DNA from: Actinomyces respiraculi | GTDB taxonomy: Bacteria > Actinomycetota > Actinomycetes > Actinomycetales > Actinomycetaceae | NCBI RefSeq assembly: GCF_014595995.2 | Contig: NZ_CP063989.1 | Coordinates: 2,542,001-2,606,000 of the forward strand | Direction of reading: 5' to 3' | Length of the DNA stretch: 64,000 nt | In this document: in pieces, positions 1 to 64,000 of the stretch | Position numbering within the stretch: position 1 is the first letter of the stretch | Layout of the letters: each line of letters starts with the position of its first letter | The notes under the pieces: generated by a model | The model's database searches: none | Told to the model about the DNA's origin: nothing | Seen by the model: the letters and a program-made list of their open reading frames with translations, nothing else | Made by a program: the position numbers and the translations under genes

Positions 1-555
1 GCCCTCGTCGCCGCCGAGGACGAGCGGGCCAGCTCCGCCCTCGACCAGGACGTGCGGGCCCCCATCCTGCGGGCCGACGGCGACGACCGCCTTCTCGCTG
101 CCCTCGAGGTGGCCGACGCCCACGACGTCCTGTCCTCGCTCGAGCACGGCCTGGCGGGAATGGTGACCGAGAAGGGCCGTTCCCTGTCCGGCGGGCAGCG
201 CCAGCGCGTGGCGCTCGCCCGCGCCCTGCTCACCGAGGCCCCCACCCTCGTGCTCATTGAACCGACCAGTGCCCTGGACTCCCACACCGAGTCGCGCGTC
301 GCCCACCGTGTCCACGAGGCGCGACGTGATCGCACCACCGTCGTCGTCACGGAATCTCCGCTGGTACTGGAGGCCTGTGACGAGGTGGTGCTGCTCGACG
401 CCGAGGGCCGCGAGCGTGTGCGCTCCACACACCGGGACCTGCTCGCCCGGGCCCGGGCGGGTGAGGCCGACGCCCTCGCCTACCGGGCCGTCGTCGCCCG
501 TGCCGCCGGTGAGGCGCCCGTGACGGCGTCAGCCCCCGAGGAGGTGGGACGCTGA
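1..555 (+). CDS. ABC exporter half-transporter, C-terminal part of ATP-binding domain (5' partial)
   Basis: The reading frame is open from base 1, so only the end of the nucleotide-binding domain is present. Visible are the signature motif LSGGQRQR (bases about 184-207) and the Walker B region LVLIEPTSALD, with the D-loop SALD. Two catalytic positions are changed: the Walker B aspartate is Ile (codon 256-258) while the following Glu is kept, and the H-loop histidine is Glu (VVTESPL, codon 352-354). This half therefore supplies a good signature motif but a poor ATP-hydrolysis site. It overlaps the next gene by one base (TGATG), as expected for the two halves of a heterodimeric exporter. The substrate cannot be predicted. 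Confidence 0.9.
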   Translation, partial: ALVAAEDERASSALDQDVRAPILRADGDDRLLAALEVADAHDVLSSLEHGLAGMVTEKGRSLSGGQRQRVALARALLTEAPTLVLIEPTSALDSHTESRVAHRVHEARRDRTTVVVTESPLVLEACDEVVLLDAEGRERVRSTHRDLLARARAGEADALAYRAVVARAAGEAPVTASAPEEVGR

Positions 556-2291
556 TGGCACTGCCCCTCGCCCCCGGCAAGGTCGCGATGCGCAAGACCC
601 TCGCGATCATGGCCTCCTACCGCTGGCGCTTCTGGTGGGTCCTGCTGCTCCAGGTGACGGCCGTGCTGGCCACCCTGGTCGCCCCGCAGCTGCTCGGTCG
701 GCTCGTCACCCGCGCCTCACAGGGCACCGCGACCATCGACTATGTGGACAAGATCGTGCTCACGATCATTCTCGTGACCATCGTCGGCGCGGTCATCAAC
801 AGGTACGCGCAGATGTACGCGCGCACGCTCGGCGAGGCCGTCTTCGCGGACCTGCGCGAGCGGATGATGAACCGCGTCGTCCACCTGCCGCTCAGCGCCG
901 TCGAATCCGCCGGCACCGGGGACCTCGTGGGCCGCACCACCAATGACGTCTCCCGCATCGAGTTCCTCGTGCGCGTCGGCATCCCCCAGATCATGGTGTG
1001 CACGGTGACGATCATCTTCACGATCGTCGCTGCCGCCGTGAGCAACCCACTGCTGGCGCTGGGACTGCTCGTCGTCGGACCTCCCGTGTACCTCATGATG
1101 AGCTGGTACCTGCCCCTGTCGGTGCCCGCCTACCGGGCGACCTCCTCCGCCTACGCCCGCCTGAACGGAGCGGTCTCCGAGACGGTCGAGCAGGCGCAGA
1201 CTGTTGACGCCCTGGGTATCGGCACACTGCGTGAAAAGACGGTCCTCACCCACGTGACGGAGGCGTGGAGCCTGGAGCGGTTCACCGCGGGCCTGCGGCT
1301 GCGGCTACTGCTCGTGCTCGACGTTGCCTGGCGTGCGCCCGTCGTCGTCATCCTCCTGTGGGGCGCCTTCCTCGCCGGCCACGGCGTGGTCTCGCTCGGG
1401 GCGATCACGACGGTGGCCCTGTACGCGATGGAGCTACGCAAGCCCATCGGCCAACTCACGTTCTGGATCGATGAGGTGCAGGTGGGCCAGGCCTCCCTGT
1501 CGCGCATCCTCGGCGTCGAGGAGGTCCCGGCGGACCGCACCCCCACCGGGGCGGTCCCGCAGGACACGCGCATCGTGCTGCGCGACGTGTGCTTCTCCTA
1601 CCGCGAGGGCATCGAGGTGCTGCACGATGTGAGCCTGGAGCTGCGTCCCGGGGAGCGGCTGGCCGTCGTCGGCCCCTCCGGTTCGGGCAAGTCCACGCTG
1701 GGACGGATGCTCGCGGGGATTCACCCGCCGAGCTCCGGGTCGGTCACGGTGGGCGGGGTGGCGCTGACGGACCTGCCGGAGGAGGAGCTGCGCCGTCACG
1801 TCGCACTCGTCACCCAGGAACACCACGTCTTCGTCGGCACCATCGCCGACAACGTCCGCCTGGGCCGGCCGGATGCCGATGACGCCACCGTGCGCGGCGC
1901 CATCGAGGCGATCGGCGCCAGCACCTGGGTGAACGAGCTCGACGACGGCATGGACACGATGGTCGGCTCCGGGCACCTCGCACTCACCCCGGCGCAGGCA
2001 CAGGAGGTGGCGCTCGCACGCCTGGTCCTGCTGGACCCGCACACGCTCATCCTCGATGAGGCCACGAGCCTGCTCGACCCGCACGCGGCCCGCACGCTCG
2101 AGCGGACCTTGTCGACGGCGCTGGCCGGGCGCACGGTCATTGAGGTGGCGCACCGGCTGTACACGGCGCAGGACGCGGACCGGGTCGCCGTCGTCATGGA
2201 CGGACGGGTGGTCGAGCTCGGCACGCACGAGGAGCTCGTGGCGCTGGGCGGCGAGTACGCCAGCCTGTGGGAGGCCTGGAGCCAGGAGTAG
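555..2291 (+). CDS. ABC exporter half-transporter, membrane and ATP-binding domains fused
   Basis: This 578-residue protein has the type I exporter layout: a six-helix membrane domain (about residues 20-310) and an ATP-binding domain (about 345-578). Walker A is GPSGSGKST (about 373-381), Walker B is LILDEA (about 498-503) and the H-loop is VAHRL, all canonical. The signature motif is degenerate: LTPAQAQ stands where LSGGQ belongs (about 476-482). This is the mirror image of the upstream partner, which has a good LSGGQ but broken Walker B and H-loop. The pair therefore forms one competent and one degenerate ATP site, as in asymmetric heterodimeric exporters of the BmrCD/TM287-288 kind. Start is the ATG that shares its A with the upstream TGA. 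Substrate unknown. Confidence 0.93.
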   Translation: MALPLAPGKVAMRKTLAIMASYRWRFWWVLLLQVTAVLATLVAPQLLGRLVTRASQGTATIDYVDKIVLTIILVTIVGAVINRYAQMYARTLGEAVFADLRERMMNRVVHLPLSAVESAGTGDLVGRTTNDVSRIEFLVRVGIPQIMVCTVTIIFTIVAAAVSNPLLALGLLVVGPPVYLMMSWYLPLSVPAYRATSSAYARLNGAVSETVEQAQTVDALGIGTLREKTVLTHVTEAWSLERFTAGLRLRLLLVLDVAWRAPVVVILLWGAFLAGHGVVSLGAITTVALYAMELRKPIGQLTFWIDEVQVGQASLSRILGVEEVPADRTPTGAVPQDTRIVLRDVCFSYREGIEVLHDVSLELRPGERLAVVGPSGSGKSTLGRMLAGIHPPSSGSVTVGGVALTDLPEEELRRHVALVTQEHHVFVGTIADNVRLGRPDADDATVRGAIEAIGASTWVNELDDGMDTMVGSGHLALTPAQAQEVALARLVLLDPHTLILDEATSLLDPHAARTLERTLSTALAGRTVIEVAHRLYTAQDADRVAVVMDGRVVELGTHEELVALGGEYASLWEAWSQE

Positions 2292-2307
2292 GCCGGTGGG
2301 GCTCGCA

Positions 2308-2520
2308 CCACCAGCGGGCACTTCGGACCACCAGCGGGCACTTCGGACCACCAGCGGGCACTTCGGACCACCAGCGGGCACTTCGGACCAGCAGCGGGCA
2401 CTTCGGACCAGCAGCGGGCACTTCGGACCAGCAGCGGGCACTTCGGACCAGCAGCGGGCGGTTCGGACCAGCGATGAACGCGTCTTAGGTGGTCCAAGCG
2501 AGGGAAGGCGGTCCGAATAC
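2308..2520 (+). repeat. 20-bp tandem array with inverted end copies (TTCGGACC family)
   Basis: Eight head-to-tail units with an exact 20-bp period fill 2308-2467. Four begin CCACCAGCGG and four begin CCAGCAGCGG, and the last differs at two bases. The core TTCGGACC starts at 2322 and recurs every 20 bp. Beyond a short conserved block (ATGAACGCGTCT at 2474) come inverted cores GGTCCAA (2491) and GGTCCGAA (2510). The array begins 17 bp after the ABC transporter stop. No ORF, CRISPR-type spacer or transposase is associated. A diverged relative lies at 3731-3830, on the far side of the next gene. Confidence 0.9.
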
Positions 2521-2603
2521 AGCACATCCGGGGCGCGCACCCGATTCTGGATCCGCGCAACCCGCCGTCGGAGCCGAATACAGCACATCCGGGGCGCGCA
2601 CCC
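2513..2603. repeat. Pair of 30-bp direct repeats spaced 61 bp
   Basis: Bases 2513-2542 and 2574-2603 are identical over 30 bp (beginning CCGAATACAGCACATCCGGG), 61 bp apart start to start. The first copy overlaps the last inverted core of the adjacent array. The remaining sequence to 2753 contains a TTATCCACA 9-mer near 2704 but no gene. Confidence 0.9.
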
Positions 2604-2753
2604 CGACAACCTGATCCGACCGTGTACGGATTCTCCCGAACGGCGATGATCGCGAAGAGGCCCGGTCTCCACAGGGACCTCCCGCTCACCCCCCTGGGAG
2701 AGTTATCCACACGTGCCCGGCACCGCGGGGACCACACGGTGCACAGTGACCTC

Positions 2754-3683
2754 ATGTGGACCTCACCAATTCCCATTCACCTCTCCCACGACCTGGCAGC
2801 CGCGGGGAAACGCCGCGACTACCTGTCCCGCCGCGCCCGGCCTCCGAGCAACGACCTCATCCGACTCCTTCGCGGAGCGTACGTCCAGCGGCAGGATCTG
2901 GAGGGCCTGTCCCACGCACGCGCTCACGAGGTCTCCATCCACGCTGCCAGGCTCACGGGACTCCTCACCGAGGGCGCGGTCCTGGCTCGGGAGTCTGCGG
3001 CGGTCATGCTCGGAATACCTCTGGTCGGAGCATTGCCGCACCAGGTCCAGGTCGTGCGACGCGGGAGGGACGGAGGACGGAGCACCCCGGGAGTGCGGAC
3101 GCTGCGCGCCTCAGGGGACTACCAGAGCCTCACCCGGGACGGGGTCGAGATCTCATCGGTCGCCCAGACCCTCGCCGACCTCGCCAGGCGCCGCCCCCTG
3201 TGGTCAGTGCTACCGGGCTTGGACGCCATGCTGCGCTCAGGGCAAGTCACCAAGGACCAGATCACCTCCTTAGCGTCTCCAGGGAGTCACGGCCGGACCC
3301 GTCTCCTGCACGCAGTCGCTGTCGCGGACCCTGCCTCAGAGTCGGTTGGCGAGTCCTTGAGTCGAGCCGTCATGATCGAGGAGAACGTCCCCTTACCCGA
3401 GCTTCAGGAGACAGTCCGGAGCGCCCAGGGCGAGTTCCTGGGCCGCGTTGACTTCATCTGGCCCCAGGCAGGGGTGATCGGCGAGTTCGATGGTCACGTC
3501 AAGTACTCGGGTCAGCTCACCGGGCGCAATCTTGACACCGTCCTTCTTGATGAGAGACGCCGAGAGATCGACATTGAACGCGCCACCGGGATGCGAGTTG
3601 TCCGTTGGCTCTGGGAGGACGCCTTCAAACGCACCGGTATGCTGCGCGTCCTGGCCGACGTCGGGATCCGTCCAGTGCATTGA
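2754..3683 (+). CDS. AbiEi-like/DUF559-like protein with PD-(D/E)XK-type C-terminus
   Basis: A protein of about 309 residues resembling the actinobacterial proteins annotated as type IV toxin-antitoxin AbiEi-family antitoxin or DUF559. The N-terminal part contains a basic helical region (LSRRARPPSNDLIRLLRGAY) typical of the AbiEi-like winged-helix module. The C-terminal part has the pattern GRVDFIWP, then GEFDGHVKY, then VVRWLWED, which resembles the D...ExK core and final strand of Vsr/PD-(D/E)XK nuclease folds. No toxin partner is adjacent, so an antitoxin role is not supported by context. The ATG at 2754 is preferred because the residues upstream look non-coding, but the ribosome site is weak. 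Related repeat arrays flank the gene on both sides. Confidence 0.75.
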   Translation: MWTSPIPIHLSHDLAAAGKRRDYLSRRARPPSNDLIRLLRGAYVQRQDLEGLSHARAHEVSIHAARLTGLLTEGAVLARESAAVMLGIPLVGALPHQVQVVRRGRDGGRSTPGVRTLRASGDYQSLTRDGVEISSVAQTLADLARRRPLWSVLPGLDAMLRSGQVTKDQITSLASPGSHGRTRLLHAVAVADPASESVGESLSRAVMIEENVPLPELQETVRSAQGEFLGRVDFIWPQAGVIGEFDGHVKYSGQLTGRNLDTVLLDERRREIDIERATGMRVVRWLWEDAFKRTGMLRVLADVGIRPVH

Positions 3684-3730
3684 ACGGTGCTGGTAGCAGG
3701 TGTCTGTGCCCACGCGCTCGCACCCGCCCG

Positions 3731-3830
3731 GATTGGACCGCCAACGGGCGGCTTGGACTATCAACGGGCAGTACGGACCATCTATGAACGCGTCTCATGT
3801 GGTCCAAACAGGGGACGGCGGTCCGAAACG
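3731..3830 (+). repeat. Second, diverged TTGGACC/TTCGGACC-family array
   Basis: Three forward cores (TTGGACC at 3733, TTGGACT at 3753, ACGGACC at 3773) keep a 20-bp period. They are followed by ATGAACGCGTCT and two inverted cores, GGTCCAA (3801) and GGTCCGAA (3820), 19 bp apart exactly as in the array at 2308-2520. The 308-bp gap between the AbiEi-like gene and the channel gene holds only this array plus the channel's leader. Confidence 0.85.
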
Positions 3831-3991
3831 CGGCACAGTGCACTGCGGTGAGATCACGCATGGTTGCCCGCGTTCCCAGGTACGCCACCAGGAGCGGGGC
3901 AGGCCTCCACGTTCTCGGCTCCAGCAGTGCCCGCCTACACTGCGAGTCGGCGCGCACGCGCCCTTCCCACCACGAACCGGAGGTCCTCCAC

Positions 3992-4999
3992 GTGACTAGC
4001 CCCGCAGCACCCTGGCGCCAGCGCCTGGATGACTGGGTCCACTCCCCCGCGGTCCAGAACCTCGTCATGGCGGTGATCCTCATCAACTCCGTAACCATCG
4101 GCGTTGAGACGGCGGTGACGCACGAGAGCCTGGCGCACCACGTGCTCGCAGTCATCGACCGGGTGGCCCTGGCGATCTTCGTTGTTGAGATCGCCGTCAA
4201 ACTGGTGGCCATCGGGCCGCGGCGCTTCTTCACGCGCGGCTGGAATGTCTTCGACTTCCTCGTCGTGGCGGTCGCGCTTGTGCCCGGCGCCGGGCCGCTG
4301 TCGGTGCTGCGGACGCTGCGCGTGCTGCGACTGCTACGGGTTATCAAGTTCATGCCGAGCCTGCGCCTGGTTGTCGAGGCGCTGCTGCTGTCCCTGCCGG
4401 GCATCAGCGCCATCGCGGTGCTCATGTCTATGGTCTTCTACGTTGGCGCCGTCATGTCCACCACGATGTTCGGTGAGGCGTTCCCGGACTGGTTCGGCTC
4501 CATCGGGGCTTCGCTGTACTCCCTGTTCCAGATCATGACGCTGGAGAGCTGGTCCATGGGGATCGTGCGCCCGGTCATGGAGGTCTACCCGTGGGCCTGG
4601 GCGTTCTTCGTGCCCTTCATCCTGGTGTCGGCCTTCACCATGCTCAACCTGTTCGTCGCGGTCATCGTCGACACCATGAGCTCGGTGGCAGCCGAGAAGA
4701 ACGCGCAGGCGACGACGGCGGGCCAGGAGGAGACCGGGGTTGAGAGCCAGATCGCGGCTGCGGCACAGGCCGCGGAGGAGGTCGTCGCCGACGGCTGGCA
4801 CCCGGGCGAGCCGATGTCCGCCCAGCGGGGACCCGCTGCGGAGACCGGTGCCGGTGTGGGTGCCGCTGCCCTGGCGAGGGTTGGAGCCGACGCCGAGACG
4901 GGTGCCGAGGCCGGTGCAACCGACGCCAGCGCCGCCGTCCTCGCCGAGTTCCGCATCCTGCGCGAGGAGATCGCCGCACTGCGCGCCTCACTGGCATAG
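3992..4999 (+). CDS. Voltage-gated sodium channel of the NaChBac/NavAb family
   Basis: A 335-residue ion transport protein with six membrane segments, acting as a homotetramer. S4 carries arginines at every third position (LRTLRVLRLLRVIKF, R107, R110, R113, R116). The selectivity filter is TLESWSM (183-189), the Na+-selective filter type of bacterial Nav channels, followed by GIVRPVMEVYPWAW and S6. A long Ala/Gly/Thr-rich tail ends in a short predicted coiled coil (about 318-335), matching the tetramerising C-terminus of the family. Start is GTG at 3992 with CGGAGG nine bases upstream. No neighbour suggests a specific role. Membrane excitability or Na+ homeostasis is inferred from the family only. 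Confidence 0.95.
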   Translation: MTSPAAPWRQRLDDWVHSPAVQNLVMAVILINSVTIGVETAVTHESLAHHVLAVIDRVALAIFVVEIAVKLVAIGPRRFFTRGWNVFDFLVVAVALVPGAGPLSVLRTLRVLRLLRVIKFMPSLRLVVEALLLSLPGISAIAVLMSMVFYVGAVMSTTMFGEAFPDWFGSIGASLYSLFQIMTLESWSMGIVRPVMEVYPWAWAFFVPFILVSAFTMLNLFVAVIVDTMSSVAAEKNAQATTAGQEETGVESQIAAAAQAAEEVVADGWHPGEPMSAQRGPAAETGAGVGAAALARVGADAETGAEAGATDASAAVLAEFRILREEIAALRASLA

Positions 5000-5035
5000 C
5001 CCCGCGTCCGCACCACTTCCACCGCGTCCGCACCA

Positions 5036-5245
5036 GGACAACCTGGGCGCGTGAGGACAGCTCCGTCTCGGACTTGTTCCAAGCCAGTGCCAGCCCGGAC
5101 AACCTGCGCGCGTGAGGACAACTCCGCCATCCCCGACGGCGCCCGCATGCGTTCCGTGGACAACCTGCGCGCGTGAGGACAACCTGCGTGCCTCCACCAG
5201 GTGGTCCTACGAGCAGCACGTTGTCCTGAGAGCGCCAGGTTGTCC
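5036..5245. repeat. GGACAAC-family array, 61-bp and 19-bp periods
   Basis: A block with two GGACAAC cores 19 bp apart recurs at 5036 (degenerate), 5097 and 5158, exactly 61 bp apart each time. Inverted cores GTTGTCC follow at 5220 and 5239, again 19 bp apart. The 413-bp region between the channel gene and the next operon contains this array, a short CCGCGTCCGCACCA duplication just after the channel stop, and presumably the downstream promoter. No gene is seen. Confidence 0.88.
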
Positions 5246-5412
5246 TGAGAACGGCGGGTACCGCCCGCGCGCGACGGAGACTGCGCGCCTGGTACTTGCG
5301 TGCTCACACTCCGTCGGGCGCCCAGATGTGAGAACCTGGCACCGGCAAAGACGCGCGAGTACCGTTGCACGCAGAGTCCGTCACACCCCCCTCACCGAAG
5401 GCTCCGTCCCAC

Positions 5413-5853
5413 ATGACCCAGCACCAGCCGCCCTCGGGCGCTCCCGGTTCCCAACCCTCGCTCGGCGAGCTCGTCGCCCGGATCTCTGAGAACGTCACCG
5501 GTCTCGTCAAGGGCGAGATCGAGCTCGCCAAGGCCAAGGGCAAGCGCATGGCCGTCTCGCTCGGCCTCGGCGCCGGCCTGCTCGCCGCCGCCGGCGTGCT
5601 CGCCCTGTACGCCCTCGGGATGCTTCTGAGCGCGGCCGCCTGGGGCATCGCCGAGGCGCTGTCCCCCTGGGCCGGCCACCTCATCGTCGCCGTGCTGCTG
5701 CTCGTGATCGTGGCCGTGCTCGCCCTCGTGGGCGTCAACCGTCTCAAGGCCGCCCAGAAGGATGTCCCCGCACCGCAGGAGGGCCTCAAGGCCGACGTCG
5801 CCGTCGCCAAGGCCGCCCTGCAGGATGGCCTGGAGAGGGGCAGCGCGAAGTGA
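5413..5853 (+). CDS. Phage_holin_3_6 (DUF1469) family membrane protein
   Basis: A 146-residue protein with a soluble N-terminus, an amphipathic segment (SLGELVARISENVTGLVKGE) and two membrane helices (about 50-73 and 88-113), then a charged tail. This is the actinobacterial DUF1469 layout. The family name mentions holin, but nothing phage-like is nearby and the gene leads a chromosomal operon. Its stop overlaps the next start by four bases (GTGA). The ATG at 5413 follows a weak CGAAGG. Such proteins are usually found with DUF3618 partners, as here. Molecular role unknown. Confidence 0.8.
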   Translation: MTQHQPPSGAPGSQPSLGELVARISENVTGLVKGEIELAKAKGKRMAVSLGLGAGLLAAAGVLALYALGMLLSAAAWGIAEALSPWAGHLIVAVLLLVIVAVLALVGVNRLKAAQKDVPAPQEGLKADVAVAKAALQDGLERGSAK

Positions 5854-6347
5854 GCACCAGTGACTACGGCACCACCGCCCCCCAGGGAACGGGTTCCGGG
5901 GGCCCCTCCGCCGCCGAGATCGCGGCCAGGGCCCGTGCCCGGCGGGCCGCCAAGGCCGCACTCAGCCCCGAGGGGATCGAGGCTGATCTCGCCGACCGCC
6001 GCGCCCGCCTCGCCTCGGACCTCGCCATCCTGGGCGCCCACCTGGCCCCGGAGGCGCTCAAGACGCGGGCGGCCTCCTCGGCGCGCGAAGCCGTCACCCA
6101 GGCACGGGTCGGCTTCACCTCGGCCCTCTTTCCCGCCCGGGCCGGCGCAACCAGGCAGTCGGAGAACACCGGCGTCGGCTACGGCTCCGCGCCGCTCGCC
6201 CCGCCCCCGAGCATCCTGGACCGCGTCAACCGTCTGCTCGACGACGCTCGCGACGGCGACCCGGCCTCGCTGGGGATCGTCACCGGCGCGAGCCTGATCC
6301 TCGCGGGCGTGAGCGTGTTCGCCGCTCTCAAGGCGCTGCGCCGATGA
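5850..6347 (+). CDS. DUF3618-like protein with C-terminal hydrophobic segment
   Basis: A 165-residue protein starting at a GTG overlapping the preceding stop. Residues about 45-75 (IEADLADRRARLASDLAIL and following) resemble the helical DUF3618 repeat found again in the next gene. A hydrophobic stretch near the C-terminus (LGIVTGASLILAGVSVFAAL) could anchor it in the membrane. It is the middle gene of a three-gene unit joined by 4-base overlaps. Function unknown; a cell-envelope role is a guess from the membrane-protein partner. Confidence 0.75.
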   Translation: MSTSDYGTTAPQGTGSGGPSAAEIAARARARRAAKAALSPEGIEADLADRRARLASDLAILGAHLAPEALKTRAASSAREAVTQARVGFTSALFPARAGATRQSENTGVGYGSAPLAPPPSILDRVNRLLDDARDGDPASLGIVTGASLILAGVSVFAALKALRR

Positions 6348-6679
6348 GCGAGGTGCAGCCCTCCACCCCGGAGGAGATCGAGGCCCGTCTGCAAGCCACG
6401 CGCACCCAGCTCGCAGCCAGTGTCGACGCCCTGGTGGAGCGCGTCTCGCCTCAGGCTCAGGCCCGTGCGGCGGGCGAGCACCTGGGCACACGCCTGGCTC
6501 AGGAGCGCGACAGGCTTGTGGACCGGGTCAGCGAGATGCGCCGTCGCACTGTGGAGACGGTCGAACGGGCCCGAGCTGGCGACAAGGAAGCGCTGCGCAC
6601 GGTCGCGGTAATTGCGGGAGGAGCGGTCGCCGTAACGGCGGCTCTCGGCTCGCTGCGGCGCCGAGGTCCTCATCACTGA
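6344..6679 (+). CDS. DUF3618 domain protein
   Basis: A 111-residue protein beginning with the DUF3618 signature (PEEIEARLQATRTQLAASVD, residues about 8-27), a charged helical middle, and one hydrophobic segment (TVAVIAGGAVAVTAALGSL) near the end. ATG overlaps the previous TGA. Last gene of the DUF1469-DUF3618 unit. The following 200 bp show no gene. Confidence 0.82.
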   Translation: MSEVQPSTPEEIEARLQATRTQLAASVDALVERVSPQAQARAAGEHLGTRLAQERDRLVDRVSEMRRRTVETVERARAGDKEALRTVAVIAGGAVAVTAALGSLRRRGPHH

Positions 6680-6880
6680 GCAGTGCTGAGGGCGTCTGAG
6701 TGCAACTGAACTGCGCTGAGGACCACCATCGGCCGGGGCCACCGACGGCTCCGGGGCGTCCTCCCTCACACGGCACCGAATGGCCATTTACTAGGGCGTG
6801 GATATAGGCTCGCCCCACGACACATTTGCCCGCGTGATGCGCGCCTCGCGCGCCAGAGATTGTTGGAGGGGGTCGAGCCT

Positions 6881-7087
6881 ATGGGGCGCGGCCGTCAGAA
6901 GGCCAAGGCGACGAAGGTCGCCCGCAAGCTCAAGTACTTCAGCCCGGAGACCGATTACGCGGCTCTCGAGCGCGAGCTCGTCAGCGCGTCCAGCGGTGCC
7001 GAGGCTGACGACGAGATCGACTACGAGGAGCTGGCCTCCAAGTACAACGTGGACGACGACGAGTGGGACGACTCCGAGGAGAAGTGA
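6881..7087 (+). CDS. DUF3073 domain-containing small protein
   Basis: A 68-residue protein starting MGRGRQKAKATKVARKLKYF, the highly conserved beginning of the actinobacterial DUF3073 family, with an acidic C-terminus (DDDEWDDSEEK). The ATG at 6881 has GGAGGGGG eight bases upstream and matches the conserved family start. In many actinobacteria this gene sits next to purM/purF, as it does here in convergent orientation. Function unknown; the basic head and acidic tail suggest nucleic-acid or ribosome contact. Confidence 0.9.
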   Translation: MGRGRQKAKATKVARKLKYFSPETDYAALERELVSASSGAEADDEIDYEELASKYNVDDDEWDDSEEK

Positions 7088-7126
7088 CCCCCTCGCCATT
7101 CCCGGCGCGTCAACACCTCTTACAGA

Positions 7127-7161
7127 CAAGGGCCGGCAGGGACACCCCCTGTCGGCCCTTG
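7127..7161. terminator. Hairpin between the DUF3073 gene and purM
   Basis: Arms CAAGGGCCGGCAGGG and CCCTGTCGGCCCTTG pair with a single mismatch around a short loop. It lies 40 bp after the DUF3073 stop and 54 bp beyond the purM stop on the other strand, so it can serve both converging genes. There is no strong T-tract. Confidence 0.75.
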
Positions 7162-7214
7162 CGTTGTCTCACCGACCTGTCCGGCTCCAGCCAAGGGGGT
7201 ATTGAGCCTGCCGC

Positions 7215-8363
7215 TCAGGCGGTGCGGTAGCTGCCGTGGATGTCGACGGCGCCGCCGTCGACCCCCTTCGTACCCGCCACCACGCGCCCGCGGGAGACAT
7301 GACCCTCGCCGCTGTGCACCGAGCCGAGCACCCAGGCCGGCACGCCCGCAGCCTCCGACAGACGCAGGACCTCGTCCACCGCCTCGGGGGCCACCACCGC
7401 GACCATGCCCACGCCCAGGTTGAGCGTGGACTCCAGGTCCTCCCACGGCACGGAGCCGAGCGTGCGCACGAGGTCGACGACGGCCGGGACCGTCCAGGAG
7501 CCGCGGTCCACATCGCCCACCAGCCCGGCGGGCAGGACACGGGCAAGATTGGCGGCCAGGCCTCCCCCGGTGACATGGCTGAAGGCGCGCACGCGCAGTG
7601 CCGCGGGGTCGGCGTCGGCCGGGTCGATGGCCTCCACGAGGTCGAGGCACAGGGCGGAGTACAGGCGGGTGGGCTCCAGCAGCTCCTCGCCGAGCCTGCG
7701 TCCGAGCTCGGGCACGTGGCGGTCCAGGGCCCATCCGGCATGTTCGACGACGCGGCGCACCAGCGAGTAGCCGTTGGAGTGCAGGCCGGAGGCCGCCAGC
7801 GCCACCAGCACGTCGCCGGTGCGCACACGCTCGGCCCCGAGCATCCGGTCGGCCTCAACCACGCCCGTGGCGGCGCCCGCGACGTCGTACTCCTCCGGTC
7901 CCATGAGGCCGGGGTGCTCGGCGGTCTCCCCACCCAGCAGCGGGGTGCGCACCTGGGCGCAGGCCTGGGCCACACCGCGCACGATGTCAGCGATCCGCTC
8001 GGGCACGACGTGCCCGCAGGCGATGTAGTCCGTCATGAGCAGCGGGCGGGCGCCCGTGACGGCGATGTCGTCAACGACCATGCCAACGAGGTCCTGGCCG
8101 ATGGTGTCGTGCACGTCCATGGCCTGGGCGATGGCGACCTTCGTGCCCACGCCGTCGGTAGAGGTCGCCAGAAGCGGACGGCGGTACTCGCGCAGCTCGG
8201 AGACGTCAACCATGCCGGCGAAGCCGCCCACACCGCCGACGACGGCCGGGGTCATGGTCGCGGCCACCGAGGCCTTCATGAGTTCGACGGCGCGGTCGCC
8301 CGCCGCGGTGTCCACGCCCGCGGAGGCGTAAGTGATGGCGGGCCGGGTGGGTGCGGTGCTCAC
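7215..8363 (-). CDS. purM: Phosphoribosylformylglycinamidine cyclo-ligase (AIR synthetase)
   Basis: A 382-residue PurM, catalysing ATP-dependent closure of FGAM to aminoimidazole ribotide, step five of purine synthesis. Characteristic segments are the N-terminal ITYASAGVDTAAGDRAVELM, the phosphate/ATP-binding STDGVGTKVAIAQ, VDDIAVTGARPLLMTDY, the LGGETAEHPG loop and the ASGLHSNGYSLVR segment. Length is slightly above the usual 340-350 because of N- and C-terminal extensions. GTG start overlaps the purF stop by four bases (GTGA), giving a purF-purM transcription unit, the arrangement usual in actinobacteria. Confidence 0.97.
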   Translation of the reverse strand: MSTAPTRPAITYASAGVDTAAGDRAVELMKASVAATMTPAVVGGVGGFAGMVDVSELREYRRPLLATSTDGVGTKVAIAQAMDVHDTIGQDLVGMVVDDIAVTGARPLLMTDYIACGHVVPERIADIVRGVAQACAQVRTPLLGGETAEHPGLMGPEEYDVAGAATGVVEADRMLGAERVRTGDVLVALAASGLHSNGYSLVRRVVEHAGWALDRHVPELGRRLGEELLEPTRLYSALCLDLVEAIDPADADPAALRVRAFSHVTGGGLAANLARVLPAGLVGDVDRGSWTVPAVVDLVRTLGSVPWEDLESTLNLGVGMVAVVAPEAVDEVLRLSEAAGVPAWVLGSVHSGEGHVSRGRVVAGTKGVDGGAVDIHGSYRTA

Positions 8364-10108
8364 GTGTGCGGTCCTTCGTCGGTGGGTGGGGTGGCGGTGA
8401 GAGAGCTGGTCGTGGCCGTGGAGCCGTTGGTGAGGTCCGGGAGGGTGACGGCGCGGGAGGAGACGACGTCGTCACCCACCGTGGCCGGTCGCCTGCGCAC
8501 GGCGGTGGGGACCCGCTGGACGGGCAGGGCGCCCACGGGCACGCCCTCGACCGGCGGCGCGATGGGGTACTGCCCGGTGAAGCAGGCGGCGCATAGCTCC
8601 TCCCGAGGCTGTGCGGTGGCCTCGACCATGCCGTCGACGGACAGGTAGCCCAGGGAGTCCGCGCCGATGGACTGGCGCACCCCCTCCACGCTCATGCCGG
8701 TGGCGATGAGCTCGGCGCGGGTGGCGAAGTCGATGCCGTAGTAGCAGGGCCACAGCACCGGTGGGGAGGAGATCATGACGTGGACCTCGGCGGCGCCGGC
8801 CTCGCGCAGCATCGTGACCAGGGCGCGCTGGGTGTTGCCGCGCACGATGGAGTCGTCGACGACGACGAGCCGCTTGCCCTCGATGACCTCGCGCACCGGG
8901 TTGAGCTTGAGGCGGATGCCGAGCTGGCGCAGCGTCTGGGTCGGCTGGATGAAGGTGCGACCCACGTAGGCGTTCTTGACCAGGCCCTGGCCGTAGGGGA
9001 TGCCGGACTCTTGCGCGTAGCCGATGGCGGCGGGGGTGCCGGACTCGGGGGTGGCGATGACGAGGTCGGCGTCCACCGGGTGCTCGCGGGCCAGGGCGGC
9101 GCCCATGGCATTGCGGGCGGCGATGATCGAGCGGTCGGCGATTGTGGTGTCGGGGCGCGCGAGGTAGACGTACTCGAAGACGCAGCCGGCGCGGCGCGGC
9201 ACGGCGAAGTGGGTCGAGCGCACGCCGTCGGCGTCGATCTCGAGGAGCTCGCCGGGCTCGATCTCACGCACGAAGGTGGCGCCGACGATGTCGAGGGCTG
9301 CGGTTTCGGAGGCGACCACCCAGCCGCTGCTGAGGCGTCCCAGGACCAGGGGGCGCACGCCGTGCGGGTCGCGGGCGGCGTAGAGCGTGTGCTCGTCCAT
9401 GAAGACGAGGGAGAAGGCGCCGCGCAGCATGGGCAGGACGCGGCGCGCCGTCTGCGAGACGGTCAGGGGCGGTGTGGTGGCGATGAGGTTGACGTCGGGC
9501 TCGATGCCGGTGGCGATGAGGTCCTCGACGTCGTCCCATTCTTCGAGAAAGCCTCGCTCGGAGACCAGGGCCATGAGGGAGGCGAGGACGGCCGTGTCCG
9601 TCGAGGAGCCGCGGCCGAGCTCACCGCGCAGGTCCTCGCCGCCTGTGGCGCGGATGCGGTCCACGAGCTGACGGGTGTTGGTGAGGTTGCCGTTGTGGGC
9701 GACGGCGAGGGTGGAGCCGCCGGAGACGGGGCCGAGCATCGGCTGGGCGTTCTCCCAGGTGGCGGCGCCCTGGGTGGCGTAGCGGGTGTGTCCGACGGCG
9801 ATGTGTCCGGGCAGGTTGGTGAGGATCTGGTCATTGAAGACCTGGGAGACGAGGCCGAGGTCCTTGTAGACGAGGATCTTGGAGCCGTCCGTCGTGGCGA
9901 TGCCCGCGGACTCCTGGCCGCGGTGCTGCAGGGCGAACAGGCCGAAGTAGCTCAGGCGGGAGACGTCCTCGCCCGGGGCCCAGACGCCGAAGACGCCGCA
10001 CTCCTCGCGGATGGAGGGCTCGACGAGATCACCGGGGTTCATCAGGGGGGCGCGGTCGCCGGGGATCGGCGCGGGGATGGTGGTCTGGGTGGTGTCACCG
10101 GAGCTCAC
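8360..10108 (-). CDS. purF: Amidophosphoribosyltransferase
   Basis: A 582-residue PurF, the first committed enzyme of purine synthesis (PRPP + glutamine to phosphoribosylamine). The catalytic cysteine lies in IREECGVFG, after a propeptide of about 36 residues. FALQHRGQESAG, the PRPP loop (VVDDSIVRGNT) and ELCAACFTGQYP follow, consistent with the Bacillus-type enzyme that is processed and carries an Fe-S cluster. A disordered tail of about 50 residues follows the last conserved motif. GTG at 10108 is preferred because AAAGGA lies seven bases upstream; a GTG two codons earlier is also possible. Upstream DNA holds the 20-bp-period array. Confidence 0.97.
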   Translation of the reverse strand: MSSGDTTQTTIPAPIPGDRAPLMNPGDLVEPSIREECGVFGVWAPGEDVSRLSYFGLFALQHRGQESAGIATTDGSKILVYKDLGLVSQVFNDQILTNLPGHIAVGHTRYATQGAATWENAQPMLGPVSGGSTLAVAHNGNLTNTRQLVDRIRATGGEDLRGELGRGSSTDTAVLASLMALVSERGFLEEWDDVEDLIATGIEPDVNLIATTPPLTVSQTARRVLPMLRGAFSLVFMDEHTLYAARDPHGVRPLVLGRLSSGWVVASETAALDIVGATFVREIEPGELLEIDADGVRSTHFAVPRRAGCVFEYVYLARPDTTIADRSIIAARNAMGAALAREHPVDADLVIATPESGTPAAIGYAQESGIPYGQGLVKNAYVGRTFIQPTQTLRQLGIRLKLNPVREVIEGKRLVVVDDSIVRGNTQRALVTMLREAGAAEVHVMISSPPVLWPCYYGIDFATRAELIATGMSVEGVRQSIGADSLGYLSVDGMVEATAQPREELCAACFTGQYPIAPPVEGVPVGALPVQRVPTAVRRRPATVGDDVVSSRAVTLPDLTNGSTATTSSLTATPPTDEGPHT

Positions 10109-10162
10109 GGCCACATCCTTTCACACCGGTACCCGGCGGGCGCGGGCCTGCGCCGGAGGCGG

Positions 10163-10220
10163 GCGGGTGCTGCGCGGCTGCCGGAGGCAGGGCGGGTGCC
10201 GCGCGGCTGCCGGAGGCAGG
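10163..10220. repeat. Tandem 29-bp duplication upstream of purF
   Basis: Two adjacent 29-bp units (10163-10191 and 10192-10220) differ at one base and begin GCGGGTGCTGCGCGGCTGCC. They lie between the purF start and the 20-bp array. Confidence 0.85.
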
Positions 10221-10270
10221 GCAGGCCGAGCAGGCGAGCGCGATGACCCGAAACCCGCCCGCCCGGGCAC

Positions 10271-10420
10271 GTTGACCTCGTTCCCTTGCCGTCGATCTCG
10301 TTGCCCAGCGGTTGATCTCGTTCCCTTGCCGTCGATCTCGTTGCCCAGCGGTTGATCTCGTACCTTCACGGGACGAGGTCGACACGCAAGGGACGAGATC
10401 AACGCTCACGCTCCGAGATG
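10271..10420. repeat. CTCGTT-family array upstream of purF, 5 forward and 3 inverted units
   Basis: Forward cores CTCGTT (in GTTGATCTCGTTCCC-like units) start at 10277, 10297, 10317, 10337 and 10357, an exact 20-bp period with two alternating unit types. The fifth is imperfect (CTCGTA). After about 10 bp, inverted cores (ACGAG, the third degenerate) start at 10373, 10393 and 10413, again every 20 bp. A further small duplication (GGCACGACACTGGACACG) lies at about 10438-10480. The 390-bp purF/RNB-gene interval contains no gene. Confidence 0.92.
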
Positions 10421-10499
10421 GACGAGCGGGGGACGGCGGGCACGACACTGGACACGTCGGCAGGCACGACGCTGGACACGACGACAGGCGCCGCGCGGC

Positions 10500-12050
10500 T
10501 CAGGGCACCAGCGCGAAGGCGATCCGCCCGGCGGCGACGTCGACCTCCTCCAGGCGCACGCGTACCGGCTCGCCGACAGGCAGAGCGCGCCCGTGCGCCC
10601 CGCCGGCGGACGCCTCGTCGGCGTGCACGACGCCGACGACGGCCGGCTCGGCGAGCATGACCTCGCCGCGTCCGTCGCGCTCGGACAGCAGCACGCCGTC
10701 GAAGACCTCGCCCACGTGCCCGTCCAGCACGAGCGCCTCGATCGCGGAGACCGCCCCGCGCTCGACCGCCCGCGAGCGCCGACCGGTCTCGGCCATGACG
10801 TCGGGCAGGCCGGGCAGGGCCTCCAGCACCCAGGCGGGTACCGGGGCGCCGGCACAGGCGGCCACGCACGCCTCCTCGCCGTAGCGGTCGACGAGGCGGC
10901 GCAGCGGTGCGGTCACGTGCGCGTAGCGCGAGGCGATCGCCGCGTGGACGGCCTCACCATCCGCTGAGGGCGCGGGCCCGCAGCCGGGGCCGAAGACAAG
11001 GTAGCCGGCACCGCGGAACAGGCCGGCGGCCTGGTCCATGAAGGCGGCGTGGGCGGGCACGGAGGCGTCGAGGGAGCGCACGAGCCCGGGGTAGGTGAGG
11101 GTCTCGGGCCAGTCGACACCGAGGGCCCGGGCGATGCGGCGTAGGCGCCGGTAGTCGCGGGCCTCGGCGGGCGGCATCGTGCGCAGGACGCCGGCGCCGG
11201 CCTCGACCATGAGGCGGGCGGCGCACATGCCGGTGAGGAGGGAGACCTGGGCGTTCCACTCCTCGACGGGCAGGGCGGCGCGGTAGGCGAGGCGGTAGCC
11301 GTCGGCACCGGGTTCGTCCGTACGGGTGACCTCCTGCTCGGGCGTGGACAGGGAGACGCCGCCGCGCGCGGCCTCCTGGCGTTGGCGCAGGGTGCCGACC
11401 TCGCGCAGGAGCCCGGGCAGGCCCGCGGGGACGGCGGCCGGCAGGGTCCCCTGGCCGTCGATGGCGGCCTGGACCTCGGCGTAGGTGAGGCGGGCGTGCG
11501 AGCGCACGAGCGCACGCTCGACGTGTGCGCTCGTGACGGCGCCGTCGTCGTCGAGGTCGATGGTCCACAGGCAGGCGGGGCGGTCGACGTCCGGCAGGAG
11601 GGAGGCGGCGCCGTGGGAGAGCTCCTCGGGGTGCAGCGGGGTGGAGCGGTCGGGGGCGTAGACGGTCTCGCCGCGTCGGCGCAGCTCGGCGTCGAGGGCG
11701 CCACCGGGAGTGATGAAGGTGGCCAAGGAGGCGATGGCGTAGGTGACCCGGTAGCCACCGCCGGCGGGGTGCTCGAGGAGGACGGCCTGGTCGAGGTCCA
11801 TGGAGCCGGGCGGGTCGATGGTGACCAGGGGCAGGTCGCGGGCGTCGCGCACCGGGACACCGTCGCCGTGCCCGTCGCGCAGGAAGCGTTCGGCGCCGTC
11901 GTCGTCCCAGGCGGCTGCGGCGGCGCGCGCCTCCCTCAGGGCGTCCTGGGGGAAGACGGCGGGCACGTCATGGGCCGCGCGCAGGTCGTCGAGGGCGGAG
12001 ACGACGGCGGCGGGCGGAGCGGTGTATGTGCTGATGCGTGCGCGGGGCAT
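10500..12050 (-). CDS. RNB-domain exoribonuclease (RNase II/R-like catalytic protein)
   Basis: A 516-residue protein built mainly of the RNB catalytic domain, which degrades single-stranded RNA 3' to 5'. The metal-binding motif reads TIDPPGSMDLDQAV (about residues 77-90). The last acidic position is Gln, a variation I believe is common in actinobacterial members. YAPDRSTPLHPEELSHGAASLL and the C-terminal HVTAPLRRLVDRYGEE match the domain. The clear N-terminal cold-shock domains of full-length RNase R are missing. Starts at ATG 12050. The fru operon lies downstream on the same strand, separated by a terminator-like hairpin only from its own 3' side. Confidence 0.88.
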   Translation of the reverse strand: MPRARISTYTAPPAAVVSALDDLRAAHDVPAVFPQDALREARAAAAAWDDDGAERFLRDGHGDGVPVRDARDLPLVTIDPPGSMDLDQAVLLEHPAGGGYRVTYAIASLATFITPGGALDAELRRRGETVYAPDRSTPLHPEELSHGAASLLPDVDRPACLWTIDLDDDGAVTSAHVERALVRSHARLTYAEVQAAIDGQGTLPAAVPAGLPGLLREVGTLRQRQEAARGGVSLSTPEQEVTRTDEPGADGYRLAYRAALPVEEWNAQVSLLTGMCAARLMVEAGAGVLRTMPPAEARDYRRLRRIARALGVDWPETLTYPGLVRSLDASVPAHAAFMDQAAGLFRGAGYLVFGPGCGPAPSADGEAVHAAIASRYAHVTAPLRRLVDRYGEEACVAACAGAPVPAWVLEALPGLPDVMAETGRRSRAVERGAVSAIEALVLDGHVGEVFDGVLLSERDGRGEVMLAEPAVVGVVHADEASAGGAHGRALPVGEPVRVRLEEVDVAAGRIAFALVP

Positions 12051-12128
12051 GGTCCGAACCTACCCGGCACCAGTAGGGCCGTCGCCCCCGCCCCCGCGGT
12101 GTCGTGGTGCGCGGAGCCGCGGGGCGGC

Positions 12129-12240
12129 CGGGCCGCCAGAGGGCACCGCTGCGGGGCGCCCGGGCCACCAGAGCACACCGACGCAGGACGAACCGGGCCA
12201 CCAGAGCACACCGCCGCAGGACGACCCGGCCACACCGCGG
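12129..12240. repeat. 32-33-bp tandem repeat between fruA and the RNB gene
   Basis: Three and a half imperfect units, each starting CCGGGCCACCAGAGCACACC or a close variant, begin at about 12129, 12160 and 12193 with a partial fourth. No coding potential is apparent. The rest of the 285-bp gap holds the fru terminator. Confidence 0.8.
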
Positions 12241-12258
12241 CCTCGCAGGCCCGGGCAC

Positions 12259-12300
12259 GGCGAGCGCCGACCGTCCGGGTCGGGACGGTCGGCGCTCGCC
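12259..12300 (-). terminator. Terminator of the fruRKA operon
   Basis: A perfect 18-bp stem (12259-12276 with 12283-12300, starting GGCGAGCGCCGACCGTCC) around a 6-base loop, 35 bp beyond the fruA stop on the minus strand. Confidence 0.85.
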
Positions 12301-12335
12301 ATGGCGTCGGGACGCCCGGTGCGGGCCCGGTGCGC

Positions 12336-14435
12336 TCAGACGGCCACGGCGGCCTGCTCGCCGCGCGTGCGCGCCGCCATCTGCTTGAGCAGGATGACGC
12401 CTGCGCAGGTGACGACCGCACCGATGGCGATGGACAGCAGGAACCACCCGACATTGGTCATCGCGAAGAGCACGAAGACACCGCCGTGCGGGGCGCGCGA
12501 GCCGACGTGCATCGCCATGGACAGCGCGCCGGTGACGGCGCCGCCGACCATGGCCGGCGGGATGATGCGCAGCGGGTCGGCCGCGGCGAAGGGGATGGCG
12601 CCCTCGGAGATGAAGGACAGGCCCAGCAGCCAGGCACTGCGGCCGTTCTCCACCTCGGCCTTGGTGAACAGGCGCGGGCGCAGGAAGGTCGCCAGGGACA
12701 CGGCCAGCGGCGGCACCATGCCCGCAGCCATGACGGCGGCCATGATCTCGAAGGAGGCGGCGGTGGCGGAGGCCAGGCCGGCGGTGGCGAAGAGGTAGGC
12801 GGCCTTGTTGACCGGCCCACCCAGGTCGAAGCACATCATGAGCCCGAGGATGACGCCCAGGAGCATGGCGGAGCCGCCGCCGGACATGGAGGTCAGCCCC
12901 TCCTGCAGGCTCGTCATGAGCGCGGCCAGCGGCCGGCCAAGGACGAGGTACATGATCCCGCCCACGACCATCGTCGTGCCCAGCGGGATGACGGCCACGG
13001 GCATGAGGCCGCGCAGCCACCTGGGCACGGTCAGGCCTGCCAGCCAGGCGGCGACGTAGCCGGCGAGGATGCCGCCGACCAGGCCGCCGAGGAACCCGGA
13101 GCCGATGGCGGTGGCGACGACGCCCATGGCGAAGCCGGGGGCGATGCCGGGGCGTCCCGCCAGCCCGAAGGCGATGTAGCCGGCCAGCGCCGGAACGAGG
13201 AAGCCCATGGCCGCCTGCCCGAGCATGAACAGGACGGATCCGAGGTAGAGCATGAGCCCGGAGGTGATGCCCTCGCCCTCGAGGGTGCCGGGCAGGTTGG
13301 TGAGGGAGTAGTCCCGCACGACGGTCGCTCCCACCGAGTCGGGGCCGTCGCCCAGCGGGAGGGCGACGCCGTAGCCGGCCAGCAGGAAGCCCAGGGCGAT
13401 GAGCAGGCCTCCGGCGGCGACGAAGGGGATCATGTAGGACACGCCGGTCATGACGGCGCGCTGCAGGCGCCGGGCCCAGTGGACGGACTCCTCGGCGTCG
13501 TCGGCCGCCTCCCCGGTGCCGCCGGAGGGCACACGGGCCGCGGCGGGGTCGTCGATCGCGGCCAGGGCCCGGTCGATGAGCGCCCCGGCGTCGTTGACGG
13601 CGGCCTTGACACCGACGTCGATGACCGGCTTGCCGGCGAAGCGCTCGCGCCCCTTGACGGGCAGGTCGTGGGCGAAGACGACGGCGTCGGCACGGGCGAT
13701 GAGCGCGGGGTCGAGGGAGTCGATCTTGCCCGAGCCCTGCCCCTCGATGTGGACCTCGACGCCGCGGTCGGCGCCGGCCTGCTCCAGGGCCTCGGCGGCC
13801 ATGAAGGTGTGGGCGATGCCGGTGGGGCAGGAGGAGACGCCAACGATGAGGCGTCCTGCGCCACCGGCGGGTGCGGGGGCCGTCGCAGCGTCCTGCGCGG
13901 GGGCGGCGGATACCGCGGTGTCGGCCGCACCCGTGGGGGCGGCGTCGTCGAGCAGCTCGGGCTGGACCTGCTCGGTGACGATGCGGGCGACCTCCTCGGC
14001 GCTGGCCGCGCCGCGCAGGGCGTCGGTGAAGTCGGAGCGCATGAGGCCGCGGGCGAGCTTGGCCAGGAGCTGCAGGTGCATGTCGTCGGCGCCGGCGGGG
14101 GCGGCGATCATGAAGACGAGGTCGGCGTCCTGGCCGTCGGCGGCTCCGAAGTCGACGGGGGCGGCCAGGCGGGCGAAGCCGAGCGAGGGGGCCAGGACGT
14201 GCTCGCTGCGGCAGTGCGGGATGGCGATGCCGCCGGGGATGCCGGTCGGCGCGGTGGCCTCGCGGGCGAGGGCGTCGGCGGCGAGCCCCTCGGTGGTGTC
14301 GGCGCGACCGGCGGCGGCGACGACCTCGGCGAGGTAGCCGATGACCTCGGCCTTGTCGGGGCCGGTGTCGGCGTCGAGCCGGACGAGCTCGGGAACGATG
14401 AGCGGAGCGGACTCCGCGTGCGAGGTGGGGGACAT
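12336..14435 (-). CDS. fruA: PTS fructose transporter subunit IIABC
   Basis: A 699-residue fused PTS permease, importing fructose as fructose-1-phosphate. Domain order is IIA (about 1-165), IIB (about 195-290) and IIC (about 325-690). The IIA phospho-histidine is H74 in AIPHCRSEHV, and the IIB phospho-cysteine is C203 in VGVSSCPTGIAHTFMA. IIC shows repeated membrane helices, for example FVPALAGYIAFGLAGRPGIAP. The ATG at 14435 has AAGGAAG just upstream. It follows fruK by 125 bp and closes the fruR-fruK-fruA operon. Phosphate comes from EI/HPr, which are not in this window. Confidence 0.96.
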   Translation of the reverse strand: MSPTSHAESAPLIVPELVRLDADTGPDKAEVIGYLAEVVAAAGRADTTEGLAADALAREATAPTGIPGGIAIPHCRSEHVLAPSLGFARLAAPVDFGAADGQDADLVFMIAAPAGADDMHLQLLAKLARGLMRSDFTDALRGAASAEEVARIVTEQVQPELLDDAAPTGAADTAVSAAPAQDAATAPAPAGGAGRLIVGVSSCPTGIAHTFMAAEALEQAGADRGVEVHIEGQGSGKIDSLDPALIARADAVVFAHDLPVKGRERFAGKPVIDVGVKAAVNDAGALIDRALAAIDDPAAARVPSGGTGEAADDAEESVHWARRLQRAVMTGVSYMIPFVAAGGLLIALGFLLAGYGVALPLGDGPDSVGATVVRDYSLTNLPGTLEGEGITSGLMLYLGSVLFMLGQAAMGFLVPALAGYIAFGLAGRPGIAPGFAMGVVATAIGSGFLGGLVGGILAGYVAAWLAGLTVPRWLRGLMPVAVIPLGTTMVVGGIMYLVLGRPLAALMTSLQEGLTSMSGGGSAMLLGVILGLMMCFDLGGPVNKAAYLFATAGLASATAASFEIMAAVMAAGMVPPLAVSLATFLRPRLFTKAEVENGRSAWLLGLSFISEGAIPFAAADPLRIIPPAMVGGAVTGALSMAMHVGSRAPHGGVFVLFAMTNVGWFLLSIAIGAVVTCAGVILLKQMAARTRGEQAAVAV

Positions 14436-14560
14436 GCTACTTCCTTGAGTCGCAGGGGCGGTGACGGGGTTGGTGGATGGTGGTCGTGTTGGTCGGTGGG
14501 CCGCGTCATGGTCGGCACCGCCGCCATGACCGCCCTGGAGGGTCGGTGGCGGGGCGGGGG

Positions 14561-15577
14561 TCACTCCAGGCGAGTGACGACGGCGGCCGTGGCCGGCAGG
14601 TCCTGCGGGGTGGGCAGGGTCGTGCCGGGCAGGGCGGCGGCGGCAGATCCGTAGGCCATGGCGGTCGTGAGCCGTCCCGGGGCGTCCAGGCCCCGGGTGT
14701 CGGCCAGGACGTAGCCGGCGACGGAGGAGTCCCCCGCGCCGACGGTGGAGCGCACGGGGACCTCGGGGGCGGTGGCGTGCCAGGCGGCCTCGTCGGTGAC
14801 GAGGACGGCCCCGGCGGGGCCGAGGGTGGCCATGACGGCGCTGATGCCGGCGCGCACGAGGACCCGGGCGGCGTCGACGACGGGGGCCAGGTGCCCGGCC
14901 CTGGCGCCCTCCTCGAGGGCCATCGCCCGGTCGGCGGGCAGGCCGGCGAGCTGGCCGAGCTCCTCGCCGTTGGGCTTGATGAGGTCCGGGGCGGCGTCGG
15001 GCAGGGCGTCGGCGAGGGCGGCGAGGGGCGCGTCGGAGGTGTCGACGGCGATGCGCAGCCCCGGGCGGGCCTGCCGGAGCAGGCGCACGAGGCGCGCGTA
15101 CCAGTCGGTGGGCGCACCGGGGGGCAGTGAGCCGGACAGGACGGCCCAGGGGCGCTCGCCGCCCGCAGCGGGTGCGCCGACCGTCTCCAGCAGGACGGTC
15201 TCGACGGCCGTTGTCTCCGCGGCGGTAAGGCCGGCTCCGGGCTCGTTGAGCTTCGTCGTCGTCCCGTCGGGCTCGGTGACGGCGGTGTTGACGCGCACGG
15301 CCCCGGCGACGGGCACGGCGTGCGTCGTCACGCGGCCGCGGCTGGGCAGGGCGGCGACGGCGGTCTCGATGGCGGCCAGGAGGGGGTCGCCGTGGGGGGC
15401 GGGCAGGACGGCGGTGACGTCGGCGCCGGAGGCGGCAAGCACCCGGGCGACGTTGACGCCCTTGCCGCCGGGCTCGACGGTGACGGAGACGATCCTGTTG
15501 ATGCCGCCGCGCTGAAGGGTGCCGGGCAGGGCGACGGTGCGGTCGAGTGAGGGGTTGGGGGTGAGGGTGGTGATCAT
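14561..15577 (-). CDS. fruK: 1-phosphofructokinase
   Basis: A 338-residue PfkB-family kinase that phosphorylates the FruA product to fructose-1,6-bisphosphate. Motifs are the N-terminal ITTLTPNPSLDRT, the sugar-binding EPGGKGVNVARVLA, and near the C-terminus STVGAGDSSVAGYV, which carries the catalytic Asp of the anion hole (GAGD). Its ATG overlaps the fruR stop by four bases, so it is translationally coupled to fruR. Confidence 0.95.
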   Translation of the reverse strand: MITTLTPNPSLDRTVALPGTLQRGGINRIVSVTVEPGGKGVNVARVLAASGADVTAVLPAPHGDPLLAAIETAVAALPSRGRVTTHAVPVAGAVRVNTAVTEPDGTTTKLNEPGAGLTAAETTAVETVLLETVGAPAAGGERPWAVLSGSLPPGAPTDWYARLVRLLRQARPGLRIAVDTSDAPLAALADALPDAAPDLIKPNGEELGQLAGLPADRAMALEEGARAGHLAPVVDAARVLVRAGISAVMATLGPAGAVLVTDEAAWHATAPEVPVRSTVGAGDSSVAGYVLADTRGLDAPGRLTTAMAYGSAAAALPGTTLPTPQDLPATAAVVTRLE

Positions 15578-16356
15578 GCGACGAGGACCTCGGTTCCGGA
15601 GCCGGTCAGGCAGGTGGACAGGGCGGTGGTGGGCGGGATATCGGTGACGAGCAGGTCGACGTCGGACAGGTCGGCGAAGGAGACGAGGTGCTCCTGGCCG
15701 GTCTTGGTGGCGTCGGCGAGGACGACGACGCGGCGGGCGGCGCGGACCATGGCGGTCTTGACGGCCGCCTCGTCCGGGTCGGGGGTGGATAGGCCGTGGT
15801 CGGCGCTCAGGCCGTTGGTGCCCAGGACGGCGAGGTCGACGCGCAGCCGGCTGAGGGCGGCCAGTGCCTCGGGGCCGACGGCGGCCTGGGTGATGCCGCG
15901 CACCTCGCCTCCCAGGACGCGCACGGTGAGGCCGCGCCTGCCGGCGAGGCGGGCGGCGGTGAGGACGGAGGAGGTGACGACGGTGAGGTCGAGGCCCTCG
16001 GGCAGGATCCGGGCGAGGGCGCCGACGGAGGTGCCGGCGTCGAGGATGAGGGTGGCACCGGCGGCCAGCAGGCCGCCGTCGAGGAGGGAGCTGAGGGCAG
16101 CGGCGGCGATGGCCCGCTTGGCGGGGGCGGCGAGGTGCTCGCGCTCGGTGACGGCGGTCTCAGGCAGGGCGAGGCGGGTGGCGGCGACGGCGCCGCCGTG
16201 GACCTTGCGCAGGGCGCCGACGCGGTCGAGGGCGGCGAGGTCTCGGCGGATGGTCTCGACGGTGACCCCGTGGTCGGCGGCAAGGTTGACGACGGTGACG
16301 CGGCCATCGCGGACGACGGCGTCGGTGATGGCCTGCTGGCGCTGCTCGGCGTTCAC
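15574..16356 (-). CDS. fruR: DeoR-family repressor of the fructose operon
   Basis: A 260-residue DeoR/GlpR-type regulator. The N-terminal winged helix-turn-helix (QQAITDAVVRDGRVTVVNLA, then GVTVETIRRDLAALDR) is followed by the DeoR sensor domain, with LILDAGTSVGALA and VLADATKTGQ. First gene of fruRKA, so autoregulation is likely, with fructose-1-phosphate the probable effector by analogy. GTG at 16356 is chosen because GAGGAGG lies immediately upstream. An in-frame GTG eight codons earlier would place that ribosome site inside the gene. Candidate operators lie at 16386-16466. Confidence 0.92.
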   Translation of the reverse strand: MNAEQRQQAITDAVVRDGRVTVVNLAADHGVTVETIRRDLAALDRVGALRKVHGGAVAATRLALPETAVTEREHLAAPAKRAIAAAALSSLLDGGLLAAGATLILDAGTSVGALARILPEGLDLTVVTSSVLTAARLAGRRGLTVRVLGGEVRGITQAAVGPEALAALSRLRVDLAVLGTNGLSADHGLSTPDPDEAAVKTAMVRAARRVVVLADATKTGQEHLVSFADLSDVDLLVTDIPPTTALSTCLTGSGTEVLVA

Positions 16357-16385
16357 CGGAACCTCCTCGTACCGGGACACTCCCC

Positions 16386-16466
16386 TTCGGATGTCCGTCC
16401 AGGCATGAGCCTACGCCCGTTCGGACATGAATGGAAGGGGTGGGCGCCGCTTCGGACACGAATGGA
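16386..16466 (-). promoter_or_regulatory. Candidate FruR operators upstream of fruR
   Basis: Read on the operon strand, TGTCCGAA occurs twice (16420-16427 and 16451-16458) inside near-identical 17-bp elements (TCCATTCATGTCCGAAC and TCCATTCGTGTCCGAAG) spaced 31 bp. A third variant, CATCCGAA (16386-16393), lies closest to the gene. Position and helical spacing suit a DeoR-type repressor. Binding by FruR is inferred. Confidence 0.55.
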
Positions 16467-16558
16467 CGGCGGCTGCACGGCATTCACCACAATTCACCAC
16501 AATCCACCACAGCCACCCCGCCCCACCATGCCCGATCGGGCATCACCACCCCCAGACC

Positions 16559-16620
16559 CACGAGAACTGGTGCTAGCCTCCACGAAAACTGGTGCTAGCC
16601 TCCACGAGAACTGGTGTCAG
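16559..16620. repeat. Three 22-bp tandem units
   Basis: Units at 16559-16580, 16581-16602 and 16603-16620 share CACGAGAACTGGTGCTAGCC with one substitution in the second and a truncated, altered end in the third. They lie in the 520-bp gap between fruR and the SCP-like gene. Confidence 0.85.
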
Positions 16621-16697
16621 GTAACCGCACGGCGGGCTGAGGGACGAGGCGCTGCATGAGCGCGACGGTGCCCGGAGCCGCATCGGGAGCCGGGGCT

Positions 16698-16850
16698 GAG
16701 GCGGTCCCGCGCACGAAGGAGCCGGGGATGCTCCCTTGCTTGGTAGGACGAGCCAGCCGAGGCGGTCCCGCGCACGAGGGAGGCGGGCTGAGCGGTCGGC
16801 CCGCGAGGCGAAGGCCGTGGGCAAACTCGCGCCCGAAGGAGCCGGGGCAG
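16698..16850. repeat. Degenerate repeats with a 59-61-bp period
   Basis: GAGGCGGTCCCGCGCACGA occurs at 16698 and 16759, 61 bp apart. The adjoining CGAAGGAGCCGGGG block occurs at 16714 and 16834, with a weaker copy near 16775. Translation in any frame gives only repetitive low-complexity peptide, so I treat it as non-coding. Confidence 0.7.
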
Positions 16851-16876
16851 GCGCCCGCCACGTACCGACCGAGCGG

Positions 16877-17416
16877 TCAGGCTCGCATAAGAGGGAGGTA
16901 GGGACTGAGGTCGCAGCGCTCACCGGAGGCGTGCAGCCGACCGTCGTCCAGGGCCTCCTGCCAAGCGAGGCGACCGGTGGCGAGGGCGAGCCAGGTGGCG
17001 GCGTCGGTCTCGACGACCGAGGGCGGGGTGCCGCGACGGTGAACGGTGCCGGCGACGGCCTGGATGACGCCGAAGGGAGGGACCCTCACCTCGACCGCGT
17101 GACCCGGGGCGCAGGCGGCGAGCTCCTCGAGGGTATAGCGCACCGCGGTGGCGTCGCGGCGCCGCACGGCCGAGCGCTGGGAGGGACTTAAAGCCGGCGA
17201 GGCGGGGGACGTCAAGCTCCTCGAGCCAGCGGGGTCGGCAGGACTATCCGGGCCGACGGAGGCAGTGGGGCGCCCCGGAGCGGTCGGACCGGGCCCGGGA
17301 GCGCCGGTCGCCGCACCGGCGCCGCCCGGCGGTGTCGTCCGCGCGTCCTGCTCGGCGGCCCACTGGCGGACGGCGTGAGCGCCCGCCTCGATGTCGATGC
17401 GTCGTTGTGCTGCCAT
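16877..17416 (-). CDS. SCP-like (sterol carrier family) protein
   Basis: A 179-residue protein of the bacterial SCP-orthologue family found across actinobacteria. After an N-terminal helix and a Pro/Gly-rich linker (about 28-75), the conserved domain appears with VEVRVPPFGVIQAV, the block RGTPPSVVETDAATWLALAT and the end DLSPYLPLMRA. The family is often found close to purF/purM, but here it lies 6.8 kb away. Lipid binding is assumed from the fold; no direct role is known. ATG at 17416. Confidence 0.85.
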   Translation of the reverse strand: MAAQRRIDIEAGAHAVRQWAAEQDARTTPPGGAGAATGAPGPGPTAPGRPTASVGPDSPADPAGSRSLTSPASPALSPSQRSAVRRRDATAVRYTLEELAACAPGHAVEVRVPPFGVIQAVAGTVHRRGTPPSVVETDAATWLALATGRLAWQEALDDGRLHASGERCDLSPYLPLMRA

Positions 17417-17457
17417 GTGCCGAGCGTAGCGGGGCGGCCTGCCACCCCCCCCGGGCG

Positions 17458-18042
17458 TCAGCCCTCGTCGTCGGAGCCCGAGCGGCGTCGCAGCACGAGC
17501 AGCCCGCCGACGGCGAGCAGGGCGACGGCGACGACGCCGATACCGATGGACGCACCGGTCGTCACCAGCATATCCCGCCTCGTCGGCTCTACCGGGGCGA
17601 TGGCCTCGGAGTCGGCCTTCGCCCGGTCAACGATGGCGGAGACCCGGGCGGCCAGCGGGGAGGCGGCGACGTCGCCGCCGGAGGCGGCCAGGTCGATGTT
17701 CTCGGCGGTGGTGGCGGTGGCATCGGTGATGGTCAGGCCCGCGAGGCCGGAGGTGGCGGTGAGGGTGGGCAGCTCGTCGGTGACGACGCCGACGAAGCCG
17801 ACCCGGATGCTGTCGACCTCGGTGACCCAGGTGCCGTTGCCTGCGCCGGGCTCGTTCTTGGCGGGATCGGCCTGGCCCGCGACAGTCTCGATGTGACCGT
17901 GCAGGTCGGTGATCCCAAGGATGTTGATGGTGGTCGTGTCACCCTCAGCGGCGAGAGCAGGTGCTGCGGCGACAGGGGAGAGCGCGGCGACCGCGAGCGT
18001 CGCGACTGCCGCCGCGCTCCTCATAAAAGCGGGGGTGCGCAT
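17458..18042 (-). CDS. Internally shortened 5'-nucleotidase/metallophosphatase-like surface protein
   Basis: An intact 194-codon frame with an N-terminal signal peptide (about 1-32) and a C-terminal membrane anchor followed by RRRSGSDDEG. Between them are recognisable short pieces of a UshA-type nucleotidase: INILGITDLHGHIE with metal ligands D46 and H48, a strand IRVGFVGVVTDELPTL, and DLAASGGDVAASPLAARVSA. The remaining metallophosphatase motifs (GDN, GNHE, GGHTH) and the whole C-terminal nucleotidase domain are absent. Normal family members are several hundred residues longer. The pieces are in order and in frame, as if several internal segments were deleted. It is either a decaying gene or a reduced surface protein. 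ATG at 18042 has GAGGA five bases upstream. Confidence 0.7.
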   Translation of the reverse strand: MRTPAFMRSAAAVATLAVAALSPVAAAPALAAEGDTTTINILGITDLHGHIETVAGQADPAKNEPGAGNGTWVTEVDSIRVGFVGVVTDELPTLTATSGLAGLTITDATATTAENIDLAASGGDVAASPLAARVSAIVDRAKADSEAIAPVEPTRRDMLVTTGASIGIGVVAVALLAVGGLLVLRRRSGSDDEG

Positions 18043-18213
18043 GGCGTCCTCGGTGGGTGGCGGGGCGGGGGAACGGCACTACCTTATGCGTTCTCGCCGG
18101 CATCGACGACCGCTTGGGGAATCCGGCCCACCGGTACGTCGGCCCACCGACGCCGTCCGCCCGGCCTCCCGCCCGGCGCTTCGACGCCGTCGGCTCCGTC
18201 CCCGCCGAGACGG

Positions 18214-18253
18214 CACGGTGCCCCGCCTCCGGGAGGGGAGGCGGGGCACCGTG
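18214..18253 (-). terminator. Terminator of gdhA
   Basis: A perfect 17-bp stem (CACGGTGCCCCGCCTCC with its complement) around a 6-base loop, about 55 bp past the gdhA stop. Confidence 0.85.
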
Positions 18254-18308
18254 GGACCGGGTCGGCGTCGACCGGCTCAGCGGTGGGCGGGCGTGAGACG
18301 GCCTCGGC

Positions 18309-19658
<1,350 letters not shown>

Positions 19659-19790
19659 TCATCGAATCGTGTACGGCCGCCTGGGCCTGAGCCTTGACAA
19701 CCACGTACAGACTTCCACTTGGCCGGTAACTGAGAAGAAACATCTCATTGCACGGCTAGGTTCTGAGGCCTGACGGGCGGTCCCGCCCCC

Positions 19791-19945
19791 TCGCCCGTCC
19801 ACCTCGTTCCTCGCCCGTCCACCTCGTTCCTCGCCCGTTGACCTCGTTCCTCGCCCGTTGACCTCGTTCCTCGCCCGTCCACCTCGTTCCTTGAAGGGAC
19901 GAGATCGATGCACGAGGGACGAGATCACCTGCTGGGGAACGAGAT
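19791..19945. repeat. CTCGTT-family array upstream of gdhA, 5 forward and 3 inverted units
   Basis: Five 20-bp units of the form TCGCCCGTCCACCTCGTTCC run from 19791 to 19890, and two have GTTG for GTCC. Three inverted cores ACGAG(ATC) follow at 19899, 19919 and 19939, again every 20 bp. The 483-bp gap between gdhA and the next plus-strand gene contains this array and a less GC-rich gdhA leader (19660-19760) that should hold its promoter. Confidence 0.92.
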
Positions 19946-20129
19946 CGACCAGACAGGCCAGGGCTCAACGAGCAGCCGCCCAGGCCGGGCCTTGCCGCGT
20001 CCCATGACCTCGGCTCCTCACCCACACTCCTGCCCACGCGACGTCGTACCGCCGTCAGGCTCCGTCGTCAGGTACCTCCGGTCCAGGGCCGCTCTTGACC
20101 GGTCACCATGCTCGTCCTGACCGAGCACC

Positions 20130-20417
20130 GTGCTCGCCGTCATCGAGTGGAGCGTGCAGTCGCTCGGCACGGCGGTGGTCTTGACGGTGGGCACCGCCGT
20201 CGTGCTCGCGACCTCACTGGGGTCCTGGCTCGTCGTCGGGGCGCTCCTCCCGGTGGACAGGGCGTGGTGGTCCTTCGGTGTTGTGCCGAACGCGGCACTG
20301 TTCGTCGTGCTCCTGCTCACCGCGTCCGACCTCGTACGGGTACTGCGCCTTGTACGGGTACTGCGCGAGGAGATGGACCTCATCACCAGCCGCCGCATCC
20401 CCGCCATCGTCCGCTGA
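20130..20417 (+). CDS. Small two-helix membrane protein, unknown
   Basis: A 95-residue frame from a GTG with two strong hydrophobic segments (about 12-40 and 53-68) and a basic, Val/Arg/Leu-rich region after the second (LVRVLRLVRVLREEMD). I do not recognise the family. Support comes from membrane-protein composition, opposite-strand depletion of alternatives, and a strong hairpin 35 bp after the stop. The ribosome site is weak, so the start could differ. Confidence 0.5.
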   Translation: MLAVIEWSVQSLGTAVVLTVGTAVVLATSLGSWLVVGALLPVDRAWWSFGVVPNAALFVVLLLTASDLVRVLRLVRVLREEMDLITSRRIPAIVR

Positions 20418-20451
20418 GCCTCCGCCACCATCCCGCGCCCACCCGCCCTCG

Positions 20452-20511
20452 AGATCCTCGGCGCCGAGCGCACGCCGATTCGCCGTGCGCTCGGCGGCAA
20501 ACCGAGGATCT
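20452..20511 (+). terminator. Long bulged hairpin after the small membrane protein
   Basis: Outer arms AGATCCTCGG and CCGAGGATCT enclose a perfect 13-bp inner stem (CGCCGAGCGCACG). The right side has a GCAAA bulge and the loop is 9 bases. It is well placed to end transcription of the 20130-20417 gene. Confidence 0.75.
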
Positions 20512-20512
20512 G

Positions 20513-20631
20513 GGCCGGGTGACACATCAGGCCGGGTGACACGTCAGGCCGGGTGACACGTCAGGCCGGGTGACACGTCAGGCCGGGTGACACGTCAGGC
20601 CGGGTGACACGTCAGGCCGGGTGACACGTCG
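20513..20631. repeat. Seven 17-bp tandem units (GGCCGGGTGACACGTCA)
   Basis: Seven consecutive 17-bp units; five are identical, the first has ACATCA and the last ends CGTCG. The array starts two bases after the preceding hairpin and ends 57 bp before the next gene. Unlike the other arrays it has no clear inverted copies. Each unit contains GTGAC and ACGTC half-sites. Confidence 0.93.
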
Positions 20632-20688
20632 GGGCGACGGGGGTGCGACGTCGCAGGACAACGGTGATAGGTCTGAGACGCTAGTGCG

Positions 20689-21660
20689 GTGCCGCACCCG
20701 ACCACCGAGCCCTTCCGACTCCTCACCAGACGCTCGCTCCTCGACCTGCCCGTGACCCAGCGCCATCGGCTCGACGCCGAGCGCATCCACCGGCTGGCAG
20801 GAACACCCCGCTGCGGCGACCTGAGCGCCAGACAGGTGGCCGAGCCGCAGTTCCTCGTCGACCTGGCGGCCTCGACGTGCTCGCCGGACGAGCTGCTCCG
20901 GCCGGACGACCTCGGCTGGCGGCTCGCCCACAGCCTGGAGCACGCCCTCGAGCAGGGCGTGCGCCTGTGGCTCGCCGAGGCCCCGCCTCAGGCACCGCAC
21001 CGCCTGACCGACCTCCTCGGTGACGACGTCGTCCACGTCGTCTCTCTGACCGCTCCTGAGCCTGTGGCGCACGACGGCGCCGCCCGGAACCCCGACGTCG
21101 TCATCGCCATCAGTCCCCTGCAGCTGGTCCTCGCCCTCGCCGAGCGCAACGAGGCCTCACGGGCGTACCTGCGTACCGCGCTGGAGGGGCTGGACACGCT
21201 GCGCTGCCCACGTCGGGCGACCGTGGCGCTGCGTGGCGCCGGCGTCGCCCTCAACGAGCACCCCCGACTGCTGCGCTGGGCGACCAACCCGGTCGTCATC
21301 GCCTACGTCGTCATCTTCATCTACTCGTCCCTCAGGGCGCTGCCGGTCGCCTTCGTCCCGGGTTTCCACGGCCACTGGTGGGTGCTGTGGCTCATCGACA
21401 TCGTCACGGCGGTGCCCTACACGTGGGGGCTGGTGGAGATGGCGGCAGGCCCCCGGATCCGACGGCGTCTCGCCGGCCTGGTGACCACGGTGGTCACCTT
21501 CGTCGCCCCGTACGTCTACTTCTGGATGCAGGGACGCGACTACCCGCGGGTGGTCATCATCGTCGTCGTCGCCATGATCGCGGGCAGTGCGGCGCTCGAG
21601 ACGCTCCGGATGCTGCGGGACCGCATGATCGTGCGGGGGCTGCGCGGTCGAGCGGGCTAG
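20689..21660 (+). CDS. Multi-pass membrane protein, unknown
   Basis: A 323-residue protein with a soluble N-terminal half (about 1-200) and four predicted membrane helices in the C-terminal half (about 203-225, 231-255, 266-284 and 288-306). I do not recognise a family. The GTG at 20689 has no ribosome site, so translation may be leaderless or start downstream. Its TAG lies inside CTAG, which also forms the stop of the converging pcs gene, so the two genes overlap by three bases. No terminator fits between them. Confidence 0.72.
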   Translation: MPHPTTEPFRLLTRRSLLDLPVTQRHRLDAERIHRLAGTPRCGDLSARQVAEPQFLVDLAASTCSPDELLRPDDLGWRLAHSLEHALEQGVRLWLAEAPPQAPHRLTDLLGDDVVHVVSLTAPEPVAHDGAARNPDVVIAISPLQLVLALAERNEASRAYLRTALEGLDTLRCPRRATVALRGAGVALNEHPRLLRWATNPVVIAYVVIFIYSSLRALPVAFVPGFHGHWWVLWLIDIVTAVPYTWGLVEMAAGPRIRRRLAGLVTTVVTFVAPYVYFWMQGRDYPRVVIIVVVAMIAGSAALETLRMLRDRMIVRGLRGRAG

Positions 21661-22412
21661 TCCTCGGCCCCGCGGGCGCTGCGCAGCGCACCGACGAGCA
21701 GCAGCCACGCGCCACCGCCCAGGGACAGCACCATGGCGGCAAGGGGGCGAACAGGGTGGACGGTGACGAGCCAGGCCGTGCCGGCCAGCCACACGCCCAC
21801 GGCCGTGATGTTGACGACACGCAGGCGCTTGACCCGTGCGGGGTGGACGTAGTGGGTGGGCACGAGCGTGAGGACCACGAACAGGAGCGTCACCACGACG
21901 TTGATCACTGCCGGGGTCCCCAGCGCCCAGAGCATGACCGCCACGATGTTCCAGGCCGCCGGGAATCCCACGAAGTAGTTGTCTGAGGACTTCTCTCCCT
22001 CGTTGGCGTAGCAGAACAGGGACGAGACGAGCACGGTGACCGTCAGCACCCCGGCCACCGGCGCGGGCCCGAGCGGTAGGTGCAGGTACATGAACAGCGC
22101 GGGGATGAAGGTCCAGGTCAGGTAGTCGACGACGATGTCGACGACGGAGCCGTCGAACCACGGGATGACGTCCTTGACTCGTGCCCGGCGGGCGCAGGTG
22201 CCGTCGACGCCGTCGATGAGCATCGCCAGGGCCAGCCACAGCCACATCCACCCCGTCTCGTCGCGGATGAGGGCGAGTATCGCCAGAAAGGCAAGAGGCA
22301 GCCCGGACATTGTCAGGGCGTGGACTGCCCACGCGGCGGCACGAGCCTGTCGGGAGGGGGCTGGGAGGGGGGAAGCCGTTGGGACGGCAACCTCCTGCAA
22401 CGAGGTTGGCAT
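21657..22412 (-). CDS. pcs: Phosphatidylcholine synthase
   Basis: A 251-residue CDP-alcohol phosphotransferase with about eight membrane helices. The catalytic motif is DGTCAR, then twelve residues, then GSVVDIVVD. This is the DGx2ARx12Gx3Dx3D spacing of phosphatidylcholine synthases, longer than in ordinary CDP-alcohol transferases. The segment NEGEKSSDNYFVGFPAAWNI also fits Pcs. The enzyme joins free choline to CDP-diacylglycerol to give phosphatidylcholine. ATG at 22412 has GAAGG seven bases upstream. No choline importer is adjacent. Confidence 0.85.
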   Translation of the reverse strand: MPTSLQEVAVPTASPLPAPSRQARAAAWAVHALTMSGLPLAFLAILALIRDETGWMWLWLALAMLIDGVDGTCARRARVKDVIPWFDGSVVDIVVDYLTWTFIPALFMYLHLPLGPAPVAGVLTVTVLVSSLFCYANEGEKSSDNYFVGFPAAWNIVAVMLWALGTPAVINVVVTLLFVVLTLVPTHYVHPARVKRLRVVNITAVGVWLAGTAWLVTVHPVRPLAAMVLSLGGGAWLLLVGALRSARGAED

Positions 22413-22502
22413 GAGCGAACCTTCGGACGGGGAACAGGGCGTGCGCCATCCTAGCCGGTGCTGCCCGCTCCACCCGCCTGCTCCGGGTCAGGCGCCGTCG
22501 GG

Positions 22503-24872
22503 TCAGGCGTCGGCGAGACCCGCGGGGTCGCGGTGCGCGATCATGACCGACCAGGCGTGCACCACCTGTGGGCCGGCGAGCACCTCACCCGTCCCCTCGT
22601 CCCAGATGTTGCACTCGGGCTCCGCCCAGGCAGCCGTGTCCACCAGCCGCCGCCACGCAAGCCCCTGACCCGCCTCAGGCAGGGCGAACTCGACCGGCTC
22701 GTCGTCCATGTTGAGCATGACGGCGAAGTGGTCGTCGGGCGCGTCGATGAGCAGGCTGACCACACGGTCACCCTCCTGCGGCGAGGACTCGCCGTCGGGA
22801 CGCCGGAAGAGGTAGGACACGTCGTCGCCACCGGGCTCGACGCCGCCCCACCGGGCCTGCTGGAGCGTCGGGTGCCGCTGACGCATCCGCATAAGCGCGG
22901 TGGTGAAGCGGAACAGCGGGTTCACGCTCGCGCTCGGGGAGTCGAACTCCCCGAGGTTGTCGTGGTAGGCCCAGTCCTCGCCCTCGACCACCGGCACGTT
23001 CTGAGGCTGGCTGGAGGCGATCATCGCGTAGTTGTTGCGCATGGCGACGGACCCCAGTGCCCAGGGGTTGTTGTTGCCGTTCTGGGTGCGGCCCATCTCG
23101 TCGCCGACCACCACCATGGGCACGCCCCGCGACAGCATGAGCACCGCCCACAGGTTGCGCAGCCGCTGGCGGCGCAGCACCTGGCTGCCCCCGGAGTCCC
23201 AGGAGAGGTTGTCGTCGCTGCCGCCGTCGGAAGGTCCGAAGGGCCAGGCCTCGCCGTTGTTCTTCTCCTGGTAGGACACGAGGTCCGCAAGGTTGAAGCC
23301 GTCGTGGGCGACGACGAAGTTGACCGAGCGCTGGGGACCGTCGTTGTCCTGGAAGTGGTGGTAGTCGCCGTTGACGACGTCGATGAAGGAGCCGGTGTTG
23401 CCGTCGCCCTTGGTGAAGCGGCGCACAGCGTCGCGGTAGCGGCCGTTCCACTCACCCCAGCCGCGCGGGAAGTTGCCAACCTCGTAACCCCACAGGTCCC
23501 AGGCCTCGGCGATGACCTTGATGCCCCGCTCGCGAGCCAGGTCCGCGATGGCGACCAGCAGCGGGTGGTCCGTGAAGAAGCGCTTGAGGTTGCCCCAGTC
23601 ATCGGGCGCGGCCTCTTCCGGTAAGCGACCGAGGACGGTGGCCAGGTCGAAGCGGAAGCCGTCCACGCCCATCTGGTCGCTCCAGTAGCGCAGCGAGTCC
23701 AGGACGAGCGTGCGGGCCGTCTCGGAGGAGTAGTTGAGCTGGTTGGCGGTGCCGGTTGCGCCGTCGACGAGGATCTTGTCAACGGTCATCTGGTAGTACT
23801 CGGCGGTCGCCAGACCCCCGAGGCTGGTGAAGCCGGTCGTGGCGACGTCGCCGTTCCAGTTGCCGCCCTCAGCCGTGTGGTTGTAGACGACGTCGAGGTA
23901 GACCTCAAGGCCGGCCGCGTGGAAGGCGTCGACCATCTCGCGGAACTCACGGGTGGGCCCGCCCCAGGACTGGTCGGAGGCATAGCGGCGCGAGGGGGCG
24001 AAGAAGGCGAGGGTCATGTACCCCCAGGAGTTGGTGGCGCCGGCACGCCCGGACTCGGAGGCGTTGGTCTCGTGCACGGGCAGGAGCTCAAGCGTGGTGA
24101 CGCCCGCGGCCTTGAGGTAGGGGGCGAGCATGCCCACACCCTTGTACGTGCCCTGGTACTCGGCGGGGATGTCCGGCACGTCCTCGAACCCGGGCTCCCC
24201 GGCCAGGAGGTCGGTGAGGCGGGCGGAGGAGGGGTGGCCGGTGAGCTGGTCCACCCCGGCCTCGTAGATGATCGTCTGCTCGGCGCGCAGGCCGGGCCGG
24301 TTGGGGCGCCCGTCGATGCCGGGCCCGCCCTGGTCGCGGTTCTTGGCGACGACGACGCCCTTGGGGGCATAGCGGCCGGTGTCGATCTGGCGGCGGGGCA
24401 CGCCGTCGACGTCGTCACCGCCGGTACCGAAGACGCCGCCGTCGATGCCCAGGTCGGCAAGGCGGTCGGTGAACAGCGTGTGGCTGACCTCACGCGAGTA
24501 GGGGTCGAACAGGACCTTGTTGGGGTTGAAGCGGTTGCCGTCGGCGTCGAGGTCGGCCAGAAAGCCCGCCTCGGAGCCGGCCACCCAGGCCTCGTCGTAG
24601 GGCCAGTTGGGGCCCCAGGCACGCAGGCCGATGAGAGCACCGGCGTCGAGGCCGCCCAGGTGGGCGCGCCACACCCCGTCCTCGCCGCGGGCGGCCGTGA
24701 AAGAGGCGACGGCGTCGGCCCCCAGGGCCTGCGGGTAGACCTCGACCTGGAGACGGGTCGCGGCCGGGGCGTAGACGGCGATCGTCACGCCGCCCCCGTC
24801 AGTGAGGTGGGTTCCGAGGGGCCAGGTGGCGTCGGCCCAGGTGTGCTCGTCTAACGCGGTCACAGAAGTCAT
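22503..24872 (-). CDS. glgX: Glycogen debranching enzyme (GlgX-type, GH13)
   Basis: A 789-residue GH13 isoamylase-type enzyme that cleaves alpha-1,6 branches of glycogen. An N-terminal carbohydrate-binding (CBM48-like) region (THLTDGGGVTIAVYAPAATR) precedes the barrel. Catalytic stretches are DVVYNHTAEGGNW, GFRFDLATVLG with the nucleophile Asp, VIAEAWDLWGYEVG with the acid/base Glu, and VAHDGFNLADLVSY. ATG at 24872 is favoured because sequence before it is not protein-like. Same strand as purL, 49 bp downstream of it. Pullulanase activity cannot be excluded. Confidence 0.9.
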   Translation of the reverse strand: MTSVTALDEHTWADATWPLGTHLTDGGGVTIAVYAPAATRLQVEVYPQALGADAVASFTAARGEDGVWRAHLGGLDAGALIGLRAWGPNWPYDEAWVAGSEAGFLADLDADGNRFNPNKVLFDPYSREVSHTLFTDRLADLGIDGGVFGTGGDDVDGVPRRQIDTGRYAPKGVVVAKNRDQGGPGIDGRPNRPGLRAEQTIIYEAGVDQLTGHPSSARLTDLLAGEPGFEDVPDIPAEYQGTYKGVGMLAPYLKAAGVTTLELLPVHETNASESGRAGATNSWGYMTLAFFAPSRRYASDQSWGGPTREFREMVDAFHAAGLEVYLDVVYNHTAEGGNWNGDVATTGFTSLGGLATAEYYQMTVDKILVDGATGTANQLNYSSETARTLVLDSLRYWSDQMGVDGFRFDLATVLGRLPEEAAPDDWGNLKRFFTDHPLLVAIADLARERGIKVIAEAWDLWGYEVGNFPRGWGEWNGRYRDAVRRFTKGDGNTGSFIDVVNGDYHHFQDNDGPQRSVNFVVAHDGFNLADLVSYQEKNNGEAWPFGPSDGGSDDNLSWDSGGSQVLRRQRLRNLWAVLMLSRGVPMVVVGDEMGRTQNGNNNPWALGSVAMRNNYAMIASSQPQNVPVVEGEDWAYHDNLGEFDSPSASVNPLFRFTTALMRMRQRHPTLQQARWGGVEPGGDDVSYLFRRPDGESSPQEGDRVVSLLIDAPDDHFAVMLNMDDEPVEFALPEAGQGLAWRRLVDTAAWAEPECNIWDEGTGEVLAGPQVVHAWSVMIAHRDPAGLADA

Positions 24873-24921
24873 GTGGGCATCGTCCCACGCGGGCCGGGCG
24901 CGCGTGGGGCGAGCGCGAGAC

Positions 24922-27315
24922 TCAAAACTGCGCCGGCAGCGTGCTCTCAACGTCGGCGCGCAACTCGGCGAGGTCGAGCATGAGGGGCCGGCCGGCACCG
25001 CCGTCGGCCAGCAGGTCCGTGCCGGAGACGACGAGTATGTCGCCACCGGTGGTGCCGATGCGGGCCCACGGCACGTTCTCGGCACTCGCGGCAGCCTCCA
25101 CCACCGGCACGGCGGCCTCGTGGACGGCCACGAGCGCGCGCGCCCCGGACTCGGAGAACAGGGCGGTGAAGTCGTCCACGCCGTCGCGGCTCTCGATGGG
25201 GGTCAGGTCCACGCTGGCACCCACGCCGTGGCGCAGCACGGCGTCAACGAGGCTCTGGATGAGACCACCGGCGGACAGGTCGTGGGCGGCACGCACGAGC
25301 TTCGTGCCCTCGGGCAGGTCCGCCTCGCTCAGCGCCACGAGGACGCGCCCAAGAGCCATCTCCGCCTCCAGGTCCACCTTCGGGGGCAGGCCGCCGAGGT
25401 GGTCGTGGACCACGCGCGTCCAGGTCGAGCCATCCAGCTCGTCCGCGGTGGCGCCCAGGGCGATGATCGCCAGGCCCTCCTCGAACCAGCCGGAGGGGTT
25501 GGCGCGGCGCACGTCGTCCATGACGCCCAGCACGCCGACGACGGGCGTGGGGTTGATGGAGGAGTCGATAAGCCCCTTGACCTTGCCGTGCGAGTTGTAC
25601 AGCGAGACGTTGCCGCCGGTGACGGGCACACCCATCTGCTTGCAGGCGTCCGCCAAGCCGGTGATGGCCTCAACGAGCTGCCACATGGCGTCCGGGTCCT
25701 CCGGGGAGCCGAAGTTGAGGCAGTCGGTCACGGCCCGGGGTGTGGCGCCAACGGTGCAGACGTTGCGGTAGGACTCGGCCAGGGCCTGAGCGGCCCCGGT
25801 GGCCGGGTCGAGCTTGGTGAAGCGCCCGTTGGCGTCCGTCGAGATGGCCACGCCACGGCCGGTAGCCTCGTCGACGCGGATGACGCCGGCGTCGTCGGGC
25901 TGGGCCAGGGCAGTGTCGCCGCGCACGAAGCGGTCGTACTGGTTGGTGACCCAGGCGGTGGAGGCCTGGTTGGCATTGGTGACGACGGCGACGACCTGCT
26001 CGGTGAGCTCAGCGGCGCTGGAGGGGCGGGCCAGGCGGTCGGAGGAGTCCGCGTTGAGCGCGTCCTGCCAGGCGGGGCGGGCGTAGGGGCGGTGGTACGT
26101 GGGGCCCTCGTGGGCGACGGTGCGCGGGTCGACGTCGACGATGCGCTCACCGAAATGGTCGATGGTCAGGCGGCCGGAGCCGTTGACCTCGCCGATGACG
26201 GCGGCCTCGACGTCCCACTTGTCGATGACAGCCATGAACTCCTCGAGCCTGTCGGGAGCGACGACGGCCATCATGCGCTCCTGGGACTCACTCATGAGGA
26301 TCTCGCCGGCAGTGAGGGAGGGGTCGCGCAGGAGGACCTTCTCGAGGTCGACGTGCATGCCGCCGTCGCCGTTGGAGGCGAGCTCGCTGGTGGCGCAGGA
26401 GATGCCGGCGGCGCCCAGGTCCTGGATGCCGAGGACGAGGTCCGCGTTGAACAGGTCAAGGCAGCACTCGATGAGGACCTTCTCCATGAAGGGGTCACCG
26501 ACCTGCACGCTGGGGCGCTTGGCGGGCATGCCGTCCTCGAAGGACTCCGAGGCGAGGATGGAGGCGCCGCCGATGCCGTCGCCGCCGGTGCGCGCGCCGA
26601 AGAGCACCACCTTGTTGCCGGTGCCGGTGGCGTTGGCCAGGTGGATGGCGTCGTGGCGCAGGACCCCCACGCACAGGGCGTTGACGAGGGGGTTCTGCTG
26701 GTAGGAGGGGTCGAACTCGGTCTCGCCGCCGATGTTGGGCAGGCCCAGGCAGTTGCCGTAGCCGCCGACGCCGGCGACGACGCCGTGCACGACCCGGGCG
26801 GTGTCCGGGTGGTCCGCGGCCCCGAAGCGCAGCTGGTCCATGACGGCGACGGGGCGCGCGCCCATGGAGATGATGTCGCGCACGATGCCGCCGACGCCGG
26901 TGGCGGCGCCCTGGTAGGGCTCAACGAAGCTGGGGTGGTTGTGGGACTCGACCTTGTAGGTCACGGCCCAGCCGTCTCCGATATCGACGACGCCGGCGTT
27001 CTCCCCCATGCCGACAAGCAGGTGCTGCTTCATCTCGGGGGTGACCTTGGTGCCGAACTGCTTGAGGTGGATCTTGGAGGACTTGTAGGAGCAGTGCTCG
27101 GACCACATGACGGAGTACATGGCGAGCTCGGCGTTGGTGGGGCGGCGGCCCAGGAGCTCCTTGATGGAGGCGTACTCGTCATCCTTGAGGCCGAGCTCGC
27201 GGTAGGGCATCTCCTGGTCGGGGGTCGCGGCGGCGTCCTGGGTCGTGTCCGGGTGCTCGACCGGGCGGAGGTTGTCGACGTCGGCGGGGATCTTCGCGGG
27301 CTCGAGTGCCATCAT
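24922..27315 (-). CDS. purL: Phosphoribosylformylglycinamidine synthase, large subunit
   Basis: A 797-residue small-type PurL that works with PurS and PurQ to convert FGAR to FGAM. Visible are [16 protein letters not shown], the PurM-like first repeat ([20 protein letters not shown]), [13 protein letters not shown], and the second repeat ([19 protein letters not shown]). Tandem ATGs open the gene, with AGGAG eight bases before the first. purS and purQ lie 2.2 kb away across the TreT-like gene rather than in the usual contiguous purSQL order. Confidence 0.97.
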
Positions 27316-27523
27316 GCGGCTGCTCCTGTGGGCGGGTGTGGAGTGGGCCGTCTCAAAGAATACCCGCGGTCCTGGCGGGCCTCCCCATCCCCGGGCAGCC
27401 GCCCATTGACCTCACACGCAGCGGGTGCGCAGGCCCACCAGCATCCCCTCGCGTGTACGTCGCACCCCCAACACACCCCCTGAAAGTGCTGCGTGTCACA
27501 GTCAAACAGGGCAGGATTTCAGC

Positions 27524-28948
27524 ATGAGAACCATCGACGTCGCCCCGCTTCCACTGTCGGACCTCGAGAGCCACCTTGATGAGGTCGCTGTCCGTCGGCT
27601 GCACGACGGCGTCGAGGCCGCCCACGCCCTGCTCGACAGCCGCACCGTCTGGACCATCACGCCGTCGGCAGCCGCCTCCTCCGGTCCCGCCGAGATCGTA
27701 GCGCCACTCGTGGGCTACGCCCGAGGCCTGGGCATCGACGCCCGTTGGCTGACGCTCGATGCCCCGGCTGAGTTCGTCACCCTCGCCACGCGCCTGAACG
27801 ACTTCCTTCACGGCGCAGCCGGTGACGGCGGCAAGCTGGGAGACAAGCAGCGGGACCTGTACGAGCACGTCCTGGCCTCCAACGCGGACAACGTCATTGA
27901 GGACGTGCGCGACGGCGACGTCGTCATCCTCCACGACCCGGCCACGGCCGGCCTGGCCGAGGCGTTCACGCGTGCGGGCGCGACCGTCCTGTGGCGTCTG
28001 CACGTTGGTGTGGCCGACGCCGGTGAGGCCGGCCAGCACGCCTGGGCCTTCCTGGACGACTACCTGGAGAACGTCGATCTCATCATCGCCTCACGCCCGG
28101 AGTACCTGCCGCCCTATGTGGAGGAGGAGCACACGGCCATCATTGCCCCCTCCATCAACCCGGACTCGCCCAAGAACCGAGTGCTCGACCTCGACGAGGC
28201 CCGCTCAGTGGTGCGCCTGGCCGGGTACGTGGCCGGTCAGGCACCCTTCGACGCCGTCCCCCTCATTCGTGAGGACGCCCGCCCTGACGCTTTCCGGGGG
28301 TTGGCTGAGGAGGAGGCCTTCGGGACCGACCATCCCGTGCCGGAGGGCGCCAGGACGATCACGCAGATCCAGCGCTGGGACCGCCTCAAGGGCGGCAAGG
28401 AGCTGCTGGACGCCTTCGCGACGCACATCGGCGTGCTGCCCGCGGACGCGCACCTTGTCATCGCGGGGCCGGTGCCCGACCCGGAGCGTGAGCCGGCGGC
28501 GGCCGCCGTCCTGGAGGACATCACGGAGCGGCTGGCCACGCTGCCGGAGTCGACGGCGGCGCGGGTGCACCTGCTGGGAATCCCGAGCACGGACCGCGAG
28601 GTCAACGCCACGATTGTCAACGCCCTGCAGCGCGTGAGCACGGTGGTCACACAGCGCTCGCTGGTCGAGGCCTTCGGCCTGACGGTGGCCGAGGCGATGT
28701 GGAAGAAGGCGCCGGTGGTGGCCTCCGCCGTCGGCGGCATTCAGGAGCAGGTGGAGGACGGTGTCACGGGCGCGCTCGTGCCCGCCGACGACGACCTTGC
28801 GTGGGCGACGGCGGCGGCCGACCTCCTGCTGTTCACGGAGCGGGCGCAGGAGATGGGGGATGCGGCCCACGAGGCGGTGCGTCGTCGCTACCTGCCGGAC
28901 CGCCACCTCATCGAGGTCGTGGACGCGATCGCCCGGGCGCTGGGGTAG
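27524..28948 (+). CDS. GT4 glycosyltransferase resembling trehalose synthase TreT
   Basis: A 474-residue GT-B fold protein. The N-terminal half (TVWTITPSAAASSGPAEIVA, then GIDARWLTLDAPAEFVTLATR and NDFLHG) matches the TreT/trehalose phosphorylase family, and VILHDPATAGLAEAF follows. The C-terminal half has the donor-site pattern QRSLVEAFGLTVAEAMWKKA with the EX7E glutamates, then VASAVGGIQEQVEDG. TreT makes trehalose reversibly from an NDP-glucose and glucose; the exact acceptor here is uncertain. ATG has AGGA eight bases upstream. It is divergent from purL, and a hairpin follows the stop. Confidence 0.82.
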   Translation: MRTIDVAPLPLSDLESHLDEVAVRRLHDGVEAAHALLDSRTVWTITPSAAASSGPAEIVAPLVGYARGLGIDARWLTLDAPAEFVTLATRLNDFLHGAAGDGGKLGDKQRDLYEHVLASNADNVIEDVRDGDVVILHDPATAGLAEAFTRAGATVLWRLHVGVADAGEAGQHAWAFLDDYLENVDLIIASRPEYLPPYVEEEHTAIIAPSINPDSPKNRVLDLDEARSVVRLAGYVAGQAPFDAVPLIREDARPDAFRGLAEEEAFGTDHPVPEGARTITQIQRWDRLKGGKELLDAFATHIGVLPADAHLVIAGPVPDPEREPAAAAVLEDITERLATLPESTAARVHLLGIPSTDREVNATIVNALQRVSTVVTQRSLVEAFGLTVAEAMWKKAPVVASAVGGIQEQVEDGVTGALVPADDDLAWATAAADLLLFTERAQEMGDAAHEAVRRRYLPDRHLIEVVDAIARALG

Positions 28949-28995
28949 GCGCCGGGGCTTCGGGACAGAACCTCCGGGACTGGGGCCCGGGAACT

Positions 28996-29025
28996 GGTGG
29001 GTCGGGTCTGCGGTCCCGGCCCACC
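28996..29025 (+). terminator. Hairpin after the TreT-like gene
   Basis: Arms GGTGGGTCGGG and CCCGGCCCACC (one G:T pair) around an 8-base loop, 48 bp after the stop. Confidence 0.6.
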
Positions 29026-29087
29026 GTGCTGTTCGGGAACCTCTCGCCGGGTCGCGGTCCGACGGCGAGGGCACCGGGTGACCGGAG

Positions 29088-29422
29088 TTATCCACACCCT
29101 GGATCCACAGCCTTGTGCACATGAGGCTGTGGGTGCCGGGATGACGCTGTTCTCCCTGTGGCTACCCGGCGGCAACCACCTCACAGCATCGGTACGAGGG
29201 CCGCCGAGCAGCATCCCAGGTACTTGTCAACCTACCCATAACCACCTTGAATCGTCGTGATTACGGCGTTTTACTCAGGGTACCCTGAGTTCCGCGCAAC
29301 AATTTCCGTGTGATCCCACGGCGCACACAGGTTCACGTCAGGACGGCCCGTTACCCTGTTGTCAGACCTTCATCGGCGTGAATCACAGCCGATATATCCA
29401 CAGCCCCGCCGGATTATCCACA
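29088..29422. other. Gene-free, less GC-rich region with DnaA-box-like 9-mers
   Basis: The 616-bp interval between two converging genes contains TTATCCACA at 29088 and 29414, ATATCCACA at 29394, and GGATCCACAG at 29101. The last opens an 8-bp inverted repeat (CCACAGCC / GGCTGTGG, 29105-29132). There is also a perfect 18-bp palindrome at 29273. No protein or known RNA gene is recognised. TTATCCACA is the consensus DnaA box, but replication genes are absent, so an origin is not claimed. Confidence 0.6.
29273..29290. promoter_or_regulatory. Perfect 18-bp palindrome ACTCAGGGTACCCTGAGT
   Basis: The sequence is its own reverse complement over 18 bp with no loop, so it is better suited to a dimeric DNA-binding protein than to an RNA hairpin. 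It lies in the gene-free interval, 275 bp from the end of purQ. TTGAAT and TTTACT upstream could form a weak promoter. Confidence 0.5.
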
Positions 29423-29507
29423 AGCCCGGGCCACACCGTGCGCCGGTACCCGCACCGGCGCGTACTCCGGTGCCACCCCGGCAGCAAGCGTCACTCCAAC
29501 GGCAGGC

Positions 29508-29531
29508 GGCGCCACCCCTGAGGGTGACGCC
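29508..29531 (-). terminator. Hairpin after purQ
   Basis: Arms GGCGCCACCC and GGGTGACGCC pair with one mismatch around a 4-base loop, about 35 bp past the purQ stop. Confidence 0.6.
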
Positions 29532-29564
29532 ACCCCACGCGAGATACGGGCCCAAGACCGTTCT

Positions 29565-30263
29565 TCAGGCACCCACCAGCATGCTGATCACCGACTGGAA
29601 CAGCGTGAGGCCGTCCGTGCCGGTACGCGGGCCCGCCTCGGAGTCCGGCCCGAAGCCCGGCTCCACCGCATGCTCGGGGTGCGGCATGAGACCCACCACG
29701 TTGCCGCGCGCGTTGCGCACGCCGGCGATGTCGTTGACCGAGCCGTTCGGGTTGAAGCCCACGTAGCGGAAGACCACGTGCCCCTCCCCCTCAAGGCGCT
29801 CGACCTCCTGAGGGGAGGCGATGAAGTTGCCCTCACCGTTCTTCAGCGGGACAGTGAGCTCCTCACCCTCCTTAAGCAGGCCGGTCCACGCCGTCGACGT
29901 CGACTCCACCCGCAGACGCTGCTCGCGGCACACGAAGCGCTGGTGGTCGTTGCGGATGAGCGCCCCCGGCAGCAGGTGCGCCTCGGCGAGGATCTGGAAG
30001 CCGTTGCAGATGCCCAGCACGGGCATGCCCTTGCCGGCGGCCTCAATGACCTCGTCCATCACCGGGGCGAAGCGGGCAATGGCGCCGCAGCGCAGGTAGT
30101 CGCCGTAGGAGAAGCCACCGGGCACGACGACGGCGTCGACACTGCGCAGGTCTGCGTCCTTGTGCCACAGCGAGACGGGCTCAGCCCCGGCCAGGCGCAC
30201 CGCGCGCAGGGCGTCGACGTCATCCAGCGTGCCGGGGAAGGTGATGACGCCGATGCGGGCCAT
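29565..30263 (-). CDS. purQ: Phosphoribosylformylglycinamidine synthase, glutaminase subunit
   Basis: A 232-residue class I glutamine amidotransferase that supplies ammonia to PurL. The catalytic cysteine is in [11 protein letters not shown], and the His/Glu pair is in [26 protein letters not shown] is also conserved. Its ATG shares one base with the purS stop (TGATG), so the two are translationally coupled. Confidence 0.97.
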
Positions 30264-30520
30264 CAGGCCTCCTCGCCGTCGGCCCGCACGGACACGACGT
30301 CCTCGATGATCGGGTTCGACAGGAGCGTCTGGGCGGCCTCGGCGGCGGCGGCCAGGTGGGCGTCGGTCACGGGCCCCTCCACCGTCAACTCGAAGCGACG
30401 GCCCTGGCGGACCGCGGTGAACTGGTCGAATCCGAGCCGCGGGAGGCTGCCGACGACGGCCTTGCCCTGGGGGTCAAGGATCTCGGGCTTGGGCATGACC
30501 TCGACGATGATGCGTCCCAT
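30263..30520 (-). CDS. purS: Phosphoribosylformylglycinamidine synthase, PurS subunit
   Basis: An 85-residue PurS, the small dimer that bridges PurQ and PurL. It has the family pattern: a first strand [17 protein letters not shown], then [20 protein letters not shown], and a C-terminal helix with [10 protein letters not shown]. Directly upstream of and overlapping purQ. It is divergent from padR, with 154 bp for both promoters. Confidence 0.96.
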
Positions 30521-30594
30521 CAGTACTCCTGGGTGGGCGGGTGGGGTGCGGGCACGACTCTACCCGTGCGTGGCGCCGTCCACGCCCGTCGGCG

Positions 30595-30650
30595 TTGACA
30601 CACACACCTCGTACTTCTAGGGTTACTGATACCTAGTAGCGTTAGGTATC
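30595..30650 (+). promoter_or_regulatory. padR promoter with overlapping inverted-repeat operator
   Basis: TTGACA (30595-30600) and TAGGGT (30618-30623) are spaced 17 bp. Immediately downstream, covering the expected start site, is the inverted repeat GATACCT - 9 bp - AGGTATC (30628-30650). This is the size and position expected for an autorepressing PadR dimer. Binding is inferred. Confidence 0.72.
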
Positions 30651-30674
30651 GGTATCCGTCCGTCCGGAGGTGAC

Positions 30675-31106
30675 ATGACGCTGTCCAAGGACCTCGTCGC
30701 CGCCTCGGCAACCCCGATGGTCCTGCTCGTGCTATCCACCGGCCCCGACTACGGCTACTCGATCCTGCGCCGCATCGCCGAGGCCTCCGACGGCCAGCTC
30801 GAGTGGTCCGAGGGACTCCTCTACCCCCTCCTCCACCGCCTTGAGCGCGCCGGTCGCATCAGCGCCCAGTGGGGTGTGGCCGACTCCGGCCGGCGGCGCA
30901 AGTACTACACCCTCACGTCCGACGGCGCCGCCGAGCTCGCCTCCCTCGAGGCCCAGTGGCAGCTCGCCGCCAGGACCATCAACGCCCTGCGCGAGGCCGC
31001 GAGCGCTGCCACTACCCCCGCCCACGCCACTGTCCCGAGCGCCACCCCGGGCGCCCCCTCGTCAACCGCCCCCACCCCAGGGCCCCGCCCGAAGGAGAGA
31101 GCATGA
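30675..31106 (+). CDS. PadR-family transcriptional regulator
   Basis: A 143-residue protein with the PadR winged helix: LVLSTGPDYGYSILRRIAEA, then WSEGLLYPLLHRLERAGRI, and the wing GRRRKYYTLTSDG. The C-terminal helix is followed by an Ala/Pro/Thr-rich tail of about 35 residues. GGAGG lies just before the ATG. The gene overlaps the next by four bases (ATGA). This two-gene layout (PadR plus a permease-prefix membrane protein) is common, with the regulator controlling its own operon. Confidence 0.93.
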   Translation: MTLSKDLVAASATPMVLLVLSTGPDYGYSILRRIAEASDGQLEWSEGLLYPLLHRLERAGRISAQWGVADSGRRRKYYTLTSDGAAELASLEAQWQLAARTINALREAASAATTPAHATVPSATPGAPSSTAPTPGPRPKERA

Positions 31107-32503
31107 GTACCCCGTCCACTCCCCCAGCCCCACCGGAGACGGCCGCCGAGCAGCTCGCCGCCTGGCGCACCCTCATGCTCGCGCGCCCCGCCATGAACGC
31201 CGACGACGTCGCCGAGCTTGAGAGCCACCTGCTCGACCAGGCTGCGGACCTGCGCGCCGTCGGCCTCACCGAGGACGAAGCCTTCCTCATCGCCATGCGA
31301 CGGCTGGGCGGGCAGGACGCCGTCGCCCGTGAGTACGCCCAGATCCACACCGAACGTCTGTGGCACCGCCTCGCCGTCGCCCGCTCCACCGCCGACGGCG
31401 AGGCGCAGGACGGGTGGGCCGCACGGGGCCCCTGGCTCGCGATCCTTCTCGGCCTCGCCGCCGGGCTGGCCGTGCGTCTGCCCGCCGAGCTGCACCTGCC
31501 CGATCTAGATGTCTTCTACGCCCTCAACATCTCCTTCCTCGTCCTACCCTTCCTCGCCGCCTACCTCGCCATCCGCTCCCGGGCGTGGCACAGCCCCGCA
31601 GGTCGCGGCGGGCTCATCGCCCTGGCCGTCACCGGCGTCATCAGCGTCGTCGTCGTCAATGTCCTGCCGCTGGACGATCAGTCGCAGAGCCTCCTGCTCA
31701 CCACTGTCCACCTGCCCGTAGCGCTGCTCCTGCTCACCGGCGCCGCCTACCTTGGTGGCCGCTGGCTGCGGGTCGAGGCGTGGATGGACTGGCTGCGGTT
31801 CCTCGGGGAGTCCGTCATCTACTACGTCCTCATCGCCATGGCGGGCGGCGCACTCGTCGCACTCCTCGGCGCCGCTTTCCTCACGGTGTGGGACTATTCG
31901 GTCCTCGACACCGCACTCAATTGGGTCATCCCCGTGTGCGCCGCTGGCGCCGTCCTCGTCGTCGCGTGGCTCGTAACCCTCAAGCGCAGCGCCATAGAGA
32001 ACATGGCGCCGGTGCTCACCGCCGTCCTCACCCCCTTCCTCACCCTCGCCCTGCTCGGGTTCCTCCTCGTCGTCGTCATCAGCGGTGGGCCGCGGAACGT
32101 CGAACGCGGCACCCTCATCGGCTTCGACCTGCTCCTCGTCGTCGTCGCCGCGATCGTCCTGTTCACCGTCTCCGCGCGCGCCCCCGAGGCCCACGCCGGG
32201 CTGCTGGAGCGGATGCACCTGGCGATGATCCTCGCCGCCCTCGCCGTCGACCTCATCATGCTGTGGGCGATGTCCGAGCGGCTGCTCGTGTGGGGCGCGA
32301 CCCCCAACAAGGTGTCGGCTCTCGGTCTCAACCTCCTCCTGCTCCTCCACCTGGCGGGCTCCGCCTGGCACTACGTGGGCGTCATCCACCGCTCCCGCAC
32401 GTCGCTGGCGCTGGAGCGTTGGCAGTGCCTCGCCGTGCCCGTCTTCAGCGCGTGGTGCCTTGTCGTCGCCCTCGTCCTGCCGCTGGTGCTGCGCTACCAG
32501 TAG
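31103..32503 (+). CDS. Membrane protein with N-terminal permease prefix domain
   Basis: A 466-residue protein. The soluble N-terminus (about 15-85) matches the permease prefix domain, for example VAELESHLLDQAADLRAVGL and the EDEAFLIAMRRLGG segment. About ten membrane helices follow (from about 110 to 464). The prefix domain usually occurs with PadR regulators and antimicrobial or stress-response permeases; the substrate is unknown. ATG at 31103 overlaps the padR stop and follows GAAGGAGA. Likely co-regulated through the operator upstream of padR. Confidence 0.82.
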   Translation: MSTPSTPPAPPETAAEQLAAWRTLMLARPAMNADDVAELESHLLDQAADLRAVGLTEDEAFLIAMRRLGGQDAVAREYAQIHTERLWHRLAVARSTADGEAQDGWAARGPWLAILLGLAAGLAVRLPAELHLPDLDVFYALNISFLVLPFLAAYLAIRSRAWHSPAGRGGLIALAVTGVISVVVVNVLPLDDQSQSLLLTTVHLPVALLLLTGAAYLGGRWLRVEAWMDWLRFLGESVIYYVLIAMAGGALVALLGAAFLTVWDYSVLDTALNWVIPVCAAGAVLVVAWLVTLKRSAIENMAPVLTAVLTPFLTLALLGFLLVVVISGGPRNVERGTLIGFDLLLVVVAAIVLFTVSARAPEAHAGLLERMHLAMILAALAVDLIMLWAMSERLLVWGATPNKVSALGLNLLLLLHLAGSAWHYVGVIHRSRTSLALERWQCLAVPVFSAWCLVVALVLPLVLRYQ

Positions 32504-32581
32504 GGCATGCTGCCAGTCGGGTCGGCTGCGCGGCCAGTCGGCCCGCAGCCCCGGCGGCGGCTCGGACTCACAGCCCCGCTC

Positions 32582-33496
32582 TCACAGCCCCAGCGGCTCG
32601 CCTGTCAGACGCTCGTAGGCCTCCAGGTAGCGGGCGCGCGTGCGCTCGACCACCTGCTCCGGCAGCGCCGGCGGTTCCCCTGAGGCACGGTCCCAACCCG
32701 AGGCCGGGCTGGTCAGCCAGTCGCGCACGAACTGCTTGTCGAAGGACGGCGTCACCTGGCCCGGGGCCCACTCGTCAGCGGGCCAGAACCGCGAGGAGTC
32801 CGGGGTCAGCACCTCATCGCCCAGCACCAGGGCGCCGTCCGCGCCCGCACCCAGCTCGAACTTCGTGTCCGCCAGGATGATGCCGCGCTCGCGCGCGATC
32901 TCGGCCGCCCGCGAGTAGAGGGCGAGCGTCACCTCGCGCAGGGCCGTCGCCGTCGGCTCACCGACCATCTCGACCACCCGCGCGAAGGAGACGTTCTCGT
33001 CGTGGTCACCCAGCGCCGCCTTCGCCGCCGGGGTGAAGACCGGCTGGGGCAGGCGCGAGGCCTCGACCAGGCCCTCGGGCAGGGCCACGCCGCACACCGA
33101 CCGCGAGGCCCGGTACTCCACCAGCCCGGAGCCGGTGAGGTAGCCGCGGGCCACACACTCCACCGGGTACATGTCCAGGCGGCGGCACACCATCGCGCGC
33201 CCCGCCACCTCAGCGGGCACGTCCGTGACCGAGACCATGTGGTTCGGCACGATGTCCGCCAGCTGCTCGAACCACCAGGCCGACATCGCCGTGAGCACCT
33301 TGCCCTTGTCGGGCACCGGTGTGCTCAGGACGTAGTCGAAGGCGCTGATGCGGTCCGAGGCGACGACGAGGAGCACGTCCTGACCGGCCCAGGGGCCCTC
33401 GTCGGCGGGGGCGTAGACGTCACGGACCTTCCCGGAGGACACGTGGCTCCATCCGACGAGCGCGGGGGCCGGCGGGATGATGGGGGCGGGGCTCAT
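32582..33496 (-). CDS. purC: Phosphoribosylaminoimidazole-succinocarboxamide synthase
   Basis: A 304-residue SAICAR synthetase that condenses CAIR with aspartate. Motifs include [11 protein letters not shown] at the N-terminus, [28 protein letters not shown] and [10 protein letters not shown], with [13 protein letters not shown] near the end. Length fits the longer actinobacterial/yeast-like form. The ATG at 33496 begins the conserved protein, but the ribosome site is poor. The upstream 591 bp contain two repeat arrays and no gene. Confidence 0.96.
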
Positions 33497-33684
33497 GGGG
33501 ACATCGTGCCACCCGCGCCGTGGCGGCCGGCTCAACGGCCGGCTGAGCGGGTGGCGGGTGGCGCCCGTCCCCCGGCGCCCGGCCCCCGCACCCGCACCCG
33601 TGCGCCCGCTCTCGCTCTCGCAGTCCACCCCCGCTCCAGCAGCTCGCGCGACCCCCACACCTGCGACCGGGCTCCGCGCGCGTC

Positions 33685-33834
33685 GGGTTGATCTCGTTCC
33701 CCGCGGGTTGATCTCGTTGCCCGCGGGTTGATCTCGTTGCCCGTGCGTTGATCTCGTTCGTTGAGGGAACGAGATCAACGGTTCGCGAACGAGATCGACG
33801 GCCCTCGAACGAGATCGACGACGGGGGGAACGAG
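33685..33834. repeat. CTCGTT-family array upstream of purC, 4 forward and 4 inverted units
   Basis: Forward units GGGTTGATCTCGTTCCCCGC and variants place CTCGTT at 33693, 33713, 33733 and 33753. Inverted AACGAG units place ACGAG at 33769, 33789, 33809 and 33830. The period is 20 bp apart from the last step, and the two halves meet at a short GTTGA spacer. This is the most symmetrical of the three arrays in this family and could fold into a long hairpin. Confidence 0.93.
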
Positions 33835-34003
33835 GCAGAGGATGGAGGTGACCACCAGGAGACCCGGACGAGCCAACCGCCGCCGCTCGACACACCACAT
33901 AGGGGCGCCCCCCACGGCTCAGCGCCTGACGGTGCGGAAGGCGCGTTCCGGCCGGGGACCAGGGCGCGGCTGCGGGCGGGTCACGGGCGATAACATCCCC
34001 GCG

Positions 34004-34090
34004 GCCGGGCGCCAGGCGCGCCCGCACTCAGCGCCCGGGCCCCAGGCGCACCCACACTCAGCGCCCGGGCCCCAGGCGCACCCGCGCTCA
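34004..34090. repeat. 30-bp tandem repeat ending on the purD stop codon
   Basis: Two 30-bp units (34031-34060 and 34061-34090, beginning GCGCCCGGGCCCCAGGCGCA) differ at two bases and are preceded by a partial copy (34004-34030). The last three bases of the final unit are the purD stop (TCA on this strand). Confidence 0.88.
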
Positions 34091-35344
34091 GCGGTCGGCG
34101 GCGATATCCGTGCGGTACTGAGCACCGTCCAGGTGCAGGCGCGAGACGGCCTCGTAGGCGCGCTGGCGGGCCTGCTCGACGTCGGCCCCCAGGGCGACGA
34201 CGGACAGGACGCGCCCGCCCATGGCCACGAGGTCGCCGTCGTCACTCAGACCCGTGCCCGCGTGCAGGACGTGGACGCCCTCAACGGCCTCGGCCTCCTC
34301 GATCCCCGTGATGACGCCACCGGTGGTGACCGTGCCCGGGTAGCCGGGAGCCGCCAGGACGACGTCGACGGCCGCCTGCTCGGACCAGGTGGGGGGTTCA
34401 ACGTCATGGAGCGTGCCGGTTGCGCAGGCGAGCAGCAGCTCGGGCAGCGAGGAGGTCAGGCGCGCGAGCACGGCCTGGGTCTCCGGGTCGCCGAAGCGCA
34501 CGTTGAACTCCACGACGCGCAGGCCCTTGCTGGTCAGCGCCAGGCCGCAGTAGAGCAGGCCCGTGAAGGGGGTGCCGCGTCGGGCCATCTCGTCCACGAC
34601 GGGCTGGGCGACCTCGCGCACGACCCGCTCGCTCAGGTCTTCGGGCGCCCATGTCAGGGGCGTGTAGGAGCCCATGCCGCCGGTGTTGGGGCCGGCGTCG
34701 CCATCGGCCAGGCGCTTGAAGTCCTGGGCGGGGGCGAGGGGGCGCACGGTGGCGCCGTCGCACACGCAGAACAGGGAGACCTCCGGGCCGTCGAGGAAGT
34801 CCTCGACGACGACGACGCGCCCGCCCTCCTTGTCCAGGCAGGCCAGGCCGTGCGCCAGGGCCGCCTCGCGGTCCGAGGTGACGACGACGCCCTTGCCGGC
34901 GGCCAGGCCGTCCTCCTTGACGACGTGGGGGGCGCCGAAGCGGTCCAGGGCCGCCTCGAGCTCCTCGCGGGTGCCGCACACGGCGGCCTCGGCCGTGGGC
35001 ACGCCCGCAGCCTCCATGACCTCCTTGGCGAAGGCCTTGGAGCCCTCGAGGCGGGCGGCCTCGGCGCCGGGGCCGAAGACGGGCACGCCCGCCTCGCGCA
35101 GGGCGTCGGCCACGCCCGCGACCAGAGGAGCCTCCGGGCCGACGACGACAAGGTCCGCGCCCATCTGAGTGGCGAGCTCGACGACCTCCTGAGGGGCAGT
35201 CGGGTCGATGAGGAGGTTCGTGGCGATCGCGGCGGTCCCCGGGTTCCCGGGGGCGACGACGAGCTCGGTGATAGCGGGGTCCGAGGCGAGAGCGCGAGCC
35301 AGGGCGTGCTCACGCGCACCGGAGCCCAGAAGCAGGATCTTCAC
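34088..35344 (-). CDS. purD: Phosphoribosylamine-glycine ligase
   Basis: A 418-residue ATP-grasp enzyme, GAR synthetase, step two of the purine pathway. It starts with [17 protein letters not shown] and shows [18 protein letters not shown], the ATP-grasp strands [15 protein letters not shown], the [10 protein letters not shown] loop, and [16 protein letters not shown] with metal ligands. ATG at 35344. It lies between purC and pckG on the same strand, and its 3' end abuts a 30-bp repeat. Confidence 0.97.
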
Positions 35345-35522
35345 CTCACCAGCCTAACGGCCGTCGTCCTCGGAATCACGCGGCTGTCCGACGACGGGCA
35401 ACGTCCGCACCCCCGTCATGTCCGCCGCGTGGACACACGCGGGCAGCACAGGCACGCGCTGGCCCGTTCGATCCACCGCACTCCCGGCCCGGAACCTCAA
35501 GCCTGACGAAGCCCAACGACGG

Positions 35523-35560
35523 ACGGGGGCCCGGACCGTCGACACGGTCCGGGCCCCCGT
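35523..35560 (-). terminator. Terminator of pckG
   Basis: A perfect 17-bp stem (ACGGGGGCCCGGACCGT with its complement) around the loop CGAC, 42 bp beyond the pckG stop. Confidence 0.9.
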
Positions 35561-35601
35561 TGGAGCCGTCCTCACTCACATGGGTGAGACGTTGTCAGCC
35601 C

Positions 35602-37446
35602 TCAGGCCTTGGCGGCGGCGATGCGCTCGCGGAACTTCGCCAGCTCCTCGCGGATGGCGGCAGGAACCTTGTCGCCGAACTGAGCGAAGTACTGCTCGGT
35701 GTCGTCCATCTCGGCGGCCCAGGCGTCCGGGTCGATATCGTACATCTTGGCCCAGTCCTCCTCGGACACGCCCGCGCCCTCGAGGTTGAAGTCCTCGCGC
35801 TTGGGGTAGATGCCCGTGACGCCCTCGATGCCCTCGACCTCGCCGGAGGCGCGACGCACGATCCAGTCCAGAACACGCGAGTTGTCGCCGTAGCCCGGCC
35901 AGAGGAACTTGCCGTTCTCGTCCTTGCGGAACCAGTTGACCTGGTAGACCTTCGGGAAGTTCTCGCCGAGCTGCTCCTGGATCTCGAGCCAGTGGCCCCA
36001 GTAGTCGGCCATGTTGTAGCCGCAGAAGGGCAGCATGGCGAAGGGGTCGTGGCGCAGCGAGCCGGCCTTGACGTCCGTGGCGGCGGCGGTGACCTCGGAG
36101 GCCACGGAGGCGCCGATGAACACGCCGTGGGCGGGCGAGTACTGCTCGGCGACGAGCGGCACGTTGGAGGCGCGGCGGCCGCCGAAGAGGATCGCGTCGA
36201 TGGCGACGCCCTCAGGAGCCTCCCAGTCGGGGCAGATGATCGGGCACTGCGAGGCCGGGGTGGTGAAGCGCGAGTTCGGGTGCGCGGCCTTCTTGCCCTC
36301 GGCGGCGTCAGCCGGGGTGAAGTCGTTGCCGAGCCAGTCGATGAGGTGCTCGGGCATCTCGGCGTCGATGCCCTCCCACCACACGTCGCCGTCGTCCGTG
36401 AGGGCGACGTTGGTGAAGATGGTGTTGGCCTTCATGGTCTCCATGGCCATCGGGTTCGTCTTGTAGGACGTGCCCGGGGCGACGCCGAAGAAGCCGGCCT
36501 CGGGGTTGATGGCGCGCAGGCGGCCGTCCTCACCCTGACGCATCCAGGCGATGTCGTCACCGACGGTCTCGACCTTGTAGCCCTTGATGGTGGGCTGGAG
36601 CATGGCGAGGTTGGTCTTGCCGCAGGCCGACGGGAAGGCGGCGGTGACGTGGTACTGCTTGCCGGTCTTCTCCTCGGTCAGGCGCAGGATGAGCATGTGC
36701 TCAGCCATCCAGCTGTCGCGACGGGCCATCGTCGAGGCGATGCGCAGCGCGTAGCACTTCTTGCCCAGCAGGGCGTTGCCGCCGTAGCCGGAGCCGTAGG
36801 ACCAGATCTCGTTGGTCTCGGGGAAGTGTGTGATGTACTTCTCCTCGTTGCACGGCCAGGTGGTGTCCTCCTGACCGGGGGCGAGGGGGGCGCCGACGGA
36901 GTGGACGGCGGGAACCCAGGTGCGGCCCTCGTTGATGAGGTCCATTGCCTTGGTGCCGATGCGCGCCATGATGCGCATGTTGACGACGACGTAGGGGGAG
37001 TCGGTGATCTCGATGCCCAGCTGGGAGATCGGGCCGCCGAGGGGACCCATCGAGAAGGGAATGATGTACATCGTGCGGCCGGCGTAGGTGCCGTCGAACT
37101 TCTCGTTGAGGATGGCCTTCATCTCGGCCGGGTCGTACCAGTTGTTGGTGGGACCCGCGTCCTCCTCCTTCTCGGAGCAGATGAAGGTGCGGGACTCCAC
37201 GCGGGCCACGTCGCTCGGCAGGGAGCGGGCCAGGAAGGAGTTAGGGCGCTTCTCGGGGTTGAGGCGGGTGAACACGCCCGACTCGACCATCTCGGAGGTG
37301 AGACGGTCCCACTCCTCGTCGGTGCCGTCAGCGAAGTACACCTTCTCCGGCTTGCCGAGCTCAGCGATGCGGATCGCGAACTCGATAACGTCCTCGGGAG
37401 CGTTGGCGGGCGCCGCGGCGCGAACGTCCTGGGCGGTCACAGTCAT
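35602..37446 (-). CDS. pckG: Phosphoenolpyruvate carboxykinase (GTP)
   Basis: A 614-residue GTP-dependent PEPCK interconverting oxaloacetate and PEP. The GTP-type P-loop with its reactive cysteine is FPSACGKTN (271-279). [14 protein letters not shown], the [15 protein letters not shown] segment and [11 protein letters not shown] are also characteristic. Size matches the family. GGAAGGGA precedes the ATG. The gene has its own leader and a strong terminator, so it is probably transcribed alone. Together with fba it serves gluconeogenesis or CO2-fixing anaplerosis. Confidence 0.97.
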
Positions 37447-37627
37447 GTGTGAGTCCCTTCCTTGGATTCTTGACTCTTGTGGTCAGCCCAATCCTCTCTC
37501 AGATGGGTGCCGCTTTCACCTCCACTTAGGTCCCTAACAGCGAAATCCGCGCCGACCAGCTGCGTGGTCTCTGTCACAGGGCGCGAGGTCTTCGCTTCCG
37601 AGTGCCCTGCGCCGCTAGCGTCGTGCC

Positions 37628-38437
37628 GTGCCTGACCTGCCCCACCGCCGCCCCGCGCTGCGACGCACCCGCCTGCTTGCCGCGCTCGGACTGCTCGCGA
37701 TCGCCCTGGCGGGCTGCACTGCGCACATGGACATGACGCTGAAAGAGGACGGCACCTACGACGTCGTGCTCGACGTGCGCGACTCGACCGGCACCGTCCT
37801 GACCCCGGACAGCAACTGCGCCGACTACGCCGACCCCGCACTCGTCGGCTCCCCCGTGGGCACGAGTGTCAGCTCCCGCTCGGTCGGGTCCGCCGACGAC
37901 GCCGGCGGTGTCGGCTGCGAGGTGACGATCAGCGGCGTCACGGTCCCCGACGCCTCCGCCGTCAGCCCGTCGCCCGACGGCTCAGCTCCCTTGGTGGTGC
38001 GCGACGGCGACCTCTACGTCGTGGACCTGTCCGCGCTCCAGGGCGCCGTCCGGTCCGACGGCGTCGGCCAGGGCGGTGCACCGTCACAAGCGGGCGTGGT
38101 CGACGCGCGGGTCACCCTGACCTTCCCCGGTGCTGTGGTGACGTCGGGCGGCGGCCTCGTGGAGGGCACGACCGTCACATGGTCCGACGTCGACGTCCTG
38201 TCCGACGGCGTCTCCGCCTCCGGCTATGCCACCCCCGGCGCCGGCCTGAGCGTCTGGGACCGGCACTCGGGCTGGGTCATCGGCGGCGTCGTGCTCGCAG
38301 GCCTCGCCATCGGCGCAGCGGCCTGGTACCGACGGGCAGCGGCCGGGCGGGCTGCAGCATCACGCTCGGACGACGAGCGGAAGGCACCGCGGTCGCGGCC
38401 TGCTCCGCGGCGCGCCTCCCGTCGCAGGCGACGCTGA
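37628..38437 (+). CDS. LppM-like lipoprotein with C-terminal membrane anchor
   Basis: A 269-residue protein with a lipoprotein signal whose lipobox is LAGC (C30). The LppM-type domain follows (MDMTLKEDGTYDVVLDVRDS), then a second half (VTLTFPGAVVTSGGG...TVTWSD), a membrane helix (about 215-237) and a very basic tail (RSRPAPRRASRRRRR). LppM-domain proteins in mycobacteria are surface-linked; function here is unknown. The GTG at 37628 lacks a ribosome site, so the start is tentative. Confidence 0.75.
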   Translation: MPDLPHRRPALRRTRLLAALGLLAIALAGCTAHMDMTLKEDGTYDVVLDVRDSTGTVLTPDSNCADYADPALVGSPVGTSVSSRSVGSADDAGGVGCEVTISGVTVPDASAVSPSPDGSAPLVVRDGDLYVVDLSALQGAVRSDGVGQGGAPSQAGVVDARVTLTFPGAVVTSGGGLVEGTTVTWSDVDVLSDGVSASGYATPGAGLSVWDRHSGWVIGGVVLAGLAIGAAAWYRRAAAGRAAASRSDDERKAPRSRPAPRRASRRRRR

Positions 38438-38470
38438 GGCTCTCGCGGCGTGACCGCCGGTTCTGGGTAG

Positions 38471-38605
38471 GGCTCGCTGCACGCCGAGGCCAAGGACTCC
38501 GCTGGGCTGCCGCTCCTGTGGATCGGCATCGGTCTGGTCGTCGTCCTCGCCGTCGTCGGCGCCTGCGCGCCGCCCCGCGCCGCCGTCCAGGTCCTCAGCC
38601 GATGA
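38471..38605 (+). pseudogene. Possible remnant of a membrane protein C-terminus
   Basis: An open stretch of 44 codons without a usable start encodes DSAGLPLLWIGIGLVVVLAV followed by [16 protein letters not shown] and a stop. This looks like the end of an anchored protein, directly downstream of the LppM-like gene. It runs into the last codons of purA on the other strand. It may be a frameshifted or duplicated tail, or chance. Confidence 0.25.
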
Positions 38606-39881
38606 GGCTGTGCCGCGTGATCGTCGCCTCGCGGCCCGCGCCCACACCAATGGCACTGATGCGGGTACGCGCCAGCTCCTCGATACGCAGCACATACTTC
38701 TGCGCGTTGACTGGCAGGTCCTCGAAGCGCCGCACGCCCGTGATGTCCTCGCTCCAGCCGGGCAGCTCCTCGTAGACCGGCCGCGCGTGGTGGAATCCCG
38801 TCTGCGTCAGCGGCATCTCCTCCACCCGCTGCCCGTCGACGTCATAGGCGACGCACACGGGGATCGTCTCATGCCCGGTGAGGACGTCGAGCTTGGTCAT
38901 CACAAGGTCGGTGAGGCCGTTGACCCGGCAGGCGTAACGGGTGACGACGGCGTCGTGCCAGCCGCAGCGACGCGGACGCCCGGTCGTCACCCCGTACTCG
39001 CCGCCCTCCTCACGCAGCCGGTCCCCCATCTCGTCGAGCAGCTCCGTGGGGAAGGGCCCCTCACCGACGCGGGTCGTGTACGCCTTGACGACGCCGACCA
39101 CCGAGTCGATGCGGGTGGGGCCCACTCCGGTGCCCGTGCAGGCGCCACCCGCCGTGGGGCTCGACGACGTGACGAAGGGGTAGGTGCCGTGGTCGATGTC
39201 GAGCATCGTCGCCTGGCCCGCCTCGAACAGGACGGTCTGGCCGGCGTCGAGGGCGTCGTTGAGGACGAGTGAGCAGTCGATGACCATGGGCCGCACGCGC
39301 TCGGCGTAGGACAGCAGGTCATCCGCGACCGCATCGGGGTCCACGGCGTCGGCACCCAGGATCTTGGTGAGGACCCCGTTCTTCTGCTCCAGGGCACTGC
39401 GGACCTTCTGCCGCAGGATCGACTCGTCGAAGAGGTCCTGCACGCGCAGGCCCACGCGGTTCATCTTGTCCGCGTAGGTCGGGCCGATGCCGCGCCCGGT
39501 GGTGCCGAGCTGGCGGTCACCGAGATAGCGCTCCGTGGCCTGGTCCATGATGCGGTTGTAGGAGGGGATGAGGTGGGCGCTGGCCGAGATGCGCAGCCTG
39601 GAGGCGTCCTTGCCGCGGGACTCGATCTCGGCGATCTCAGCGAAGAGGACCTCGAGGTCGACGACGACGCCGTTGCCGATCACCGGGGTGACACCCGGGG
39701 TGAGCACTCCAGCGGGAAGCAGGTGGAAGGCGAAGGTCTCGCCGTCGATGACCACCGTGTGACCGGCGTTGTTACCGCCGTTGAACTTCACGACGTAGTC
39801 AACGTCCTGACCGAGCTGGTCGGTGGCCTTTCCCTTGCCCTCATCGCCCCACTGGGCACCGACGACAACAACCGCAGGCAT
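38595..39881 (-). CDS. purA: Adenylosuccinate synthetase
   Basis: A 428-residue PurA, the GTP-dependent first step from IMP to AMP. The N-terminal P-loop region is [45 protein letters not shown] and [12 protein letters not shown] are diagnostic, and length is the usual 425-435. ATG at 39881 has AAGGGAG upstream and matches the conserved start; further upstream in-frame sequence is not conserved-looking. The 3' end reaches into the remnant described at 38471-38605. Confidence 0.97.
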
Positions 39882-39988
39882 GGCTGCTCCCTTGCTTGGT
39901 AACGGCGCGACGACACGCACGCCGTCGGCCAGCCTACCGGAGCGCGACGACGCCGCCCCCGCCCGTCCCGGCTTACCCGGCTGCACGG

Positions 39989-40023
39989 CGCCGCCCCGGC
40001 GCTCATGGAGCGCCGGGGCGGCG
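39989..40023 (-). terminator. Terminator of fba
   Basis: A perfect 15-bp stem (CGCCGCCCCGGCGCT with its complement) around a 5-base loop, about 55 bp after the fba stop. Confidence 0.85.
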
Positions 40024-40078
40024 GGGTGATGACTGAGTGGTCGCCGTCGGCCCTCAACGGACCGGACGGGAGCCGAGC

Positions 40079-41134
40079 TCAGTGCTGCTTGGAGGCGGAG
40101 CCGACGGAGCCCAGGCGCTCGCAGGCCTCGACCACGCGGGCGGCCATGCCCTTCTCAGCGGCCTTGCCCCAGGCGCGCGGGTCGTAGGCCTTCTTGCTGC
40201 CGACCTCGCCGTCGATCTTGAGCACGCCGTCGTAGTTCTTGAACATGTGGTCGACGACCGGACGGGTGAAGGCGTACTGGGTGTCGGTGTCCACGTTCAT
40301 CTTGATGACGCCGTTGCGCACGGCCGTGGCGATCTCCTCAGCGGTGGAGCCGGAGCCGCCGTGCATGACGAGGTCGAAGGGGGACTTCTTGTCCCCAACC
40401 TTGGTGGCGAGGCGGTCGCCGAGGCGCTGGGCGACCTCGGCCTGGATCTCGCCCAGGAGCTCGGGCTTGAGCTTGACGTGACCGGGCTTGTAGGCGCCGT
40501 GCACGTTGCCGAAGGTCAGGGCCGTGGTGTAGCGGCCGTTCTCGCCCAGGCCCAGGGCCTCGACGGCGGCCCAGGCGTCGTCCGCCGTGGTGTAGAGGTT
40601 GGCGTTCTCGTCGCCCTTGATGCCGTCCTCCTCGCCGCCGACGGCACCGATCTCGATCTCGAGGATGGTGTTGGCCTGCTTGGACAGGGCCAGCAGCTCG
40701 ACGGCGATGCGGATGTTCTCCTCGAGGGTCTCGGCGGAGCCGTCCCACATGTGGGACTGGAAGGCGGTGGGCTCACCGCGCTTGGCCTGCTCGACCTCGA
40801 TCTCGAGCAGCGGGCGCAGCCACGAGTCGATCAGGTTCTTGGGGCAGTGGTCGGTGTGGAGCGCGAAGGTGATGGGGTACAGGCTCTCGACCGCGTAAGC
40901 GTACGCGGACATGGCGAGAGAGCCCTTGACCTTGTCGCCGCGGGAGGAGCCGGACCAGAAGGCGGCACCACCGTTGGAGACCTGGATGATGCCGTCGGAC
41001 TCGGCCTCGGCGAAGCCCTGCAGGGCGGCGGAGAGGGTCTGGGACGAGGTCACGTTGATCGCGGGGATGGCGTAGCCGCCAGCCTTCGCGCGGTCGAGCA
41101 TGTCGGCGTAGGACTCCGGGGTTGCAATGGCCAC
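40079..41134 (-). CDS. fba: Class II fructose-bisphosphate aldolase
   Basis: A 351-residue zinc-dependent aldolase splitting fructose-1,6-bisphosphate. Metal and substrate motifs are [34 protein letters not shown] and MHGGSGS, with [13 protein letters not shown] near the end. GTG at 41134 is preceded by AGGAGG, which fixes the start. A TrmH-type methyltransferase and pyrE lie upstream on the same strand, an order also seen in other actinobacteria. It ends in a strong hairpin. Confidence 0.97.
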
Positions 41135-41224
41135 TGTGTGCCTCCTGAGTGTCAATGTGCAGTGGTGCGTGCCGATTGTCCCACGGAAAACACCCGGCCG
41201 ATACCGGATCATGGTCCCGTTGGG

Positions 41225-41932
41225 TCAGTCGGGGGCGGGGCCTGCGTGCTGGAGGATCCAGGTGTGCATGGCGATGGCCCCAGCGGCCGCCACGTTGATC
41301 GAACGGGTGGAGCCGTACTGGCCGATCCGTAGCAGCCGCGACGCCCCCGCGAGCATCTCCTCGCTCAGCCCCGCGCCCTCCGAGCCCAGCACAAGCAGGC
41401 AGCGCTCGGGCAGCTCGGCACTCTCCAGGGGCTCGGCGCCGGGGCCGTTGTCGATCGCGATGACCTCGTAGCCCTCGGCCGCCGCCCACACGAGCAGCTC
41501 GGAGACCTGCTCGTGGTGGCGCACGTCGAGGTAGCGGTTGGTGACCATGGCGCCGCGCTTGTTCCACCGACGTCGGCCCACGATGTGCACGGCGCCGACA
41601 TTGAAGGCGTTCGCGGACCTCACGATGGATCCGATATTGAGGTCCTGGCTGACGTTCTCGATGGCGACGTGCAGCGTGTGGGCGCGTGCCGCCAGGTCCG
41701 CCCGTACGGCCTCGGTGTGCCAGTAGCGGTAGCGGTCGACGACGTTGCGCCGGTCCCCCTCACGCAGGAGCACGGGGTCGTAGCGGGGGTCCTGCGGCCA
41801 GGCGGCCTCTCCCCCGGGCCAGGGTCCGACGCCGACCTGCCGGACGTCCGCCGGCCGATCCTCCTCCGGGGGCAGGCCCGCCCAGTAGTCGTGCCCCTCC
41901 TCGGGCGGGAGCTCAGGGGCGGATGACGGCAC
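41225..41932 (-). CDS. TrmH/SpoU-family RNA methyltransferase
   Basis: A 235-residue SPOUT-fold 2'-O-methyltransferase. Motif 1 is VSQDLNIGSIVRSANAFNVG, motif 2 LVLGSEGAGLSEEML, and motif 3 STRSINVAAAGAIAMHTW, which together form the trefoil-knot AdoMet site. The target (tRNA or rRNA) cannot be read from sequence. GTG at 41932 is preferred because GAGG lies six bases upstream; a TTG five codons earlier is the alternative. It sits between pyrE and fba, 56 bp after pyrE. Confidence 0.9.
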   Translation of the reverse strand: MPSSAPELPPEEGHDYWAGLPPEEDRPADVRQVGVGPWPGGEAAWPQDPRYDPVLLREGDRRNVVDRYRYWHTEAVRADLAARAHTLHVAIENVSQDLNIGSIVRSANAFNVGAVHIVGRRRWNKRGAMVTNRYLDVRHHEQVSELLVWAAAEGYEVIAIDNGPGAEPLESAELPERCLLVLGSEGAGLSEEMLAGASRLLRIGQYGSTRSINVAAAGAIAMHTWILQHAGPAPD

Positions 41933-41987
41933 TGTCAACCTCGCCAAAGGCGATGATGCCCTCGCTCGCTCTCAGCTCCGGCACGTC

Positions 41988-42557
41988 CTACTCCAGGCCC
42001 AGGTCGTTCAGGCCGAGCGCGGCGAGGTACGGCAGGCCGGCGGCCTCGATGCGCTCGCGGGCACCGGTCGCACGGTCAACGACGACGGCGACGGCGAGGA
42101 CCTCAGCGCCCGCCTCGCGCAGGGCCTCGACGGCCTCGAGCGGGGAGCCGCCGGTGGTAGAGGTGTCCTCCAGGACGACGACGCGACGCCCCTCGACGCC
42201 GGGGCCCTCGATACGGCGCTTCATGCCGTGGTCCTTGGCGGCCTTGCGCACGACGAAGGCGTCGAGCTCGAGGCCGCGCGAGGCGGCGGCGTGAAGCATG
42301 GCGGTGGCCACCGGGTCCGCCCCCATGGTCAGGCCGCCGACGGCGTCAACCACGTCGGTGCCGAGCCCTTCCTCTTCAAGCATGTCGATCATGACGTGGC
42401 CGATGAGGGGGGCGGCCTCGTGGTGGAGGGTGGCGCGGCGCATGTCGACGTAGAAGTCGGACTCGAGCCCGGAGGCCAGGGTGACTGTGCCGCGCACAAC
42501 GGCGAGGTCACGGACGAGCTGGGCGAGACGTGCGCGTTGGGGGTCGTTGGTACTCAC
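41988..42557 (-). CDS. pyrE: Orotate phosphoribosyltransferase
   Basis: A 189-residue OPRTase adding PRPP to orotate in pyrimidine synthesis. Family motifs are LASGLESDFYVDMR, GLTMGADPVATAM, the loop VRKAAKDHGMKRRIEG and the PRPP signature VVVLEDTSTTGGS. In that last motif Glu precedes Asp, as in actinobacterial enzymes. GTG start (GTGAGTACC). Probably first gene of pyrE-trmH-like. Confidence 0.95.
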   Translation of the reverse strand: MSTNDPQRARLAQLVRDLAVVRGTVTLASGLESDFYVDMRRATLHHEAAPLIGHVMIDMLEEEGLGTDVVDAVGGLTMGADPVATAMLHAAASRGLELDAFVVRKAAKDHGMKRRIEGPGVEGRRVVVLEDTSTTGGSPLEAVEALREAGAEVLAVAVVVDRATGARERIEAAGLPYLAALGLNDLGLE

Positions 42558-42655
42558 CGCCCCAGGCTAGGCGATCGGTGGTGGTGCGTCTCTTTGCTGC
42601 GTCTTGGCAGTCTGTGTGCCGTGCCCGCCCCGAGACTGCGCTTGCGCCGCGTGTG

Positions 42656-43153
42656 TCAGGCGAGGGCGGCGAGGGCGGCGTCGTAGTCCGGCTCGTCACC
42701 GGTCTCGGCGACCTGCTCGGTGTGGAGCACGACGCCGTCGGCCCCGATGACCACGACCGCGCGTGAGAGCAGGCCGGCCAGCGGCCCGTCGGCCATGGTC
42801 ACGCCGTAGTCGTCCCCGAAGGAGGAGCGGAAGGCGGAGGCGGTCACGACGTCGGACAGCCCCTCGGCCCCGCAGAAGCGCGCCTGGGCGAAGGGCAGGT
42901 CCTTGCTCACGCACAGCACGGTGGTGTTGTCCAGCGAGGAGGCCCGCTTGTTGAACTCGCGCACCGACTGGGCGCACACGCCCGTGTCGACCGACGGGAA
43001 GATCGAGACCACGACGCGGCGCCCGGCCAGCGACTGGCTGGTGACCTCAGCAAGGTCAGCGCCGACGAGCGTGAAGGCGGGGGCGGGCGAGCCGACAGCG
43101 GGAAGCTCACCGACAGTGGAGACAGCAGCACCGTGCACCATGATGGAAGCCAT
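42656..43153 (-). CDS. tpx: Thiol peroxidase
   Basis: A 165-residue atypical 2-Cys peroxiredoxin reducing hydroperoxides in the cytoplasm. Peroxidatic C60 lies in SVDTGVCAQSVREF, and resolving C94 lies in FAQARFCGAEG, the spacing seen in E. coli Tpx. Length is standard. The ATG at 43153 gives the family N-terminus (MASIMVHG); the ribosome site is weak. Single gene between pyrE and an SDR gene. Confidence 0.95.
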   Translation of the reverse strand: MASIMVHGAAVSTVGELPAVGSPAPAFTLVGADLAEVTSQSLAGRRVVVSIFPSVDTGVCAQSVREFNKRASSLDNTTVLCVSKDLPFAQARFCGAEGLSDVVTASAFRSSFGDDYGVTMADGPLAGLLSRAVVVIGADGVVLHTEQVAETGDEPDYDAALAALA

Positions 43154-43211
43154 GGGCCGATGATCCCACACGAACTCCTAGCACACCAGGGGATCGTCCC
43201 TTAAGAAGGCC

Positions 43212-44048
43212 TCAGTACCGGGTGCGCACCGTGGCGTGGCCGGCCACCCGGCGCACCAGCCAGCGGGGGCTCAGGCGCAGCAGCGCGTTGGCCGCCTGGT
43301 AGCGCACCGAGGGGGTGCAGATGACCTGGCCGCGACGTACCGCAGCCAGCGCCTCGCGCGCCACGTCGTCGGCGTCGAGCCACACCGCGTCAGGCCACAC
43401 CTCCTCCGCGACACCCGCGCGGCGGTGGAAGTCCGAGCGCGTCAGGCCCGGGTTGAGCACCGTGGCGCTCACACCGGAGCCGCGCAGCTCGGAGGCGAGC
43501 GCCTCGGTGAAGGTCCGCACCCACGCCTTGTGGGCCGCGTAGGTGCCCATCGCCGTCAGCGCCGCCACGCTCGCGATGTTGAGCACCGCCCCGTGGCCCC
43601 TGGCCACCATCCCCGGCACCGCCGCGTGGGTGAGCTCAAGCACCGCCGCCACCATGACGTCCAGTGCCCTGCGCTCCTGGGCGAGGTCCCCGCCGACAAT
43701 CTCCTGGCCGACGGCGAAGCCCGCGTTGTTGACCAGCAGGTCGACCGGCCTGCGGGCCACGTCCTGCTCCGTGTGGGGGCGGCTGACCTGCGGGACGGAG
43801 GTGCGCACGCCGTCGGGAAGGTCCACGCGCAGGCGCTCGGCGACCCGCTCACGCCCCTCGGGGGTGGACAGGTCCGCGACCAGGACCTGCACCCCGACCC
43901 CCTCGCGCTGGTGGAGCTCCTGTGCGATCTCCTGCAGACGCTCGGCGGAGCGGGCGACGAGGACGAGGTCATGCCGGCCGACGGCGAGCTCACGGGCCAG
44001 GGCCAGGCCGATACCGCTCGTGGCGCCGGTGATAAGTGCGGTTCCCAT
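43212..44048 (-). CDS. Short-chain dehydrogenase/reductase
   Basis: A 278-residue classical SDR. Rossmann motif TGATSGIG (7-14), NNAG after strand 4, catalytic Ser in NIASVAAL, and Tyr/Lys in TYAAHKAW are all present, followed by LNPGLTRSDFHRRAG. The C-terminus (LLRLSPRWLVRRVAGHATVR) resembles fatty-acid or ketosteroid-related SDRs. Between ADLSTPEGRERVAERL and the NNAG strand is an extra stretch of about 20 residues (VDLPDGVRTSVPQVSRPHTE). Substrate unknown. ATG at 44048. Confidence 0.9.
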   Translation of the reverse strand: MGTALITGATSGIGLALARELAVGRHDLVLVARSAERLQEIAQELHQREGVGVQVLVADLSTPEGRERVAERLRVDLPDGVRTSVPQVSRPHTEQDVARRPVDLLVNNAGFAVGQEIVGGDLAQERRALDVMVAAVLELTHAAVPGMVARGHGAVLNIASVAALTAMGTYAAHKAWVRTFTEALASELRGSGVSATVLNPGLTRSDFHRRAGVAEEVWPDAVWLDADDVAREALAAVRRGQVICTPSVRYQAANALLRLSPRWLVRRVAGHATVRTRY

Positions 44049-44163
44049 GGGCTGAAGGGTATCGGCAGGCAGACGACGCTGCCCCTCACGTCCACATGTC
44101 GTGACGGGCACCGCCTGGATGAGTCCCCGGCCCTCGGCCCTCCCGGCCCGCTACCCTCACCCC

Positions 44164-44973
44164 ATGCGCCTGGCCACCTGGAACGTCAACTCCATCCGTA
44201 CCCGCGTCGACCGCGTCGTCGCCTTCCTCGAGCGCGAGGACATCGACGTCCTCGCCATGCAGGAGACCAAGTGCCGGCCCGACCAGTTCCCCTACGCACC
44301 CTTCGAGGCCGTCGGCTACCAGGTGGTCGCCCACGGCCTCAACCAGTGGAACGGGGTCGCCATCGCCTCTCGCCTCGGCCTGGAGGATGTCCAGACCTGC
44401 TTCCCCGGCCAGCCCGCCTGGGCCGCCACGCAGGACGCGGAGCCCGTCGTCGAGGCCCGGGCGCTCGGGGCGAGCGTGGGCACCTCGGCCGGGGCGGGGC
44501 CCGTACGCCTGTGGAGCCTGTACGTGCCCAACGGCCGCGAGCTGAGCCACCCCCACTACGCCTACAAGCTCGACTGGATGCGTGCCCTCACCCAGGGCCT
44601 CACCGGCTGGCTCGCGGACGATCCCTCCCAGAGCCTCGTCCTCGTCGGCGACTGGAACGTCGCACCGCTGGATGAGGACGTGTGGGACATGAGCGTCTTC
44701 GAGGGCGCCACCCACGTCTCAGAGCCCGAGCGCGCCGCCTTCCGTGCCCTGGCCGACGTCGGCATGGTCGAGGCCACCCGCGAGCGCGTGACCGGCTACA
44801 CCTACTGGGACTATCAGAAGCTGCGCTTCCCCCGGAACGAGGGCATGCGTATCGACTTCGTCTACGGCTCCCCGGCCTTCGAGGCCCGCGTGCGCGGCGC
44901 GGCCATCGACCGCGACGAGCGCAAGGGCAAGGGCGCCTCTGACCACGTTCCCGTCATCGTCGAGATCGACTGA
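44164..44973 (+). CDS. xth: Exodeoxyribonuclease III
   Basis: A 269-residue ExoIII/AP endonuclease acting in base excision repair. The order of motifs is canonical: TWNVNSIRTRVDRVV, MQETKCRPDQFP with the metal Glu, LYVPNGRELSHPHYAYKL, VGDWNVAPLDEDVWD and SDHVPVIVEID with the catalytic Asp-His. ATG at 44164 coincides with the conserved MRLATWN start; sequence before it is not conserved-looking. Converges with the serine hydrolase gene. Confidence 0.95.
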   Translation: MRLATWNVNSIRTRVDRVVAFLEREDIDVLAMQETKCRPDQFPYAPFEAVGYQVVAHGLNQWNGVAIASRLGLEDVQTCFPGQPAWAATQDAEPVVEARALGASVGTSAGAGPVRLWSLYVPNGRELSHPHYAYKLDWMRALTQGLTGWLADDPSQSLVLVGDWNVAPLDEDVWDMSVFEGATHVSEPERAAFRALADVGMVEATRERVTGYTYWDYQKLRFPRNEGMRIDFVYGSPAFEARVRGAAIDRDERKGKGASDHVPVIVEID

Positions 44974-45055
44974 GGCCGTGCCCGCCAGACAGTCAGTCGG
45001 TGGCCCACTGCTCGGTCGCCGTCGGCCCACCGGTCGGCCACGCCGGGCCGCTGAC

Positions 45056-45889
45056 CTACAGCGCCAGCACCTGGTCGCTCAGACCGGGCCACGCCTGGGC
45101 GTGCAGGCGCGAGAAGGGCTTAGTCCCCAGGAACACCGCCTCGCGCCCGGCCACCGGGTCCACCCAGAGGAAGGAGCCCGCCTGGCCGAAGTGCCCGAAG
45201 GTCTGCGGGCTGTTGTGCGCACCCGTCCAGTGCGGCGACTTGCCCCCACGGACCTCGACCCCCAGCCCGAAGTCGCAGGGGGACTGCCTGCCGTAGCCCG
45301 GCAGCACGCCGTCGAGACCCGGGCGCACCACCGTGCGCGCGCGCCGCGCCAGCTCCTCGCCCACGAGGGTCGGCGCCGCCAGCTCGCGGGCGAACAGCGA
45401 CAGGTCCTCCGCGCTGCCCTGGCCCGAGTAGGCCGGGGAACCGGGGATGAGGACGCTCGCCATCCCGAGGGGCTCGAGCACCGTCTGCTCGACCCACTCC
45501 TCCAGGCCCGTGCCGGTGGCCTCCACCAGCCGCTCCCCCAGGATCTCGATACCCCGGTTGGAGTAGATCCGGCGTTTGCCCGCGGGCGAGAGCACGGCGT
45601 CGGAGTCGAAGGCGACGCCCGAGGAGTGCGACAGCAGGTCCGCCACCGTCGCCCCCGGCAGCAGGCACGCCCCGTCGCGCTCCGGGGTTGCCGGGTCCTC
45701 GAGGTCGAGCATCCCGCGCTCGACCGCGACGAGCGCGCTCCAGGCGACCAGGGGCTTCGTCACCGAGGCGAGGGGGAAGACCTCGTCCACCGCCCCGGCC
45801 CTGGCGATGACCCGCCCCGCCTGGGTGACGACCAGCGCCGTCGGGAAGGTGAAGCGGGACAGGGCGGGCAGGGCCACGTCGTCGGACAT
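45056..45889 (-). CDS. Serine hydrolase of the class C beta-lactamase family
   Basis: A 277-residue cytoplasmic-looking member of the beta-lactamase/DD-peptidase superfamily. The nucleophile motif is SVTK (42-45), the second motif YSN (109-111), and a third-position stretch is HFGQAG near residue 245. No signal peptide is visible, which argues against antibiotic resistance and for an esterase or unknown hydrolase. ATG at 45889 has GAGGA six bases upstream. It follows the nitroreductase gene by 11 bp, so the two are probably co-transcribed. Confidence 0.88.
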   Translation of the reverse strand: MSDDVALPALSRFTFPTALVVTQAGRVIARAGAVDEVFPLASVTKPLVAWSALVAVERGMLDLEDPATPERDGACLLPGATVADLLSHSSGVAFDSDAVLSPAGKRRIYSNRGIEILGERLVEATGTGLEEWVEQTVLEPLGMASVLIPGSPAYSGQGSAEDLSLFARELAAPTLVGEELARRARTVVRPGLDGVLPGYGRQSPCDFGLGVEVRGGKSPHWTGAHNSPQTFGHFGQAGSFLWVDPVAGREAVFLGTKPFSRLHAQAWPGLSDQVLAL

Positions 45890-45900
45890 CGCGGGTCCTC

Positions 45901-46692
45901 TCAGGACAGGCACAGGCGCTGCTCGTGCAGCACCTCGCTCAACGGCATCATCGAGGCGCCACCCTTGCCCAGCATCCGGGCGATCTGCTCGGAGAAGGAG
46001 TCCACCCGCGTGTTGGCCGCGCGCAGGTCGTAGTAGTCGCGCACGGTGGTGTCGTAGTCGGCCAGCGCCTCCAGGTGCTCGGTCAGCTCCGGGTAGCGGT
46101 CGACGGCGCTCATGATCTCGCGCGGCAGGCGCGGCTTGTACTGCGGCTCCTGGGCGGGGTGGCCGACGAGCATGCCCACCAGGGGGAAGGTCCGCTCCGG
46201 CAGGCCCAGGGCGGTGATGACGCTGCGCACGTCGGTGAGGATGGAGCCGAGGTAGGTGGTGCCCAGCCCCAGGGACTCGGCCGCAACGACGACGTTCTGC
46301 GCGGCGATGATCGTGTCCTCAACGCCCTGGAGGAACAGGGTCGTGCGCTCCAGCGGCTCGAGGTCCACGCCCGCACGCTCGCGCAGGACGGCGTTGCGGT
46401 GCAGGTCGACGACGAAGACGAAGAGCTCGCCGTTGGAGCCGCCGACGTAGGGCTGGCCGGAGGAGGCGTGAAGGGCCGCGCGCACGGCGGGGTCGAGGAC
46501 GCGGATGACGGTGACCTGCTGCTGGAAGGAGGAGGTGGCGCCGTGGCGGGCGACCTCGAGCAGGGTCTCGACGACGTCCTCGCCGAGGGGCTCGGGCGTG
46601 TAGGCACGGATCGTGCGGTGCGCGAGCTGGGTGCGGATGGTCTCGTTGAGGACGGGGGCCGTGGGCGGGGTCACGAGGGCGTGGTGGGACAT
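45901..46692 (-). CDS. Nitroreductase-family NAD(P)H oxidoreductase (NfrA-like)
   Basis: A 263-residue FMN-dependent enzyme. The N-terminus (AHRTIRAYTPEPLGEDVVET) carries the FMN-phosphate-binding Arg pattern. GATSSFQQQVTVIRV, AQNVVVAAESLGLGTTYLGSI and LVGMLVGHPAQEPQYKPRLP are typical of the NfrA/SnrA branch, whose C-terminal extension is present. Likely reduces flavin, nitro compounds or disulfides. ATG at 46692 fits the family, though the ribosome site is unclear. Confidence 0.9.
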   Translation of the reverse strand: MSHHALVTPPTAPVLNETIRTQLAHRTIRAYTPEPLGEDVVETLLEVARHGATSSFQQQVTVIRVLDPAVRAALHASSGQPYVGGSNGELFVFVVDLHRNAVLRERAGVDLEPLERTTLFLQGVEDTIIAAQNVVVAAESLGLGTTYLGSILTDVRSVITALGLPERTFPLVGMLVGHPAQEPQYKPRLPREIMSAVDRYPELTEHLEALADYDTTVRDYYDLRAANTRVDSFSEQIARMLGKGGASMMPLSEVLHEQRLCLS

Positions 46693-46845
46693 GGGGGAAG
46701 GGTATGCCTGTGTGTCGCGACTGTGGACATTGCCGTCGCAACGCCCGCAACCACGTGGACAACACGCCGACATCACGCGGCTGTGGATGTGTACCCGACG
46801 GCATGGGAGGCGCCACGGCCCCGGCCGCGTCCTCACGGCCTTGTC

Positions 46846-46861
46846 TACTATCACCACAGTG
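46846..46861 (+). promoter_or_regulatory. -10 box of a leaderless promoter
   Basis: TACTAT (46846-46851) lies seven bases before the GTG of the exonuclease gene, so transcription should begin at the start codon. No Shine-Dalgarno sequence is present. Confidence 0.6.
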
Positions 46862-47569
46862 ACCTTCTACCGCCGTCCCCCATCCTCCGGACCGCAGCGC
46901 CCCGCCGCCCGCACCGGCTACGCCGTCGTCGACCTGGAGACGACGGGACTGTCCCCGGCCAGGGACGCGGTCCTGGAGATCGGGCTCGTCCTGGCCGACG
47001 GCGACGGCCGGGTCGAGCGCGAGTGGTCCACCCTCGTGCACCCCAGCCCCGGCCGGACCGTCGAGGTGGGGCCGTCACGCATCCACGGCCTGGTCGCCGA
47101 GGACCTCGACGGCGCGCCGTCGATCGCACAGGTCGCGGACCTGCTCGTGAGCGAGCTCGCCGGGCGGGTGGTCGTGGCGCACAACGCGCGCTTCGACGTC
47201 GGCTTCCTCACCGCGGCGCTGGGGCGCACCGGGCACCTGGTGGGCCAGGCGCGTGTGCCCCGCATGTGCACGATGGAGTGGGCCCGGCACTTCGTGCCCG
47301 TGCACTCGCGCCGACTCACCTCCTGCTGTGAGGCCGCGGGCGTCGTCATCGGCCGCCACCACAGTGCGCTCGACGACGCCGAGGCGGCGGCGGGGCTGCT
47401 GGCCCACTATCTGCACGTGGGCGCCGGACGGGGCGAGGCGGTGCCGTGGTGGCGCACGCTTGATCAGGCGGCGGCCTTCGACGGGTGGTCCTGGGACCCG
47501 CAGGCGGCCCAGGCCCAGCGTGCGCGTCTCAAGCCCCGCACAGGCGTCCCCGGTGTCCCCCGAGACTGA
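46859..47569 (+). CDS. DEDDh-family 3'-5' exonuclease
   Basis: A 236-residue protein related to the epsilon proofreading subunit and RNase T. The four acidic positions and the general base are present: VVDLETTGL (Asp, Glu), HNARFDVGFL (Asp), and HSALDDAEAA (His, Asp). A 50-residue C-terminal extension ends in a basic stretch. Unlike full DnaQ-like fusions it has no helicase or BRCT domain. GTG at 46859 follows a -10 box directly. It could serve in repair or RNA/DNA trimming; specificity is unknown. Confidence 0.9.
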   Translation: MTFYRRPPSSGPQRPAARTGYAVVDLETTGLSPARDAVLEIGLVLADGDGRVEREWSTLVHPSPGRTVEVGPSRIHGLVAEDLDGAPSIAQVADLLVSELAGRVVVAHNARFDVGFLTAALGRTGHLVGQARVPRMCTMEWARHFVPVHSRRLTSCCEAAGVVIGRHHSALDDAEAAAGLLAHYLHVGAGRGEAVPWWRTLDQAAAFDGWSWDPQAAQAQRARLKPRTGVPGVPRD

Positions 47570-47625
47570 CCCCGCCCGCCCTCTCCCCTCTCCCTCCGAG
47601 GAGTTGGGCGGGGGACGGTAGCGGG

Positions 47626-48768
47626 TCAGAGGGCGACGAGGAAGCCGTCCTCGTCGAGGATGACGCCGCCGGTCGCCTCGGCGACGGCACCCGCCAGGCG
47701 CTCAATGAGCTCGGTCGCGGCTGCGCGCCCGCGCCGACCCTCCTCAGAGATCCGCTGCGGGTCACGGTCCCGCGAGTTCTGCGGCACCCACACGAGCGAG
47801 TAGACCGCGCCGCCGGTCTCGGCCCACGGCGCCCCCGACACCGCCAGCGGCAGGAGCTCTGTGCCCCCCACGCGCAGCTCGACCAGCCCCATCGTGCTCT
47901 GCGCGGGGTCCACCGGGCCGGTGAGGGCGTAGCCGTCGAGCACGGGCTCCAGAACACCGCCCTCAGCCGCCACCTGCTCAGCCTCGATGAGCATCTGCGC
48001 GTGGCGCTCCTCAGCAGCCTTCCACGCCCGGTCGAGGACATCCGCCCCCAGGCGCTCGGTCAGGCGCTCGAGCTCCTGCGGGTCCATCGCCGCCAGCCCG
48101 ATGGGCGCACCCGGCACCGGCTCCGCCAGCTGGTGGCGCATGCCGGGTGCGAGGGGAGCCACCAGCGCCTCGGCGGCATCCGGGGCCAGCCACACCGGGG
48201 CGTACACGTCCAGGTTGACGGCCGTCGCCGGGTCCGGCTGCACGAGCACCGAGCGGCGCGTCATCCTTCCTCGACCGTCCGTCCCGGCGTCGCCCTGCAG
48301 CAGCAGCGCACCGGCCAGGCGCCGCGCGATGGAGCGCAGCCGGGTGAGCACCAGCAGCTCGCTGCCCTCCGGCTGGGCCAGGGGGAAGGCATCCGCCACC
48401 GGATCGAGGCCCGCGAGCGCCTCGGGCAGCGGGCCGCCGCGCACTGTCGGCGTCTCCAGGATCATGATCGACGCCGCCCAGTCGGGCAGTCCCAGCAGCC
48501 GGCGCAGCTCGGCGTCGAGGGGCCAGGGCCCTTGCAGCTCCGCCCCCGGCATGAGCTGCAGGCGCGAGACACCCACCCAGCCGGCGTGCTCGTCGAGGGA
48601 CAGGGCCAGGGCCTCGACCTCCTCGACGGCGACGTCGTCGGCCAGGACGAGTGCGTGGCACACGTCCAGCCGCCCCACGGGCAGCATCCCGACGGCGGAG
48701 AAGGTCGTCGTGTCACTCGGCAGGGAGACCGAGAGGTCCCCCGACAGCCCGGCCAGGGACTCGCTCAT
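47626..48768 (-). CDS. Conserved-looking acidic protein, unknown
   Basis: A 380-residue Ala/Leu/Glu-rich soluble protein with no signal peptide, membrane helix or motif I recognise. Its ATG overlaps the dcd stop by four bases, so it is translated from the dcd transcript. An operon with a nucleotide-pool enzyme is the only contextual clue. Good codon bias and the coupling support it as a real gene. Confidence 0.75.
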
Positions 48769-49418
48769 GCCTGCGCGCCGGCGGGACCGGCGTCCGGGTA
48801 GGAGGCAACGCCATCGGTGTCATCGGTCCGGGTGCCCGGGTCATCGATGCGGATGCGATGGAAGGACAGGTGCGAACGCGAGGCGGTGGGGCCGCGCTGG
48901 CCCTGGTAGCGCGAGCCCGTCGCACCGTGCCCATAGGGTGCCTCGGCGGGGCTGGAGAGGCGGAAGAAGCACAGCTGGCCGACCTTCATCCCCGGCCAGA
49001 GCTTGATCGGCATGGTCGCCGTGTTGCTCAGCTCGAGGGTGACGTGGCCGGTGAAGCCCGGGTCGATGAAGCCGGCGGTCGAGTGGGTGAGCAGGCCCAG
49101 GCGGCCGAGTGAGGACTTGCCCTCCAGGCGGGCGGCGACGTCGTCGGGCAGGGTGACCCGCTCATAGGTGGCCCCCAGGACGAACTCACCGGGGTGAAGG
49201 ATGAAGGGCTCGTCGGGGCCGACGTCGACCAGGTGGGTGAGCTCGCTCTGCTCGACGGCCGGGTCGATGACCGGGTAGCGGTGGTTGTCGAAGAGGCGGA
49301 ACCAGCGGTCAAGGCGTACGTCGATGGAGGCCGGCTGGATCATCTGCGGGTCGTAGGGGTCCAGGGCTACGCGCCCGGACTCGAGCTCGGCACGGATGTC
49401 ACGGTCTGAGAGCAGCAC
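48765..49418 (-). CDS. dcd: dCTP deaminase, probably bifunctional with dUTPase
   Basis: A 217-residue trimeric enzyme converting dCTP toward dUMP. It has [17 protein letters not shown], the active-site block [39 protein letters not shown], and the nucleotide-closing tail [11 protein letters not shown]. It closely follows the mycobacterial form, which performs both reactions, with an extra C-terminal tail of about 30 residues. The GTG at 49418 gives the family start [14 protein letters not shown] lies about 9 bases upstream, so the message may be leaderless. Confidence 0.94.
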
Positions 49419-49551
49419 GGGAGAGATTGTGCCAGGCGGGTCTGTGTGCCGCCTACGCGCCGCCCGATCCCGCCGTCGGCAGGTTCCGACGGCGGTGGGC
49501 TCCGACGCCGGCCGGTTCCGACGGTGGTGGGCCCGCCGGGAGCGGGAACGC

Positions 49552-49591
49552 CGACGGTGGCGCCCCACCGGGAGGTGGGGCGCCACCGTCG
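49552..49591 (-). terminator. Terminator of the TM2-domain gene
   Basis: A perfect 18-bp stem (CGACGGTGGCGCCCCACC with its complement) around the loop GGGA, a few bases after the stop at 49598. Confidence 0.9.
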
Positions 49592-49597
49592 TCGGCC

Positions 49598-50008
49598 TCA
49601 GGGTTGGAGCGGGTAGCCGTTCGCGTCAACGCCCCACGGCTGCTGACCCGGCTGCGCCGAGAAGATGAGGACTCCCTCGATGATGGCCCAGATCCAGGAG
49701 ACCCAGGACAGGATGCCGAACGAGAGCACCGAGATGAGCAGCTGGGCGACAGCGCGGCCGGTGTGTCCGAGGTAGAAGTTGTGGATGCCCAGGGCTCCCA
49801 GGAAGATGGCGAGCAGGCCGGCCGCCATCTTGGACTTCTGGGAGTAGACGCCCTGGGGCGGGACTCCCGGCATCTGCTGCTGGTATGCCTGGCCGGGGTA
49901 GGCCTGACCCTGGAACTCCTGGCCCTGGTAGGCCTGGCCGAGGTAGGGATCGCCGCCGGGAACCGGGCCGTACTGGTCCTGGCCGGGGGGCGTGGGGTTG
50001 CTCGTCAT
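49598..50008 (-). CDS. TM2-domain membrane protein
   Basis: A 136-residue protein. A Gln/Gly/Pro/Tyr-rich N-terminus with repeated GQAYQGQ-like units (about 20-50) precedes the TM2 domain: [33 protein letters not shown], and a second helix with [19 protein letters not shown]2 proteins are small two-helix proteins of unclear role. GGGAGGA precedes the ATG. Single gene with its own hairpin, adjacent to the tRNA. Confidence 0.9.
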
Positions 50009-50088
50009 GCTGTTGTCCTCCCGAGCGGTGATTGTCCGCTCCTGGATCGGGTACTGTATGCTTCCAGCACCTCACCGGTGGTGAGCGC

Positions 50089-50162
50089 GCGGGTGTAGTT
50101 CAATGGTAGAACTTCAGCTTCCCAAGTTGACAGCGCGGGTTCGATTCCCGTCACCCGCTCCA
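50089..50162 (+). tRNA. tRNA-Gly (anticodon CCC), CCA encoded
   Basis: The acceptor stem GCGGGTG pairs with CACCCGC, the discriminator is T and CCA is encoded. The D-arm (TAGTTCAATGGTAGAA), the anticodon loop TTCCCAA reading CCC, and the T-arm (GCGGGTTCGATTCCCGT) fold normally. It decodes GGG. Confidence 0.93.
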
Positions 50163-50423
50163 ACGGCCGACCTTCCCAAGGGCGGCCTTCGCCGTCCTCG
50201 GGCCCTGTCCCGTGACCCTCGTCCCATAGGCCCCTGACTCCTCGGCCACTCGCTCGCACCCTGTCCCGTCGCAGAATCCGCTGATTTCCTCAGACGCGTC
50301 TCACCTGAGCTCATCGACACACGAAGTGCAGTGGGTGAAGTGTTGGCGGGGATGTCCTTCGAGAAACGTCGACACACGTCCGCCCCCGAGTCCTTCACGC
50401 TCGCTTCAACCACCACAGTGCAC
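50163..50423. other. Gene-free interval after tRNA-Gly
   Basis: No gene is seen in these 261 bp. ATCGACACACGA-like and GTCGACACACGT-like words occur at about 50313 and 50369. No duplicated tRNA 3' end or integrase is visible, so there is no evidence of an integrated element. Confidence 0.6.
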
Positions 50424-51140
50424 TCAGAACAGCGCGCCCGCGCCCGCGCGCCACACGGCCCAGGTCGCGCCGACGTTGGCGAGAGCCCAGGTGGCGAGCC
50501 AGAACCAGGCGGGCAGGTGCGTGAGGGCGGCGAGGGTCCCGGGGTCCTGCGTGCGGTCGTGCGAGCGGGCGACGGCGGCCAGACCGTCCCATGCCATGAG
50601 TAGCAGCACGAGCCCCACACCGGTGACGAGTCCGGCCCGCAGCGGCACGCCCGCCGCGTCGCCGAACCAGAAGGTCAGGGCGCTGAGCACGGCCGCGAGC
50701 GCCACGAGGCCTCCGGTTCGCCAGGACCGGGCCATGACGAGCAGCAGGAGCAGCATCACAGTGCCGACGGCGGTGACCACCCCGGCCCAGCCGTTCAGGG
50801 CGGCGACGACGAGCCCCGCCCCGAGGGCCGCGGGCGCGGGGTAGCCCGACCAGGTGGTGAGGATTCTCCCCAGGCCCCGCTCGGGCCCGCTGGTGACGGC
50901 GGCGCCGGACAGGTCCTTGGCGACGGTGAAGCCGTGGAAGCGTCGGCCGACGAGTATCCCGACGGCGGCGTGGCCGGCCTCGTGCACAAGCGTGCCGAGG
51001 GCGCGGGCCCAGCGTCGGGCCGGTGGCAGGAGGAGGGCGGCGGCAACAAGCACGAACGCGGGCCACAGGGCGCCGCCGACGGGCGACTGGGCCAGGCGCA
51101 CGAGCAGCTCCGCAAGGACGGGGTTGTCAGTCGTGCTCAC
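50424..51140 (-). CDS. M50-family (site-2-protease-like) membrane metallopeptidase
   Basis: A 238-residue protein with about seven membrane helices. The zinc-binding HEAGH begins at H53 just after helix 2, followed by AAVGILVGRRFHGFTV, which fits M50B-type proteases of actinobacteria. The third metal ligand is less clear. The substrate is unknown; the family performs intramembrane or juxtamembrane cleavage. GTG at 51140 is chosen over an upstream GTG because the conserved-looking protein starts there. Confidence 0.8.
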   Translation of the reverse strand: MSTTDNPVLAELLVRLAQSPVGGALWPAFVLVAAALLLPPARRWARALGTLVHEAGHAAVGILVGRRFHGFTVAKDLSGAAVTSGPERGLGRILTTWSGYPAPAALGAGLVVAALNGWAGVVTAVGTVMLLLLLVMARSWRTGGLVALAAVLSALTFWFGDAAGVPLRAGLVTGVGLVLLLMAWDGLAAVARSHDRTQDPGTLAALTHLPAWFWLATWALANVGATWAVWRAGAGALF

Positions 51141-51240
51141 AGCGAGCAGTGTGCCAGGCACCGCTGTCACCACTCAGACCATTGCCTCCCCGTCACCTGT
51201 GAGTCGGGCCGTGGGGCCAGCACGTGACCCCAGTGCCCCG

Positions 51241-51304
51241 CGAGTTCGAGGGCTCGGTGTCGAGCTCGAGCCCTTCGCCCTCGAACTCGGCACCCTCGAA
51301 CTCG
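51241..51304. repeat. Inverted repeat with a duplicated arm
   Basis: CGAGTTCGAGGG (51241-51252) is complementary to CCCTCGAACTCG, which occurs twice, at 51278-51289 and 51293-51304, 15 bp apart. It lies between the divergent M50 and NUDIX genes. Either right arm could pair with the left one. Confidence 0.8.
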
Positions 51305-51370
51305 GCGCCACCAGGACGGAGCGGGGCGGAAGCACTGCGACGGCCGGGATCGTGGCGCGGCTCGGCGCGC

Positions 51371-51385
51371 TAAGGTCCCTCCATG
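51371..51385 (+). promoter_or_regulatory. -10 box of a leaderless promoter before the NUDIX gene
   Basis: TAAGGT (51371-51376) ends six bases before the ATG and there is no ribosome site, implying a leaderless mRNA. The same hexamer precedes the TetR gene. Confidence 0.55.
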
Positions 51386-51865
51386 GCCCTGCCCTACCCG
51401 CGTCTTGTCGTCTCGGCCGCTATCCTCGACTCCCTCGAGCATCCGACGGCGATGCTGTGCGCCGCACGCTCCTACCCCGCCGAGCACGCCGGGCAGTACG
51501 AGCTGCCGGGCGGCAAGGTGGACCCCGGCGAGACGCCCGAGGGGGCCCTGGTGCGCGAGCTCGACGAGGAGCTGTCCCTCGCCATCCGCCCGGGCGCGGA
51601 GCTGAGGCCCCCGGAGCACCTCGCCATCGGCGCGCCGGAGCCGGACCCGACCTTCCCCCGTGACACCGCCCCGGCCTGGCCGGCGATGCACGGCTACCGC
51701 ATGCGGGTCTGGCTCGCCGAGCCGGCCGATCCGCACCGCGCGCTCCGCCCCGGCAGTGCGCACGAGTCCGTGCGCTGGGTGCCGCTCGATGAGGTGGAGG
51801 TTCTGGACTGGCTGCCGGCGGACCTGCCGATCCTCACGGGTCTGCGGGCCCTGCTCTCACGCTGA
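51383..51865 (+). CDS. NUDIX hydrolase (MutT-like)
   Basis: A 160-residue NUDIX protein. The Nudix box runs from GGKVDPGETPEGALVREL to DEELSL and keeps all metal-binding Glu residues; the usual final Gly is Ser. The general form (VVSAAILDSLEHPTAMLCAA at the N-terminus) resembles (deoxy)nucleoside triphosphate pyrophosphohydrolases such as MutT, which remove oxidised nucleotides, but the substrate is not certain. Confidence 0.9.
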   Translation: MALPYPRLVVSAAILDSLEHPTAMLCAARSYPAEHAGQYELPGGKVDPGETPEGALVRELDEELSLAIRPGAELRPPEHLAIGAPEPDPTFPRDTAPAWPAMHGYRMRVWLAEPADPHRALRPGSAHESVRWVPLDEVEVLDWLPADLPILTGLRALLSR

Positions 51866-51932
51866 GCCCCCGGTCGCAGCCACCTCCGGGGTCCACATGC
51901 TGACGGATTTCCCATCGACGTCACCTTCCCGG

Positions 51933-51948
51933 TAAGGTCAGCCTTATG
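51933..51948 (+). promoter_or_regulatory. -10 box of a leaderless promoter before the TetR gene
   Basis: TAAGGT (51933-51938) lies seven bases before the ATG. AAGG...CCTT half-sites flank the predicted start site and could be an autoregulatory operator. Confidence 0.5.
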
Positions 51949-52626
51949 CCCAAGATTATGGGGAGCTCGTTGGCCGAGCACCGCGAACGCACCCGAAACG
52001 CTCTCTTCGATGCGCTCTCGGAGCTCATGGCCCACCGATCCTTCGACAAGATCACCCTGTCCGACGTCGCCGCCCACGCCGGGGTCGGGCGCACCGCGGT
52101 GTACAACCACTTCGCGGACAAGGAGGACCTGCTCCTGGCCTTCATGGAGCACGAGACCGCCCGCTACGCCGAGCAGCTCTCCCGCGCCCTGACCGGTGTT
52201 GAGGACCCCATCGACCGCCTGCGCATCTACGTGCGCCAGCAGGCGATCGTCAAGCGCAGCTATCACTTCCCGACGACGGGCCCCCTGTCCTCCGCCGTCT
52301 CCCGCAGCACCGCCGGGCGCCTGCGCGCCCACGCCGGCCTCATGGCGCAGATGCTCGCGCAGATCCTCACCGACGCCATGGACTCCGGCGTCATCCCGCG
52401 CCAGGACCCCGCCCAGGTCATCCCGCTCGTGCACGCCTGCGTCATGGGCGGGCGCCCGACGCCGACGGACCCGCAGCAGCGTGCCGCCTACCTCGCGGCG
52501 CTCGACGCCTTCGTGCTGCGCGCCGTGGGCGCCCCCGTGCCGCACCACGACGTCCCGGTGCTCGTGCGCTCCTCGGCGACCGAGCCGGAGACGCCCGCGA
52601 AGCCCCCGGTCGCCGCCGCCGGCTGA
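51946..52626 (+). CDS. TetR-family transcriptional regulator
   Basis: A 226-residue TetR/AcrR regulator. The DNA-binding domain (about 10-60) contains the helix-turn-helix TLSDVAAHAGVGRTAVYNHF and the following FADKEDLLLAFM. The C-terminal ligand domain is unrecognised and ends in a Pro/Ala-rich tail. No drug-efflux or metabolic target gene is adjacent; the cluster downstream converges on it. Autoregulation is possible from half-sites at its start. Confidence 0.92.
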   Translation: MPKIMGSSLAEHRERTRNALFDALSELMAHRSFDKITLSDVAAHAGVGRTAVYNHFADKEDLLLAFMEHETARYAEQLSRALTGVEDPIDRLRIYVRQQAIVKRSYHFPTTGPLSSAVSRSTAGRLRAHAGLMAQMLAQILTDAMDSGVIPRQDPAQVIPLVHACVMGGRPTPTDPQQRAAYLAALDAFVLRAVGAPVPHHDVPVLVRSSATEPETPAKPPVAAAG

Positions 52627-52684
52627 GCGACAGGCAACCGTCGGAGCGACTCGCCCGCCGCCTGGGCGACCCGACGCGTGGCCA

Positions 52685-53590
52685 CTACCAGCGACGGCGG
52701 TTGTCCGACCCGAGGCCCGCGGACTCGGTCGGGTTGGCCTCGCTGTTGCGCTCCTCGAGCTTGCGCTGCTGCTCACTCACCGACGGCGAGGGGCTCGGCT
52801 GCGCGCTCGGCTCTGCACTGGGTCCTGCGCTCGGCTGCGCACTCGGCTCAGCACTCGGCCGGGCCGAAGGCTCGCTGCTGGGCCCACTACTGGGCTCGCT
52901 GCTGGGATCGCTGCTCGGCTCACTGCTGGAACCGCCGCTGGACTCACTGCTGGTCTCCGGCGGCGGGTCGACCTCGCACTCGCCCGCAGCCCGAGTCATG
53001 GCCGCGCGCTCAGTCTCCGCCACGGCGGCATCCCCCGCCGCCAACGCCTCGGACCAGCGCGCGATGTGCAGGGCGTAGAGGTTGGTGCGCACCAGGCACT
53101 CCGGGGCCCACGGGTCACGCACGCGCGCGCTCGTGCCGTCCGTGTAGGAGACCTCGACCCATCCGGCGAGCGGCGCCTCCTCCAGAGCCTGCTCGAGCGC
53201 GGTCTGCGCCGGGTCCAGGTCCCCGGCGAGCAGGTGGGCGGTGCCGAGGTTGTAGTGCACGCGCCACTGCTCAATCCACGGGTCCACCTTGGCCACGGCC
53301 TCGTAACGGCTCACGGCCGTGGCGTAATCGCCCGAGCCGACGGCGCTGTGGCCAAGCATCGTCATGACGCTGAGGTAGCCCATCCAGATCGCAGCCGCGA
53401 GGGTGAGGACGGCGGGCACGACCCCGTAGCCGAGGAGCCGACGCCGACGCCGACGCCCGCGGACGTCCGGGTCCTCGTCCTTCTTCTGCTGCTGCGGGGC
53501 GACGACGCCTGCGTAGGCACTCTGTTCGGCCTGGCTCACACCGCCGGGGGCGAAGCGGGCGTCCTGCCCGGGCAGGATCGGTGCGCTCAT
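52685..53590 (-). CDS. TPR-like membrane protein with Ser/Pro-repeat tail (BatC-like position)
   Basis: A 301-residue protein. A basic segment (RGRRRRRRLLGYG) precedes one membrane helix (about 53-78). Two TPR-like helical pairs follow: GHSAVGSGDYATAVSRYEAV and YNLGTAHLLAGDLDPAQTAL. The C-terminal part (about 215-270) is a low-complexity run of SSEPSS/SAEPSA units, then a charged end. It is the last gene of the MoxR/VWA cluster, the place where Bat operons often encode a TPR protein. Start overlaps the VWA gene by four bases. Confidence 0.82.
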   Translation of the reverse strand: MSAPILPGQDARFAPGGVSQAEQSAYAGVVAPQQQKKDEDPDVRGRRRRRRLLGYGVVPAVLTLAAAIWMGYLSVMTMLGHSAVGSGDYATAVSRYEAVAKVDPWIEQWRVHYNLGTAHLLAGDLDPAQTALEQALEEAPLAGWVEVSYTDGTSARVRDPWAPECLVRTNLYALHIARWSEALAAGDAAVAETERAAMTRAAGECEVDPPPETSSESSGGSSSEPSSDPSSEPSSGPSSEPSARPSAEPSAQPSAGPSAEPSAQPSPSPSVSEQQRKLEERNSEANPTESAGLGSDNRRRW

Positions 53591-54651
53591 CGGACCGCCT
53601 CCGCCGATCGAGTCAGGCGGCGCAGGCCGCGGTCGGTGATGGCCAGGTGCACGAGCTCCCAGATGAGCAAACCGCTGGCGAGCAGCCCCAGGGGCCAGGT
53701 GAGGTAACGCTGGACGCCGAGCCGCTCACGCCCGTCCGTCAGGGCGGTGGTGACCGCAACGTCGAGATCGGTGAAGCTGCTCGTCGGGTCGTCGTCGGTG
53801 CCGTCACGCTGGAGGTAGGGGACGCCCAGACTCTCGGCGACCATGGTGAGGGCGGCCGTGTCCGGGACAGAGACACCGGGTTCGCCGGTGGTGGGGTCCT
53901 TGATGTAGTCGCCGGAGGTGACGCCGTCAAAGGCGCGCATAGGGCCGCCGGCCTCGGTGCCATAGCCGAGGACGGCGCCGACATCGACCTGACCTCCGAG
54001 CCTCTGCCAGGCCCGCCGGGCGGCATCGGCGCCGGTGGCCCCCGCCCCCTCCTCAGTGGACTCGCCGTCGCTGAGGATGTAGAGGACGCGGGCGTCCTCG
54101 GGGTCGCGCTCGGCGGCCGCGGTGAGAGTGGAGGTCAGCAGCGGCAGAGCCCGCTGGAGGGAGGAGCCGGTGGAGCGGTCGGAGACCTCCTGCTGAAGGG
54201 AGTCGATCCAGGAGTAGACCGCATCGACGTCGCTGGTCAGCGGCAGCTCGCGGGCGGCGGCGGAGTCCAGGGCGATGATGCTGAAGCGGGCCCCGGGGTG
54301 GGCGGCGACGATGGCACGCAGGTCCTCCTTGACACCGTCGAGGCGGACGCCGCCGCCCGCACCCGGGCCACCGGCCCAGTCCTCGGCGGCCATGGAGCCG
54401 GTGCGGTCCACCATGAGGTAGACCTCCAGGGAGGACACGCTCCGGCTCTCATGCGAGGGCAGGCTGGGCCCGGTCAGGAGGGCGAGGGTGACGACGGCGA
54501 GGAGCACGCGCCGCACCCATCCCACTCTGGTACCGGGGTCGGCATCGGGACCCAGGGCCGGGCGCGCGGCAAGTGCGAGCAAGGCGGCCATGAGCGCGGC
54601 GACGAGGATGACGGTCCACCAGCCGCCGGGCAGGACGGGCACGAGTCTCAT
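53587..54651 (-). CDS. VWA-domain membrane protein (BatA/BatB-like), second copy
   Basis: A 354-residue protein with N-terminal membrane helices (about 11-32 and 49-62), a von Willebrand A domain, and a C-terminal helix (about 322-340). The metal-ion-dependent adhesion site reads DRTGS (82-86), with Thr in place of the first Ser. VLYILSDGESTEEGAG supplies the remaining site. Translationally coupled at both ends (ATGA overlaps). In Bat-type operons paired VWA proteins act with the MoxR ATPase, probably outside the membrane. Confidence 0.88.
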   Translation of the reverse strand: MRLVPVLPGGWWTVILVAALMAALLALAARPALGPDADPGTRVGWVRRVLLAVVTLALLTGPSLPSHESRSVSSLEVYLMVDRTGSMAAEDWAGGPGAGGGVRLDGVKEDLRAIVAAHPGARFSIIALDSAAARELPLTSDVDAVYSWIDSLQQEVSDRSTGSSLQRALPLLTSTLTAAAERDPEDARVLYILSDGESTEEGAGATGADAARRAWQRLGGQVDVGAVLGYGTEAGGPMRAFDGVTSGDYIKDPTTGEPGVSVPDTAALTMVAESLGVPYLQRDGTDDDPTSSFTDLDVAVTTALTDGRERLGVQRYLTWPLGLLASGLLIWELVHLAITDRGLRRLTRSAEAVR

Positions 54652-55733
54652 ACTCGCCTCCAAGCGGCCAGGCCAAGCAGGACCACGACGCACACCATCA
54701 GCCGGGCGGCAGGCGCAACAGGCTCGTCGCTCACGACGGTGACGACGTCGCCCTGGACCTCTTCGATCTGGTCGGCCTCGAGCTCGCGCACGATGCCGGC
54801 GGCGGCGTCGGCGTCGTCGGACTCGTAGAAGAGGCCGCCGTGCTCGGTGGTGACGGTCTGGAGCTCGGCGCGGGCCCGTGTGATGTCGTCCGCGGCGAGG
54901 TAGGGGTCGAGGAGCTCGGGGTCGGCGCCGTAGACGGAGATGAGGCGCACGCCCCGCTCGGTGGCCAGATCGGCGGCCTCGGCCAGGTTGTAGATCTGCA
55001 GGTCGTAGGGGTCCAGCACCTGGTTGTCGCTGGCGAGGATGACGGTGCGCGAGCGGTCCTCCACCTCGCGGTCGAAGGCGAGGGCGCAGGAGGCCAGGCC
55101 GTCGCCAATGAGGGAGGAGGCCTCGACATCGCCGAAGGTACCGATAAAGGTGTCGTAGTAGTCGTAGAGAGCCGGGTTGCCGTAGCTGGGGACGAAGTCG
55201 AGGGCCTCAGCGATCTCGTGCATCTCGCTACGCAGGAGATCGTAGTCGTCGGTCAGGGGCACCATCGTCTGGGCGGTGCTGTTCCAGGCGACCAGGGCCA
55301 CGCGCTCGCCGTCGAAGGAGTCGAGGAGGTCGGAGAAGGTCTGAAGGATCCGGGCGTCGGTGGTGAGCATGGACGTGGAGGTGTCCAGGCACAGGACGAT
55401 GTCGCGGTTGGACAGGGTGTCGGAGCGCTCGGTGACGGCGACGGGACGGCCGGCGAGGGTGGCGGAGGCGGAGAAGGCGCCGACGGCGAGCAACGCGAGG
55501 CCGGCGAGCACCACGCGGCGGTGGGCGATGGAGCTGCGCACATGGGGGCTGGCGAGCAGGGCGGCGGCGTTGCCCAGCCGCATGGGGGCGGGGTCTGAGG
55601 GGGACGTGCGGCGCAGGCGCTTGAGGGCGTCGCTCAGCCGCCCGCTCCGGCCGGTCAGAAGGCCGGTGGCGGCGAGGACGACAAGCACGGCAGCCACGAG
55701 CACCAGGGCTGCGGTGAGCCAGGGCATCACCAT
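54648..55733 (-). CDS. VWA-domain membrane protein (BatA/BatB-like), first copy
   Basis: A 361-residue protein. Helices at about 4-26 and 72-92 precede the VWA domain, whose MIDAS motif DTSTS (117-121) is canonical. TVILASDNQVLDPYDLQIYN follows, and a final helix sits at the C-terminus. Two in-frame ATGs (55733 and 55727) both overlap the upstream stop; 55733 has a better-spaced AGGTGG. It forms a tandem pair with the next VWA gene. Confidence 0.88.
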   Translation of the reverse strand: MVMPWLTAALVLVAAVLVVLAATGLLTGRSGRLSDALKRLRRTSPSDPAPMRLGNAAALLASPHVRSSIAHRRVVLAGLALLAVGAFSASATLAGRPVAVTERSDTLSNRDIVLCLDTSTSMLTTDARILQTFSDLLDSFDGERVALVAWNSTAQTMVPLTDDYDLLRSEMHEIAEALDFVPSYGNPALYDYYDTFIGTFGDVEASSLIGDGLASCALAFDREVEDRSRTVILASDNQVLDPYDLQIYNLAEAADLATERGVRLISVYGADPELLDPYLAADDITRARAELQTVTTEHGGLFYESDDADAAAGIVRELEADQIEEVQGDVVTVVSDEPVAPAARLMVCVVVLLGLAAWRRV

Positions 55734-56341
55734 CGGGTCACCACCTGCCTGGCGAGGGAGATGGCCTCCTCGGCGGCCGCCGCGGGGTCGCGGTCGAAGG
55801 AGGGCTGCTCCCACACGTAGAGGAGCTCGCCGACATGGCCGAGGGGGTTGGTGTCCAAGGGGCGGCGGCCGCGGTCGACCAGGCGCAGGCGCTCGTCGAT
55901 GCTGCGAGGCCCCGCGGTGTCGGCCATGTCGAGGATCTCGCGGACGGTGGCGCTCTCAAGGTCCTCGCCGCTGCGCTCGGAGGCGAAGCCGCGCAGGGCG
56001 GCGGCGAGCTCGAGGTGGAGGGCGCGCAGGTCGGTCGTGCCCTCGCGGTAGCGGGCGGCCGCGGCCTCGACGGTCTCGATCCAGCCGCGGCGCTCCTCGG
56101 GAGCCATGGGGATGTCGCCGACGGCGTGGGAGGTGTCCGGGCGGGTGCCGATGAGGGTGCCGATGAGCCAGGCGGCCACGATGAGGACGGCGATGACGGC
56201 GACGACGGGCATCCACAGGGGCATGAAGACGGGCCGGGCGATGGTGACGGTGGCGGGCAGCACGGCCGGCAGTGCCGGTAGCGCCGATAGGGCTGGCGGC
56301 GCCGGAGCAGCGAGGGCAGGGATCAGCGGCACCACACTCAC
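55727..56341 (-). CDS. Membrane protein of the MoxR/VWA cluster (DUF4381-like position)
   Basis: A 204-residue protein with an Ala/Pro/Leu-rich N-terminus, one strong membrane helix (about 43-66) and a helical C-terminal half (IETVEAAAARYREGTTDLRA...). The position between DUF58 and VWA genes corresponds to DUF4381-type proteins of Bat operons, but sequence similarity is too weak for me to be certain. GTG overlaps the DUF58 stop by four bases. Confidence 0.7.
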   Translation of the reverse strand: MSVVPLIPALAAPAPPALSALPALPAVLPATVTIARPVFMPLWMPVVAVIAVLIVAAWLIGTLIGTRPDTSHAVGDIPMAPEERRGWIETVEAAAARYREGTTDLRALHLELAAALRGFASERSGEDLESATVREILDMADTAGPRSIDERLRLVDRGRRPLDTNPLGHVGELLYVWEQPSFDRDPAAAAEEAISLARQVVTRW

Positions 56342-57318
56342 CTCCTCCTGCGCGAGGAGGCCAGGCGCTGGCGGGCGAGCAGGTCCGCGAGCTCGTCCAC
56401 CATCCGCTCACGCGAGGTGATGGTCACGTGCTCGATGTGGCGCGAGTCGAGCAGCGCCCTCACGCGTGCCCGCCGGGCGCCGTCGTCGGCTTCCACCTGG
56501 GCCACGAGACGGCGGTCCTCGCGCAGGAAGGCGGGGACCTCGGCGTCGAGCTCGACGTCACGACGGCGGCCGGGACCGAGCGGGGCGGCGTCGGCGATCT
56601 GGACGACGATGAGCTCGTGCTGGGCGGACAGGCGCCTGAGCCACAGGGCCACCTCCGGGTCCTGTGTGGCGTCCGGGTGGGCGGTGTCGGTGATGAGGAC
56701 GACGAGGCTGCGGCGGCGGTGCCAGGTGGAGACGCGCTGGAGGACGGCTGAGACCCGGGAGGCGGGCGCGCCGGGGACGAGCACGATCTCCGGCTCCTCA
56801 GCTGACGCCCCGGCCCCGGGGACCTCGCGGCCGGTGGTGAGAGCGCCGAGCTGACGGTCCAGCAGGGCCAGGAGCATCTCGGCGTGCTCGGAGCCGGAGC
56901 GGGCCGGACGGTCCACCATGCGGCCGGCGTCGGCGGCGACGAGAGCGACGGTGTCCCCGCGCTGCCGGGCCAGGTAGGCCAGGGTGTCGGCGACCGTCTG
57001 GGCGAGGTCGCGCTTGTCCGTGCCGTCGGAAGCCTGTGCGGCCATGGTACGGCCGGTGTCGACGGCGAGGACGAGCGGCAGGTTCGACTCGCGCTGGAAG
57101 CGTTTGATGACCGGTTGCCCGGCCCTGGCGGAGGCCTTCCAGTCGATGTCGCCCACGTCGTCGCCCGGCCGGTAGAGCGACAGGTCGTCAAAATCCTGCC
57201 CACGCCCGATGAGCACGGACTTGTGGCGACCGTCGAGCAGGCCGGTGGCACGCCGCAGCGTGGGCAGCTCGAGGCGTCCGCGCACCCGCGCCAGCCGAGA
57301 GGTCGGGAAGGAGGCCAT
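56338..57318 (-). CDS. DUF58 domain protein
   Basis: A 326-residue protein. The DUF58 hallmark is LYRPGDDVGDIDWKASAR (48-65), preceded by GRHKSVLIGRGQDFDDL, which lies within a VWA-like fold (LAVDTGRTM follows). Starts four bases after the moxR stop. DUF58 proteins nearly always follow MoxR genes and are thought to take part in the same complex. Confidence 0.92.
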   Translation of the reverse strand: MASFPTSRLARVRGRLELPTLRRATGLLDGRHKSVLIGRGQDFDDLSLYRPGDDVGDIDWKASARAGQPVIKRFQRESNLPLVLAVDTGRTMAAQASDGTDKRDLAQTVADTLAYLARQRGDTVALVAADAGRMVDRPARSGSEHAEMLLALLDRQLGALTTGREVPGAGASAEEPEIVLVPGAPASRVSAVLQRVSTWHRRRSLVVLITDTAHPDATQDPEVALWLRRLSAQHELIVVQIADAAPLGPGRRRDVELDAEVPAFLREDRRLVAQVEADDGARRARVRALLDSRHIEHVTITSRERMVDELADLLARQRLASSRRRR

Positions 57319-57322
57319 GGGC

Positions 57323-58525
57323 TCAGGGGGTGGGGACGGCGGCGAAGACCGCATCGATGATCGCCTCGGGGGCGACGGCGTCGGCAAGAGCGTCGTAGGT
57401 GAGCACGAGGCGGTGGCGCAGGACGGAATGACGCAGCAGGCCGACGTCGTCCGGCGTGACGTAGGTGCGCCCGGCCTGCAGGGCGATGGTCTGGGCGACC
57501 TTCATGAGGGCGATGCCGCCGCGGGGGGAGGCGCCCACGCGCACGTGACGCTCGATACCGGGCACGGGGCGCGGGCCGCCTCCGCGCGTGGTGTTGACCA
57601 GGGCGACGATGTACTGCTTGATCACCGGGTCCACGTAGACGCGCTCGGCAGCGCCCTGGAGCCACTCGACGTCCTCGGTGGTGATGGGGGGCGTGGTCAC
57701 GGGCTTGTCGAAGGAGCGGCGGCAGACGCGGTCGAGGACGTCGGCCTCCTCCTGCGGCCTGGGGTAGGACAGAATCTCCTTCATAAGGAAGCGGTCCATC
57801 TGGGCCTCGGGCAGGACGTAGGTGCCCTCCTCCTCGATGGGGTTCTGGGTGGCGAGCACTATGAAGGGGTGCGGCAGCGGGTAGACGACGCCGCCGATGG
57901 AGGTCTGGCGCTCCTGCATGGCCTCGAGCATCGCGGACTGGGTCTTGGCCGAGGAGCGGTTGATCTCGTCAAGCAGGACGATGTTGGCGTGCACGGGCCC
58001 CAGCTGGGTGGTCATCTCACCGGTGGCGTAGTTGAGGACCTGGGTGCCGACGATGTCGTTGGGCATGAGGTCCGGCGTGCACTGGATGCGGCGGAAGGAG
58101 CCGGAGACGGCGGAGGCGAGGGTCTGGGCCGCGGTGGTCTTGGCCAGGCCGGGCACGGACTCGAGCAGGATGTGGCCGCCGGCGATGAGGGTGGACAGCA
58201 GGCTGACACGCAGCTGGTGCTGGCCGACGACGCGCTGGGAGAAGATCTTAGTGACCCGGCCGACGAGTTCTCCGGCGCGGGCGACATCCTCCTCGGGGCT
58301 GGTGGGGCGGGCGTCGATCCGGGCGGTGCGTTGGGCCTCACGCCGCAGCTCGCTGGAGGTGGGCAGCGTGCCGGTGGTCGGGTAGGCGGGTCCCGACGGC
58401 GCCGAGGGGGCCTGCCCGTAACCCACCTGGCGGGCCGCAAGGGCAACGGTGTCGTCGGCCGGGCCGGTACCGTGGGCGGGCTGCTCGGGCACCGCGTGGG
58501 CGGTGGGGACCGGCTCGGTGCTCAT
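57323..58525 (-). CDS. MoxR-family AAA+ ATPase
   Basis: A 400-residue AAA+ ATPase with a disordered N-terminus of about 80 residues. Walker A is VPGLAKTT (124-131), Walker B VLLDEINRS, sensor LATQNPIEEEGTY, and the arginine-containing DRFLMKEILSYPRP. C-terminal lid motif RVGASPRGGIAL is typical of MoxR. GAGGAGA precedes the ATG. MoxR ATPases act as chaperones for partner VWA proteins, here encoded three and four genes downstream. It follows the LmeA-like gene by 125 bp, which may hold a promoter. Confidence 0.95.
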   Translation of the reverse strand: MSTEPVPTAHAVPEQPAHGTGPADDTVALAARQVGYGQAPSAPSGPAYPTTGTLPTSSELRREAQRTARIDARPTSPEEDVARAGELVGRVTKIFSQRVVGQHQLRVSLLSTLIAGGHILLESVPGLAKTTAAQTLASAVSGSFRRIQCTPDLMPNDIVGTQVLNYATGEMTTQLGPVHANIVLLDEINRSSAKTQSAMLEAMQERQTSIGGVVYPLPHPFIVLATQNPIEEEGTYVLPEAQMDRFLMKEILSYPRPQEEADVLDRVCRRSFDKPVTTPPITTEDVEWLQGAAERVYVDPVIKQYIVALVNTTRGGGPRPVPGIERHVRVGASPRGGIALMKVAQTIALQAGRTYVTPDDVGLLRHSVLRHRLVLTYDALADAVAPEAIIDAVFAAVPTP

Positions 58526-58650
58526 GTTTCTCCTCGGTGCGGACGCCCGCGAAGGGTATTGGGCGCCACGCGAAGGCTATACGTTCGGCCACGGCCTTAC
58601 CCGACGCAGTGAGCGGGGAGCCCACCCCATGCGCGGGCGAGGCAGAGCCG

Positions 58651-59553
58651 TCAGGTGGACAGGGTGGCGAGGTCGAGGTCCTGGCCGCTCATGGACACGC
58701 GTAGACCTTCCTCGGTGACGATGACGGCACTGAAAGACAGCCCCTGCGGGAGCAGGTCGCGGGTGATGACGACCTCGGGCGTCTGAGTGCCCAGCAGCGT
58801 CGTGACGAGCGAGTCCTCGCCATCCAGGTCGATGCCCACGCCCGCGAGGCTGGCCCGGGTGACGGTCAGGAGCAGGCCGCCGTCCGGCGCGAGGGAGGGC
58901 ACGACGACGAGCACGGCGTTGAGCCGCAGAACCTCGGAGGCGATGGTGAAGGTCCCCGGTGCGGTGACGGTGCCGTACTCCTCGGGGGCGGCGGTGGCCT
59001 CCTCGAGGGCGGGTGCGGCGTCGACGACGAGGGCCGACAGGTCCTCCCAGGTGATCGTGCCGGTGGCGTTGAGAGTCTGGGTGGAGTACGGGTCCTCGAT
59101 GCCGACGCCCGTGAGGGTGGCGGTGACGTCGCGCAGGTCGAGGCCGGGCCCCTCACGCTCGAGGTGGAAGCAGGGGGAAGTGACGGTGAGGGTGTCGAGG
59201 GAGCCGGTGAGGGCCTGAGCCAGCAGGATGCCCTGCGTGCTCACCTCGGCGTCGGTGCACAGGCCGGGCACGGCCGCGTGCACGACGTCGCCGACCCGGC
59301 CGCGCACCACGTGCTCAGCACCTGCGGCCGCTGCGGCGAGGACGAGGACGAGGACGGTGAGGGCGACGAGAGCGCGGCGCCACAGGCGCCCTCGGCGGGC
59401 GGGCCTGCGCGGCCGGCTCCGTGCGCCTGTCGGCTCCTCCTCGTCAGTGAGGACGTCGACGGGCGCGGGAGTCTTACGGTCCTCGGGGGCCTCGAGGTCC
59501 TCGGGGGTCTCAGGGGTCATCTCCTCCTCGGGACGGGTCCCGGGCTCACTCAC
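58651..59553 (-). CDS. LmeA-like (DUF2993) phospholipid-binding envelope protein
   Basis: A 300-residue protein. An acidic disordered N-terminus (about 1-45) and a basic stretch precede a membrane helix (about 60-80), then a DUF2993-type beta domain outside the membrane (VRGRVGDVVHAAVPGLCTDA...). In mycobacteria LmeA binds phospholipid and affects lipomannan elongation; a similar lipid-handling role is inferred. GTG overlaps the stop of the upstream FHA-like gene. Confidence 0.8.
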   Translation of the reverse strand: MSEPGTRPEEEMTPETPEDLEAPEDRKTPAPVDVLTDEEEPTGARSRPRRPARRGRLWRRALVALTVLVLVLAAAAAGAEHVVRGRVGDVVHAAVPGLCTDAEVSTQGILLAQALTGSLDTLTVTSPCFHLEREGPGLDLRDVTATLTGVGIEDPYSTQTLNATGTITWEDLSALVVDAAPALEEATAAPEEYGTVTAPGTFTIASEVLRLNAVLVVVPSLAPDGGLLLTVTRASLAGVGIDLDGEDSLVTTLLGTQTPEVVITRDLLPQGLSFSAVIVTEEGLRVSMSGQDLDLATLST

Positions 59554-60407
59554 GTGCCCGCCTCGCGCCGCGCGGTGACGGGGGCGGCGCTCACACCTGT
59601 CACCTGGGCGTCGTCGGACCCCTCGCCGGCCTTCTGCTCGGCCTGACGGGCTGCCATGTTGGCCGCGTACTCCTCATCCAGCCTGGGCAGGTCCTCGGCG
59701 GTGACCATGAGCGTGGAGACCGCGTGCTCCACGAGGGCGGTACGACGGTTGGAGGCCGCTCCCTCGGCGCGCCCGCCGCGCAGCCCCCGCACGCCGACGC
59801 GGTCGAGCTTCTCGCAGACGTTGTCGAGCTTGCGGTTGAACTTCGTCAGCGACCAGCCCAGGCGGGCGGCGGCGTGGGCGGAGGAGGGGATCTCCGCCGC
59901 CCCGGTCCCGGCGCGCTTAAGGACGGGCTCACTCAGGGCAAGGATGAGCAGGAACTGGGACCTCGTCATCGGGGTCACGCCGATGGTCGTCCGGCCGGTG
60001 GAGCCGCCCACTCCCCCGATGCCGGTGAAACGGTCCTCCCCGGCGGTCACGAGGTCGATCTCGTAGGTGGTGTGACCGGCGGAGAAGGTGAGGATGACGT
60101 GGGGGAAGACGAGAGGCATGCGGGCGCCCGGGGCGAGGCGGGACTGGACGAGCCCGTCGCCGTCGGTGAGGGTGGCGGACAGGCGCGAGCCCTCGTTGGC
60201 GATCCACCACAGGCCGTTGTCGTGGCTGAGGACGAGAAAGCGCCGGTGCAGGTAGGGGTTGTCGTCGATGTCGAGGTCGCCGCCGCGGCCGATGACGAAG
60301 ACCTCTGTGGTGCTGACGCGGTGGATCTCGCCGGAGAAGTCGAGGACCAGCTCGTCGGGGCGCTGCGGGTTGACCTGGGGCAGGTCTGACCAGGTGAGGT
60401 CGCTCAT
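59550..60407 (-). CDS. FHA-like domain protein with helical C-terminal domain
   Basis: A 285-residue soluble protein. The N-terminal part (EVFVIGRGGDLDIDDNPYLH, then RRFLVLSHDNGLWWIAN) looks like an FHA domain, but the usual Ser-Arg-x-His phosphothreonine pocket is LHRR here, so phosphopeptide binding is uncertain. The C-terminal region (MTRSQFLLILALSEPVLKRA, then AAARLGWSLTKFNRKLDNV) is helical and resembles a DNA-binding HTH, suggesting a regulator. AGGAGG precedes the ATG. Confidence 0.75.
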   Translation of the reverse strand: MSDLTWSDLPQVNPQRPDELVLDFSGEIHRVSTTEVFVIGRGGDLDIDDNPYLHRRFLVLSHDNGLWWIANEGSRLSATLTDGDGLVQSRLAPGARMPLVFPHVILTFSAGHTTYEIDLVTAGEDRFTGIGGVGGSTGRTTIGVTPMTRSQFLLILALSEPVLKRAGTGAAEIPSSAHAAARLGWSLTKFNRKLDNVCEKLDRVGVRGLRGGRAEGAASNRRTALVEHAVSTLMVTAEDLPRLDEEYAANMAARQAEQKAGEGSDDAQVTGVSAAPVTARREAGT

Positions 60408-60439
60408 GGAGTCCTCCTTAGGGCTACGAGGGGTGGACG

Positions 60440-61342
60440 TCATGGTCTGTCGGGCGGGTCGAGGCGGATCGTCACGCCGTCGCCGATGTCCAACAAGTCT
60501 CCCACGAGGAGCGGGCAGGGCACGGTGGACCCCAGCAACACCGGGGCGATGCCGGGGCGCAGCAGGACAGTGCCGTTGTGGGAGCCCAGATCGCGCGCGA
60601 GGACGGACCAGCCGGCGGTCGAGACCAGCAGGTGCGAGCGCGAGATCACGCCGGTCGGGCCCGACACCGGCACGAGGAGCGAGCCACCGGCGGCACAGGG
60701 CTGCGGTGCCCGTCCGACGACGACCTCGCCGCGCACAGGCACCCGCTGCCCGGTGGACAGGAACAGGACCATGAGGACCGGGGTGGGGACTTGGCACCGC
60801 TCACCGGTCAGGGGCGCGGAGCAGACCAGGCACCGGTCGGCGTCGGGCGGGCTCACGTGAGCGTCGGCGCACAGGCGGCCCCACACGAGCGGGATGGCGG
60901 CGGGCGACTCGGGTCCCGGGGGCGCAGCGGGCGCGGGGTGGCCGGGCGAGGCGGACTCGGGCGTGCCGGGCGTGCCGGGCGAGGCGGCTGAGGGGCGGCG
61001 GCGTCGGCCCGAGCCCGGAGCAGGCCTGGGGTAATCGGGCGCCGGGGCCGCCTGCACGCTGGTCTCGGCCGCGCGGGCCTCGTCCTCTTCGGACCAGGTC
61101 ATGGTGGCCGGGGCCTCCTCCAGGACGGGGAGGTCGGGGGCGGCGTCGGCCGTGGTGGCCGAGGGTCCGGCATGTGCCGCCTCGTCGGGCTGCGGGGCGT
61201 GGGAGAGCAGGTCCCGGATCTTTTCGACGACGTCGGCGGGCGCGTGGGGGTGCAGGCGCGCGCTGCCGAGGGGCCCGCTGACCTCGATCGGTCCGGCGGC
61301 CCGGGTCGCGTCGCCCTCCAGGGGCACCGTCGCCTCGCTCAC
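60440..61342 (-). CDS. FHA-domain protein with zinc-ribbon-like centre
   Basis: A 300-residue protein. A Pro/Ala-rich disordered region (about 75-155) is followed by a small Cys-containing element (RCLVCSAPLTGERC) and a C-terminal FHA domain. VVVGRAP, SRSHLLVS and SHNGTVLL provide the conserved Gly-Arg, Ser-x-His and Asn residues of a phosphothreonine site. GTG overlaps the PP2C stop (GTGA). With the neighbouring phosphatase it points to Ser/Thr phosphorylation signalling. Confidence 0.88.
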   Translation of the reverse strand: MSEATVPLEGDATRAAGPIEVSGPLGSARLHPHAPADVVEKIRDLLSHAPQPDEAAHAGPSATTADAAPDLPVLEEAPATMTWSEEDEARAAETSVQAAPAPDYPRPAPGSGRRRRPSAASPGTPGTPESASPGHPAPAAPPGPESPAAIPLVWGRLCADAHVSPPDADRCLVCSAPLTGERCQVPTPVLMVLFLSTGQRVPVRGEVVVGRAPQPCAAGGSLLVPVSGPTGVISRSHLLVSTAGWSVLARDLGSHNGTVLLRPGIAPVLLGSTVPCPLLVGDLLDIGDGVTIRLDPPDRP

Positions 61343-62235
61343 GCCTGCCTCGGCTCCTCGCTCTCGGCGTCCTGGGAGGCGATCGCCGGTGCCTGCGGCC
61401 CGGGCAGGTCGACGACGAGGACCGTGACGTTGTCGTGACCACCGTGCTCCAGGGCGGCGGCGATCGCAGCCTCCGCCGTGCGCTGCGGGGGCAGTCCCGA
61501 GCCGAGGAGGGCGGCGAGGGCGTCGTCGTCGAGCTCGTCGCTCAGGCCGTCGGAGCACACGAGCAGACGGTCGGCGATGGCGGCGGGCAGGAGGCTCAGG
61601 GCGGGCACGCCGTCGTCGTCGATCCCACCGCCCAGGGCGCGGGTGACGATGTTGCGGCGCGGGTCGCGGCGGGCCGCTGCGGGGGTGAGGCGGCCGGCGT
61701 CGACGAGCTCCTGCACCTGGGAGTGGTCGTGGCTGGCCTGGGTGAACGTCCCGTCGCGCATGAGGTAGACGCGGGTGTCACCGATGTTGAGCACCACCCA
61801 GGTGGGCACGTCGCCGTCGGGCCCGGGCAGGTGGGCGAGGACGGCTCCGGCGACGGTCGCCCCGGGACGGTGGACGGACTGGGAGGGGATGGCGGAGACC
61901 GCGGCGGCGGCCTCGCGCACGGCCTCGACGACCTGCTCGGTGCTGGTGACGCGGGTGCCCCCCAGGGGGCTCAGCGCACTCAGGGCGGCGCGTGCGGCGG
62001 CCCGTCCGGCGCTGTGGCCTCCCATGCCGTCGACGACGACGAAGGCGGGGGCGAGGGCGAGGTAGCCGTCCTCGTTGACGCGCCGCAGCCGGCCGACGTC
62101 GGTAGCGGCGCCGACGAGGGGCACGAGGTCGCCGGGGTGTGGGGTGCCGGGGGCTGGGATGCCGGGGGCTGGGATGCCGCCTGCACCGTCGGGTCCCGAG
62201 GGCTGTGTGACGCCTGAGTGGGCCGTGTCCGCCAT
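61339..62235 (-). CDS. PP2C-family Ser/Thr protein phosphatase
   Basis: A 298-residue PPM/PP2C phosphatase. Metal-binding motifs are in order: RRVNEDGYL, VVDGMGGHSAG (from D69), GATVAGAVLAHL, VLNIGDTRVYLM, LLVCSDGLSDEL and GGHDNVTVLVV. There is no membrane segment; a GIPAPGIPAPG-type repeat lies near the N-terminus. ATG at 62235 has AGGAG upstream. First gene of the long minus-strand cluster. No Ser/Thr kinase lies in the window. Confidence 0.95.
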   Translation of the reverse strand: MADTAHSGVTQPSGPDGAGGIPAPGIPAPGTPHPGDLVPLVGAATDVGRLRRVNEDGYLALAPAFVVVDGMGGHSAGRAAARAALSALSPLGGTRVTSTEQVVEAVREAAAAVSAIPSQSVHRPGATVAGAVLAHLPGPDGDVPTWVVLNIGDTRVYLMRDGTFTQASHDHSQVQELVDAGRLTPAAARRDPRRNIVTRALGGGIDDDGVPALSLLPAAIADRLLVCSDGLSDELDDDALAALLGSGLPPQRTAEAAIAAALEHGGHDNVTVLVVDLPGPQAPAIASQDAESEEPRQA

Positions 62236-62469
62236 ACGCGCTCCTGAGGTCGTCCGGTGCTCCTGCGCAGCACCCCGGGCCGGGGGCCGCGCTGCCGACA
62301 ATACTGGCCGGAACATTAACTGAGGCCCGCGTTGCACGCTCAGGTAGGCTCATGGGGACCGGTACCCACCGGTCTCCGGCGCGCCCGTCCACCCTCGGCC
62401 CCGACCTCCTCCACCCCAGGCTCCGAGGACCGCGAGCGCGCCGCGCCTCCGGAACCGAAGGACACCGCT

Positions 62470-63726
62470 ATGCCGCAGGCTCAGGTCGAACTCGTCGCCC
62501 GCGCGACGGACCCCAACGCCGAGCTCACCACGCTGCACACGCTGGCCCAGAACTATCCGGGTCTGCGCCCCTACATCGCCGAAAACCCGCGCACGTATCC
62601 GGCGCTCCTGGAGTGGCTGGGTTCCCTGGGCGACCCGGCCGTGGACGCGGCCCTGGCCCGTCGTGCCGCGGGTGATGCGGGTAGTGCGGGCGATGCGGTC
62701 GCCGGTGGCGCGGCCACCACCCAGATGCTGCCCTCCGGCATGGGGAGGCCCTCCCCCGACCAGGCGACCGTCGCCATGCCCAGCCAGGCTCCCGGCCACT
62801 ACCCGCCCGCCGGGACCGGCGCACACGCAGCCGGCGCTGCGACCGTCGCCATGCCCAGCCAGGCCCCCGGCCACTACCCGCCCGCTGGGACCGGCGCACA
62901 CGCAGCCGGCGCACCCACCACCGCCATGCCCAGCCATGCCCCTGGCCACTACCCGCCCGCTGGGACCGGCGCACACGCAGCCGGCGCTGCCACCACCGCT
63001 ATGGCCTCCCCGACCTGGGCCCAGTACCCCGCCCAGGGCCAGGTCCCCGCCCAGGGCGAGCAGACCGTCTTCGGCGTCGGCCAGGCCGATGAGGATCAGC
63101 CCTCCCGGCGCGCAGGGACCATCTGGCTGGGGGTGCTGGGTGCCATCGCCCTCGTCCTCGTCGTCGCCATCGCCGTCTGGTTCCTCATGAGTGGCGGCGA
63201 CCGCCCCGACACGCCCTCCCCCGAAACCGCGCCCACACGGGCCGCCGAGGCGACGACCGAGGCCGCTGAGCCTGAGAAGGAGGCGACCTCGACGCCGACG
63301 CCGTCGCCCTCCCCGACCCCCTCGCCGACGCCATCACCCACCCCCACGCCGACCAACCTGCCCTACCCGGCCCCCGCCGGTGCCGTCACCCTCAGCTCCT
63401 TCACCTCGCCGTCGGGCAACATCAACTGCAGGCTCGATTCCGAGGTCGTCACCTGCACGATCATCGAGCACAACTTCGTTGACTCCTCCTGCGGCGCGGA
63501 CAACTCCCTGCCCTTCACGATCGTCCTCGAGGCCAACGGCGCCGCCCACGCCAGCTGCACCTTCCCCGCCGTCGGCGGTGCGGGCGCCACTCTCAACTAC
63601 GGATCCGCCGCCCAGAACGGACGGATGGCCTGCACCTCCTCGGAGGCCGGCATCGAGTGCTGGAGCCAGGTCTCCGGGGAGGCCTTCACCGTCAGTCGCG
63701 CCGAGGCTTACGCCTCCAACCGCTGA
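62470..63726 (+). CDS. LRV-repeat membrane protein with Pro-rich repeats and extracellular Cys domain
   Basis: A 418-residue protein. Residues about 8-65 match the variant leucine-rich repeat (LRV) domain of actinobacteria (ATDPNAELTTLHTLAQNYPG, then LRPYIAENPRTYPALLEWL). A region of three perfect-length 25-residue repeats (99-173) follows, then one membrane helix (about 217-240) and a Thr/Pro-rich stalk. The C-terminal domain has several cysteines, including SGNINCRLDSEVVTC, likely disulfide-bonded outside the cell. AAGGA precedes the ATG. It is divergent from the PP2C gene. It may be a sensor linked to that signalling cluster. Confidence 0.88.
   Translation: MPQAQVELVARATDPNAELTTLHTLAQNYPGLRPYIAENPRTYPALLEWLGSLGDPAVDAALARRAAGDAGSAGDAVAGGAATTQMLPSGMGRPSPDQATVAMPSQAPGHYPPAGTGAHAAGAATVAMPSQAPGHYPPAGTGAHAAGAPTTAMPSHAPGHYPPAGTGAHAAGAATTAMASPTWAQYPAQGQVPAQGEQTVFGVGQADEDQPSRRAGTIWLGVLGAIALVLVVAIAVWFLMSGGDRPDTPSPETAPTRAAEATTEAAEPEKEATSTPTPSPSPTPSPTPSPTPTPTNLPYPAPAGAVTLSSFTSPSGNINCRLDSEVVTCTIIEHNFVDSSCGADNSLPFTIVLEANGAAHASCTFPAVGGAGATLNYGSAAQNGRMACTSSEAGIECWSQVSGEAFTVSRAEAYASNR
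62764..62988 (+). repeat. Three 75-bp in-frame repeats inside the LRV gene
   Basis: Units at 62764, 62839 and 62914 each encode a 25-residue block ending GHYPPAGTGAHAAGA. Nucleotide identity is very high, indicating recent duplication, and the copy number may vary between strains. Confidence 0.93.
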
Positions 63727-63735
63727 GCGGTACAG

Positions 63736-64000
63736 ATGCCCCTTCCCACTGCCGGCGCCTACGGGCGAATCCTGTCGCGGCCGGGTGCGCTGCTGTTCTC
63801 CAGTGCCGGGCTCATGGCCCGTTTCCCCATGTCGATGGTGGGGATCTCGACGATCCTGGCGGTCCAGTCCCTCTACGGCGACTACACGGCCGCCGGGATC
63901 GTCTCGGCGGCAACGCTGGTCGCCGCCGCCGTCGGAACGCCTCTGCTCGCCCGTCTCATCGACATGCACGGCCAGCGGCGGGTCATGCTGCCCTCGGTGC
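63736..64000 (+). CDS. Major facilitator superfamily permease (3' partial)
   Basis: Only the first 88 residues are in the window. They show two membrane helices separated by a short loop, and the MFS loop 2-3 motif region LLARLIDMHGQRRVML, in which Gly and Arg residues occupy the usual places. ATG is 9 bases after the LRV gene stop, so the two are probably co-transcribed. Substrate unknown. Confidence 0.85.
   Translation, partial: MPLPTAGAYGRILSRPGALLFSSAGLMARFPMSMVGISTILAVQSLYGDYTAAGIVSAATLVAAAVGTPLLARLIDMHGQRRVMLPSV

Follow-up and report, generated by a model that had tools for sequence, protein, structure and literature searches.

In the 64,000-nucleotide stretch of the Actinomyces respiraculi genome analyzed here (the window), several gaps between genes hold short words repeated at nearly constant intervals in one direction and then in the other, which raises the question of what such arrays are and what they might do at the ends of genes. 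Six of them had been placed by the first-pass annotation at 2308, 3731, 5036, 10271, 19791 and 33685, with forward copies preceding inverted ones, and this was borne out by reading of the sequence and by Tandem Repeats Finder (TRF). The features, with the basis of each call in brackets, are:

2305..2514, plus strand: GGACC array, 3' of the stop (2291) of an ABC transporter gene (sequence, TRF, pattern matches)
3735..3824, plus strand: GGACC array, forward cores at 3735, 3755 (GGACT) and 3775, inverted GGTCC at 3801 and 3820 (sequence, TRF)
5037..5245, plus strand: GGACAAC array, forward cores at 5037, 5097, 5116, 5158 and 5177, inverted cores at 5201, 5220 and 5239 (sequence, TRF)
10274..10420, plus strand: GAYCTCGTT array, five forward and three inverted cores (sequence, TRF, array assembly)
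19800..19946, plus strand: GAYCTCGTT/CACCTCGTT array, five forward and three inverted cores (sequence, TRF, array assembly)
33690..33816, plus strand: GAYCTCGTT array, four forward and three inverted cores (sequence, TRF, array assembly)
33580..33917, plus strand: repeated segment of ~340 bp (subfamily A) containing the 33690..33816 array (genome comparison)
33877..33913, plus strand: stub of 37 bp that matches IS110-like elements of the genus at their right end

The steps claimed for the arrays at 2308 and 3731 (20 bp forward, 19 bp inverted) and at 10271, 19791 and 33685 (20 bp) were recovered, as was the 19-bp spacing of the array at 5036, whose left arm also has larger gaps. Within 2305..2514, forward GGACC recurs every 20 bp from 2325 to 2465 (the copy at 2305 is degenerate; TRF reports period 20 with 97% matches over 2303-2472), followed by a centre with ACGCGTCT, identical in the 3735..3824 array, and by inverted GGTCC at 2491 and 2510. 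The first inverted copy of the 5037..5245 array (5201) is degenerate, reading GTGGTCC. The cores had been thought to differ in every array; the layout is indeed common, but the sequences are not all different, with three core families serving six arrays: GGACC (2308 and 3731), GGACAAC (5036) and GAYCTCGTT (10271, 19791 and 33685). Between the final forward core and the inverted core that follows it, the offset is 26 for GGACC, 24 for GGACAAC and 18 for the GAYCTCGTT 9-mers. Among the GAYCTCGTT arrays, 10274..10420 is flanked by two minus-strand genes, the right-hand one of RNase II type, 19800..19946 lies upstream of a minus-strand gene (18309-19658) of glutamate dehydrogenase type, and 33690..33816 separates purC-like and purD-like genes, both on the minus strand. 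As claimed, no transposase gene lies inside any array, but subfamily A, which recurs, complete or partial, at several places elsewhere in the genome, includes the IS110-like right-end stub. An Rfam search of the window at gathering thresholds returned one tRNA only, and when 33400-34100 was searched by E-value, the two matches, both to microRNAs, fell far short of their gathering scores.

Across the whole genome, the pattern GAYCTCGTTN{8,14}GAYCTCGTT matched 86 times (reversed-pattern control, 0), and no such tandem pair was found in 48 other genomes of the genus. Assembly of 38 arrays from the window and 28 regions (27 picked by GAYCTCGTT-pair matches and one by a GGACC match) gave the same arrangement in 38/38, with forward cores at a mostly 20-bp step and then inverted cores. 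Under the linking rule, only offsets of 17-19 or 1-3 (modulo 20) between opposite strands were admitted, and among these the dyad offset was 18 in 41/41, with none of the other allowed values; three further switches (-+, 37) connect back-to-back units. At unrelated places these arrays have flanks in common, and they are also present as local repeats. None of the 38 lies within a called gene. Using the later of two gene callers (the first put some genes wrongly), a non-standard one built on a home-made codon model, and leaving aside seven arrays without a called neighbour, we found 11/31 arrays in convergent gaps and 2/31 in divergent gaps, as against 8/16 and 1/16 in the relative G036. Compared with window gaps of at least 100 bp, the convergent excess has p 0.013 in A. 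respiraculi and 0.34 in G036. First-caller contexts were similar (A. respiraculi: 12 +-, 11 --, 8 ++, 3 -+ and 4 incomplete; G036: 9 +-, 3 --, 3 ++, 0 -+ and 1 incomplete), and the nearest called stop is often hundreds of bp away from the A. respiraculi arrays.

Scans of relatives' genomes recovered across the genus one layout with changing cores, as the first-pass annotation had proposed. G036 speaks the dialect of the 5037..5245 array and carries one at the syntenic position; its GGACAAC arrays, in regions picked through similarity to the 5036 array, are convergent in 16/16 cases, with a step of mostly 19 and a dyad of mostly 24, and 0/16 lie within called genes. Another core, GAGATCGG, forms tandem pairs with a step of 22 or 23 in 18/49 genomes, and pair counts vary widely by species, from 0 to 567. 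Within each genome the step is nearly constant, at 20 bp in A. respiraculi (195/203), 19 in G036 (60/64), 22 in G017 (94/95) and 23 in G012 (61/61, many G012 and all G009 stretches having been picked at array places). As it differs between genomes, strict helical phasing is not general, and the proposal that a period near two turns sets every core on one helix face is not supported as stated. The arrays at 10271, 19791 and 33685 are missing at the corresponding gene ends of G036, including the equivalent place for 19791, and the purC-purD gap is also without an array in G043; no particular gene end therefore requires one. That gap is too diverged for exact empty-site ends to be derived.

The relation to genes is clearest for the GAGATCGG arms, which are mostly one-directional, sense-oriented and directly 3' of stop codons. 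In 780 kb from three genomes, with the later caller again, 78 of 80 arms had both neighbours called (two without a called neighbour were omitted), and 41 sense versus 6 antisense arms lay at most 80 bp past a stop (binomial p 1.8e-7, treating arms as independent), with median stop distances of 21 bp (n=47) versus 385 bp (n=45). None of the 80 arms lies within a called gene, and their contexts (18 ++, 29 +-, 16 -- and 15 -+) show no bias by count alone. A convergent layout is not the general rule that had been supposed, as only one pair faces within 200 bp among 38 arms in 20 stretches.

Cores are better preserved than linkers. At inner register positions, cores are intact in 29/31 cases in G036, 119/127 in A. 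respiraculi, 68/92 in G017, 42/43 in G012 and 17/17 in G009, against base agreement between neighbouring linkers of 0.43, 0.53, 0.58, 0.80 and 0.64, respectively; the exceptions are G012, where linkers are also conserved, and G017, where cores are less often intact, and exact-core logos exaggerate core information. This bears on the proposal that transcribed arrays form long interrupted hairpins which terminate transcription or shield the 3' ends of mRNAs. Closed arrays do fold far better than shuffles (mean z -6.35 for 38 A. respiraculi arrays and -6.76 for 16 G036 arrays), and they are frequent in convergent gaps as such a role would have it. However, the inverted cores alone account for the fold: pairing between facing linkers does not exceed that between permuted ones (A. 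respiraculi 0.569 versus 0.604, n=65; G036 0.465 versus 0.497, n=24), and 61/109 facing A. respiraculi cores clash at the first base. The 31 one-directional G017 arms of at least three units have a mean RNA z of 0.10, with 1/31 below -2, and in window positions 2000-21000, where shuffles predict 3.1 stem-loops with a T tract, the only one (at 17839) lies away from the arrays. Hence the interrupted hairpin of the first-pass annotation stands for closed arrays as a fold, but hairpins leave the class unexplained, since cores outlast linkers, facing linkers are unpaired and one-directional arms lack an RNA fold; we regard this explanation as improbable.

A fixed spacing of about two helical turns between genes, with a different word per species, points to a putative DNA-binding protein or a mobile element. 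Starting from the observed cores, steps, dyads and dialects, from the placement outside coding sequence and, for GAGATCGG, from direction and place relative to the stop codon as well, we tentatively favor the reading that the arrays are tandem sites for a fast-evolving putative DNA-binding protein, with word and step differing by species. Each core would be one binding site, and the nearly constant step would set the packing of bound copies. In GAGATCGG genomes an arm is found in sense orientation directly past the stop codon, and in A. respiraculi and G036 two arms are joined as one convergent array, an arrangement that would suit a two-way boundary between genes. The bound protein would mark the 3' ends of genes, for instance by blocking RNA polymerase in a polar manner so that transcription is terminated or insulated. 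Arrays have also been copied to other parts of the genome, some of them carrying flanks. Oriented sites past gene ends, the feature expected of roadblock terminators, are found for the GAGATCGG arms only and not for the closed arrays of A. respiraculi. A broader version, in which species-specific sites and a fast-evolving protein mark gene 3' ends throughout the genus as polar, multi-site roadblock terminators or insulators that are read along the gene, fused head to head at convergent genes and with the word replaced between close species, seems somewhat unlikely.

A mobile origin is a serious competing explanation, though a slightly less likely one. The convergent array would then be the left and right ends of a small transposon that has lost its gene, the transposase binding several tandem sites per end, and both target choice and selection against harmful insertions would account for the position past stop codons. 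The shared flanks and local repeats, the 86 GAYCTCGTT pairs set against none in relatives and the array-free orthologous gaps tested all agree with this, as does the termination of subfamily A in an IS110-like stub. IS481-like elements of the genus (L059, L060, L061, L063 and L068, of which only L060 was classified, with IS481 as best family at 190 bits, under the cut-off of 224) carry inward-facing tandem end repeats of ~25-26 bp, with between one and five copies at each end. The A. respiraculi genome has 25 IS481-profile matches (E up to 0.1), and nine of these loci, amounting to eight different arrays, have a convergent array within ~1.5 kb; one GGACC array adjoins a fragment of an IS481 transposase gene, and GGACC arrays sit in a ~1.07-kb repeated segment with inverted ends and a partial IS481 transposase gene. 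Against mobility, no transposase with window cores at both ends was found among the IS481 (25), IS110 (8) and IS21-profile (3) matches in this genome, and neither a terminal inverted repeat nor a target duplication is clear by eye around the GAYCTCGTT arrays, the compared gap being too diverged. Closed-up transposon ends would likewise not be expected to give one-directional arms or a sense orientation at stop codons, and linkers vary more than cores. Repeated flanks and nearby transposase remnants are pointers to mobility and were counted against the protein-site reading.

Other candidates were set aside. Around eight complete IS21 (istA/istB) transposase loci of the genus, the flanks examined had no clusters of the three window cores, and IS21 loci in the genomes of ten CTCGTT x3 loci had no clusters of GCTCG-type words, the only ones looked for. 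The CTCGTT x3 pattern itself marks at least 120 stretches in genome contigs, a mixed set, and three IS481-like transposases had no tblastn match in these loci among the matches listed (at least 120). The L076 locus was dropped as support for IS481 ends, its genome having 567 tandem pairs. A sequence with a 379-aa frame occurs near GGACC arrays in three near-identical copies (1,172 bp, 99.8%); these look like a separate insertion, possibly of IS630 type, and their closeness is therefore taken as accidental.

Sites for a nucleoid or chromosome-organising protein, unconnected with transcription, would also be fixed-step, tandem, extragenic and numerous per genome, but direction, closeness to stop codons and the large species differences in copy number make this an unlikely explanation. 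For DNA uptake sequences, words maintained by preferential uptake as species dialects with inverted pairs at gene ends, PMC3630211 describes per-species dialects in Neisseriaceae; uptake sequences there number in the thousands. Isolated words do exceed expectation for CGAGATCGGT in G017 (11 versus 2.4) and for GGACAACCTG in G036 (14 versus 0.2), the latter, largest excess coming from an array-chosen sample and including array copies with variable neighbours in the 10-mer. However, the words here lie mainly within fixed-step arrays (155 versus 11 isolated in G017; 80 versus 6 for CGAGATCGGG in G012), the many scattered single copies of uptake sequences were not seen in the G017 and G012 samples, and uptake needs no fixed step, so that this account is highly improbable.

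Searches of open-access literature yielded no description of such an architecture, in line with the first-pass annotation. A match to a known REP/MITE family, which would have refuted that annotation, was not found, and a MITE-like origin is conceivable. REP/BIME/REPIN sequences share the dispersal between genes, the many copies at gene 3' ends and the head-to-head pairs, but the REP unit is an imperfect palindrome with a cognate RAYT-type gene, whereas the array unit is not palindromic (as the G017 arms show) and has a fixed step. IS21-type ends are repeated transposase sites, and MITE or IS ends (IS21-type, IS481-like) resemble the arrays in their inward-facing tandem sites at two ends and their copies at unrelated places; for the window cores, by contrast, neither a transposase nor clear terminal repeats nor target duplications were found, although the GGACC composite segment does have inverted ends. 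Mycobacterial interspersed repetitive units (MIRU) are also actinobacterial, tandem, intergenic and oriented relative to genes, but their units measure some tens to 100 bp, against steps of 19, 20, 22 and 23 bp here, with a conserved core, variable linker and convergent forms. Unlike a CRISPR array, these have linkers of ~11-15 bp, partly common to units, and convergent halves, and unique repeat-sized spacers are absent. TTF-I acts at arrays of Sal boxes, repeated sites at rDNA 3' ends. PMC10310618 describes roadblock termination by bound Reb1, Rap1 and LacI, and for Rap1 direction can matter. Such systems likewise place sites at transcription-unit ends, but the present arrays are bacterial, number up to hundreds per genome and change word by dialect, and their protein is only putative. 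Were the protein reading true, the arrays would be a DNA-encoded, rapidly changing gene-end mark independent of RNA hairpins, with a site-protein pair turning over between close species, and the dialects would offer a handle for finding the protein through co-variation; were the mobile reading true, they would be a small element whose transposase sites are repeated and which settles in a set orientation past stop codons.

De novo scans gave a mixed picture. In a loose scan, convergent pairs turned up at numerous periods and exceeded shuffles both at 18-22 and elsewhere, so that 18-22 did not stand out. Two arrays had no blastn match in plasmids. A strict scan (periods 12-40) found three clusters in the window, at periods 19, 20 and 40 (the last being the array already found at 20), and five in 780 kb of relatives, with period 18 once, 19 three times and 22 once; one of these five, L354, looks coding, and the 20 kb scanned of G023 had no cluster.

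The first-pass annotation had located six arrays in the window, and their positions agree with the sequence and with a tandem-repeat check. It had also held that each array carries a different core, a claim that fell, as the six window arrays belong to three core families only. These arrays, with the dyad of each (the offset between the last forward core and the first inverted core), and the two genes that accompany the GGACC arrays are:

2305–2514, array of the GGACC family, dyad 26
2622–3683, gene of 353 aa, no Pfam match
3735–3824, array of the GGACC family, dyad 26
within 3797–4999, ion-channel-type gene (PF00520)
5037–5245, array of the GGACAAC family, dyad 24
10274–10420, array of the GAYCTCGTT family, dyad 18
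19800–19946, array of the GAYCTCGTT family, dyad 18
33690–33816, array of the GAYCTCGTT family, dyad 18

Both window GGACC arrays have the centre ACGCGTCT, and GGACC arrays at other genomic sites have it too. Across the A. respiraculi genome (a single contig of 2.91 Mb, on which the window spans 2,542,001–2,606,000), the pattern GAYCTCGTTN{8,14}GAYCTCGTT gave 86 matches against 0 for the reversed control. The pair with a fixed 11-base linker gave 85, whereas another 48 genomes from the genus gave 0 each. Assembly across the window and 28 fetched regions yielded 38 arrays of at least three cores each. All 38 show forward cores followed by inverted cores, three of them as two back-to-back units. 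Of 203 same-strand steps, 195 were 20 bp, 6 were 40 bp, one was 60 bp and one 19 bp, and the dyad was 18 in 41 of 41, among the offsets permitted by the linking rule. There are two core flavours, GATCTCGTT and CATCTCGTT, frequently one per arm (a one-directional run of cores).

By purD, the nearest relatives are G036 (89%) and G043 (88%), and the purC–purD gap is array-free in both. Syntenic blocks of G036 are 83–94% identical to those of A. respiraculi, and the G036 places syntenic to the arrays at 10271 and 19791 hold no array. The same genome has many matches to the array at 5036: we found 16 GGACAAC arrays in 13 regions, all convergent, with steps of 19 bp in 60 of 64 cases (20 in 2, 38 in 2) and a dyad of 24 in 14 arrays and 43 in the other 2, and one of them sits syntenic to the 5036 array itself. 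The segment from 2293 to ~5175, with both GGACC arrays and their two genes, is without counterpart at the syntenic G036 place and looks like gene-plus-array cargo.

More widely, 18 of 49 genomes carry tandem GAGATCGG at 21–23 bp (control: 0 in 49 of 49), with 567 pairs in G017, 295 in G013, 245 in G009 and 234 in G012. Every 8-mer repeated at 15–30 bp spacing was also counted. The leading word of the window was ACGAGATC at 20 bp (3 loci), that of G012 was AGATCGGG at 23 bp (4 loci, 120 kb) and that of G017 was ACCGATCT at 22 bp (44 loci, 320 kb); CGGGGACA at 19 bp in G045 and ATGTCCCG/AGATCGGG at 22 bp in G026 (2 loci each) were tied with other words, and no word led in 400 kb of G043. Word and step thus vary by species, and some genomes have few such arrays or none. 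CGAGATC, which may or may not reflect homology, is common to AACGAGATC of A. respiraculi and CGAGATCGG of other genomes, but runs in the opposite direction relative to the arms. The relatives also have a few small convergent arrays built on further cores (CGGGGACA, CGACACC, CGGTCGA and GAGATCGGGACAT), in G045 (locus L337, 7573 and 11555), G043 (L323, 2248), G012 (L348, 1254) and G026 (L353, 18607).

In a sample of G017 (320 kb), G012 (369 kb) and G009 (91 kb), none of 80 arms with at least two exact GAGATCGG lay within a called gene. Two arms were at stretch edges; the contexts of the remaining 78, with the arm as +, were unbiased by count (18 ++, 29 +−, 16 −−, 15 −+). Distance to stop codons was biased: 41 of 78 arms lay at most 80 bp after a same-direction stop codon versus 6 of 78 within 80 bp of an opposing one, with median stop distances of 21 bp (n = 47) versus 385 bp (n = 45), and in codirectional contexts only, 16 versus 3 arms were near a stop (p 0.004). 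Closed (forward-then-inverted) arrays also avoid genes (0 of 38 in A. respiraculi, 0 of 16 in G036), with 11 of 31 and 8 of 16 in convergent gaps versus 2 of 31 and 1 of 16 in divergent gaps; against gaps of at least 100 bp this comparison had p 0.013 in A. respiraculi (window gaps) and p 0.34 in G036. A. respiraculi arrays differ from the GAGATCGG arms in frequently lying hundreds of bp off the nearest called stop.

The arrays had further been proposed to fold as interrupted hairpins, and three tests distinguish these from binding sites. Closed arrays do fold (mean z −6.35 in A. respiraculi, −6.76 in G036) because their cores are inverted, but facing linkers show no more pairing than permuted linkers do (0.569 versus 0.604, n = 65, in A. 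respiraculi; 0.465 versus 0.497, n = 24, in G036), and 31 one-directional G017 arms gave no RNA fold (mean z 0.10). The first base clashes in 61 of 109 facing A. respiraculi cores. Within arrays the exact core was kept at 29/31 register positions in G036, 119/127 in A. respiraculi, 68/92 in G017, 42/43 in G012 and 17/17 in G009, versus neighbouring-linker base agreement of 0.43, 0.53, 0.58, 0.80 and 0.64; G036 and A. respiraculi show this contrast strongly, G012 weakly. Since cores are more intact than linkers, they seem, by sequence comparison, to be kept one by one, like binding sites. Together with the stop-codon direction bias, this leads us to read the arrays as predicted sites for a DNA-binding protein at gene ends, and we infer a bound protein with an effect on transcription. 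A protein bound to the cores could possibly act as a polar roadblock to RNA polymerase; PMC10310618 describes roadblocks and the dependence of Rap1 on orientation. Between 2000 and 21000 of the window, 1 terminator-like site was found versus 3.1 expected.

A third of the weight goes to the alternative that the arrays are MITE-like mobile elements. That arrays get copied is shown by their repeated flanks and their copies at unrelated places, by array-free tested sites in relatives and by arrays that adjoin transposase remnants. Array subfamilies have flanks in common; subfamily A spans ~340 bp (window member 33580–33917) and finishes on the right with a 37-bp stub matching the right end of IS110-like elements, of which relatives carry intact-looking copies. 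A degenerate IS110-like copy adjoins the left side of one array near 554 kb.

IS481 elements offer a further link: a convergent array (8 different ones) lies within ~1.5 kb of 9 of 25 IS481-profile matches in A. respiraculi, and GGACC arrays sit inside a ~1.07-kb repeated segment with inverted ends and part of an IS481-type gene. IS481-like elements of the genus carry inward-facing tandem repeats of ~25–26 bp at their ends (1–5 copies per end in L059, L060, L061, L063 and L068; the L060 transposase stop codon falls within the end repeat) and are the best model at hand of what an autonomous partner would look like. However, among IS481-, IS110- and IS21-profile matches of A. respiraculi no transposase has window cores at both ends, and eight full IS21 transposase loci of the genus with their fetched flanks are without clusters of window cores. 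Were the arrays MITE-like, they would be a new form of an already known kind. Because they match none of the tested known kinds in full, we take them as a new class; a search of the open-access literature likewise gave no description, in line with the earlier claim that no such element had been described.

Step-20 one-directional arrays, found by a CTCGTT pattern scan, were among the matches listed for Fictibacillus (L113, L143, L163, L173), Sporosarcina (L127, L130, L176, L179), Bacillus (L155, L184) and Microbispora (L134); their cores are kept (e.g. ATGCTCGTT, CGCTCGTT) and their linkers vary, and the array class may extend past the genus. Other tandem repeats in the window are a 17-bp unit, GGCCGGGTGACACGTCA, present seven times in a single direction with 99% matches (20513–20630), and repeats with periods of 32 bp (12116–12233), 30 bp (34001–34093) and 75 bp (62772–63003). 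Elsewhere in the genome, an IS110-like copy at ~691–693 kb (L311) adjoins copies of GTGCCCCCGCGTGAGCGGGGATGATCCC spaced ~61–62 bp apart, which look like a CRISPR array. Three 1,172-bp copies with a 379-aa frame, 99.7–99.8% alike, at 125, 1831 and 310 kb (L364, L365, L366) are probably a recently active insertion sequence.
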